Assembly (NCBI GenBank): GCA_021812825.1
Contig: JAKAMO010000014.1
Location: 1 to 38,038, forward strand
Source: a bacterium
GTDB taxonomy: Bacteria; Elusimicrobiota; Elusimicrobia; Elusimicrobiales; UBA9959
Direction of reading: 5' to 3'
Length of the DNA stretch: 38,038 nt
Shown here: positions 1 through 38,038 of the stretch, piece by piece
Layout of the letters: each line of letters begins with the position of its first letter
Numbering within the stretch: the first letter of the stretch is position 1
Program-made: the position numbers and the translations under genes
The notes under the pieces: generated by a model
Seen by the model: the letters and a program-made list of their open reading frames with translations, nothing else
The model's database searches: none
What the model was told of the DNA's origin: nothing

Positions 1-104
1 GATCTGGTCGGGCCTTCCGCGGGTCTGAAGGTGACCCTGGATGGTTTGCCTTTATGGAGGCCGATCCCGTCTATCGTAGCCGTCTCTTTGGTTGTAGTTC
101 TCAT
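1..104 (-). CDS. lpxC: UDP-3-O-acyl-N-acetylglucosamine deacetylase, N-terminal fragment (window edge)
   Basis: The reading frame starts at an ATG (complement of 102-104) and runs off the left edge, giving the first 34 residues. They contain 'TIDGIGLHKGKP' followed by 'VTFRPA', the N-terminal signature of LpxC, the zinc deacetylase that commits lipid A synthesis. It lies downstream of lpxD on the same strand, the usual neighbourhood for this gene. No strong Shine-Dalgarno sequence precedes the ATG. The zinc ligands and catalytic residues lie outside the window, so activity cannot be judged. Confidence 0.85.
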   Translation of the reverse strand, partial: MRTTTKETATIDGIGLHKGKPSRVTFRPAEGPTR

Positions 105-393
105 GCGTTTTGAATTGTGTCGCCGAATGCAGGTTCGGGGTCCTGCCGCCCGGTCCGCTTTCCCGTCCCGTCCGCTCCACCCATCCCCTGCTAGGCTGGC
201 GAGATGCGTGCCTGCCGTTCACCTTACGCGGCCGGCCCGGAAAAACGGCCCGGTCGTCACCCCTCCAACTATTTCGGCGACAGGGGCCTCGCGAGGGCGA
301 GGCTTGCGCAGCGCCGAGCCCGAGTGAAAGAGCACGGCCACGGTGTGGCCGCGCGTACCCGGAGAAGGCATACCCTCGCCAGGCTCAGCCCGT
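105..393. other. lpxD-lpxC intergenic spacer with two perfect hairpins
   Basis: These 289 bases separate lpxD and lpxC, which are often almost contiguous. I see no convincing gene on either strand. Two perfect 7-bp hairpins are present: 286-303 (4-nt loop) and 335-351 (3-nt loop). Both lie just after the lpxD stop as transcribed on the minus strand and lack a clear U-run, so they are more likely mRNA-stability or attenuation structures than classical terminators. Confidence 0.5.
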
Positions 394-1422
394 CTAGATC
401 CCGAGGCGCTTCTTTATCTTCGAGAGCGTGCGGTGCATCTCCGGCAGCTTGGAGAGCAGGGCCTCTATCTTCATGGCCTGGATGCGCGGCCGGCCGATAT
501 GGCCGAACACCACCTGTCCCGGGGAGAGGTCGCTCATGATGCCGGTCCTGGCCATCACCGCGGAGTTCTCCCCGATCTTCACGTGGTCCGAGATGCCGGC
601 CTGGCCGCCGATTATCGCGTTGTCGCCTACCTCGGTGGAGCCGGCTATCGCGGCCTGCGCCATGATCAGGCAGTTCCTGCCGATCCTCACGTTGTGAGCT
701 ATGTGCACCAAGTTGTCTATCTTCGTGCCCGCGCCTATCAGCGTGACCTCCAGCGCGGCGCGGTCTACCGCGCAGTTGGCGCCTATCTCTACGTCGTCCT
801 CTATGACGACCTTTCCTATCTGCGGGATCTTCTCGTGTTTGCCGCGGGGGGAAACGTAACCGTAACCGTCGGAACCTATGACCGTGCCGGCGTGTATTAT
901 GCAGCCGGAGCCTATCTCGCAGGAATCCATCATTTTAACGCCGGGGTAAAGCCTCGTGCCCATGCCCACCTTAGCGTTGCGGCCGATATAGCACTGCGCG
1001 CCTATCGAGGCGCCGGGGGCTATGTAGGCGCCCTCTTCGACGACGGCGCCGGGACCGACGTGCGAGTCGGCCCCGATCTTCGCCGTGGGATAGATGACGG
1101 CCGTCGGGTGCCTGCCGCGGTCCGGGAGCGGCCTCAGGTCGGCCTCGAAGCGGCGCAGGGCCAGCATGAAGGCGTACTTCGGGTTCTTCGTGAAGACCAC
1201 CGCGCCCTTGAACTCGGAGAGGGCCGCTTCGCTGCCGTCGGGGGCCAGCAGGCAGCCGGCCTTCGAGGCCGCGGCGGCCGCGGCGAGGGCCGGGTCCGCG
1301 AGGAAGGCGAGGTCCGAGGGGCCGGCCTTCTCCAGCGGGGCGGCGCCTCGCAGCATCAGGCCGGGGTCGCCGCGTAGCTTGCCCTGCGCCAGCTTCTCCA
1401 CTTCGGAGGCGGCGAGGCTCAT
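394..1422 (-). CDS. lpxD: UDP-3-O-(3-hydroxyacyl)glucosamine N-acyltransferase LpxD
   Basis: This 342-residue protein transfers the second acyl chain during lipid A synthesis, in the cytoplasm. An N-terminal uridine-binding region (about 1-100) is followed by a left-handed beta-helix of hexapeptide repeats (about 106-300) and a helical C-terminus. The catalytic motif 'HIAHNV' is at 240-245, with His243 matching the E. coli catalytic His239. The conserved 'SDGYGY' is at 184-189. Length is normal for the family. The start overlaps the stop of the upstream ompH-like gene by 4 bases (ATGA), indicating translational coupling in the bamA-ompH-lpxD envelope operon. Confidence 0.97.
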
Positions 1423-2231
1423 AGGCCGCCCTCCTCCAGCTTCTTCATAAGCTTGTCGGTCAGGTCCACCGCGTGCTGGCCGTAGAGGATGTTGCGCTTG
1501 TCCACCACCACGCTGACCTCCTCCTTTGTCGCCAGCTCCTTGAGGGCCACGTAGATGCGCCCCAGCAGCAGCTCGCTCTTGCGGCTCTCGTAGTCGAGCA
1601 GCTCGCGCTCGGCCTGTTTCTGGGCCTGGCGCAGCGACTCCTCCTTGCGTGACAGGTCGGTCTCTTTGCCGGTTATGGCGGCGTCTATCTCCGGGACGGA
1701 GGTGGAGACCGAGAACTTGAAGTGGGAGACGGGGACGCGGGCCACCCCGGGCATATCTATGCCCGTCATGCCCGGCAGCCCCGCCGGTACGGCGGTAGAG
1801 GGCACGGGCGCGGCGGCGCCCTGGACGGCGGAGGTGGACGCCTCGGGCGAGGAAGTGGAGAGGGAGACGGTCTCGGTGGAGACGGCCTGCGCGGCCTGCG
1901 CGGCGGCCTCGGCCACGCTGCGCCTGGTCTCCATCAGGGACGGCAGCGTAAGAGCGAACTCCCTTTCCTGTCGCAACTTGGCGATCTCGGCCTTCAGCGT
2001 GAAGATCTCGGTCTTCCTGGCGTTGAGGGAGTCCTCCTTCTTCTTTATCTCGGCCAGGAAGTCCTCGCGCGCGCCGGTGGTGCCGGAATATTCCTTGAAG
2101 ACGCGGTCGATGTCCACGTAGCCTATCGTGCCGGATTCGCCGCGGTTCTCCTCGAGCAGCAATTCGAGCGCGTTGGCTTTAGCCGCCGGCAGCGCCAGCA
2201 GCGCGGCAAAAAGGAGTTCTTTCATAGCCAT
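1419..2231 (-). CDS. OmpH/Skp-family periplasmic chaperone with long insertion
   Basis: The 270-residue product starts with a signal peptide ('[16 protein letters not shown]'). It ends with the OmpH hallmark '[18 protein letters not shown]' region. Skp holds unfolded outer-membrane proteins in the periplasm, and the position between bamA and lpxD is the conserved one. The protein is much longer than typical Skp (about 160 residues). The two coiled-coil arms (about 45-90 and 185-225) are separated by roughly 90 residues rich in Ser, Thr, Ala and Pro. Two in-frame ATGs (2231 and 2225) are possible; neither has a good ribosome-binding site. Confidence 0.9.
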
Positions 2232-2282
2232 AGGGGCCGGGGCTGTCCCGGCCGATCCTCCAGTACTCTCGTCTCCCGCCTT

Positions 2283-4724
2283 CTAGAACAGGTTGCCCAG
2301 CGTGAAGTAGATGTCGGAGCGCTGTTCGCCGGCCTTGTGGTTGAAGCCGTAGCCCCAATCCAGCCGTATCGGGAAGGCCGGGGTCGTGAAACGTATGCCG
2401 AACCCGGCGCCCGCCTTCATGTTCGTGGTCCCGGTGCCGAAGCGGGTGCTGATCCTGTCGAAGCCGTCCCACGAGTTGCCGGCGTCCAGGAAGAAGCCCC
2501 ACTGCACTATCGTCCTGTGCTTCTCCCGCGCCAGCGGGATCTTGAACTCGAGGTTAGCCACGTCGTAGACGCGGCCGCCGTTCAGCGGGCCTATCTGGCC
2601 GTTGTTGGAATAGCCGCGCACGGTCTCCGCGCCGCCGAGGAAGTAGCGCTCGTATACGGGGACCTTCTTAGTGCTCCCGAAGCGGCCGACGAAGCCGAAG
2701 CGGTTGGCGAAAGACATCACGAACGGGTAGTCGTCTATCGAGAAGAGCTTCAGGTTGTAGCTGTAGGAGAGCGTGGGTTTGTAGTAGTTCACGTCGCCCT
2801 GCAGCGGGCCGCCGGCGTAATCGAAGCCCAGGGAGGTTTTGGTGCCGCGGGTCGGGTCCCAGACGTTGTCGCGGGTGTCGCGCGTCAGCTCCACGTACAC
2901 AGAGGAAGTGACGCTGGTGCCCTCCTGCAGCTCTCCCTGATAGATCTGGTCCACGCCGGTTATCCGCACCTTCTCGTAGGTGTACGAGGTCCGCAGCTGG
3001 TATTTGTCCTCCTGGAAGCGCGGGCCCAGGGTGATCTTGCCGCCGGTGCGGCGCTCCGTGTAGGCGGAGATGGTGTCGCGGTAGGGCTTGTAATGGCGCG
3101 TATTGAACACGTCCACGCCGAGCGACGTGGGGTGGTCCCCGACCCACGGGGTCATCCAGCTCAGATAGTAGTCCTGCACGCGCTTGCCGAAGTTCCAGGA
3201 GAGGGACATCCGCTGGGCCCTGCCGAACATGTTCATGTGCGACATCGACAGCGTGCCGACCAGGCCGTCGGTGGACGAGATGCCGGCGCCCGCGGTCAGC
3301 ATGCCGGGCTTGCCCTCCGTGACGTCGAAGACGAGGTCCACCTTGTCCGGGTCGGGCGTAGGGTTGATGACCGGGGCCACGTCGTCTATGAAACCGAGGT
3401 TGAAGATCTTCTCCTGGCTGCGGCGGATCTTGGAGGAGCTGAACACCTCGCCCTCCTTCTGCGTGATCTCGCGGCGCAGCACGTGGGTCTTCGTGGCCTT
3501 GTTGCCTTCCACGTCGATGTGGGCGACGTAGATCTGGGAGTTCTCGGTGATCAGGAACGTTATGTCGGTCTCCCCGGTGGACTCGACGAAGTTGCGCTGC
3601 GGGACGATCACGGCCTTCAGGTAGCCCTTGTCGGCGTACTTGTCCTGCAACGCGCGCACGGTGTCGTCCAGCTTCTCCTGGCTGAAATACTTGCCCCGCC
3701 GGTACTCTACCAGCGGCGTCAGGTCGCTCGGCAGGTAGACGGAGTTGCCGGAGAAATAGGTGCCTCCGAACTTTATCTTCTTTCCTTCCGTGACGGTTAT
3801 GTGTATGGTCGCGCTGGAGCGGTTCTCGTTGAACGAGGTGGAGGTCCTGTCCACCGAGAAATCGGCGTAGCCGTTGTTCTTGTAGAAGTCCTTGAGCTTC
3901 TCCACGTCGGCGGACAGCTCCTGCGGGGCGTAAATCTTCTTCGGGCGGTTCTTGAACTTCTTGACGAGCTTCTTCAGCGGGAAGCCCTCGGCGCCGGTTA
4001 TCTCCACGGCCGCCACGCGGGCCTTGTTGCCTTCCTTCACCTTGATGGTAAGATCGCAGGCGGAGGAGGAGGAATCGAACTTCACGTCGTAGTCGGTCTG
4101 GATGTCGATGTAACCCTTCTCGCGGTACATGTCGGCGATCTTGATAAGGTCCTCGCGCACCTTCAGCTCGTCGAAATAGTCCTTCTTCTTCAGCGTCATC
4201 TCGTCCTTGACGCGGCCCTTCGAGAGGTCCTTGTTGCCGCTGACGTCGAGGCTGCGGATCAGGGGCTTCTCTGTGATGATATAAGTGACGCGGACGGCCT
4301 CGGTCACGCCGGCGGCCCGGGAGAGCTTCTCCGGTATCTCCGCGCCAGGCATCCTGGCTATGTCCACGGAGACCTTGTCCACGCTGCCCAGCGCCAGGAT
4401 GGCCTCGATGTCGTCCTGCACGAAGTCCTTCATGTAGACCCGCCCCTTTCTGGCCTTGCCGGCCTTGATGACGGTCTTGGGCTTAAGATTGACGTTGCCC
4501 TTTACGGCCGTTTCGGCCACGGCCCACGGCCCTTCGCCCAGGTCGTCCGCGTCCGCTTTCGGGACCTCTATGACCAGGTGCTCGGCAGGCAGCACTACGC
4601 GCGGCGCGGCCGGCGCCTGCTGCTGCATGCCGGGAAGGTCGCCGGTGGCGGCGGGTGTGGATTGGGCGCCGGCCATGGCGGCCGGCAGGGCGGAGAGCAG
4701 TAGTAGAACGGTGGAAATTCGCAT
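2283..4724 (-). CDS. bamA: Outer membrane protein assembly factor BamA
   Basis: This 813-residue Omp85 protein inserts beta-barrel proteins into the outer membrane. A signal peptide (about 1-20, 'LLLLSALPAAMAGAQ') and a Pro/Ala linker precede five POTRA modules (about 65-430), with recurring 'GN' and 'Y...GY' POTRA patterns. The C-terminal surface-antigen barrel contains the conserved lid-loop motif 'VRGY' and ends with a terminal Phe ('FTLGNLF'), as barrel proteins do. Length is typical. It heads the minus-strand envelope operon and is divergent from the phoH gene; the gap to the ompH-like gene is about 50 bases. Confidence 0.97.
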   Translation of the reverse strand: MRISTVLLLLSALPAAMAGAQSTPAATGDLPGMQQQAPAAPRVVLPAEHLVIEVPKADADDLGEGPWAVAETAVKGNVNLKPKTVIKAGKARKGRVYMKDFVQDDIEAILALGSVDKVSVDIARMPGAEIPEKLSRAAGVTEAVRVTYIITEKPLIRSLDVSGNKDLSKGRVKDEMTLKKKDYFDELKVREDLIKIADMYREKGYIDIQTDYDVKFDSSSSACDLTIKVKEGNKARVAAVEITGAEGFPLKKLVKKFKNRPKKIYAPQELSADVEKLKDFYKNNGYADFSVDRTSTSFNENRSSATIHITVTEGKKIKFGGTYFSGNSVYLPSDLTPLVEYRRGKYFSQEKLDDTVRALQDKYADKGYLKAVIVPQRNFVESTGETDITFLITENSQIYVAHIDVEGNKATKTHVLRREITQKEGEVFSSSKIRRSQEKIFNLGFIDDVAPVINPTPDPDKVDLVFDVTEGKPGMLTAGAGISSTDGLVGTLSMSHMNMFGRAQRMSLSWNFGKRVQDYYLSWMTPWVGDHPTSLGVDVFNTRHYKPYRDTISAYTERRTGGKITLGPRFQEDKYQLRTSYTYEKVRITGVDQIYQGELQEGTSVTSSVYVELTRDTRDNVWDPTRGTKTSLGFDYAGGPLQGDVNYYKPTLSYSYNLKLFSIDDYPFVMSFANRFGFVGRFGSTKKVPVYERYFLGGAETVRGYSNNGQIGPLNGGRVYDVANLEFKIPLAREKHRTIVQWGFFLDAGNSWDGFDRISTRFGTGTTNMKAGAGFGIRFTTPAFPIRLDWGYGFNHKAGEQRSDIYFTLGNLF

Positions 4725-4836
4725 CTTTGTCCTTGTTGCCAGATGAACGACGCCGCCGCCCCGTAGGGCGGTGGCGGTGGATATCGATATCTTACTATTT
4801 TAGCGCCCGCTCATAAAACCGCTTTCGCGGGATTTA

Positions 4837-4925
4837 TGCTAGAATTAGCGGGGCCCGATATCCTGCTATCACAATTACGGACCGGGGGGCGGAAAAGTTG
4901 CGGTCTTCCGGGGCTTGAGCCCCGG
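4837..4925 (+). promoter_or_regulatory. Putative extended -10 element and leader hairpin upstream of phoH
   Basis: An extended -10 element TGCTAGAAT (4837-4845) lies upstream of the PhoH-like gene; no good -35 is visible. The inferred 5' leader contains a perfect 7-bp hairpin with a TTGA loop (4908-4925), ending about 23 bases before the ribosome-binding site. The region is shared with the divergent bamA gene. Confidence 0.35.
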
Positions 4926-4958
4926 CTTCCGCCGGCCGGACCGGAAACGGAGGAACCA

Positions 4959-6263
4959 ATGAAAAAAGTATTCATCCTCGACACGAACGTGCTTATCCAC
5001 GACCCGCTGTCGTTCACCAAATTCGAGGATAATACGGTGGTCATACCGATCTCCGTCATAGAGGAACTGGACACCTTCAAACACGCGGCCGACGAGCGCG
5101 GCAAGAGCGCGCGCATAGTCTCGCGCAAGCTCGACGAATACCGCCTGAAAGGCAAGCTGAACGCCGGCGTCAAGATGGAGAACGGCGGCACGCTGGTGGT
5201 GGACCTGGACCACGTTCAGGTGCTGCCCAAGGAGTTCAAGCTGACGGAGATGGACAACCGCATCCTGAACACCGCCTACTGGTACGGCCAGAAGAAGCAC
5301 ACCGCGATACTGGTGACCAAGGACATCAACCTGCGCCTGAAGGCCGAGGCCGTCGGGCTGGTGTCGCAGGACTACGAGTCCGGCAAGGTGAAGGTGGACG
5401 AGCTTTACCCAGGGCTGGTCACGCTGCAGGTCCCCGCGCCGTCGGTGGACAAGTTCTACAAGGACCACGTGATCGACAGCCCGAAGGACAGCGAGCTGTC
5501 CCCCAATGAATTCGTCGTGATCCACGCCAAGGACGACCAGAAGAAGTCGGCGCTCGGCCGCGTGGACCCGGCCGACCCGTCGAAGATCCGGGCGCTGAAC
5601 CCGGAGCCCTCGCCGTGGGGCATCCGCCCGCTCAACAAGGAGCAGCGCTGCGCGATGGAGCTGCTGCTCGACGACTCGGTCAAGCTGGTCACGTTGCTCG
5701 GTTCCGCCGGCACGGGCAAGACCCTCTGCACGCTGGTCTGCGGTTTGCAGAAGTCGGTGGAAGAGAACGTCTACCGCAAGCTGATCATCTGCCGTCCGAT
5801 AGTCCCGGTCGGAAAGGACATCGGCTTCATCCCCGGCACCAAGGAGGAGAAGCTCTCTACGTGGATGGGGGCTATCTACGACAACCTCGAGTTCGTGATG
5901 GACAAGCGCCACCAGGAGAGCGCGCTGGAGAAGTTCGAATACCTGCTGCAGAACGAGAAGATAGAGATAGCCTCCGTCACGCATATCCGCGGCCGCTCGC
6001 TGCCGAAGCAGTACATGATAGTGGACGACGCGCAGAACCTGACGCCGCACGAGATCAAGACGATACTTTCGCGCGCCGGGGAGGGCACCAAGGTCGTGGT
6101 GACAGGCGATCCGTACCAGATAGACAATCCGTACCTGGACATAGCGTCCAACGGCCTGACCTATATCGTGGACCGCATGAAGGGCCAGAAAATGTACGGC
6201 CACCTGACGTTCACGAAGACCGAGCGCAGCTCGCTGGCGGCGCTCGTGGCCGAGCTGCTGTAA
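4959..6263 (+). CDS. PIN-domain / PhoH-like ATPase
   Basis: This 434-residue protein is of the PhoH2 type, a PIN ribonuclease domain fused to a PhoH helicase-like ATPase, thought to act on RNA in the cytoplasm. The PIN domain (about 1-135) opens with 'FILDTNVLIHDP', whose Asp is the first metal ligand. The ATPase half carries Walker A 'GSAGTGKT' and a Walker B 'MIVDDAQNLTP', then 'VVTGDPYQID'. The usual DEAQN reads DDAQN here. I chose ATG 4959 because GGAGG (4949-4953) precedes it; the 41 in-frame codons upstream look non-coding. It appears monocistronic, with its own terminator. Confidence 0.95.
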   Translation: MKKVFILDTNVLIHDPLSFTKFEDNTVVIPISVIEELDTFKHAADERGKSARIVSRKLDEYRLKGKLNAGVKMENGGTLVVDLDHVQVLPKEFKLTEMDNRILNTAYWYGQKKHTAILVTKDINLRLKAEAVGLVSQDYESGKVKVDELYPGLVTLQVPAPSVDKFYKDHVIDSPKDSELSPNEFVVIHAKDDQKKSALGRVDPADPSKIRALNPEPSPWGIRPLNKEQRCAMELLLDDSVKLVTLLGSAGTGKTLCTLVCGLQKSVEENVYRKLIICRPIVPVGKDIGFIPGTKEEKLSTWMGAIYDNLEFVMDKRHQESALEKFEYLLQNEKIEIASVTHIRGRSLPKQYMIVDDAQNLTPHEIKTILSRAGEGTKVVVTGDPYQIDNPYLDIASNGLTYIVDRMKGQKMYGHLTFTKTERSSLAALVAELL

Positions 6264-6284
6264 CCGGCTCCAGCCGGTCAAGGG

Positions 6285-6313
6285 AAGGCCGGGCCCGCCC
6301 CGGCCTTTCTTTT
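6285..6313 (+). terminator. Rho-independent terminator after phoH
   Basis: A perfect 9-bp GC-rich stem (6285-6293 with 6299-6307, 5-nt loop) is followed by TCTTTT. It lies 22 bases past the PhoH-like stop codon. Confidence 0.85.
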
Positions 6314-6349
6314 GGTTCTCTGGGTCTTTGGGCCTAGGCGGGTCTGGGT

Positions 6350-6363
6350 CCTAGGGCCCTAGG
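6350..6363. promoter_or_regulatory. 14-bp perfect palindrome upstream of the ribonuclease gene
   Basis: CCTAGGGCCCTAGG is a perfect palindrome; a related 8-bp palindrome GCCTAGGC lies at 6332-6339. A possible -10 (TATACT, 6377-6382) lies 13 bases downstream, so a -35 at normal spacing would fall inside the palindrome. This arrangement would fit a repressor operator. The inference rests only on sequence symmetry and position. Confidence 0.35.
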
Positions 6364-6450
6364 CAGAAAAACGTTATATACTAAAATATAACTGCGGTAA
6401 TGCCGGAACGCGAGCGCGATCGGCGCCATTACAACACAAGGAAAAAGAAC

Positions 6451-7011
6451 ATGCTTAAAAGATGGTTTCAGACCGCCGTAATACTTTCCCTGCTCGCGGT
6501 TTCGCCACGGGTCTTCGCCGAGCGCCCAGGCGCGACAGCGCTGGGCGACCTGTCCGGCGCGGTGGTGCTGCAGGGCCTGGACGCGATCCCCTCCCCGAAT
6601 GAGATTATCGTTCCGATGGCCGCTCCCGCTGCGGAAACGCGCGCCTCGGCCGGCGCGCCCGCTCCCGGCCGCGACTTCAGCCCCGCCATCCAGGACGGCG
6701 CCCGCATCAAGGCGCTGATGAAGCTGATCTCCGACATCTACAACGGGAACCATCTCCCGTATTCCCAGGACGGCGCGATCTTCTCCAACAAGGAAGGACG
6801 CCTGCCGCAGCAGCCCAAGGGCTACTACCACGAGTACACGCTTCTGACCGGCAACGCGCCGCACACGGTGACCATAGGCGGCACCACCTACCAGGTGGCC
6901 CCCGACCTCAGCGCCCGCGGCTCGGAGCGGGTGATAATAGGCGGCGGCGAGAAGATCTACTACACCCCCGACCACTACAAGAACTTTATCCTGCTGACGG
7001 TGGTCTACTGA
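6451..7011 (+). CDS. Secreted guanyl-specific ribonuclease (RNase Sa/T1-like)
   Basis: The 186-residue product has a signal peptide (about 1-23, ending 'RVFA'), a low-complexity linker to about residue 80, and a C-terminal domain closely resembling Streptomyces RNase Sa. Matching segments are 'LPYSQDGAIFSNKEGRLP', 'GYYHEYT', 'SERVIIGGGEKIYYT' and 'DHYKNF'. The catalytic Glu, Arg and His of this family correspond to Glu128, Arg160 and His175, so the enzyme should be active. An upstream in-frame ATG (6400) is possible, but 6451 gives a proper signal peptide. The barstar-like gene begins 5 bases after the stop, an enzyme-immunity pairing. Confidence 0.9.
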   Translation: MLKRWFQTAVILSLLAVSPRVFAERPGATALGDLSGAVVLQGLDAIPSPNEIIVPMAAPAAETRASAGAPAPGRDFSPAIQDGARIKALMKLISDIYNGNHLPYSQDGAIFSNKEGRLPQQPKGYYHEYTLLTGNAPHTVTIGGTTYQVAPDLSARGSERVIIGGGEKIYYTPDHYKNFILLTVVY

Positions 7012-7016
7012 GCCGC

Positions 7017-7403
7017 ATGCCCCCGGGCGCCGGCGGGCTGTTCCTGGACCTCAAGGGGTCCGCTTCGGAGGAGGAGGTCCTGAAAAGGTTCCCTCCTCCG
7101 GATTATTTTACGGCCTTCATAGACGGATCTGCGGCCAGGGACAAGGCCGGGCTGCTGGCCGCGGTCTCGTCGGCGTTCAGGTTCCCGGCCTATTTCGGCG
7201 GGAACTGGGACGCCCTGCTGGACTGCCTGCGTTCGCTCCCGAACGAGGTCCCGGCGAAGGGTTACGTGCTGGCGGTCCGGGACCCGGCCTCTTTCCTCTC
7301 CGCCTCTCCCGCCGACCTGGAGGATTTCAGGGACATCGCGGAGGAGGCGCGGGCCTTTTTGAAGGAAAAGTTCGGCGCGACCCTGCTGGTAGTGCTGCTC
7401 TGA
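7017..7403 (+). CDS. Barstar-family ribonuclease inhibitor
   Basis: This 128-residue cytoplasmic protein has the barstar core motif 'YFGGNWDALLDCL' near residues 61-73 and the preceding helix and strand pattern. Barstars bind and block guanyl-specific extracellular ribonucleases before export. Its position directly behind such a ribonuclease makes it the probable cognate inhibitor. It has about 30 extra N-terminal residues relative to B. amyloliquefaciens barstar (about 90 residues). No clear Shine-Dalgarno sequence precedes the ATG, and translation is probably coupled to the ribonuclease gene. Confidence 0.9.
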   Translation: MPPGAGGLFLDLKGSASEEEVLKRFPPPDYFTAFIDGSAARDKAGLLAAVSSAFRFPAYFGGNWDALLDCLRSLPNEVPAKGYVLAVRDPASFLSASPADLEDFRDIAEEARAFLKEKFGATLLVVLL

Positions 7404-7557
7404 AACCGCGGAAAACCGCCCTTCCCCCCGTCCCCGTTCTCCCCTGGCATCCCGCCCACCGTTCATTTTGGCAGAAGCTGCGTCTTCTGACGAAAGCTCT
7501 TCCGCTTTTTGATATTATAGGCGGAATGCGCGGGAGACCCGGTCCCCGGGTGAAACT

Positions 7558-9093
7558 ATGAAAAAGAACGGCACTGATTTCGACGCGGCGGTGATAGGCG
7601 GCGGCCTCGGAGGCTTGTCGGCGGGGGCCTTGCTGGCCAGCCGCGGCTACAAGGTCTTCCTGGCCGAGCGCAACGAGGAGGTGGGGGGCAACGCCAGCGT
7701 AGTGAGGCGCGGCGGCTACTCGTTCGAGCGGGCGCTGCACCAGGTCTACGGCCTCGGCAGTACGGGTACCCAGAGCGCGGGACTGCTCCGGGAGATGGGG
7801 GTGGACCGGAAGGTGGAGTTCATCGAGCTGCCCGCTTTCATGGAGGTGGTGTTCCCGGGGCTCCGCTTCCTGTTCCCCGCCGACGCCGGCGAGCTCGAGG
7901 CGGCCCTCTGCAGGCGTTTCCCCGCCGAGCGCCGCGCGATAAGCAAAATGCTCGAGCAGGGCCGCAGTCTCTACCGGATGGACCGCATGCTGAAGTCCGG
8001 CGGCTGGAGGGACCGCCTCAGGGAATGCTCCAGCCCGGCCGCCGAACTGCGCAATATGGTCAATTCGGCGGCCATGATGCGCTATGCCAAGCGGACCTTC
8101 GGGGATTACTGCCGCGAGCATTTCCGGTCCCCCGAGCTGGTGGCCATACTCGGCGCTCCCTGGGTATACCTGGGCGTGCCGCCGGGCCGGGTGCCCGCCA
8201 TGATGATGGTGGCCATGCTGGGCGCCTTCACGGCGGAGAAGCCCTTCTATATCAGGGGCGGCTCGCGCAGCCTGAGCGAGGCGCTGGCCGGCTCCATAAC
8301 AGCGCGCGGCGGGACGGTGAGGACCGGCGCGCCCGTGCGGCGCATACTTACCGCCGCCGGCGCGGCGAAGGGGGTGGAGCTCGAGGACGGGACCCGCGTG
8401 GACGCGCGCTGCGTCATCTCCAACGCCCCGGCCAGGCTTACCTTCGGCGCCATGCTCGGTGCGAGCGTCGCGCCGGCGCCTTACCTCTCGCGCCTGCGCG
8501 GGATGAGCACCTCGCTGTCCGCGTTCCATTTGCTGATAGGCGCGGAGCTGGATATCGGGCGGCTCGAGAGGCCGCCGGTCTACGCCACCAGCTTCTACCG
8601 CGGCCTCGATCACGACGAGAACTACGCTCTGACGACGCAGGGGGAGATCAGCTCGTTCGGCCTCTGCCTCCATTCCCTCGCGGATCCTTCGCAGGCGCCG
8701 CGCGGCTGCAGCTCGCTGGCGGTCATCACGCTCTCTCCCTGGCGCGGCCGGGCTTACTGGAAGAAGAACCGCGCGGCCCGTGCGGACCGCCTGATAGACA
8801 TGGTCGAGAGCGTGCTGCCGGGCCTTCGGAGCAAGGTGCGCGAGATGGAGATCTTCGACCCGGCCTCCATAGAGGCGCGGACCGGGGTGGACGAGGGGGC
8901 GATCTACGGCTGGGAGAACAAGGTCGGCCAGACGCTGTTCGACAGATTGCCGCAGGTCTCCCCCGTGCGCGGTCTTTTCCTCTCGGGACAGTGGACTTCT
9001 CCCGGTTCAGGGATGACCATGGCCATACAATCCGGCGGCAGCGCGGCGAAGCTCGCCGCGGAATACGTTGCGTCCGGCTCCGGGAAGCGCTGA
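7558..9093 (+). CDS. Phytoene desaturase/carotene isomerase-like FAD oxidoreductase
   Basis: The 511-residue protein has an N-terminal dinucleotide-binding fold 'VIGGGLGGLSAGALLASRG' followed by an acidic strand end and 'GGNAS'. The C-terminal FAD motif is 'GLFLSGQWTSPGSGMTMAI' followed by 'SGG'. This layout is that of the CrtI/CrtISO/retinol-saturase superfamily, flavoproteins that desaturate, isomerise or saturate polyenes. No other carotenoid gene is nearby, so the substrate is unknown. The ATG is preceded by 'gaaact' rather than a strong ribosome-binding site. The gene converges on the radical SAM maturase at 9165; I see no evidence that the two cooperate. Confidence 0.85.
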   Translation: MKKNGTDFDAAVIGGGLGGLSAGALLASRGYKVFLAERNEEVGGNASVVRRGGYSFERALHQVYGLGSTGTQSAGLLREMGVDRKVEFIELPAFMEVVFPGLRFLFPADAGELEAALCRRFPAERRAISKMLEQGRSLYRMDRMLKSGGWRDRLRECSSPAAELRNMVNSAAMMRYAKRTFGDYCREHFRSPELVAILGAPWVYLGVPPGRVPAMMMVAMLGAFTAEKPFYIRGGSRSLSEALAGSITARGGTVRTGAPVRRILTAAGAAKGVELEDGTRVDARCVISNAPARLTFGAMLGASVAPAPYLSRLRGMSTSLSAFHLLIGAELDIGRLERPPVYATSFYRGLDHDENYALTTQGEISSFGLCLHSLADPSQAPRGCSSLAVITLSPWRGRAYWKKNRAARADRLIDMVESVLPGLRSKVREMEIFDPASIEARTGVDEGAIYGWENKVGQTLFDRLPQVSPVRGLFLSGQWTSPGSGMTMAIQSGGSAAKLAAEYVASGSGKR

Positions 9094-9164
9094 GGGAAGC
9101 ATATGCGGCGCGGCCCTGGGTATTGACCCTTGCGGACATTGTCCGTTGACCGCGGTCGCCGGGT

Positions 9165-10652
9165 TCAATAGAGTTCGTTCCCTCTACGTCCTACGGGATC
9201 GTGGCCGAAAAGAGCCTCCAGCCTGTCCGGCATCCTTTCCGAAAGGTCGGCGAGCACGGCCATGGCCAGCTTTATCTTTTCCGTGAACAGCCTGCAACTC
9301 CTGGCATGAGGCCTGGATACGTCCCCGTTGAAATAATGGTTGATGTTCAGGCAGGACCCGGTGGTCCCGCAGACGCTGAAGATCTCGCAGCCGGCGCACC
9401 TCCTGAACCTTCCGGCGGTTTTCCGCAGCAGCGAGAGATGTTTTTTGCGGTCCAGCCCGGAGTGCACGTTCCCGAGGGAGAAGGCCTTTATCCCTATGAA
9501 CGAGGTGCAGGGGAAGATCTCGCCGTCGGACGACACCGCTATCTGGCCCTGGGCCGCCGGGCACCCGCCGGTGACCTGCTGGTTGTAATAAAGCCTCTGC
9601 ATCAGCTTGAAGAACCTGTTGAAGAAGGTCTTTCCGTAATCCAGGACGCCCTTTACGGCCTCGTCCGAATATTTCCCGGCCAGCAGATCGTACTCCCCGA
9701 GGATCCTGCGGAAGTCCTTTTCCTTGTGGAAGAAAACGGCTTCCCTCCCCGGGGTTATCTTGTGGCACGCGTCCTCGCTCTCGAAGATCTCCACGCGCTC
9801 GAACCCCAGGTCCTTTAGGTTGCGGTAAAGCGCGACCATGTCCGTGTAGTAAGGGGTGACGGTCGTCCTCCCGACCAGCCTGCGTCTCGTCTCCGGACGC
9901 ATGTTCCGCAGGTTTCGCGCTATCGCGGCGAAGCTGCCTTTCCCGTCGTGAAAGGGCCTGTTCCGGTCGTGCAGCTTCCTGGGGCCGTCCACGCTTACCG
10001 CTATCTGTACCCCCAGTCCCAGCAGCTTCTCGGCCAGCGCCGGGGTCAGCAGGGTCCCGTTGGTGGCCAGCAGGAAATGGAACCGGATGTTCGTTTTCTT
10101 TCCCAGGGCCTTGCAGTAGGCGACCGCGCCCAGGAGCGTGGGCAGGTTCTTAAGAGGCTCCCCGCCGTAAAAATCCACGACCAGCTGTTTTTCCCCGCGG
10201 CTCATCTTGACCAGCAGGTCCACGGCCCGGCAGGCCGTTTCCACGGACATCGGGGGAGGGCAGGCCGCGGCTTCCGGACGGGCGCTCTTCGCCTTCTTGA
10301 ACGAACCGTTCGAATATTTCCCGGTATCGTTCCAGCAGTAGACGCAGCGCAGGTTGCAGTCGGAGGTTATGTTCAGCGTCAGGTCGGTCAGGCGGGCGCG
10401 GATGTCGGGAGGCCCGGACCTGGCGGCGCGCAGCGGGAACAGAGCGGAGATCTCCGCCGGGACCGAAAAGCCGCGGGCCAGCTTTTCCGCCGCCGCGGTC
10501 GAGAGTTTTCCGCCCTTTTCTTCGATCGCGCTATTCCACTTCTTAAGGGCCTTGTAGACGGCAGGGGACAGCTCGTAGAAATCGCCGGTGCCGGTAGAGA
10601 CGCCGATGCGGCGCCCGAGTTTCTCGAAGAGGAATGCCGGTTTTTGTGCCAT
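9165..10652 (-). CDS. Radical SAM/SPASM peptide maturase with N-terminal RRE-like region
   Basis: This 495-residue enzyme has an N-terminal region (about 1-85) with the strand-helix pattern of a PqqD-like RiPP recognition element. The radical SAM core has cluster ligands Cys99, Cys103 and Cys106 (CNLRCVYC) and the SAM motif GGEP (163-166). The C-terminal SPASM domain has Cys364, Cys382, Cys419, Cys422, Cys428, Cys434 and Cys453, fitting two auxiliary 4Fe-4S clusters. Such maturases install carbon-carbon or carbon-sulfur cross-links in ribosomal peptides. A 36-residue peptide gene lies immediately upstream on the same strand, transcribed from a consensus promoter. The ribosome-binding site is GGAG, 5 bases before the ATG. 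Confidence 0.93.
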   Translation of the reverse strand: MAQKPAFLFEKLGRRIGVSTGTGDFYELSPAVYKALKKWNSAIEEKGGKLSTAAAEKLARGFSVPAEISALFPLRAARSGPPDIRARLTDLTLNITSDCNLRCVYCWNDTGKYSNGSFKKAKSARPEAAACPPPMSVETACRAVDLLVKMSRGEKQLVVDFYGGEPLKNLPTLLGAVAYCKALGKKTNIRFHFLLATNGTLLTPALAEKLLGLGVQIAVSVDGPRKLHDRNRPFHDGKGSFAAIARNLRNMRPETRRRLVGRTTVTPYYTDMVALYRNLKDLGFERVEIFESEDACHKITPGREAVFFHKEKDFRRILGEYDLLAGKYSDEAVKGVLDYGKTFFNRFFKLMQRLYYNQQVTGGCPAAQGQIAVSSDGEIFPCTSFIGIKAFSLGNVHSGLDRKKHLSLLRKTAGRFRRCAGCEIFSVCGTTGSCLNINHYFNGDVSRPHARSCRLFTEKIKLAMAVLADLSERMPDRLEALFGHDPVGRRGNELY

Positions 10653-10683
10653 CTTTCTCCGTTTGACGGTCCGCTGGAAACGA

Positions 10684-10709
10684 GAAGTCCCCGCGGTTAC
10701 GGGGACTTC
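10684..10709 (-). promoter_or_regulatory. Perfect hairpin between peptide gene and maturase gene
   Basis: A perfect 10-bp stem (10684-10693 with 10700-10709) with a 6-nt loop lies 19 bases after the peptide stop and 31 bases before the maturase start. Only a short GTTT follows it in the direction of transcription. It fits a partial terminator or mRNA-stabilising element that keeps the peptide in excess over its maturase, as in many RiPP operons. Confidence 0.7.
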
Positions 10710-10728
10710 GTCGCGTTATCGGACCGGT

Positions 10729-10839
10729 TTACCAGAGAACCCTGCCGGAACGGCAGTACCGCGACAGTTTCTTGTCCGCTTTCAGCGTTTTGTTCAGTTT
10801 TTTAGCCGGTTTTACCGGAGATTTAGCGATCGCAGGCAT
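10729..10839 (-). CDS. Short peptide, probable RiPP precursor
   Basis: The 36-codon frame encodes a very basic leader-like part (residues 1-26, ten Lys, 'KPAKKLNKTLKADKK') followed by a short tail ending 'SRYCRSGRVLW'. The tail holds the only Cys, Tyr and Trp, the residues these maturases usually cross-link. GGAGG (GGAGGAAAG) directly precedes the ATG, and a TTGACA-N17-TATAAT promoter lies just upstream. A hairpin and a radical SAM/SPASM gene follow. It matches no RiPP class I recognise: one Cys is too few for SCIFF, and there is no ranthipeptide or streptide motif. The cross-link type is unknown. Confidence 0.78.
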   Translation of the reverse strand: MPAIAKSPVKPAKKLNKTLKADKKLSRYCRSGRVLW

Positions 10840-10866
10840 CTTTCCTCCTGTCACCCGTATAATCCG

Positions 10867-10895
10867 ATTATAAGACGAAACCCGGCGGCTGTCAA
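10867..10895 (-). promoter_or_regulatory. Perfect consensus sigma-70 promoter for the peptide/maturase unit
   Basis: On the minus strand TTGACA (complement of 10890-10895) is followed by exactly 17 bases and TATAAT (complement of 10867-10872). Transcription should begin near 10860, leaving a 5' leader of about 20 bases that carries the GGAGG site of the peptide gene. Confidence 0.88.
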
Positions 10896-10922
10896 TACCC
10901 TGGACCGCGGCACTGCGGACGC

Positions 10923-10943
10923 CGCGGGACCAACTGTCCCGCG
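10923..10943. other. Perfect hairpin between divergent units
   Basis: An 8-bp perfect inverted repeat (10923-10930 with 10936-10943, 5-nt loop) lies between the peptide promoter and the B12-type radical SAM gene. No U-run follows on either strand. The rest of 10896-11087 shows no supported gene. Confidence 0.45.
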
Positions 10944-11087
10944 CCCCTCCCGATGAAAGCCGCCGCTCTTGGCTTAAGGGTCAGTAATGTGGTAGTTTGT
11001 AGATGCGGGGTTCCGTGTTCCCGTCGTGAGGAGGGATGACGCGGAGCCGCGTTCGATCTTGCGGCCGGCCAGCAGGGAGAAACCGTA

Positions 11088-12566
11088 ATGAAAGTCCTTT
11101 TTCTTGAACCGCTCCACCAATACTGGGAATTTTTCAGGGGCGTGACGGCCTCGCCGTCGCTCATATACCTCGCCGCGGTAGCCAGGAAAGAGTTCGAAAC
11201 GAAGGTCTTCGACGCCGCCGTCGCGCCCGATAAGCCATGGGACAGAACGGCGGAGACGCTCGATAATGAGCGGCCGGACGTCGTGGCCATAACCGGGTCG
11301 GTAACGGCTTTCTGGCAGGATACGGTGAACGCCGCGAAGATAGCGAGAAAGGTGCTGCCCGGCGCCAAGATAGTGACCGGCGGCTATATGGGCTCCTACA
11401 TGTGGAAGGACGCCCTTGAAAGCGGGCTGTTCGATTACATCGTCACGGGCGAGGGAGAGGTCACGCTGATGGAGCTGCTCCGGGCCGTGGAGAAGAAGGA
11501 GAGAGACCTTTCGGGGATAAAAGGCCTGGCCTGGCTCAAGGACGGAGAGGCCGTAAAGAACGCCCCTCGGCCGATGATAAAGGACCTGGACGAGCTCCCG
11601 ATGCCCGCCTTCGACCTGTTCCCGATGGAGAGGTACGGCCTGGCCCCGTTCGGCGGCAAGGTCGGCTTCACCGTGAATTTCGCGAGGGGCTGCGTGGGGC
11701 ACTGCAGGTTCTGCAGCGAGGCCATACACTGGCAGCATTCCTGGCGCGGGCACGGGGCGAAGTACATGGTGGACGTGCTCGAGCTGCTGAGCAAGAAATA
11801 CGGCAAAAAGGTCTTCTACGTCGGGGACAACGACTTCCTCCACGACCAGGACCGCACCCGGGAGTTCATAAAGCTCATGCGGGCCAGGAAGCTGGGCGTC
11901 CTGATGTGGATACAGACGACCTGCTTCAACGTGATCAGGAACGAGAGCCTGATGAAGGACCTCAACGAGATAGGCGTGTATCAGATCATGCTGGGGATAG
12001 AGACCTCGAAGCCCAGCGAACTGCAAAGGCTGCAGAAGCCGCAGACCCTCGAGGTGATAAACAAGGCCATAAAGATAGCCCAGAAGCACAATTTCATAAT
12101 CATGGGAATGCTGATGTGGGGCAGTCCGTGGGATACCAAGGAGGACCTGCACAATACCCTCGACTTCCTGATCGAGAACTGCGACATCGTGGGCCCGGAT
12201 TTCACCACGCCGCTGCCGGGCACCCCCTATTACGACGAATGCAAGAAGATGGGCGCGATAGAGGTGACGGATTTCTCGCAGTTCAACTGGCTCAACGCGA
12301 TAACCAGGACCGCGGATATGTCGGTCGGGGAGGCCGACAAGTACTATAAAAAATGGATCGGGAAGGCACTTATCGTGAACAGGAAGTTCCTCGGGAACTA
12401 TTTCTTCTCGAAGAAGCCGCTCCATAGGACCTACCTCAACATGTTCATCAAGATGGGCTGGAGCTTCATCACCAACAAGCCCTGGCGGCAGAAGAATTAC
12501 CAGCCCTTCGAGAAGTTCGACCTCGACAAGTTCGTCAGGTCGAGAGGGATAAAGGCCGGCAGCTGA
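11088..12566 (+). CDS. B12-binding-domain radical SAM protein
   Basis: The 492-residue protein follows the class B (BchE/methyltransferase-like) layout. An N-terminal Rossmann-like domain (about 1-165, with 'PDVVAITGSV', 'KIVTGGY' and 'DYIVTGEGEVT') resembles B12-binding domains. A radical SAM core follows with Cys202, Cys206 and Cys209 in 'FARGCVGHCRFCS'. The DxHxxG cobalamin-ligand motif is not present, so cobalamin, if bound, lacks that lower ligand. Reactions in the family include methylations and ring closures on unactivated carbon. GGGAGA precedes the ATG. The gene stands alone, upstream of the strong promoter of the large cluster; a link to that cluster is plausible but unproven. Confidence 0.88.
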   Translation: MKVLFLEPLHQYWEFFRGVTASPSLIYLAAVARKEFETKVFDAAVAPDKPWDRTAETLDNERPDVVAITGSVTAFWQDTVNAAKIARKVLPGAKIVTGGYMGSYMWKDALESGLFDYIVTGEGEVTLMELLRAVEKKERDLSGIKGLAWLKDGEAVKNAPRPMIKDLDELPMPAFDLFPMERYGLAPFGGKVGFTVNFARGCVGHCRFCSEAIHWQHSWRGHGAKYMVDVLELLSKKYGKKVFYVGDNDFLHDQDRTREFIKLMRARKLGVLMWIQTTCFNVIRNESLMKDLNEIGVYQIMLGIETSKPSELQRLQKPQTLEVINKAIKIAQKHNFIIMGMLMWGSPWDTKEDLHNTLDFLIENCDIVGPDFTTPLPGTPYYDECKKMGAIEVTDFSQFNWLNAITRTADMSVGEADKYYKKWIGKALIVNRKFLGNYFFSKKPLHRTYLNMFIKMGWSFITNKPWRQKNYQPFEKFDLDKFVRSRGIKAGS

Positions 12567-12696
12567 GGGGTCTGCCTGATCGCTGGCCCCCGGTAATGCC
12601 GGGACCTCCTGCACATGGGCCTGCCGGGCTTTTCTGCCCTGGAGCCTGTCCGGGACGGGCGGTCCCTCCAGCGGCCGCGGCTGAAGGCGGCTCCCA

Positions 12697-12725
12697 TTGA
12701 AAATCGGAAAGATTTCTGCTATAAT
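12697..12725 (+). promoter_or_regulatory. Near-consensus sigma-70 promoter of the large cluster
   Basis: TTGAAA (12697-12702) is followed by 17 bases and TATAAT (12720-12725), with an extended TG two bases before the -10. Predicted start of transcription is about 12732. It is the only strong promoter I find ahead of the plus-strand gene train ending at 36699. Confidence 0.87.
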
Positions 12726-12731
12726 TAATAA

Positions 12732-12917
12732 TATAGTCGAAGTATCGCCGGCGTAAGCCGGCGGATGGCTAGCATGCGCGTAGGCGCGCGAACGAAATCC
12801 GGATCGGTGAGTGCCATGGGAGCAAGCCCGTGGCGGTCCGTGTGATATGCAACGCGTCCCGACCGTAGGGGCCGTTGCGCAAGGATGTGCTTTTCGCGCT
12901 TATCGGGGGCGGCGACT
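12732..12917 (+). promoter_or_regulatory. Structured 5' leader RNA, class unknown
   Basis: About 186 bases separate the promoter from the first gene. Four helices can be drawn: 12746-12763 (7 bp, GUAA GNRA loop); 12776-12789 (5 bp); 12800-12840, where CGGAUC pairs with GGUCCG and encloses an 8-bp hairpin (12813-12834) stacked on its 3' side; and 12849-12878 (6 bp with an inner helix). The two-level helix with a GNRA loop nearby is riboswitch-like, but I could not match it to SAM, cobalamin, c-di-GMP, glycine or preQ1 consensus elements. It could also be a passive stabilising leader. Confidence 0.55.
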
Positions 12918-13481
12918 ATGAAAAATAACCGCGATATCGTTATAAGGTTCTCGCTGGACTGGCTTCACCAGCCCGGCCTGCCTGCCTGGCTGGACAGGCT
13001 CGGCAGGACGCACCGGAAGACGGTGGTGGCGCTGATGGCCCTCATGTTCATCTGCTGGCATCCGGGCTTCATCGGCTCCGAGACGCTTACGCTGACCACT
13101 TATTACCCTGCCCCCTACGGCGGCTACGTCAGCATACTTACCACCAGCCAGACCCTGCTGGCCAGGGACGGCGGCAATGTTGGAATAGGCACCCCTTCCC
13201 CGGCCGCAAAACTCCACGTGGTCGGCAGCTTCGAGCTGCAGGACGGCACGCAGGCCAACGGCCGGCTGCTTACCTCGGACGGCAACGGCCTGGCCCGCTG
13301 GTCCGACCCGACGGTCCCGCTGGACTGTTCCTGGCAGAGCTATTCTTACGGCGTCGTCACGATGTGTCTCGGCGCCAAGACCGCCGTAGTGGCCGCCCGC
13401 GTCGGCAACCAGATGTACCAGATGGGCCCTCCCGGCGGTATACAGGCTACTGGCGAAATGCTTTGCTGCAGGTTGAGATAA
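12918..13481 (+). CDS. Elusimicrobia-type surface protein with TTYYPAPYG segment
   Basis: The 187-residue product has a basic N-terminus and one hydrophobic segment (about 37-53, 'VVALMALMFICWHPGFIG') that could anchor it or act as an export signal. Then come 'LTLTTYYPAPYGGY' and 'GNVGIGTPSPAAKLHVVG', a pattern common in Elusimicrobia surface proteins and phage-fibre-like repeats. The C-terminal part has four Cys, including a CC pair near the end. I chose ATG 12918 over 12885 because the longer form adds 11 residues unlike the family. Function is unknown. It is the first gene after the leader and lies 19 bases before hxsD. Confidence 0.75.
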   Translation: MKNNRDIVIRFSLDWLHQPGLPAWLDRLGRTHRKTVVALMALMFICWHPGFIGSETLTLTTYYPAPYGGYVSILTTSQTLLARDGGNVGIGTPSPAAKLHVVGSFELQDGTQANGRLLTSDGNGLARWSDPTVPLDCSWQSYSYGVVTMCLGAKTAVVAARVGNQMYQMGPPGGIQATGEMLCCRLR

Positions 13482-13500
13482 ACTGCGTTAGAGGATCAGC

Positions 13501-13962
13501 ATGAAAATACAGGTGAAGATAGATCTTTCCGTTTACCCTATCGAGTGCGTCTATGCCGCGGCATACACGTTCTCCAAGGCCGCGTACGTGAAGCTGGGCA
13601 AGGACAAGGGCGGCGCTCTCTCGGCCGTGCTGGAGTCCAAGAACGGCAAGTTCCCGGCGGGCCGCGACCTGGAGGGCGAGTTCCGCAACGAACTGCTGCA
13701 CCACGCTTTCCGCCTCAAGGTCTCGGCCGTGAACCAGGCCCTGCGCGAGAGGATAGTGGTCAGGGCCCTTCTTTCCGCGCAGCCCAGACCCGCGGAACCG
13801 GCGGCCGCCGCCCCGGTGCTGGACGCGGAGCTGGAGAAGGAGATCGAGAAGCTGCTGAAAGAGGCGGAGAGCGGCGACTACAAGACCGATGCTCTGGGAA
13901 TAGCCATACCGTGGGAAGAAAACAAAAATGCGAAGGCCAGAAAAGCAAAAAGAAAGAATTGA
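13501..13962 (+). CDS. hxsD: His-Xaa-Ser system protein HxsD-like
   Basis: The 153-residue protein matches the pattern of HxsD, the small partner of the His-Xaa-Ser RiPP-like system. It shows 'IDLSVYPIECVYAAAYTF', then 'GEFRNELLHHAFRLKV' and a following helix 'RERIVVRALL'. The family is usually about 100 residues; here a Pro/Ala linker and a Lys/Glu-rich tail (about 100-153) are added. HxsD is thought to assist the two radical SAM partners. GAGGA precedes the ATG at good spacing. It overlaps hxsB by 35 bases. Confidence 0.85.
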   Translation: MKIQVKIDLSVYPIECVYAAAYTFSKAAYVKLGKDKGGALSAVLESKNGKFPAGRDLEGEFRNELLHHAFRLKVSAVNQALRERIVVRALLSAQPRPAEPAAAAPVLDAELEKEIEKLLKEAESGDYKTDALGIAIPWEENKNAKARKAKRKN

Positions 13963-15397
13963 CTTCGACCCGAAGAAGACCGGTTTTCTGCGCTACAAGA
14001 AGTGGGGCGACGAATACCTGGTCACCAACGACATAGGCGAGCACGCCTTCATCTCCGGCGATGTCTTCTCGCGGCTGGCGGCCGGCAAGCTGGACAAGGA
14101 CTCGGCTGAGTACAAGGACCTCTCCCGCAAGGGCCTCGTCCGCGACTACATGGACTTTTCCGGCCTGGCCGAGAGGTGGCTCGAGAAGAACCATTTCCTC
14201 TTCTCCGGCCCGGCGCTGCACATAGCCGTGCTGACGCGGCGCTGCAACCACGACTGCGTGTATTGCCACGCCTCGTCCAAGAGGAGCGGCCGCGGCCTGG
14301 ACATGAACAGGGAGACGGCCTCCAGGGTGCTGGACGCCATCTTCGCTTCCCCGGCCGACAACATCACCATAGAGTTCCAGGGCGGGGAGCCGCTGCTCAA
14401 CTGGCCCGTGCTGGAGTTCGTGGTCAACGAGGCCGCCGCCCGCACGAAGACCTTCGATAAGAAGGTGAGCCTGAGCCTGGTCACCAACCTGTCGGCCATG
14501 ACCGGAGAGAGGCTGAACTTCCTGCTCAAGCACAACGTCGCCATCTGCACCTCGCTGGACGGTCCCGCCGACCTGCACGACAAGAACCGGGTGGCCACCG
14601 GCGGCAGCAGCCACGCCCAGGTCGTGAAGTGGTGGAAGACCATCAAGAAGCGCACGGCCAGGACCAAGAACGGGCCGGACGCCCTGCTCACGGTGACGCA
14701 GCAGTCCCTGGGGCGCCACAAGGACATAGTGGACGAATACGTCCGCATCGGCGCCCGCTCCATCTTCCTGCGCTTCCTCAATCCGTTCGGCGCGGCGAAG
14801 AAGGCCTGGCCTGGGATAGGCTACACGGCGCGGGAGTACATAGAGTTCTACACGAAGGCGCTGGACTACATCATAGAGCTGAACCTGAAGAAGAAGGCCT
14901 CCCTGGTCGAGCACACGGCCAGGATATTCCTGAGGAAGATCCTGACCGGCACCGACCCGAACTTCATGGACCTCCGGTCCCCCTGCGGGGCGGGGATAGG
15001 CCAGATCGCCTACGACTACGACGGCCGCGTCTTCACCTGCGACGAGGGGCGCATGCTGGCGGCGGAGGGGACCGATTCGTTCTGCATGGGCGACCTGAAG
15101 AAGGAGACCTACGCGGACCTGGCGTCGAGCTCAGTGGTGAAATGCGTGGTCACCGCGTCGGTCACGGACATACAGACGCTCTGCTCCTCCTGCGTCTACA
15201 AGCCCTACTGCGGCGTATGCCCGGTCTTCAACTATTCGGAGCACAACGACCTGTACATGCATCATCCCAACTTCCGGTGCGAGATCTACACCGGAGTGAT
15301 GGACTACCTGTTCGCGCGGCTGCGCGAGCCGAAGGTTAGGAAGCTGTTCGAATCCTGGGCCGGCAGCAGCGCCGGAGCGGCCGGGATACACGTATAG
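13928..15397 (+). CDS. hxsB: His-Xaa-Ser system radical SAM maturase HxsB-like
   Basis: The 489-residue enzyme begins with the domain typical of HxsB ('FLRYKKWGDEYLVTNDIGEH'). A radical SAM core follows with Cys106, Cys110 and Cys113 (CNHDCVYC), 'FQGGEPLL' and 'TSLDGPADLHDKNR'. The C-terminal SPASM part has 'SPCGAG', 'DGRVFTCDEG', 'CSSCVYKPYCGVCPV' and 'FRCEIY', enough for two auxiliary clusters. HxsB is expected to modify the His-Xaa-Ser peptide encoded 19 bases downstream. It overlaps hxsD by 35 bases, implying coupled translation; 'gggaag' upstream may serve as ribosome-binding site. Confidence 0.92.
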   Translation: MRRPEKQKERIDFDPKKTGFLRYKKWGDEYLVTNDIGEHAFISGDVFSRLAAGKLDKDSAEYKDLSRKGLVRDYMDFSGLAERWLEKNHFLFSGPALHIAVLTRRCNHDCVYCHASSKRSGRGLDMNRETASRVLDAIFASPADNITIEFQGGEPLLNWPVLEFVVNEAAARTKTFDKKVSLSLVTNLSAMTGERLNFLLKHNVAICTSLDGPADLHDKNRVATGGSSHAQVVKWWKTIKKRTARTKNGPDALLTVTQQSLGRHKDIVDEYVRIGARSIFLRFLNPFGAAKKAWPGIGYTAREYIEFYTKALDYIIELNLKKKASLVEHTARIFLRKILTGTDPNFMDLRSPCGAGIGQIAYDYDGRVFTCDEGRMLAAEGTDSFCMGDLKKETYADLASSSVVKCVVTASVTDIQTLCSSCVYKPYCGVCPVFNYSEHNDLYMHHPNFRCEIYTGVMDYLFARLREPKVRKLFESWAGSSAGAAGIHV

Positions 15398-15416
15398 ACC
15401 GAGAACGGGGCGAAAT

Positions 15417-15713
15417 ATGGCCGGAAAACAGAAAAAGAAACTGTCGGTAGACCTTTCCCGCTTCCTTTCGAGCGAGGAGGGCAAGATAGTCAAGAGCGAC
15501 GTGGTCAAGGCCGCGGTCGTCCTCGGACTGGTAGCCACCGCCGTCGGAGTGGTGACAGAGCACGCTGACGCGCTAGCGCATGCAAACTACTTCCACAGCA
15601 GCGGCAACGCGTCGGGCCACGTGAGTCACGCCTCGCACGGTTCGCACGGTTCGCACAGCAGCCACGGCTCGCACGGTTCGCACGGTTCGCACGGCAGCCA
15701 CGGGCAATGGTGA
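15417..15713 (+). CDS. hxsA: His-Xaa-Ser repeat peptide HxsA-like
   Basis: The 98-residue product has a basic N-terminus, a hydrophobic helix (about 30-46, 'VKAAVVLGLVATAVGVV') and a C-terminal tail of nine consecutive His-Xaa-Ser triplets ending HGQW. HxsA proteins are the presumed substrates of the HxsB and HxsC radical SAM enzymes. The hydrophobic segment suggests membrane insertion or export with the His/Ser tail outside. The tail could also bind metal before or after modification. It overlaps the start region of the next gene by 7 bases. Confidence 0.9.
   Translation: MAGKQKKKLSVDLSRFLSSEEGKIVKSDVVKAAVVLGLVATAVGVVTEHADALAHANYFHSSGNASGHVSHASHGSHGSHSSHGSHGSHGSHGSHGQW
15618..15698 (+). repeat. 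Nine in-frame 9-bp His-Xaa-Ser units
   Basis: The 81 bases encode HVS, HAS, HGS, HGS, HSS and four HGS. Serine codons vary (AGT, TCG, TCC-type and AGC), so the protein repeat is maintained without identical DNA units. Confidence 0.9.
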
Positions 15714-16756
15714 GCGCGATGAGGAAAGGCTACAGACCCGGGGCGATGTCCCCGAAGCTGCTTATCGGCCTGCTGGTGGCGCTGATGGGCGTGCTTTTCG
15801 CCCTGAAGATGGTCACCGACAGGAACGCCGCGAAGATAGGCATCGAGCAGCCGGCGGCTCCGGCCTACCCCGCGGCCCAGCAACAGGAGGTCGGCCAGGC
15901 GCTTCCTCCGGACGCCGCCGCGCTGGTCAGCCAGGCGTCGACCGATACCCAGAGCAATATCCCCCAGAGCGGCCAGTACGAAAGCGCCTCCGGCGGGTAT
16001 TATTCCCAGCCAGAGGACGTCCCGGTGAACGCGGCCGACAGCGACTGTATAAAGGCCTTCTCGGACAACCCGGACGCTATCGTCAGGCATTTCGACAAGA
16101 ACTTCCGGTTCTTCTTCAATACCAACAGCAACATGCCCGAGGATGAGACTATACTCGATCTCTTCCTGGACTACGGCGTCTGCCGGCTTATCAGCGGTGG
16201 CCGTCTCGACTGCGTCCAGCAGAACCTGGAGAGGGTCTGTTTCGCCGCCGATTACTACGATTTCATGTATTCGGCCCTGAACAGGAAGACGAACGACGGG
16301 AAATGCGAGAAGTTCGTTAACAACGCGTTCAGGGGGGGGCGTCCCAGCCCCGACTTCTGTCGGTTCATTACCGACTCTATCGCGAAGAGGCGGACCCCGG
16401 AGTGCCGCTCGCTCGGTCTGCCGCCCAACTGCGAATCCAACTTCCTGTTCATCAACGGGCGGGCGGCCTGCGGCAAACTGAGCGGCCCGCGGAAGAAAGA
16501 ATGCCAGCTCAGCGCCGCGCTGGTGAGGGGGGATTCCACCCCGGACGAGAAATGGCTGCTCCACGTGCTGCAGTCCAGGGACCCGTCGGTTTGCGCACCT
16601 TTGGCCAAGAAGCTCGCCACCGGCTACTGCACGAGCTCGTTCCGCCACAAGATAATGGCCGACATGGTAAAGCAGAAGGCTGAAGATGACAAGAGGATGG
16701 GCGTACAGCCGCAGGGCAAGCAGACCAAAGGAAAGGAACCGGCGAAGGGCCAGTAA
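15707..16756 (+). CDS. Membrane-anchored Cys-rich protein
   Basis: The product (349 residues; 345 if the ATG at 15719 is used) has one N-terminal transmembrane segment ('LLIGLLVALMGVLFAL'), a Gln/Ala/Pro-rich linker, and a domain from about residue 113 with twelve Cys. A Lys/Gln tail follows. The domain order includes 'CIKAF', 'DYGVCRLI', 'RLDC', 'SVCAPL' and 'GYC'. The same pattern forms the C-terminal domain of the HEAT protein at 35293-36699 ('EYGVCVSL', 'EACAPL', 'MFC'). I recognise no known family. The domain probably lies outside the cytoplasm with disulfides or bound metal, as a substrate, carrier or envelope partner of the Hxs/radical SAM system. Confidence 0.8.
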   Translation: MVSAMRKGYRPGAMSPKLLIGLLVALMGVLFALKMVTDRNAAKIGIEQPAAPAYPAAQQQEVGQALPPDAAALVSQASTDTQSNIPQSGQYESASGGYYSQPEDVPVNAADSDCIKAFSDNPDAIVRHFDKNFRFFFNTNSNMPEDETILDLFLDYGVCRLISGGRLDCVQQNLERVCFAADYYDFMYSALNRKTNDGKCEKFVNNAFRGGRPSPDFCRFITDSIAKRRTPECRSLGLPPNCESNFLFINGRAACGKLSGPRKKECQLSAALVRGDSTPDEKWLLHVLQSRDPSVCAPLAKKLATGYCTSSFRHKIMADMVKQKAEDDKRMGVQPQGKQTKGKEPAKGQ

Positions 16757-17633
16757 CTCGGCCCTTCCGGCCTGCCGCGGGGGCGCGCCGGCCCCGCAGC
16801 TGACCCTTATCCTCACCCGGCGCTGCCAGTCGGCGTGCCCCGAATGTCCCGTCGCGACCGGGCGGGCGGACATGCCCGCGGCGGTCCTGAAAAGCGCTAT
16901 AAAGCAGTATTGTTCCGCCGCCCTGGGGGGCGGCGCGGTCAAGTTTTTCGGCGGGGAGCCGCTGCTGCGCTTCGGGCTGGTGAGGACTGGCATAGGCATG
17001 CTGGAGGCGGCCGGCTACCGCGGCCGCGCGGAGGTGGGCACGAACGGCCTGCTGCTGGACGCGGCGAAGCTCCGGTATTTCTCGGCCCGGCCGTGGGTGC
17101 AGGTGAACATTAACTCCTCGGTGAGCGTCAGCCGCAGGTTCGCGGCCCTGCCCAACCTGATCTGGAACCTGCTGCTGCCCGAGCGCGACCCGCTTTCTTC
17201 GCTCGGGGTCCTGAAGCGCGTGATAGCCGCTTCGCGCGGACGACCGCCCAGGGTCAACGTCCTGCCGGCCTATTACCGGGAATGGACGCCGGCCGCCCTC
17301 GCCAAGCTCGCCAGGGCGCTGAGGCATATCAGGGAACTGGCCGATTCCGGGGCCGTTGTCATCGAGAACGCCTCGCGCGAAGGCCCGGTGCCGCTTTTCA
17401 ATCCCGGGACCACGGTGGACACTGACGGCAGGTGCTATCACTCCAACCTCGTCCTTGCCGCGAGGGACCCGGGCCAGGCCGCGCAGATGCTGGCCGGCGG
17501 GCTGGAGGCTCTGGGCGCCGGGAGCGGACGCCGTCCTGATTACTCCGGCATGGCGAAGAAGCTTTTCGGGGCCAAGGCCGTGGCCGGCGGGATGGCCGCG
17601 GACAGGCTGGCAGAGAGGATACTTCTTGGATAG
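16686..17633 (+). CDS. Radical SAM protein without SPASM domain
   Basis: This 315-residue protein has an Arg-rich N-terminus and a radical SAM core with Cys47, Cys51 and Cys54 (CQSACPEC) and 'KFFGGEPLL'. A later 'VDTDGRCYHS' resembles the start of a SPASM domain, but the rest of that cluster set is missing. It lies where hxsC might be expected, but its sequence does not look like HxsC, so no symbol is given. The only ATG in frame (16686) overlaps the Cys-rich gene by 71 bases and has a GAAGG site before it. Later starts would need a CTG codon. Confidence 0.83.
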   Translation: MTRGWAYSRRASRPKERNRRRASNSALPACRGGAPAPQLTLILTRRCQSACPECPVATGRADMPAAVLKSAIKQYCSAALGGGAVKFFGGEPLLRFGLVRTGIGMLEAAGYRGRAEVGTNGLLLDAAKLRYFSARPWVQVNINSSVSVSRRFAALPNLIWNLLLPERDPLSSLGVLKRVIAASRGRPPRVNVLPAYYREWTPAALAKLARALRHIRELADSGAVVIENASREGPVPLFNPGTTVDTDGRCYHSNLVLAARDPGQAAQMLAGGLEALGAGSGRRPDYSGMAKKLFGAKAVAGGMAADRLAERILLG

Positions 17634-17637
17634 AACT

Positions 17638-18765
17638 ATGACGGAAAGAACCGCCGCCCCGGAAAAGCGGAAATGGGTCAGGCTGACCAGGGCCTGCAAC
17701 AACCGCTGCCTTTTCTGTCTGGACGCGGACTCCATCTGCGGCGAACATCTGCCGCTCGGAGAGATAGAGGCCGACCTGAGGCGGGGCCGGGCGGAGGGCT
17801 GCCGCCGGGTGGTGCTGAGCGGCGGAGAGCCCACGATACACCCCAAATTCACGGCCATAGTGGCGAAGGCGAGGAAGCTCGGCTATACCCACGTGCAGGC
17901 CATCAGCAACGGGCGGATGTTCTGCTACGATGGCTTTCTGAAGCGCGCTGTGGCCGCCGGGCTCACCGAGATAACGTTCTCCGTGCACGGGGCCACCTCC
18001 GGGCAGCACGACGCGCTGGTCGGGGTCCCCGGCGCTTTCGCGCAGACCCTGCTGGCCATCGCCAACGCCAAGAAGGTGCCGGGCCTGATAGTCAGCAGCG
18101 ACATCGTGGTGAACAGGCTTAACGCCGACTCCGTCCGCGAGATAGTCGGCCTGCTGCACCGCCTCGGCGTGGACGAGTACGACCTGCTGAACCTGATACC
18201 TTTCGGCAGGGCGTGGGAGAACTGGAAGAAACTTTCCTATGACCCGGCTTCCAAGAGGAAGGTGCTGGAAAAGGTGTTCCGCTTCTCCGAATCCGTCAAC
18301 GCCCACGTCTGGACGAACCGCTTCCCCGCCGCAGTGCTGGAGGGCAACGAGCGGTATATACAGCACCCCGGCAAGCTGATGGACGAGGTGCGGGGGATGC
18401 GCCGGCCGCTGGAGGCCTTCCTGTACGCCGGAGAGGAGATGCACTGCAAGGGGGCGCGGTGCGCGTCCTGCGTGATGGCACAGTTCTGCTCGGACCTCGA
18501 GCTGCTGCGGGCGGAAGGTTCCCTTAAGACGGTCCCGGCGCCGGCCTGCCTGCCGGAGAAGCGGAGGGCCGTGAAAAAGATAACGCCAAGGGCCGGCCTG
18601 ATGAAGGTGGCCGAGTTCTTCATAGCGGAGAGGCTGACCGTGAAGGGTTCCGCCTGCCGACGCTGCCGGCTGGGCCCGGCCTGCCGCGGAGCCAGGATAT
18701 GGACCGTGATGGCCAGGGGTTTCTCGGCGTTGAAGCCGGTCCGTTCCGGGAGGTGCGTCGCATGA
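17638..18765 (+). CDS. Radical SAM protein with two C-terminal Cys-cluster motifs
   Basis: The 375-residue enzyme has Cys20, Cys24 and Cys27 (CNNRCLFC) and 'LSGGEPTIHP'. It carries the cluster's typical C-terminal C-x2-C-x5-C motif twice: 'CASCVMAQFC' near 280, and 'CRRCRLGPAC' near the end after an extra 70 residues. That suggests two auxiliary clusters or a duplicated tail. 'LIPFGRAWENWKKLS' is nearly shared with the gene at 24950-25837. The reading frame stays open upstream, but ATG 17638, 4 bases after the preceding stop, is the natural start. Its stop overlaps the next ATG. HxsC-like function is possible but unproven. Confidence 0.88.
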   Translation: MTERTAAPEKRKWVRLTRACNNRCLFCLDADSICGEHLPLGEIEADLRRGRAEGCRRVVLSGGEPTIHPKFTAIVAKARKLGYTHVQAISNGRMFCYDGFLKRAVAAGLTEITFSVHGATSGQHDALVGVPGAFAQTLLAIANAKKVPGLIVSSDIVVNRLNADSVREIVGLLHRLGVDEYDLLNLIPFGRAWENWKKLSYDPASKRKVLEKVFRFSESVNAHVWTNRFPAAVLEGNERYIQHPGKLMDEVRGMRRPLEAFLYAGEEMHCKGARCASCVMAQFCSDLELLRAEGSLKTVPAPACLPEKRRAVKKITPRAGLMKVAEFFIAERLTVKGSACRRCRLGPACRGARIWTVMARGFSALKPVRSGRCVA

Positions 18766-19748
18766 GCCGAACGGTACACGGCGCTGGAGCGAAGAAAGCC
18801 GCGGTGGAGCGGCTGGAGATACACGTTTCCTACACCTGCGAGAACAGCTGTCTGTTCTGCAGCGAGCGGAACAGGCTGCGCCGGTTCGGCTCGCTGGACC
18901 TGACGGGGTCGGAGATAGCAGGCATCCTGCGCGAGAAACGCAGGGCCGGCTTCTCCCACGTCACTTTCACCGGAGGAGAGCCGTCGTTGTGCGCCGCGCT
19001 GCCGGCCGCCCTCGGTGCGGCCAGGGCGCTTGGGTTCAGGACCAGCGTCACCACCAACGGCCTCGCCTTCGCCGATCCCGCTTTCGTCCGCCGTACCGCG
19101 CCGCTGCTGGACGAGGCCATGCTCTCCTGCCACGGACCTACGGCCAAGATACACGACGCGCTGACCGGCAGGAAGGGCAGCTTCGACGACGCCATGGCCG
19201 CGCTGGACAACCTGGGCAAGGCCGGCGGCGGCAGGCTGTTCCTGATGGTCAACACCGTGGCCGTCAAAAAGAACTTCAAGCTGGTCTCGGACATCCTGCG
19301 CCTGGTCTCCCGCTCTGGGTTCGTCCGGCATTACATGATCTCCAACCCGGCCCCGGAGGGCGGCGCCTGCGAGGACTACGCCTCGCTGGCTCCGGACCTC
19401 ACCGCCATAGGCCGGCGCATAGGGGACCTGCGGGAGCAGGCCGCGCTGTTCGGCGTGACGCTGCGCTTCTTCGGCGCGCCGGCCTGTTCGCTGAACGGTC
19501 ATTACGACCTTTCCAACGACCTCTACTACTCGCCGCGGCTGACCGTGGAGAGGGCGGCGCTCCCCGGCGGGCGCGCCGGCCTGAAGGAGACGGTCTCGCT
19601 GCGCCCGACGCGGCGGCGCGTCTATCTGAAGTCCTGCGGCCGCTGCGCGCTGCGGCGCTCCTGCGGAGGCATCTTCCGGAAGTATCTCGAGGCCTTCCCG
19701 GAGCAGGCCCCTTTCTTCCGTCCCATAACGGAGGTGAAGGCCGCATGA
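18762..19748 (+). CDS. Radical SAM protein with C-terminal auxiliary-cluster motif
   Basis: The 328-residue protein has Cys26, Cys30 and Cys33 (CENSCLFC), 'FTGGEPSL', 'TTNGLAF' and the C-terminal motif 'CGRCALRRSC' followed by GGIFRKYLEAF. A segment 'SNDLYYSPRL' followed by 'LKETV' is shared with the radical SAM gene at 20455-21474, so the two are close paralogues. I start it at 18762 because GGGAGG precedes that ATG and it overlaps the upstream stop as ATGA. Substrate unknown. Confidence 0.9.
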   Translation: MSRTVHGAGAKKAAVERLEIHVSYTCENSCLFCSERNRLRRFGSLDLTGSEIAGILREKRRAGFSHVTFTGGEPSLCAALPAALGAARALGFRTSVTTNGLAFADPAFVRRTAPLLDEAMLSCHGPTAKIHDALTGRKGSFDDAMAALDNLGKAGGGRLFLMVNTVAVKKNFKLVSDILRLVSRSGFVRHYMISNPAPEGGACEDYASLAPDLTAIGRRIGDLREQAALFGVTLRFFGAPACSLNGHYDLSNDLYYSPRLTVERAALPGGRAGLKETVSLRPTRRRVYLKSCGRCALRRSCGGIFRKYLEAFPEQAPFFRPITEVKAA

Positions 19749-20476
19749 ACGCCAGGAAGGAGGACAAGCTGCTGCTGGCGTTCCCGTTCGGCTGCGACAT
19801 CGACTGCGTCTTCTGCCAGCGGAACAGGCACCCGCACAAGACCTCCTTCACCTTCACCGAGGAGCGGTGGCGCGAGGTGCTGATACGCTTCCTCGCGCTG
19901 ATGCGGGTGCTCCGCCGGCGCGGAGTCAGGCGGCTCTGCCTCGGCGGCGACGAGCCCACGATGGCCCCCGCGTGGCTGCTGGAGTCCGTGGTCAGGATGG
20001 GAGTGAAGGAAGGCTTCGCCTATATAGAGCTGATGTCGAACGGCGTCAAGCTGCGCAGCCGCCGGCTGACGGCCGCGCTGGTCGCGGCCGGGGTCAACGC
20101 CTTCCTGCTGCCGGTCTACGGGCCGGACGCGGCCGTGCACGACGCCGTGACCAGGAAGAAAGGCAGCTACGCGGCCCTGCTGAAGGCCATAAAGAACATA
20201 AAGTCCTTTCCCGGCACTAGGATAGAGATGCACACGCTGCGCCTGAAGGCCAACCAGGGCAGGATAAAGGAGACCGTCTCCGGGATGATGGCGCTCGGGC
20301 TGAAATGCGCGGTCTGGGACCTCAAGGAGAACGAGACGGACACGCACGTGGACTACGCCGCGCTCAGGCCGGACGGGGCCAGGCCGCGGAAGCAGCGGGC
20401 CGTGGACAGCCGGGTGCGCGAGGACCGCGCGCCCAATTACGTGAAGTACAACATATGCACGGAGAGGACCTACTGA
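19745..20476 (+). CDS. Short radical SAM protein, variant GGDEP motif
   Basis: With 243 residues this is the smallest radical SAM protein of the train. Cluster ligands are Cys17, Cys21 and Cys24 (CDIDCVFC). The SAM-amine motif reads GGDEP, with an inserted Asp relative to GGEP. No C-terminal Cys cluster is present. 'PVYGPDAAVHDAVTRKKGSY' matches the 'G...HD..TG..GS' stretch seen in its neighbours. GGAGG precedes the ATG, which overlaps the previous stop (ATGA). It may be a minimal enzyme or a partner subunit of an adjacent radical SAM protein. Confidence 0.87.
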   Translation: MNARKEDKLLLAFPFGCDIDCVFCQRNRHPHKTSFTFTEERWREVLIRFLALMRVLRRRGVRRLCLGGDEPTMAPAWLLESVVRMGVKEGFAYIELMSNGVKLRSRRLTAALVAAGVNAFLLPVYGPDAAVHDAVTRKKGSYAALLKAIKNIKSFPGTRIEMHTLRLKANQGRIKETVSGMMALGLKCAVWDLKENETDTHVDYAALRPDGARPRKQRAVDSRVREDRAPNYVKYNICTERTY

Positions 20477-21474
20477 GCGCCCCCGGCGCCGCCGGGGAGC
20501 GGGCCGAGCTGCGGATCTCCAAGGTCTGCCGCCGCCGCTGCGTCTTCTGCTGCGAGGCGCGCAGCCTGCGCTCCGGCGGCGGCTTCATGCCGCTCGCGGA
20601 GGCCTGCTCGATAATGAAGAAGCTCCGGAGCGGCGGCGCCGGGCACCTGACGCTGCTGGGCGGGGAGCCCACCGTGCATCCGCAGTTCGGGCGCATACTG
20701 CGCATAGCCAAGCTGCTGGGCTACTCGGTGCAGGTCACCACCGACGGCACGGGACTGGCCGACCCCGCGGCGGCGGCACGGCTGCTGCCGGACATCGACG
20801 AACTCTGCCTCTCTGTGCACTGGAACGAAGAGGGACTGGCGCGCGCCGTCACGCGGATGCCGTCCGCCTTCTCCACGGTCGAAAAGGTCTTTTCGAACGT
20901 GGAACGCTTCGGGAAGCTCAAGCTGTTCATGTGCCACACCGTGGTCTGCTCCCTCAACTCCGGGAGAACGGCGGACATAGCGAAGTACGTCTTCTCCCGC
21001 GGCCGGCCGGGGGTCTACATGATGTCGCAGCTGATACCGTGGGGGAACGTGCGCTCCTCCTACGGGAGCCTGACCGTGAGGCTGCCGGACTTCGCGCGCG
21101 CCGTGCGTTCAGCCGCCGGGACCATACGCGCCAACGGCGCCCGCCTGGTCGTCTCCGGGGCCCCTTTCTGCGCGCTGGGCCCGCTGGCCCCTTTCTCCAA
21201 CGACCTGCTCTTCTCCCCGCGGCTCGTGCTGGAGCGCGGGCGCTCCTACCTGAAGGAGAACGTGCTCTCGGTTAAGAAGAGCGTGGTCCCGCCGCTGAAG
21301 CGGACGAGGACGGAGCGCTGCTCGGGCTGCGCGCTGGCGGACCGCTGCGCCGGGGTCTTCGGGGCCTACCTCGACAGGTTCGGCGACGGCGAACTGCGCC
21401 CCATCCCCGCGGCCGCCGCGGCCCGGATACTGCGCGCCCGGCCGGCCGCGGGAGAGGCGGTGGGACATGTCTGA
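20455..21474 (+). CDS. Radical SAM protein with C-terminal auxiliary-cluster motif
   Basis: The protein has 339 residues from ATG 20455. Cluster ligands are Cys25, Cys29 and Cys32 (CRRRCVFC), followed by 'LLGGEPTVHP' and the C-terminal 'CSGCALADRC' then AGVFGAYLDRFG. 'SNDLLFSPRL' and 'LKENV' pair it with the gene at 18762-19748. The start is uncertain: ATG 20455 overlaps the previous gene by 22 bases with a weak site, while a CTG at 20473 sits behind GGAGAGG and overlaps the stop of the previous gene. It directly precedes, and overlaps by 8 bases, the NifH-NifD-like fusion. Confidence 0.88.
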   Translation: MHGEDLLSAPGAAGERAELRISKVCRRRCVFCCEARSLRSGGGFMPLAEACSIMKKLRSGGAGHLTLLGGEPTVHPQFGRILRIAKLLGYSVQVTTDGTGLADPAAAARLLPDIDELCLSVHWNEEGLARAVTRMPSAFSTVEKVFSNVERFGKLKLFMCHTVVCSLNSGRTADIAKYVFSRGRPGVYMMSQLIPWGNVRSSYGSLTVRLPDFARAVRSAAGTIRANGARLVVSGAPFCALGPLAPFSNDLLFSPRLVLERGRSYLKENVLSVKKSVVPPLKRTRTERCSGCALADRCAGVFGAYLDRFGDGELRPIPAAAAARILRARPAAGEAVGHV

Positions 21475-23683
21475 GCGCATCGTCATCCTGGGCAAGGGCG
21501 GGATAGGCAAATCCACCATAGCAGCCAACCTCAGCGAGCTGTACGCCATGGAGGGCAAGCGGGTCCTGCACGTGGGCTGCGACCCGAAGAGCGATTCCGC
21601 GCTGCTGCTGACAGGCGGCGAGGGCATCCCGACCGTGGTGGAGGCGCTGCGCGGCGGCCGCCCGACGCTGGAGAAGCTGATCTACAGGACAGGCAGGGGC
21701 GTGGACTGCCTGGAGGCCGGCGGCCCCGCTCCGGGAGAGGGTTGCGCCGGCATGGGCCTGCTGAAGACCTTCGAGCTGCTGGAATCCGCCCGCGAGAAGG
21801 TGGCCGCCGACTACGACGCGGTGATCTTCGACGTGCTGGGCGACATAGTCTGCGGCGGCTTCGCCGTGCCGCTGAGAAAAGGCTTCGGGCGCAAGGTGCT
21901 GATAGTGGTCTCGGAAGACCTGATGTCACTCTACGCCGCCAACAACATAGCCCGCGCGATGACCGTGCACGCCGGCAGCGGCGCCGGCCTGATGGGGCTG
22001 GTGGCCAACGGCGCGGACGGCGGCCGCGGCGGCGCCGTGGACAAGTTCGCCGCGCTGATAAAGGCCGGCATACTGGCCCGCTGTCCTTTGGACCCGGCGG
22101 TCAGGGAGGCCGAAGCCGCCGGGGCCGCGGTGGTGCGCCTGGCCCCGCGCTCGCCTTTCGCCGCGGCGGTCAGGAGGATAAAGGCCGGCCTGGACGCTTC
22201 CGATGCCGCCGGCTCCCTGCCGCGGCCGGTGGACGGCAGGATACTGCTGCCGCTGCTCTCCGGCCGCGGGAAGAAGCCGCGCGTGCTTCCGGCCGCCCCG
22301 CCCGACGTGCCCGCTGCCTGCCACGCGCCGGAGGCCTGCGGGGCGTCCTTCAAGATCTCCTCGCCCGCCAGGCCGCCCTCGGGCGCCGGCGACGGCTGGC
22401 GCCGCTTCTTCTCGGACGCCGTCTTCTCCGGCACCGGGCTGGTACGCTACACCGGGCGGCAGGCTTTCCTGGCCCACGAGGACAGGGAATGCGCCTACAG
22501 CCAGGAGCGGCTGGAGGAGAGCGAGAAGGTCCCGTTCCTGCGCGGTCCCGCCAGCCTGCTGCCCGGCAGCGAGCTGCACCCGGAAGCCGGCTCCACCAGG
22601 AGCTCCAGCGCGCTGGGCACAGGGGAAGTGATACTCGGCAGCGGCGGCCGCATAAGGGATATCGCCGCGGACCTGGCCGGAGGAAGGCCGGATTATATCT
22701 TCATGACCAACGGCTGCGTACCTTACGCTATGGGCGAGGACGTGCGGAAGCTGGCCGGCGAGGCCGAGAAGGCCAGCGGCGTGCCGGTGGTGGTCAGCTC
22801 CACCTGCCTGGACGGCTGCTCCGTGCCCGGCGAGCTGCTGGGCTTCTTCCGCGCCTACGCCAGGCGGGACGGCCGGCGCCGCTTCCGGCTGCCCGCCAAC
22901 GCTGCCGTTCTGCTCGGCTACGGCGGGGCCGGCCTTAAGGAGCTGGACGGCATACTCTCTTCCGCCGGCGTAAAGGCGTTCTGGCTGCTGCCGGAATACG
23001 ACGGGGAGTCCCTCGAGGCCCTGCGGTCGGCCGGCAGCGCCCTGCTCAGCGATTCTTTCATCTACGACAGGCTGGAGGCCGCTTTCAGCGGGCGCTGGAA
23101 GAAGCGTCTCAGGCGCCCGCCCTCGCCCTACGGATTTTCCGCCACGGCCGCCTGGCTGCTCGAGGCGGCCGCGCTGGCCGGCCGCTCCAAGGCGGCGGCC
23201 GGTACCGTTCGGGCGGCGATGGCCGCCAGCGCTGGGGAATGGAAGGCGCTGAAGGCGCGCGCGGCCGGCAAGAGGATAGCTTTCGTCGCCGGCGAGGCGG
23301 ACCTGGAGCGGATATTCACGCCGGCCCGCTCCGCCGGGGTGCCGCCGGCCGCCTTCCTGGCGGAGGCCGGCTTCGGCCTGGAGCTGCTGGTATACGCCCC
23401 GGAGAAGAAGGCCCTGAAGAGGTTCTCCGGCCCGCTGTCCGCCTTCAATATGAGAACGGCGGCGTTCTCCGGAGAGGCCGAGCTGCGCCGAAGGCTGGCT
23501 TCCCCGGCGATCTCCGCGGTCTGGAGCGATTTCTCCTGCGACTACCGGGTCTCCGACGCCGGCAAGGCGCAGGTCTCGCTGGACATGTTCAGGCCCGGCT
23601 TCGCCGGGGCCTGCAGGACGCTGGAGACCATCCTGGCCGTCTGCGGGTCGGATTTCGCTAGCTATGGCAGAAAAGAGAACTGA
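21467..23683 (+). CDS. Fused NifH-like reductase and NifD-like component (nitrogenase paralogue)
   Basis: The 738-residue protein joins two nitrogenase-type subunits. Residues 1 to about 245 are a NifH/BchL/CfbC-type ATPase: P-loop 'GKGGIGKST' (9-17), 'GCDPKSDS' (37-44), and both ligands of the subunit-bridging 4Fe-4S cluster, Cys93 in 'GCAGMG' and Cys129 in 'DVLGDIVCGGFA'. After a linker, about 310-738 resembles NifD/component-1 chains, with 'ECAYSQ' (Cys342), 'TGEVILGSG', 'NGCVPYAMGEDV' (Cys417) and 'STCLDGC' (Cys447, Cys451). The HGPxGC segment of true NifD is absent. Known relatives reduce dinitrogen or tetrapyrroles at low potential with ATP. No nifB/E/N occur here, so nitrogen fixation is unlikely. 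Good GGGAGAGG site. Confidence 0.9.
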   Translation: MSERIVILGKGGIGKSTIAANLSELYAMEGKRVLHVGCDPKSDSALLLTGGEGIPTVVEALRGGRPTLEKLIYRTGRGVDCLEAGGPAPGEGCAGMGLLKTFELLESAREKVAADYDAVIFDVLGDIVCGGFAVPLRKGFGRKVLIVVSEDLMSLYAANNIARAMTVHAGSGAGLMGLVANGADGGRGGAVDKFAALIKAGILARCPLDPAVREAEAAGAAVVRLAPRSPFAAAVRRIKAGLDASDAAGSLPRPVDGRILLPLLSGRGKKPRVLPAAPPDVPAACHAPEACGASFKISSPARPPSGAGDGWRRFFSDAVFSGTGLVRYTGRQAFLAHEDRECAYSQERLEESEKVPFLRGPASLLPGSELHPEAGSTRSSSALGTGEVILGSGGRIRDIAADLAGGRPDYIFMTNGCVPYAMGEDVRKLAGEAEKASGVPVVVSSTCLDGCSVPGELLGFFRAYARRDGRRRFRLPANAAVLLGYGGAGLKELDGILSSAGVKAFWLLPEYDGESLEALRSAGSALLSDSFIYDRLEAAFSGRWKKRLRRPPSPYGFSATAAWLLEAAALAGRSKAAAGTVRAAMAASAGEWKALKARAAGKRIAFVAGEADLERIFTPARSAGVPPAAFLAEAGFGLELLVYAPEKKALKRFSGPLSAFNMRTAAFSGEAELRRRLASPAISAVWSDFSCDYRVSDAGKAQVSLDMFRPGFAGACRTLETILAVCGSDFASYGRKEN

Positions 23684-24953
23684 TACCCCGGACAGGGGAG
23701 AGAGCTGCACGCCGTCCTTCCTGACGGGTCTGTACCTCGCCGTCAACGCCGTCTCGGACGCCTACGCGGTGGTGGACGGCACGGACTGCGTGACGCGCAA
23801 GGCCGAGTGCGTGCACGGCTCCCACGACCTGTTCTCCACGCTGCTGGACTGCCGCGGCGACAGCCGCGTGCTGCATACCGGTTCCCACGCCGGGGAGATA
23901 ATAGCCGGCGACAGCTCCGGCGCCGAGGCCCGCGCCGACGCGCTGTGCGGCCGCGCGGGCGTGGTGCTGCTCTCCTCGCTGCCGGTCATGACGCTCACCG
24001 GGAGGGATTACGGGAAGCTGGCCGCCTCGCTGACGGGGCGGCGCGGCACCAGGGTGGTGAGCGCCTCGGCCAACGCGCTGGACTTCGACTACCTGGACGG
24101 CTACGCGCTGGCGCTGGAAAGGATGGCCGCGGACATGCCGCTGAAGAAGGGCGCCGGCCGGCGCGGCAAGGTCGCCGTAGTGGGGCATTTCATGGACCGC
24201 AACGAGGGCGACCAGACCGGCAACCTCGCGGAGCTGCGCCGCATGCTGGCGCTGGCCGGGCTGGACCTGGTCTGCGCCTGGCCCGGAGGGAGCGATTACG
24301 CCTCCCTGAAGGAAGCGGAGCAGGCCGGCCTGATCATCTCCCTGCCTTACGCGCGCGGCGCGGCCGCGACGCTGGCCCGCAGGACCGGCGCCAGGCTGCT
24401 GGAGCTGGAGCTGCCGCTGGGGCTGGCCGCCTCGGCGGCCTGGCTGAAAGCCGCCGCCGGCGCCGCCGGAATCTCCGCCGTGAAAGCGGACGCGATCATA
24501 GCCGAGGAGCTCTCCGGGGCCCATTCGCTGGCCCGCACCGCGGTGGGCGGCGCGCTGGCCGGGAAAAGGCTCTGCTTCACCGGCGACCCGTACCTGGGAA
24601 AGGCGGTCTGCGCCTTCGCGGCCGAGCTGGGCATGGGCGTGGCCGGAGTGTTCCTGACCTGCTCCGGAGGCAAATGGGCCTCGGCCGAGGCGGCTTTCCC
24701 GGGGAGACCGGTGCTGAGGGATTTCCCCGTGCTCGCCTACGGGCGGGCCATAGAGGAGCTTTTCTCCGGCGGGCGCTGCGACCTGCTGGTATCCAGCAGC
24801 GTAGGCCGGCGCTCGGCCCTGCTGGGGCTGCCCGGCATGGACCTGGGTTTCCCGTCCTACAGGTACCACGCGCTGCGGCCGGAGCCTTTCCTGGGCTTCT
24901 CCGGAGCCGTGAACCTGGTGCAGCGGATGTTCAACGCGGCGAGGAGCGCATGA
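23664..24953 (+). CDS. NifK-like component-1 subunit (nitrogenase paralogue)
   Basis: The 429-residue protein resembles the second component-1 chain. An N-terminal Cys set (Cys15, Cys42, Cys49, Cys63, with 'VVDGTDC' and 'HGSHDLFSTLLDC') could hold a P-cluster-like or simple Fe-S cluster. Rossmann-like domains follow ('KVAVVGHFMDRNEGD', 'LCFTGDPYLGKAV'), and the end 'LGFPSYRYH' then 'FLGFSGAVNLVQRMFN' is characteristic of the superfamily. It overlaps the NifH-NifD fusion by 20 bases, so the two are translated together and probably form the catalytic heterotetramer. The substrate is not evident from sequence; tetrapyrrole reduction, as in CfbCD or DPOR, is the leading analogy. Confidence 0.83.
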   Translation: MAEKRTDTPDRGESCTPSFLTGLYLAVNAVSDAYAVVDGTDCVTRKAECVHGSHDLFSTLLDCRGDSRVLHTGSHAGEIIAGDSSGAEARADALCGRAGVVLLSSLPVMTLTGRDYGKLAASLTGRRGTRVVSASANALDFDYLDGYALALERMAADMPLKKGAGRRGKVAVVGHFMDRNEGDQTGNLAELRRMLALAGLDLVCAWPGGSDYASLKEAEQAGLIISLPYARGAAATLARRTGARLLELELPLGLAASAAWLKAAAGAAGISAVKADAIIAEELSGAHSLARTAVGGALAGKRLCFTGDPYLGKAVCAFAAELGMGVAGVFLTCSGGKWASAEAAFPGRPVLRDFPVLAYGRAIEELFSGGRCDLLVSSSVGRRSALLGLPGMDLGFPSYRYHALRPEPFLGFSGAVNLVQRMFNAARSA

Positions 24954-25837
24954 CTAAGGCGGCAGGGAAAGTCCTCTACGCGGCCTCCTCTTCGGAGTGC
25001 AACAATAACTGCGTCTTCTGCACCGACGTCTCCGGCCGCGGCCGCCGCCGGGGCGGCGGCGCCGTGGACGGGCTTCGGGCGCCCGCGAGGGGGCGCCGGC
25101 TGGTCTTCACCTCCGGAGAGCCCACGCTGAACCCGGACCTGCCGGCCCTGATAGGGGAGGCCGCGCGGCTGGGCTGCAGCGGCATCTCCGTCATAACCAA
25201 CGGCAGGATGCTGGCCTACAGGGATTACTGCTCCAAACTGCTGGCCTCGGGCGCCAGCGAGGTGATAGTCTCGCTGCACGGGGCCAGACCGGAAGTGCAT
25301 GACGCCATAACGGGGGCGGCGGGAAGCTGGGCGCAGACCGTGCGCGGCCTGTCGAACCTGCTTTCGCTGCGGCCGAAGGGCTCGCCGGTGCAGGTCTCGG
25401 TGAACGCCACGGTCAACGCGCTGAACATAGACGGCCTCGGGGAGCTGCGGGACTTCTTCCTCTCGCTGCGCGGCCTCAGGAACATCGTCTTCCACGGCCT
25501 GCTGCCGTTCGGCCGGGCGCTGAAGGACTGGAAAAAGCTCTCGGTCAGGTATTCCAGGCTGGTGGAGGAGCTGGCGCCCGCGCGCGGCCGCTGGCCGCGA
25601 AGCCTGCGCCTCTGGGACGTGCCGCTCTGCGCCGCCCTGCCGCGCGTGCCGGCGGGCGCCTGCGAGTTCGCGATGCGGCGCACCGAGATGCTGCGCCGCC
25701 GCGGCCGCTCCGTGGACGGCCACCGGGAAAAGACGGCCCTGCGCTGCTGCCGGGCCTGTTCGAAGCTGGCGGTCTGCGGCGGGGTGTACGCCAAATATCT
25801 TGAAACCTACGGGGACTCGGAATTCCATGCGCTCTAA
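24950..25837 (+). CDS. Radical SAM protein, variant SGEP motif
   Basis: This 295-residue enzyme has Cys17, Cys21 and Cys24 (CNNNCVFC). The SAM motif reads 'FTSGEPTL', with Ser replacing the first Gly of GGEP. The region between cluster and motif is short and Arg/Gly-rich. The C-terminal motif is 'CRACSKLAVC' followed by GGVYAKYLETYG. 'LLPFGRALKDWKKLS' links it to the gene at 17638-18765. The ATG overlaps the NifK-like stop (ATGA) and has GAGGAG upstream. The frame is open much further upstream, but that part is a shadow of the NifK-like gene. Confidence 0.89.
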   Translation: MTKAAGKVLYAASSSECNNNCVFCTDVSGRGRRRGGGAVDGLRAPARGRRLVFTSGEPTLNPDLPALIGEAARLGCSGISVITNGRMLAYRDYCSKLLASGASEVIVSLHGARPEVHDAITGAAGSWAQTVRGLSNLLSLRPKGSPVQVSVNATVNALNIDGLGELRDFFLSLRGLRNIVFHGLLPFGRALKDWKKLSVRYSRLVEELAPARGRWPRSLRLWDVPLCAALPRVPAGACEFAMRRTEMLRRRGRSVDGHREKTALRCCRACSKLAVCGGVYAKYLETYGDSEFHAL

Positions 25838-26741
25838 GGCTAAGAAAGGCTACGACCCCAGGGAGGACATCCCGTACGAACTGGTGAGGCTCGGCTACGC
25901 CTGCAACGAGAACTGCGTGTTCTGCAACGTGGACCGCCGGCCGGAGGAGCGGCGGCGCGACGACCGCGCGCTGCGTAACGCGATGAGGTCGGCCCTGCTG
26001 GCCGGCGTCAGGCCGGGAGCGCGCATCTCCATAAGCGGCGGGGAGCCCGGGCTCTACAAGGGCCTGCCCGCCCTGATAAAGCTTTACCGGGCGAAGAAGG
26101 CCGCGAAGGTGGACGTGCAGACCAACGCCGTCTGCTTCGCGGACCGGGCGCTGGCGGCCGCCGCGGCCAGGGCCGGGGCGACGAGCGCCTTCGTCTCGCT
26201 GCACAGCCATTCGGCGCGCGTGCACGACGGTATAACCGGAGTCCCCGGCTCCCATGCCCTCTGCCTGAAAGGGATAGACAATTTGCTGGCCTGCGGGCTC
26301 GAGGTGATACTGAACCCGGTGCTGTGCTCGCGCAACTACCGCGGCGCCGCCAGGTACATCGATTTCGTTTCCAGGCGCTTCCCGGCCGTCAGGACGGTCT
26401 CGCTGTCCGTGGTGCAGCCGCGGGGGCGCGCCAAGGCCGATCCGCGCCTGGTGCCCGATTACGCGGCGCTGTCCCCTTACGTGGAGGCGGCGCTCTCGCT
26501 GGCGGAAAAAAAGGGGCTGGTGGTCAATAATCCAGTCTGCGGCCTGCCGCTCTGCGTGGGCGGCTGGCACGAGCGCACGGAGAGGTGCGTGGAGGCGGCC
26601 CTCGGCAGGACCAGCCGCCGGTCGGACGCGGGCAAGGTGTTCCCGCCGCTCTGCTCCGGCTGCCGGGTCAGGGATTACTGCGGCGGGGTCTGGCCGGAGT
26701 ACCTCGAGATCCACGGCGTCAGCGGGCTCGGGACGTTATAA
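25827..26741 (+). CDS. Radical SAM protein with C-terminal auxiliary-cluster motif
   Basis: The 304-residue protein has Cys26, Cys30 and Cys33 (CNENCVFC), 'ISGGEPGLYKG', 'VSLHSHSARVHDGITG' and the C-terminal 'CSGCRVRDYC' followed by GGVWPEYLEIHG. I use ATG 25827, which overlaps the previous gene by 11 bases; a TTG at 25800 would be an alternative. A 'PLC' site in the second half is shared with the next radical SAM protein. Substrate unknown. Confidence 0.89.
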   Translation: MRSKAKKGYDPREDIPYELVRLGYACNENCVFCNVDRRPEERRRDDRALRNAMRSALLAGVRPGARISISGGEPGLYKGLPALIKLYRAKKAAKVDVQTNAVCFADRALAAAAARAGATSAFVSLHSHSARVHDGITGVPGSHALCLKGIDNLLACGLEVILNPVLCSRNYRGAARYIDFVSRRFPAVRTVSLSVVQPRGRAKADPRLVPDYAALSPYVEAALSLAEKKGLVVNNPVCGLPLCVGGWHERTERCVEAALGRTSRRSDAGKVFPPLCSGCRVRDYCGGVWPEYLEIHGVSGLGTL

Positions 26742-26743
26742 CT

Positions 26744-27673
26744 ATGGCGAAGCTTTATTATCTGCAGCTTACCAGGGAATGCAACCAGAACTGCCGGTTC
26801 TGCTCCAATCCCTCCAACGGCAGCGTGATAAGCGCGGAAAAGGCCGGCGCTATGATGCGCGACTACGCGAAGCGGAAGGCCTCCGGCATAATCTTCACCG
26901 GCGGCGAGCCGACGCTGCATCCCAAGCTGCCGGACTTCATAGCCTACGCGCGGACGCTCGGCATGGAGCCGCGGATAGTAACCAACGGCCAGCGCACGGC
27001 GGACTTGAAGTATTTCTCCAGGCTCTGCCGCGCCGGGCTGAGACATCTGCACGTCTCGATACATTCTCACGTGCCGGCGCTGCAGGAGCACCTTTCCAGG
27101 ACCAAGGGCTCGCTGACGAACCTCTTCAGTACCCTGGACAACGCCGCCAAGCTGGGCGTTTCGGTGAACGTGAACACCGTCATCAACCGCTACAACTCCG
27201 GCCATCTGCACCTGGCCGCGCGCTTCCTCTGCGCGAAGTACCCGTTCATCTCGCATTTCGTCTTCAACAATATGGACCCGGGCATGGAGCGCGTGGTGGA
27301 GTTCCCGGACACCATACCCACGCTGTCCGGCTTCGAGGCCTCGCTGGCCGCCGCGATGCGTTTCCTCGAGGCCGGCGGGCGGACTTTCCGCGTGGAGCGC
27401 GTGCCGCTCTGCTTCATGGCCGAGTTCGCGCACTGCTCCACGGAGACCAGGAAGATAGTGAAGGGCGAGAACCGGCTCACGTATTTCCTGGACGAGAAGG
27501 AGCTCATAGTGCAGGAGGACTGGAGCTACGGCAAGGGCGGGCGCTGCGCCGCCTGCACGCTGAAGAGGATCTGCGCCGGGCTCTATAAGAAGGACGTGTA
27601 CTACAAGTCGGAGGAGCTGTGCCCGATGTTCTCGGACCCGGCCGCTATAGCGGCCAGGATACTCGGACGCTAG
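26744..27673 (+). CDS. Radical SAM protein with C-terminal auxiliary-cluster motif
   Basis: The 309-residue protein has Cys13, Cys17 and Cys20 (CNQNCRFC), 'FTGGEPTLHPKLP', 'VTNGQRT', 'VSIHSHVPALQEHLSR' and the C-terminal 'CAACTLKRIC' followed by AGLY. The ATG lies 2 bases after the preceding stop in the context 'aactATG', without a Shine-Dalgarno sequence, a context also seen at 17638 and 27678. It directly precedes the A24 membrane protein. Confidence 0.9.
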   Translation: MAKLYYLQLTRECNQNCRFCSNPSNGSVISAEKAGAMMRDYAKRKASGIIFTGGEPTLHPKLPDFIAYARTLGMEPRIVTNGQRTADLKYFSRLCRAGLRHLHVSIHSHVPALQEHLSRTKGSLTNLFSTLDNAAKLGVSVNVNTVINRYNSGHLHLAARFLCAKYPFISHFVFNNMDPGMERVVEFPDTIPTLSGFEASLAAAMRFLEAGGRTFRVERVPLCFMAEFAHCSTETRKIVKGENRLTYFLDEKELIVQEDWSYGKGGRCAACTLKRICAGLYKKDVYYKSEELCPMFSDPAAIAARILGR

Positions 27674-27677
27674 AACT

Positions 27678-28889
27678 ATGTACCTGCCGATAGTAAGCCT
27701 GCTGCTGACGCTGTACCTGACCGTCCTGCTGCTCAGGGTGGTCAGGGAGGACGACCTTTGCGGCAAGATACGCAACAGGAGCCTGGCCCGCGGCGGGGCT
27801 GCCGTCCTGGCCGCCGCCGCGGTCATGCTGTCCGTCAGCGTGGCCGGGACCAGGTACGGGCTGCACGGCCCATTCTGGGAGCCGTTCTTCGTTTACAGGT
27901 ACTACCTGGTGCTGCTGGAGAACGCGGCCCTCGGCCTGCTGGCTGGGATAATACTTTGGAAGACCGCGGTGTGGCCGGCGGGCGACGCCAAGCTCTTCGC
28001 CCTGCTCTGCGCGGCGCTACCGATGGTCATCTCGTACGCCAGCTGGGCGCCGGTGGCGCTGGTGCTGTCGCTGCTGGTCAACATCTTCGTCCCGCCCGCG
28101 GCGGTATATTTCGCGCAGATGTCCAGGGAGCAGCTCGGCCTGCTCTTCTCGGACGGGACCATCAAAGCCTTCGGGAAGAGCTGGGCGGCCGCCCGCGCCG
28201 CCGCCGCCGGACTGGCGAGGGAGCCGGGCCGGCTGGTGACCTTCTCCTTCAGCGCTCTGCTGTTCAGCTTCGTCTCGGCCTGGAACTCGGCGCATACCGG
28301 CGGCTTCCAGGTGAACAGCAACATCCTCTTCATCCTGATGTTCGCGCTGGGCGGGCGCGTCGGCTGGCTGGCCGGTAAGGCCGGTCCGCGCGCGCTGCTC
28401 GCCGGCCTGCTGCTCCTGGCCGTCGCGTCCAGGCTTAATCCCGAGACGCTCAGCCTCGCCAGGCTGGTGCTGTACGGATTCGTGATGAGCATGGAGTTCA
28501 TGCTGTTCAGGGGCGTTTTGTACGCCGTCGCCGACCGGCACCTGGCGCTGTCCGGCACGCGCCGCGTCTGTCTCGACAGCCTAACGCCGGGCATGATAAT
28601 CTCCGAGGAATACCTGCAGCAGCTGCGCGAGGCCGAGCCGGAGCTGGCGGAGAAGTACGGCTTCGACCGGTACCGCGACGGCCTGACCGCCGAACAGCTG
28701 GAGGGCCTCAAGGAATACGTCAGGAGCAAAGCCGCCGATTCGAAGGACGACGTGGGGGTGCCGGTCTTCCACGTGCGCCCCTTCGCCTTCTGGATAGTCG
28801 CCGGCCTGGCCGTCACCGCGGCGCTGTCCGGCGGCAACGTGCTGCTGCTGGCCAAGATCGCCCTGCGGCGCCTGTGGAGCCTCATATGA
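27678..28889 (+). CDS. A24 (prepilin/preflagellin peptidase-like) membrane protein with C-terminal extension
   Basis: The 403-residue polytopic protein has about eight or nine hydrophobic segments. Two sites match aspartyl prepilin peptidases: 'EDDLCGKIRNR' after the first membrane segment (Asp25/Asp26), and 'WPAGDAKLF' (Asp103), equivalent to the GxGD motif with Pro in place of the first Gly. A family domain normally ends near 230; here there is an additional soluble section (about 295-370) and a final membrane helix. The enzyme class cleaves hydrophobic type III signal peptides in the inner membrane. Possible substrates in this cluster are the membrane-anchored HxsA, the Cys-rich protein and the protein at 12918; this is inference. 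Confidence 0.75.
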   Translation: MYLPIVSLLLTLYLTVLLLRVVREDDLCGKIRNRSLARGGAAVLAAAAVMLSVSVAGTRYGLHGPFWEPFFVYRYYLVLLENAALGLLAGIILWKTAVWPAGDAKLFALLCAALPMVISYASWAPVALVLSLLVNIFVPPAAVYFAQMSREQLGLLFSDGTIKAFGKSWAAARAAAAGLAREPGRLVTFSFSALLFSFVSAWNSAHTGGFQVNSNILFILMFALGGRVGWLAGKAGPRALLAGLLLLAVASRLNPETLSLARLVLYGFVMSMEFMLFRGVLYAVADRHLALSGTRRVCLDSLTPGMIISEEYLQQLREAEPELAEKYGFDRYRDGLTAEQLEGLKEYVRSKAADSKDDVGVPVFHVRPFAFWIVAGLAVTAALSGGNVLLLAKIALRRLWSLI

Positions 28890-29836
28890 ACGGACCCCTG
28901 AAGCGGATAGACCTTAAAGTCGCCTTCGGCTGCAACAACATGTGCGTGTTCTGCGTGCAGGGCAAGAAGCGGGAGAAGCACCAGCCCAAGGACATGGCGC
29001 AGCTGCGCAGGGAGCTGAGGCGCGGCTACGAGGACGGCGGCCGGGAGCTGGTCCTGACCGGCGGCGAGCCCACGCTGCACAAGGAATTCCTGCAGATAGT
29101 GCGCGAGGCGAAGAAGACCGGCTACCGCAACATCCAGATCCAGAGCAACGGCCGCATGTTCCGCTACCCCGAGTTCTGCCGCGAGGCGGCGGCGGCAGGG
29201 GCCACCGAGGCCTCGCCGGCCCTGCACGGGTCCAGGGCGGAGATACACGACTACCTCACCGGAGCCGGGGGCTCGTTCCGCGAGACCGTGACCGGGATAA
29301 TGAACCTGAAGAAGGCGGGGTTCCGGGTCATCACCAACACCGTGATAACCAAACCCAACACGCAGGACCTGCCGGCCATAGCCACGCTGCTGGCCAAGCT
29401 GGGCGTGGACCAGTTCCAGTTCGCCTTCGTGCACATACTCGGCAGCGCCGCCGCGAACGCCAGGTGGCTGATCCCGAAGAAGACCGTGATGGAGCCTTTC
29501 GTGAAGCGCGGCCTGGACATCGGCCTTGCCGCCGGCCTGCGCGTTATGACCGAGGCCATACCGTACTGCTTCATGGGCGGCTACGAGGACTACGTGGCCG
29601 AGACGATAATCCCGCGCACCAAGATCTTCGACGCGGGGACCGTGATAGAGGATTTCGGTAAATACAGGCTGAACGAGGGCAAGGCCAAGGGGCCGAAGTG
29701 TCCGTCCTGCGCCTTCTTCGACAGGTGCGAGGGTCCCTGGCGCGAGTACCCGGAGCTTTTCGGCTGGGGCGAGTTCGTTCCGTGCCGCCCCGCCGCCGCG
29801 GGGGCGGGGCCGAAGCGGCGGAAGAGAGCGAAATGA
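28886..29836 (+). CDS. Radical SAM protein with C-terminal auxiliary-cluster motif
   Basis: The 316-residue protein has Cys16, Cys20 and Cys23 (CNNMCVFC), 'LTGGEPTLHKEF', 'QSNGRMF' and the C-terminal 'CPSCAFFDRC' followed by EGPWREYPELFGWGEF, an ending common in MoaA-like and twitch-type radical SAM proteins. 'ALHGSRAEIHDYLTG' is the shared middle stretch. The ATG overlaps the A24 stop (ATGA) with TGGAG upstream. Substrate unknown. Confidence 0.9.
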   Translation: MNGPLKRIDLKVAFGCNNMCVFCVQGKKREKHQPKDMAQLRRELRRGYEDGGRELVLTGGEPTLHKEFLQIVREAKKTGYRNIQIQSNGRMFRYPEFCREAAAAGATEASPALHGSRAEIHDYLTGAGGSFRETVTGIMNLKKAGFRVITNTVITKPNTQDLPAIATLLAKLGVDQFQFAFVHILGSAAANARWLIPKKTVMEPFVKRGLDIGLAAGLRVMTEAIPYCFMGGYEDYVAETIIPRTKIFDAGTVIEDFGKYRLNEGKAKGPKCPSCAFFDRCEGPWREYPELFGWGEFVPCRPAAAGAGPKRRKRAK

Positions 29837-30687
29837 AGACCTCCCGCCTGGTACTTTCCTGCGGCTGCAACCAGGACTGCCTGTTCTGCGACGCCGGCGG
29901 CGTGAAGCGGAAGGACGGGGCCGCCAGGCAGGCCGCCGCCCTGGCCGCCGAGCCCGGGCCCGCGCGGGTGAACGTGACCGGCGGCGAGCCCACGCTGCAT
30001 CCCGGCCTGCCCGGCCTCGTGCGCCGGCTGAAGAAGGGCGGCAAGTACGTGGCGCTGCTGACGAACGGCCTCAGGCTGGCCTCCGCCGATTACCTGGAGG
30101 AGCTGGCCGGGGCGGGCCTGGACGAGGTCGTGCTCAGCTTCTTCGAATCGGCCCCGGAGAGATACGACGCTCTCGCCGGGGTAAAAGGCGGCTTCGCCAA
30201 AAAGGAAGCCGCGCTGAAGAACCTGCGCCGCGCCGGGATAAGGACCGCCGTCAATTTCCTGGTCTATTCCGGCAACCAGTCCTCCGCGCCTGCCCTGGTG
30301 CGCGAACTGAGGAAGAAATACGGAGTTAAGGACATCGTGCTTTCTCTGCTGGAGCCGGACTGCGCGCGCGTCCGGGCCAGGCGCTGGCTGATACCCGACG
30401 CGGCCGCCGCGCTGCGCTCGCTTTCCGCCATAGCCGGCTTCCGCCGGAAGCTGGGGCTCAGGTGCATGCTGCCTGCCGGCGGGGCGGTGCCGCTCTGCGT
30501 GGCGGAGAAGCTGGGCCTGCCCTGCCCCGCCGGGGAGGTCTCCGGGGCCGATTTCCAGCCGCGCCTGCGGGTGAAGCCCGCCGGGGTCTGCTCCGCCTGC
30601 CCGCATTCCGTCTCCTGCCCCGGCTTCGTAAAGTCTTACGCGGTGGAGATGGTTAAATTCCTGGTGGCACGGAGGCGCCGTGGCTGA
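29833..30687 (+). CDS. Radical SAM protein with C-terminal auxiliary-cluster motif
   Basis: The 284-residue protein has Cys12, Cys16 and Cys19 (CNQDCLFC, with an extra Cys10), 'VTGGEPTLHPGLP' and 'LLTNGLRL'. The usual 'HG...HD' region is replaced by 'SFFESAPERYDALAGVKGGF'. The C-terminal motif is 'CSACPHSVSC' followed by PGFVKSY. The gap between the cluster motif and GGEP is unusually short. The ATG overlaps the previous stop (ATGA), with GGAAGAG upstream. Confidence 0.89.
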   Translation: MKTSRLVLSCGCNQDCLFCDAGGVKRKDGAARQAAALAAEPGPARVNVTGGEPTLHPGLPGLVRRLKKGGKYVALLTNGLRLASADYLEELAGAGLDEVVLSFFESAPERYDALAGVKGGFAKKEAALKNLRRAGIRTAVNFLVYSGNQSSAPALVRELRKKYGVKDIVLSLLEPDCARVRARRWLIPDAAAALRSLSAIAGFRRKLGLRCMLPAGGAVPLCVAEKLGLPCPAGEVSGADFQPRLRVKPAGVCSACPHSVSCPGFVKSYAVEMVKFLVARRRRG

Positions 30688-32443
30688 AGAAGCCGTTCCC
30701 ACGGGAGGCGTTTCCGGGGAAAGCCTCAGCAGACTTTCCCTTTCCGTTTCCGACGCCTGCGACAACCGCTGCGGCTACTGCGCCTGCGGGCTGTCCGGCG
30801 CCCTGGCCCCTGCCGGCAAGGTGCTGGCCGGGCTCAAATACGGCAGGTCCATGGGCCTCGATCACGTGGAGTTCACCGGCGGGGAGCCGGCCGCGCACCC
30901 CGGCCTGCCGGGGTTCGTGGCGGCGGCCCGCGCCATGGGCTACTCCACCATAGGCTTGTCCACCAACGGCCGCGGCTTGCTGCGCCCCGGCCTGGCCGCC
31001 GGCCTCGCCTCGGCGGGGCTGGGCTACGCCATAGTCTCGGTGCCGGCCGCCGACGGGAAGACCTACGCGCGCGTCTGCGGCGTCGGGCGCGAAGCCTTCG
31101 CGGAGAACCTCGCCGGCCTGCGCGCGGCCAGAACGGCCGGCATCAGGGAAGTGGGCGCGGCCGTGCCGGTGACGCGGGTCAACGCCGCGTCGCTCGGCGC
31201 CGTCCTCTCCCTGCTCGACGGCTTCGGCCTCTCCTTCATCACGCTGGCCAGGCCGCTGGCCGGCTATCCCGGCGGCGCCGCGCCGCGCGGCCTGCTGGAC
31301 CGGAAAGGCTTCGTCTCGGCCGTTAGAGCCGTGCGCGCCCGCATGGCCGGGCTATCGACCAGGGTCCTCGTGGAGGACCTGGGCGGCGACCTGGGCTTCC
31401 TGCCGCCCGCCAGCCGCATAGACGAGCTGAGGCGCAACAGGTACCTCTACTCCGACGCCGTAGGCGGCGGACGCCTCGTGATGCCCGACGCGGTCCTCGC
31501 CGGCGAAAAGCCCTCCGCCGGCCGGGACTTCCTGGCGGCGATAGACCTGCAGTACGGGGCCAGCGATTTCACCTGCGCCTTCGACTCGCGCGTCATACGC
31601 GGCAGGCAGTACCACCGGCTGGCGCGGGAGAAGCTGGACTTCGACCCGGGGTCTCCGGTTCTGGGCAGGTTCCTCTCCGTGGTGAACAAGGACAGGACCC
31701 TGAATATCTGGGGCAGGGACAGGGCCGACAGGTTCCCGGCGCTGGGTGAGCTCCTGCGGCGCTGCCGCGGCGCCGGCTACCGGAAGATCAGGCTCTGGAC
31801 CACCGGCCTCGCGCTGGACGACGCGGCGCTCGACGGTCTGGAGAAGCTGGGCGTGACCGGGCTGGAGCTGCCGATATACGGCGCCTCCGCGAAGACGCAC
31901 GACTCGGTCACCGGCCGGCCCGGCTCCTGGCGGAAGCTGATATCGCTGATGGAGAGGCTGGCCAAGCGAGACCGCCTGGACGTCAGCTTCCACGCGGTGG
32001 CGCTGAAGAAGAACGCGCGGGAGCTGCCGGCCCTGGGCGGGCTGGTCGGCTCCTACTCCGGCGACTGGGGCCTTTCCGTCTGGCATTACTACCCGGACAA
32101 CCAGGGCCCGGGCGGGGAGAAACGGTACCTGAGCGCGCTGCCCTCATATGCCAGCCTGGTAGAGGCCTACCGCCGCTCGCGGGCTTCCGGACGCGCCCAG
32201 TTCACGCTCTTCCCGGACTGCGTGGTGGACAGGCTGCGCGGCGTGTTCCCCGGAGCTTCCAGTTTCAGGCAGGCGCCGGCCGCCAGGCTGCTGGTCTTCC
32301 GGGACGGCTTATTTTATTATAATGAGATAAATTCCTCCGCCGAGTTCGGCCGGACGAGGCCCGCCTCCTGCGGCCCCTGCCGGCGCTGCCCCGGGGTCTT
32401 CTCGGAGTACCTGGGCAGGTTCGGGTCCGGGGAAATAGGATGA
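30680..32443 (+). CDS. Tandem radical SAM protein, second half degenerate
   Basis: The 587-residue protein is about twice the length of its neighbours. The first half is a normal core: Cys27, Cys31 and Cys34 (CDNRCGYC), GGEP at 67-70, 'LSTNGRG'. The second half (about 300-520) repeats the fold pattern with 'RRCRGAGYRKIRLWTTGLAL' and 'PIYGASAKTHDSVTGRPGSW', but has no CxxxCxxC. Where GGEPT-HP would be it reads 'IWGRDRADRFP' (343-353). It ends with a contracted Cys motif 'CGPCRRC' and PGVFSEYLGRFG. It looks like a fusion of an active and a catalytically dead paralogue. The start is GTG with GGAGG upstream, overlapping the previous gene by 8 bases. Confidence 0.85.
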   Translation: MAEEAVPTGGVSGESLSRLSLSVSDACDNRCGYCACGLSGALAPAGKVLAGLKYGRSMGLDHVEFTGGEPAAHPGLPGFVAAARAMGYSTIGLSTNGRGLLRPGLAAGLASAGLGYAIVSVPAADGKTYARVCGVGREAFAENLAGLRAARTAGIREVGAAVPVTRVNAASLGAVLSLLDGFGLSFITLARPLAGYPGGAAPRGLLDRKGFVSAVRAVRARMAGLSTRVLVEDLGGDLGFLPPASRIDELRRNRYLYSDAVGGGRLVMPDAVLAGEKPSAGRDFLAAIDLQYGASDFTCAFDSRVIRGRQYHRLAREKLDFDPGSPVLGRFLSVVNKDRTLNIWGRDRADRFPALGELLRRCRGAGYRKIRLWTTGLALDDAALDGLEKLGVTGLELPIYGASAKTHDSVTGRPGSWRKLISLMERLAKRDRLDVSFHAVALKKNARELPALGGLVGSYSGDWGLSVWHYYPDNQGPGGEKRYLSALPSYASLVEAYRRSRASGRAQFTLFPDCVVDRLRGVFPGASSFRQAPAARLLVFRDGLFYYNEINSSAEFGRTRPASCGPCRRCPGVFSEYLGRFGSGEIG

Positions 32444-32447
32444 GAAC

Positions 32448-33470
32448 ATGTACCTTCTAGTCGTGACCACCTGGGCCTGCAACCTGCGCTGCACTTACTG
32501 CAAGGTCCATTTCGAGAACAAGTATATACCCGAGGACTACCTCTTCAAGGCTGTGGACCTGCTCTGCGGCTCGCAGGACAAGGAGCTGAAGATGGAGTTC
32601 TTCGGCGGCGAACCGCTGCTGCTGCCGTTCGACCTGATCCGCAGGACGATAGAGTACGGCGAGCGCAAGGCGGCCTCGCTGGGCAAGACGGTCAAGTTCA
32701 TCATGACGACGAACGCGACGCTGCTCGACGAGGCGAAGATAGCCTATTTCAAGAAGCACGACGTGCTGCTGATAGTCAGCCTGGACGGCGACCGCCGCTC
32801 GCACAACAAGAACAGGCCGCGGATGGGCTGCAAGGACGAGACCTACCCGCTGGTGGTGAAGAACCTGCCGATGATCTTCCGCAACGGCCTGGACGCCTAC
32901 TGCTACACCGTGATCACGCCCGATACCGCGCCGCGGCTGCTGGAGAGCTTCAATTCGCTGGTGGAGCTGGGCTTCAAGAAGGTCTGGATAATGGTCTCCT
33001 GCGGCCCCAAGTTCACCGACGCCAAGCTGAAGCTGCTGAGGAAGAAGCTGAAGGAGCTGGTGCCGGCGGCGGTGGCCGCGCTGAAGGACAAGGGCGTGGC
33101 GCTGCTGAACGTTAAGAACTGGCTTTCGCCGATGCCGATGAACACCGAGCTGTCGGTGAACATCGACGGCAACATCTATTCCGCCTGCCTGGCCTACCTG
33201 GTCAAGGACGACGCCGTGCGCAACCGCTACATCCTGGGCCATATCTCCGACCCGGAGCTGAGCATAGACAAGCTGCACCCGGGCCGGCTGTCCAACACGC
33301 GGGCCATGTCCATCATCTACCGCGAGAACAACATCGTGGGCAACCTCCGGAACAACGTGAAGGCCGGCCTGCTGTTCACCGAGTTCGCGGGAGAGATGCG
33401 CAAGGCCCTCGCCAAAAAGCGGCTGCTCAAGAAATACAACGAGCTTACCAGCGACATAGAGGGGCGCTGA
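32448..33470 (+). CDS. Radical SAM protein, anSME/maturase-like core without full SPASM
   Basis: The 340-residue protein has Cys11, Cys15 and Cys18 (CNLRCTYC), 'FFGGEPLLLP', 'TTNATLL' and 'VSLDGDRRSHNKNRP', the style of SPASM peptide maturases. It differs from the 'GGEPTLHP' neighbours and is closer to HxsB. 'VNIDGNIYSACLAY' resembles the entry to a SPASM domain, but the remaining ligands are missing and the C-terminus is a Lys/Arg helix. It may modify a peptide such as HxsA. The start is 4 bases after the previous stop, and its stop overlaps the next ATG (TGATG). Confidence 0.88.
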   Translation: MYLLVVTTWACNLRCTYCKVHFENKYIPEDYLFKAVDLLCGSQDKELKMEFFGGEPLLLPFDLIRRTIEYGERKAASLGKTVKFIMTTNATLLDEAKIAYFKKHDVLLIVSLDGDRRSHNKNRPRMGCKDETYPLVVKNLPMIFRNGLDAYCYTVITPDTAPRLLESFNSLVELGFKKVWIMVSCGPKFTDAKLKLLRKKLKELVPAAVAALKDKGVALLNVKNWLSPMPMNTELSVNIDGNIYSACLAYLVKDDAVRNRYILGHISDPELSIDKLHPGRLSNTRAMSIIYRENNIVGNLRNNVKAGLLFTEFAGEMRKALAKKRLLKKYNELTSDIEGR

Positions 33471-34399
33471 TGCGGAGCGCGGGGTTCCTGCCCGGCCTGT
33501 TCAGGCTCCTCGGCGAGGGGGCCCCTCAGGTCCCGCCGGCCGGCCTGGCCGCCATCGCCGGGCTGTTCGCCGGCAGGGTGAAGGGAGAATGGCTGCCGCT
33601 CAACCAGAAGCTCGACGTCTGCGTCTCCTCCTCCGATCCGGGGGCCTTCCGCTTCAGCGTCAGCGATTTCGGCGAGCGCGGGGCGCTGGGCCGGGTGATA
33701 ATGCGCTATGCCGCTTCTTTCGGAGACAGCTACGACCTGGCCGCGCTCGGACGCTTCCTGAAGGCCGGCGCGGCGCTGGGCGCGGCCCATCAGACCACGC
33801 TGGGCCTGGACTGGGGCACCGGCCAGAACGCCCCGCGGCTGAAGGTCTACCACGAGGAACTTTATCCCGTCTATGACGGGCGGTTGAAGGCCGGCCTGCT
33901 TTCCGGGGCCTGCGGCCTGAAGAGGCTTCCGTCCAAGGCGGACCTGGACGCGCTGTCGGCCGTCTGTCTGGACCTGACGCCGGGCCGCGGCCGCGACTTC
34001 AAGCTCTATTTCAGGCGGGAAGCGCCGGCCGGGCTGCGCGTGCCGCCCTGGCAGAAGCGGACGATGGCGGGGCTGGGGCTGGAAAAGAAGTGCTTCTATT
34101 ACGAGATGCGCGGCGCCGGCTCCGGCCGGAGGAAGGCCTACAAGGTGTACGAGACCGGCGGAATAAGCGATCTTACCCCGGCGATGCGGGAGATCTGCGG
34201 GCTTTACGCCGCCGGAGGGCGCCCGGCGGCCCTGCAGAAGATACTCTCGCTCGTCGCCTACGCGAGGCGCGCCGGCATGACGATGGCGCCGGTGCTGTTC
34301 GCGGCCGGGGACGGGGCCGGGAAGTCAGGCAGGACGCTGGACGCCTATTTCTGCTTCAAGAAGGCCCCGGCCGGCCGGAAGCGCGGGGGGGCGCGATGA
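33470..34399 (+). CDS. Conserved-looking protein of unknown function
   Basis: I do not recognise this 309-residue protein. It has no radical SAM Cys motif, signal peptide or membrane helix. Three strand-like stretches share a Lys-x-Tyr pattern: 'RLKVYHEE', 'DFKLYFRRE' and 'KAYKVYE', with 'LGLDWGTGQNAP' before the first. That spacing recalls the repeating strands of ABBA-type aromatic prenyltransferases, where Lys/Arg and Tyr bind the diphosphate, but this is a weak resemblance. It is embedded between two radical SAM genes with overlaps at both ends (TGATG and ATGA), so it is certainly part of the pathway. Confidence 0.75.
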   Translation: MRSAGFLPGLFRLLGEGAPQVPPAGLAAIAGLFAGRVKGEWLPLNQKLDVCVSSSDPGAFRFSVSDFGERGALGRVIMRYAASFGDSYDLAALGRFLKAGAALGAAHQTTLGLDWGTGQNAPRLKVYHEELYPVYDGRLKAGLLSGACGLKRLPSKADLDALSAVCLDLTPGRGRDFKLYFRREAPAGLRVPPWQKRTMAGLGLEKKCFYYEMRGAGSGRRKAYKVYETGGISDLTPAMREICGLYAAGGRPAALQKILSLVAYARRAGMTMAPVLFAAGDGAGKSGRTLDAYFCFKKAPAGRKRGGAR

Positions 34400-35268
34400 G
34401 GTCGCTCAAGCTGATCACCGGCTACACCTGCAACAACTCCTGCGGCTTCTGCTGGGACAGGGAGTACCGCGGCAAGGCGCCGGACAAGAGCCACCGCGCC
34501 ATACTGGCGGAGCTGGTGGAGGCCAGGCGGGCCGGCGCGGAGGCGGTGGACGTGCTGGGGGGGGAGTCCTCGCTGAGGAAGGATATTTTCGCGATCTTCG
34601 GGGCGGCGAAAAGGCTGGGGTTCAGGCAGCGCATGCTGACCACCAACGGCTGGATGTTCGCCGACCGGAAGTTCGTCGCGGCCCTGCTGGAGGCGGGGGT
34701 GACCGAGGTGCGCTTCTCGGTGCACGGCGACAGGGCTTCCGTCCATGACGGGCTCACCGGCACGAAGGGCGGCTTCGCCCGCATACTGAAGGGCGTGGCC
34801 AATCTGCGCGCCGCCGGCTTCCGCAACATCTCGGCCAATACCACGGTGGTCAGGAAGAACGTCTCGCGCCTGCCGCGGATCAGGACCCTGCTGGGACGCC
34901 TGGGGATGACGAAGTGGAACATCATATACGTCGGAGAGCGGGCCGGGGAGATGCCGCACACCCCCAGGGTGAAGGACGCCGCGCCGGTCATAATCGAATG
35001 CCTGCGCGCCGGGGAGCCGGAAGCCGCGCTGATAAACGCGCCGGTGCCGTGCCTCTTCCGGGAGGTCAGCGACAGGGTGGAGATGTTCGAGCGCCAGGCC
35101 AGGCAGTACGTGGCCGGTAAGGGGCGTTTCCGGAAAGCGGACCGGAAGAAGCTTCCCGAGAGGAGGCGTATACCCGCCTGCCGCGGCTGCGCGATGCGCG
35201 GCGAGTGCGACGGCGTGTACGCGGACTACATAAGAAGATTCGGAACTGTGGAACTGCCACGGTCCTGA
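34396..35268 (+). CDS. Radical SAM protein, variant GGESS motif
   Basis: The 290-residue protein has Cys12, Cys16 and Cys19 (CNNSCGFC). The SAM motif reads 'LGGESSLRKD', with Ser in place of Pro. 'TTNGWMF', 'FSVHGDRASVHDGLTGTKGGF' and the C-terminal 'CRGCAMRGEC' followed by DGVYADYIRRFG place it in the same paralogue family as its neighbours. The ATG overlaps the previous stop (ATGA). It is the last plus-strand radical SAM gene of the train. Confidence 0.89.
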   Translation: MRSLKLITGYTCNNSCGFCWDREYRGKAPDKSHRAILAELVEARRAGAEAVDVLGGESSLRKDIFAIFGAAKRLGFRQRMLTTNGWMFADRKFVAALLEAGVTEVRFSVHGDRASVHDGLTGTKGGFARILKGVANLRAAGFRNISANTTVVRKNVSRLPRIRTLLGRLGMTKWNIIYVGERAGEMPHTPRVKDAAPVIIECLRAGEPEAALINAPVPCLFREVSDRVEMFERQARQYVAGKGRFRKADRKKLPERRRIPACRGCAMRGECDGVYADYIRRFGTVELPRS

Positions 35269-35292
35269 AGTCCCGGAGCGCCAGGAGGAGAA

Positions 35293-36699
35293 ATGAAGAG
35301 AACCGTATTGCGCATGCTGATGGTCCCTATAGCGCTGGCCGCGGCCGGGGTCCCGGCGCGGGCCGGAGAAGCGCCCGCCGCCCCGGCGGCGCAGGCCAGG
35401 TCCGTCAGGGAGGCCGCGATGCGCGAGGTGCGCGCCGCCTCGCTGGACGCTGAGAGCGAGAAGGCCCTGCTGCGCCTGCTCGAGTCTCCGGACGACAAGA
35501 AGCGCCAGGCCGCCAGGAATACCCTGGTAAAGGCGCGCGGCGAGAGGAACGTGACCGCCCTTATCGGCTTCCTCGGTTCCGACGAGTCCGAATTAAGGGG
35601 CGCCGCCGAAAGGGCGCTCGAGGACATGGGCGGGGACGCCGTGCCCGCCATACTGCGCGCGGCGGAGCGGAGCGGCCCGGCCGCGATGCTGTGGGAGATA
35701 AAGGTGCTGGGCGTTATAGGGGACAAGCGGGCCGTCGACTTCCTCGTGAAGAGCCTCAGAAACCCGGAGGAGCAGATAAGGGAGAAGGCCGTCCAGGCCT
35801 TGGGCAGGATAGCGGAGCCGTCCACTTATAAGCCGGTATCGGCTTTGCTGGGCGACCCCGGCATCTACGTGCGCACCAAGGCGCTGCGGGCGCTGGTGCA
35901 GATAGACAGGGACAAGGCCTTCGGGGCCGCCCTGGAGATGATGAAGGACAGGGACCCGCTGGCCAGGACCTACGCGGTGGAAGCCTTCGGTATGATCGAC
36001 AAGCCGGCGGCCGTGGACGCCGCGATAGTGGCGCTGAAGGACGATTCGCCGCGCGTGCGCGAGGCCGCCGTAGCCGCGCTGAAGAACATGCGCGGCGGCA
36101 AGGCCATCACCGCGCTGCGCGAGTACCGCAACAGCGGCGACGGCGGCGGGCAGCCGAAAGGCGAGGACAGGTGCGCCGGCCGGAAGGTGGACGTATCCAC
36201 CGTCATAGCGAACTATTCCGGCGACGCCAGGCATATGCCGGAGCAGCACCTGTGGGACGCGCTGGCGGAGTACGGCGTCTGCGTCTCCCTCTCGAAAGGC
36301 TCGCTGGAGGGCTGCGCTCCGCTGAGCTCCATACATCCGGACCTCAAGCGTACCTGCGAGGAGGCGGCCCTGCCGTACCTCTCGGCCTACGCCGCGCTCA
36401 GGGACGGGAGGAATAAGTACGACGGCTTCTGCTCCGGCTGGGCGGAGCTGGCCCGCCCGAAGTCCGGGGCCGCGTTCTGCGGCGAATATTACAAGCTGCT
36501 GACGGCCGCGTCGCCGAAGAGGTGCTGGAACCCGCTGATGAACCCGGAGACCTGCCTGATCCCGGAAATGCTGGACTTCGTCCGCGCCGTCAGGGCCGGC
36601 AAAGGGGAGGACTGGCGCTACCGCGCGGCTTCCTCGCGCGGCCCGGAGGCCTGCGCGCCGCTCTCGGAAAAGATAATGAAGATGTTCTGCTTCGAATAG
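35293..36699 (+). CDS. Secreted HEAT-repeat protein with C-terminal Cys-rich domain
   Basis: The 468-residue product starts with a signal peptide (about 1-24, ending 'PARAGE'). HEAT/PBS-lyase-type repeats follow from about 40 to 285 ('DAVPAILRAAERSG', 'RAVDFLVKSLRNPEEQIREK', 'SPRVREAAVAALKNM'), then a domain with ten Cys (about 294-468). This last domain matches the one at 15707-16756: 'EYGVCVSL' versus 'DYGVCRLI', and 'SRGPEACAPLSEK' then 'FC' versus 'SRDPSVCAPLAKK' then 'YC'. HEAT arrays are protein-binding scaffolds, and lyase relatives bind tetrapyrroles. The gene has GGAGGAG upstream and closes the train 24 bases after the last radical SAM gene, converging on the HemN-like gene. Confidence 0.85.
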   Translation: MKRTVLRMLMVPIALAAAGVPARAGEAPAAPAAQARSVREAAMREVRAASLDAESEKALLRLLESPDDKKRQAARNTLVKARGERNVTALIGFLGSDESELRGAAERALEDMGGDAVPAILRAAERSGPAAMLWEIKVLGVIGDKRAVDFLVKSLRNPEEQIREKAVQALGRIAEPSTYKPVSALLGDPGIYVRTKALRALVQIDRDKAFGAALEMMKDRDPLARTYAVEAFGMIDKPAAVDAAIVALKDDSPRVREAAVAALKNMRGGKAITALREYRNSGDGGGQPKGEDRCAGRKVDVSTVIANYSGDARHMPEQHLWDALAEYGVCVSLSKGSLEGCAPLSSIHPDLKRTCEEAALPYLSAYAALRDGRNKYDGFCSGWAELARPKSGAAFCGEYYKLLTAASPKRCWNPLMNPETCLIPEMLDFVRAVRAGKGEDWRYRAASSRGPEACAPLSEKIMKMFCFE

Positions 36700-36706
36700 G
36701 AGCGGA

Positions 36707-38038
36707 TCAGAGCCTGCTGTTGCGGTGCCTGACCGGCGGGTGGCTACGCTCCGGGCGCCCCGCCGCGGCGCCGGCGAAAGAACTGCGGATGTTCTCAGGG
36801 AAGAAGGGCAGGGCCTCGCGGACGAACCTCTCCATGCCGATCAGGCACAGGCCGCAGAAGACGAGGCTGGCGGGGGTGGAGCAGGTCAGCTCCACCTTTC
36901 TGCCGGTCATCTTAAGGTAGCCGAGCCCGGCCAGCTCCGCCAGCGGGGCCTTGAACCTCTTCAGCAGGTCAGTCTTGAAGCGCTTCCTGAAATAGTCCAG
37001 CGAGACCGGAACCCCGGTCCTGAAACAGACGAACAGGAACTTTATCATCTCGCCGTCCATGCTGACCGGCGTGCCCGAGAAGATCGGGGCGGCCGGGGAG
37101 AAGTCCCGCATCGTCCCGGCGTCCTGCATATAGCTGTAGTAGCCGTACATCAGCGACCTGGCCGCGGCCCCCAGGCCCAGCGTGGAGAACGGCGCGGGGG
37201 AGAATTCCCCGGTATAGATGGTGTAAAGCGAGTAGTTCTTCAGGCTCTCCCGGCGGCTGAACACCCATTCCCTGGAGTTGTTGCGGCAGGTCAGGACGTA
37301 GCCGGCCTCGGCCGCCATCTTCCTCATCGGCCCTTCCGCCTCGGCGCGGACGCGCGCCAGCGCGGCCTCGGCCGCTCCGTGGTCGCCGCCGTAATACCTG
37401 TCCACGTAGCTGGGTATCAGGTAGAGGTCGTAGACCGAGATGGTCTGCGGGGAGCTTTTCACCATCGCGCGGAAGGAGTCCAGGAAGCCCCCGGCCGTCT
37501 CGCCGTAGAGGCCCATTATCAGGTCGACGTTGCAGCCGAACTTCAGGCCGAGGGAGTTCACGCTCCCGACCAGGCGCAGCACGGCGGCGCGGTCCTGCGG
37601 GCGGTCTATGGCCTTCAGCACCTTCTCGTCGAGGGTCTGCACGCCTATGTTTATCTTGTTGAAGCCGCGGTCCGCGGCGGCGCGCAGTTTCTCCACGGTC
37701 ATGCTGCTGGGCGCGCATTCGAGTATGCGGTTGCCTTCCGGAGTGAAGCTGAAGCCGGAGAAGATGGCGCCGAGCAGGCGTTCGAAGGCCGCGTCGTCCA
37801 GCCTGCTGGGAGTCCCGCCGACGTAAAGATGGTTCACCTTCACGCCGCGGAACGCGCGGCCGAAGCGCTCTATCTCGCTTATCAGGGCCGAGGTGTAGCT
37901 CTCCATCTCCCGCCGGCCCGCGCCGGGCCGGGTGTAAAGACCGCAGAAACTGCAGCGGGTCTTGCAGAAAGGGACGTTCACGTAGACGTTGGTAAGCCCG
38001 CCGGCGGCGCGGTGGCGGGTGCGCAGGAACTCCTCCCA
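36707..38038 (-). CDS. HemN/HemW-like radical SAM protein, 5' end outside window
   Basis: The frame is open to the right edge: 'EEFLRTRHRA' and 'TNVY' precede 'VNVPFCKTRCSFCGLYT', the cluster motif of the HemN/HemW family. Typical later segments are 'YVGGTPSRLDDAAFERLL', 'NIGVQTLDEKVLKAIDRPQ', 'DLIMGLYGET' and 'GLGAAARSLMYG', with a winged-helix-like C-terminus ('LAELAGLGYLKM'). The fourth Cys of true HemN (CxC after the triad) is Leu-flanked Gly here, so it is not a standard coproporphyrinogen oxidase. Relatives act on or bind haem and porphyrins, or methylate. It converges on the HEAT gene with a 7-base gap. Confidence 0.88.
   Translation of the reverse strand, partial: WEEFLRTRHRAAGGLTNVYVNVPFCKTRCSFCGLYTRPGAGRREMESYTSALISEIERFGRAFRGVKVNHLYVGGTPSRLDDAAFERLLGAIFSGFSFTPEGNRILECAPSSMTVEKLRAAADRGFNKINIGVQTLDEKVLKAIDRPQDRAAVLRLVGSVNSLGLKFGCNVDLIMGLYGETAGGFLDSFRAMVKSSPQTISVYDLYLIPSYVDRYYGGDHGAAEAALARVRAEAEGPMRKMAAEAGYVLTCRNNSREWVFSRRESLKNYSLYTIYTGEFSPAPFSTLGLGAAARSLMYGYYSYMQDAGTMRDFSPAAPIFSGTPVSMDGEMIKFLFVCFRTGVPVSLDYFRKRFKTDLLKRFKAPLAELAGLGYLKMTGRKVELTCSTPASLVFCGLCLIGMERFVREALPFFPENIRSSFAGAAAGRPERSHPPVRHRNSRL

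Follow-up and report, generated by a model that had tools for sequence, protein, structure and literature searches.

The window analysed here, a 38,038-nucleotide stretch of contig JAKAMO010000014.1 from a member of the Elusimicrobiota, carries a train of 23 genes in which a His-Xaa-Ser (Hxs) peptide system and a large set of radical SAM proteins stand together with a nitrogenase-like complex. We interpret it, with about even confidence, as an expanded Hxs peptide-maturation operon that took up a nitrogenase-like reductase, an interpretation built on gene content, gene order, conserved residues and co-occurrence, all of them read from sequence. The features, all on the plus strand (+), are as follows:

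12697-12725 (+): sigma-70-like promoter TTGAAA-17-TATAAT, 11/12 consensus matches
12918-13481 (+; longest frame from 12885): orf1, first gene, small protein with hydrophobic N-terminal segment and TLTTYYPAPYGGY motif
13501-13962 (+): HxsD-like protein, TIGR03976 48.2 bits, just under the cut-off of 50
13928-15397 (+): HxsB radical SAM/SPASM maturase, TIGR03978 489.4 bits, cut-off 370
15417-15713 (+): HxsA4 peptide, NF038313 64.4 bits, cut-off 55
15707-16756 (+): CysTM, N-terminal hydrophobic segment and a Cys-rich domain common with the last gene (BLASTP E 7e-7 against 35293-36699)
16686-17633 (+): rS1, weak radical SAM protein nearest to rS12/HxsB, CQSACPEC, PF04055 21.6, under the cut-off of 29.5
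17638-18765 (+): rS2, radical SAM, HxsC-like, PF04055 66.9, relatives at other loci
18762-19748 (+): rS3, radical SAM, HxsC-like, PF04055 57.4
19745-20476 (+): rS4, short radical SAM protein without CxxCx5C auxiliary motif, PF04055 53.0
20455-21474 (+): rS5, radical SAM, HxsC-like, PF04055 47.2
21467-23683 (+): NifH-NifD-like fusion, PF00142 221.8, PF00148 54.6
23664-24953 (+): NifK/BchN-like partner subunit, PF00148 141.2
24950-25837 (+): rS6, radical SAM, HxsC-like, PF04055 45.1
25827-26741 (+): rS7, radical SAM, HxsC-like, PF04055 54.5
26744-27673 (+): rS8, radical SAM kept across related clusters, PF04055 74.5, tree clade of 12 tips with support 1.0
27678-28889 (+): putative A24 (prepilin/leader) peptidase-like membrane protein, D25, N33 and WPAGDAK invariant in 9/9
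28874-29836 (+): rS9, radical SAM, HxsC-like, relatives in other clusters, PF04055 90.2
29833-30687 (+): rS10, radical SAM, PF04055 76.9
30680-32443 (+): rS11, radical SAM, PF04055 72.9 in 2 stretches (two domain matches), one CxxxCxxC only
32448-33470 (+): rS12, radical SAM, PapB/HxsB-like, PF04055 45.2, NF047865 143 bits, cut-off 340
33470-34399 (+): protein of unfamiliar family, no family match at 0.001, occurs in L001/L115
34396-35268 (+): rS13, radical SAM, HxsC-like, PF04055 72.6
35293-36699 (+): last gene, HEAT-repeat protein with the Cys-rich domain of CysTM, PF13646 101.1 bits

The preliminary description of this DNA had proposed a promoter-led train of about 23 co-directional genes, and this was borne out. 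By open reading frame positions the genes span 12885-36699 (+) with 15 of 22 junctions overlapping and no gap wider than 24 nt, a layout suggesting that all 23 would be co-transcribed. The TTGAAA-17-TATAAT element is to be read against the 3 promoter-like sites found in 12500-32400, where shuffled sequences gave a mean of 1.2; upstream of the first gene in the orthologous operons L001 and L002 stand the similar sites TTGAAA-17-TATACT and TTGAAA-17-TAAACT. Judged against L001, the first gene probably starts at about 12918 and not at 12885. Its product, orf1, gave no match in Pfam or NCBIfam, and in further Hxs clusters its homologues are encoded close to the front. An Rfam search of the whole window returned nothing at gathering score, and a riboswitch in the leader was rejected as a candidate: a relaxed threshold on 12600-12900 gave weak matches only (E 1.5 or worse), the fold z-score was -1.72, and neither L001 nor L002 shows conservation of the leader.

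The Hxs system was reportedly described by Haft and Basu, who are cited on it in an excerpt of PMC9062424. Its profiles (TIGR03976-TIGR03978, NF038313, NF038332) recognize the front of the operon, which has the compact hxsD-hxsB-hxsA order. HxsB and HxsA4 lie above their curated cut-offs, so that this part of the earlier assignment of hxsD, hxsB and HxsA stands, while HxsD falls just short (48.2 against 50); the HxsD of the distant locus L124 reaches 52.7 bits with TIGR03976. The HxsA4 peptide is laid out as a FLSSEEGKI leader, a hydrophobic stretch and a (GSH)n tail with an HGQW end. Tails ending in HG[QAS]W or GSY were found in 35/44 nitrogenase-bearing genomes and 17/38 others (p 0.0014), the 38 being part of 49 genomes with an HxsA4 match (the other 11, with E above 2e-7, were left out) and a genome with two tail classes being scored as W or Y; this is suggestive of a moderate difference in tail class with nitrogenase presence, confounded by descent. 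The operon differs from the known system in that the role of HxsC has apparently passed to about ten divergent paralogues, and in its additional nitrogenase-like complex and A24-like peptidase.

Recounting in the sequence returned both the fourteen CxxxCxxC proteins and the two nitrogenase-like genes of the preliminary description, and all of these 14 proteins except rS1 score at or above the PF04055 cut-off, 13 in total. The HxsC-type members score far below the curated HxsC and HxsC4 cut-offs, the best value being 106.3 with TIGR03977 (28874-29836) against 267.9. Recurrence in other clusters was seen for rS8 and, with weaker tree support, for rS2 and rS9.

In the nitrogenase-like fusion, the iron-protein Cys and Walker A of the NifH part are intact, and C93, C129, C342 and C417 are invariant in 10/10 relatives, the latter two lying in the D part; C42 is the sole invariant Cys of the K subunit across 14 sequences. 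The P-cluster held by D and K requires six Cys, and thus the set of Mo, V and Fe nitrogenases is incomplete here, with invariant Cys at 342 and 417 in D (10/10) and 42 in K (14/14). The NifH-like domain does not reach the TIGR01287 cut-off (213.4 against 394.35); it scores best with CfbC (222.3, cut-off of 402 not reached) and the K subunit with BchN (54.1, cut-off of 324 not reached), and among the matches listed no DPOR/COR or CfbCD profile reached its curated cut-off. A model of the K subunit (pLDDT 84.8) matched the folds of nitrogenase component 1, NifEN and DPOR chains.

The Asp pair of the D25/D103 type is catalytic in A24 peptidases, and the A24-like protein possesses both Asp sites with the GDxK motif (D25 and D103, the latter in GDAK, invariant in 9/9). 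With PF01478, the homologue at L012 scores 26.5 (equal to the cut-off), that at L020 18.8, and the window and L002 proteins gave no match; the structural model is modest (pLDDT 70.6), and Foldseek returned nothing below E 0.001. The A24 peptidase assignment is thus a putative one made from motif evidence. As for CysTM, a wider family was not seen in a large protein search, which gave 2 proteins, the window's own among them; L002 has a diverged copy.

The closest relatives of the window nitrogenase are found in Elusimicrobia MAGs. L001 holds all 23 genes in unchanged order, and in L002 the order is unchanged through rS9. In L124, whose NifK is 37% identical, consecutive frames read HxsD-HxsB-HxsA4-rSAM-NifH-NifD-NifK-rSAM-rSAM-A24-like-rSAM-rSAM, with HxsD, HxsB and HxsA4 all exceeding their cut-offs. 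At 19/25 loci of this nitrogenase clade, several of which end at contig ends and some of which come from one genome or contig, Hxs genes are absent within 10 kb; Hxs adjacency is scattered across the NifK tree, ten loci of which had been chosen for that adjacency. HxsA4 regions from genomes without this NifK (L129-L135) keep radical SAM arrays in 7/7 cases and an A24-like protein in 2/7, and therefore the core would seem to be the peptide system, with the nitrogenase as the added part. HxsA4 is moreover commoner than NifK, which likewise makes the nitrogenase look like an addition to the Hxs peptide system.

Co-occurrence was taken as raw counts over genomes of unstated completeness, uncorrected for descent. 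In the first phylum (of an Elusimicrobia MAG), 46 of 340 genomes carry this NifK clade, and an HxsA4 match was found in 44/46 of these compared with 49/294 others (41/46 and 38/294 over cut-off). Both genes lie on one contig in 20/44, where about 4 were expected on generous assumptions, and HemB as a control lies on the NifK contig in 1/29. In the second phylum, all 39 NifK genomes have an HxsA4 match compared with 162/338 others (at least 37/39 and at most 78/338 over cut-off), and among the matches listed none of 37 genomes has the two on one contig. Fourteen control genomes gave 1 HxsA4 match at E 0.001 and none over cut-off. One NifK genome, G231, has neither an HxsA4 match nor an HxsB over cut-off. 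The coupling thus goes beyond chance adjacency, as had been proposed, on both the gene order of L001, L002 and L124 and these counts. The preliminary description had also held that clusters regularly lacking Hxs genes would point to chance; such lack is seen locally (19/25 loci; 0/37 sharing a contig) but not at genome level (44/46 and 39/39).

We infer one pathway with HxsA4 as its substrate. The precursor, with its leader, hydrophobic segment and (Gly-Ser-His)n tail, would be oxidized or cross-linked by HxsB and the HxsC-like radical SAM enzymes, either on the tail or on a group borne by it. The NifH-like domain would spend ATP to deliver electrons of low potential to one [4Fe-4S] cluster bridging the D- and K-like subunits, which may then reduce one intermediate of the pathway. 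The A24-type membrane peptidase would remove the HxsA4 leader, and the mature product may work together with the Cys-rich and HEAT proteins, either at the membrane or outside it. The more specific proposal, that a nitrogenase-family ATP-driven reductase tailors a ribosomal peptide, HxsA4, by reducing a group that radical SAM enzymes have made on its (Gly-Ser-His)n tail, is a tentative one that we consider possible but doubtful.

Somewhat less probable still is that radical-SAM-rich islands simply gather in these lineages, with Hxs and nitrogenase genes becoming neighbours by hitchhiking and keeping separate functions. This would agree with the 19/25 loci that have no Hxs genes nearby, with the second phylum, where the two co-occur by genome and share a contig in 0/37 among the matches listed, and with some genomes holding 4-7 NifK matches (fragments counted), but it is at odds with the co-occurrence of 44/46 and 39/39, with the interleaved order conserved in L001, L002 and L124, and with the Cys-rich domain common to the Hxs-end gene and the last gene. 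It has also to be considered that NifHDK and the radical SAM enzymes build a metal cluster or small cofactor in the manner of NifEN and NifB, which the His-rich HxsA4 tail would bind or store. The nitrogenase-plus-radical-SAM logic is known from FeMo-co, and that precedent, the NifEN chains among the fold matches and the His-rich tail speak for this scenario; however, NifB is not named among the window matches listed, and HxsB with many radical SAM proteins accompanies HxsA4 where no NifK was found, so the peptide system can do without the nitrogenase-like enzyme. We regard cofactor assembly as improbable.

We rate just as low the possibility that the enzyme reduces a tetrapyrrole to a new cofactor, with the Hxs peptide carrying or delivering it or being separate. 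A "group VI" nitrogenase paralogue beside a radical SAM suite in Elusimicrobia, with a tetrapyrrole suggestion, was reportedly described by Meheust et al. in 2020, so that this much of the preliminary description was already known; the suggestion is repeated in an excerpt of PMC11257099, which cites the group VI work. Such a role would fit the best scores (CfbC for the NifH domain, BchN for the K subunit), the BchE-like (11088-12566) and HemN-like (36707-37981) genes flanking the operon, and the presence of HemB and HemC in 29/46 NifK genomes, the closest one (G001) included. Against it, HemB and any full HemC are missing from 17/46, including G002, which has the second-closest operon (another of the 17, G152, has a HemC fragment of 24 bits, just above the Pfam cut-off); HemA is missing in 11/11 tested of the 17 and present in 5/5 others; and L001 has a second NifK/NifH-like pair, instead of the BchE-like neighbour, in front of its operon. 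Because 17/46 genomes lack HemB and a full HemC, the tetrapyrrole suggestion is not general by de novo synthesis, and the published idea, which the preliminary description had carried over, is weakened.

Among known systems, group VI is similar in that nitrogenase component genes adjoin many radical SAM genes and the closest relatives are Elusimicrobia MAGs, and differs in that the window nitrogenase is tied to an Hxs peptide system. DPOR/COR and CfbCD share the NifH-like and BchN/BchB-like fold and are among the best HMM relatives, but the window subunits lie below the listed cut-offs, have few conserved Cys, and belong to a clade of which 17/46 hosts lack HemB and full HemC. IsrBHDK of isethionate assimilation likewise joins NifHDK-like genes to a radical SAM partner, but in the excerpt of PMC11423573 one radical SAM gene is named, the setting is sulfonate, and no peptide gene is mentioned. 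No paper linking Hxs and nitrogenase was found in the open-licence literature searched, which did not include the full text of Meheust et al. 2020.

The absence of HemB and HemC speaks against a home-made tetrapyrrole as the general answer for this family. Should the reductase turn out to act on the peptide, chemistry of the nitrogenase type would reach ribosomal peptides, and an enzyme of the nitrogenase fold would have a peptide as its substrate in place of N2, tetrapyrroles or small sulfur compounds. Hxs peptides, as regards their product, and the nitrogenase paralogue of Elusimicrobia, as regards its substrate, are to our knowledge orphan systems, and with the tie between them seen in two phyla, each gains a testable partner.

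The preliminary description had proposed a co-directional train with 14 CxxxCxxC proteins, a nitrogenase-like pair and His-Xaa-Ser (Hxs) genes, and this train proved real and recurs in relatives. It comprises 23 genes on the plus strand (12885-36699), with overlaps at 15 of the 22 junctions and a maximum gap of 24 nt. The PF04055 cut-off is exceeded by 13 of the 14 CxxxCxxC proteins; the maturase HxsB and the putative precursor peptide HxsA4 pass their curated cut-offs, and HxsD falls 1.8 bits short. The features referred to below are:

12697-12725: predicted promoter, near-consensus
21467-23683, + strand: fusion of NifH-like and NifD-like domains (NifHD)
23664-24953, + strand: K-like partner of NifHD (NifK)

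The nearest relatives of the window are metagenome-assembled genomes (MAGs), mostly named Elusimicrobia. L001 (NifHD 85% identical) carries all 23 genes in unchanged order, and L002 (64%) keeps the order through rS9, the radical SAM proteins besides HxsB being numbered rS1-rS13 in gene order; in both, a site resembling 12697-12725 lies upstream of the first gene. Among the best 80 of the loci found by scanning genome contigs, HxsB, HxsD or HxsA4 was present in 6 of the 25 with NifK at ≥100 bits, some of which come from one genome or contig, vs none of the 55 others; three of these (L014, L017, L025) are probably members of the same clade that have had NifK cut off. L124, whose NifK is 37% identical to that of the window, reads HxsD, HxsB, HxsA4, HxsC-like, NifH, NifD, NifK, rS2, rS8, A24-like and rS9, with frames overlapping or nearly touching throughout. 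HxsB also lies <5 kb from NifK in two 'Deltaproteobacteria' MAG loci, L021 and L027, which are absent from the match list of the second sample below. The nitrogenase paralogue has itself multiplied, since L007 holds three NifHD/NifK-like sets within ~13 kb (4709-18150) and several genomes have 4-7 NifK matches each, fragments counted.

Co-occurrence was counted in two phyla, with NifK scored as present at E <1e-40. In 340 genomes from the phylum of Elusimicrobia bacterium GWA2_56_46 (G002), 58 matched NifK at 1e-3, of which 46 were scored present and 12 weaker ones absent. HxsA4 matched at 1e-3 in 93 genomes (79 over cut-off), namely 44/46 with NifK vs 49/294 others, or 41/46 vs 38/294 over cut-off. 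The Fisher value for this phylum is 1e-26, uncorrected for descent. HxsA4 stays below cut-off in G002, G120 and G148. The NifK genomes lacking a match are G231 and G007; in the latter, an HxsB above its cut-off lies at a distance of 11.6 kb from NifK. The two genes share a contig in 20 of the 44 genomes, 18 times within ~25 kb, where contig shares predict 0.98 for these 20 and, generously, 4.4 for all 44; for the control gene HemB, a contig in common with NifK was seen in 1 of 29. None of the 14 control genomes had HxsA4 over cut-off, and just one, Corynebacterium glutamicum, matched it at 1e-3. The second sample, 377 genomes from the phylum of G008 and also containing Myxococcales MAG SURF_8, had 39 genomes with NifK (47 at 1e-3, 8 weaker scored absent). 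HxsA4 matched at 1e-3 in 39/39 of these vs 162/338 others, and over cut-off in at least 37 of 39 vs at most 78 of 338; the Fisher value for this phylum is 4e-12, likewise uncorrected. Among the matches listed, none of 37 NifK genomes had both on one contig. By these contig counts, the two genes are often physically linked in the first phylum, whereas the second links them only at the level of the genome.

HxsA4 combines a conserved FLxSEEGKI-like leader with a hydrophobic stretch and a (GSH)n tail; by their tails, HxsA4 peptides divide into the classes HG[QAS]W, GSY, RGGWC(NPRC), HFSF and GSGT (L081, L129, L131, L133, L134, L135 and others). The protein at 27678-28889 carries a pair of Asp sites and a GDAK typical of A24 leader peptidases, invariant in 9/9; one relative just attains the Pfam score. 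The gene after HxsA4 (15707-16756) and the last gene (35293-36699) have in common a Cys-rich domain (E 7e-7) with hardly any further relatives found.

For 10 of the 13 rS proteins the best-scoring family is HxsC4 or HxsC, all scores being far below cut-off. HxsB, rS1 and rS12 are each other's closest matches. A C-terminal CxxCx5C is common to nine (rS2, 3, 5, 6, 7, 8, 9, 10 and 13), shortened in rS11 and missing from rS4. rS11 (30680-32443) gives two radical-SAM-like domain matches with a single CxxxCxxC, and its second domain looks degenerate. A tree was built from 122 proteins of the window and 19 loci. It places rS8 in one group with its relatives from ten further loci (support 1.0); for rS2 and rS9, relatives occur across many clusters, though less well supported (0.7-0.8). 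Close partners occur only in L001/L002 for rS5 and rS6 and only in L001 for rS12. Outside the operon, 9165-10652 (minus strand) encodes a PapB-like radical SAM/SPASM protein (215 bits vs a cut-off of 340), a candidate further peptide maturase.

In NifHD, Fe-protein cysteines 93 and 129 and the Walker A motif are invariant in 10/10, and the D part retains C342 and C417; the K part keeps C42 as its sole invariant cysteine, adjoining D38-G39. NifHD-K would accordingly hold one bridging [4Fe-4S] cluster, DPOR-like, in place of a P-cluster with FeMo-co. Fold matches to the NifK structure model are about as good for nitrogenase component 1 and NifEN chains as for DPOR chains.

Tetrapyrrole modification has been suggested for this paralogue (PMC11257099). 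HemB was found in 29 of the 46 first-phylum NifK genomes, all of which also have HemC; beyond these, HemC matched only as a 24-bit fragment in G152, barely over the Pfam cut-off; HemA, checked in 16 of the 46, occurred in 0/11 Hem-less genomes and 5/5 others. Because 17 of the 46 are Hem-less, including G002 with its second-closest operon, a home-made tetrapyrrole is unlikely as the general substrate; G001, with the closest operon, has Hem genes. As to the flanks, a B12-binding, BchE-like radical SAM gene (11088-12566, plus strand; 213.8 bits vs a cut-off of 481.35) lies just upstream of the operon promoter, a place where L001 differs in having a second NifK/NifH-like pair (1-1302) instead, and a HemN/HemW-type radical SAM gene (36707-37981, minus strand) faces the end of the operon convergently, at a distance of 7 bases. 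The best reading of the operon is a system for Hxs peptides that carries a nitrogenase-like add-on.
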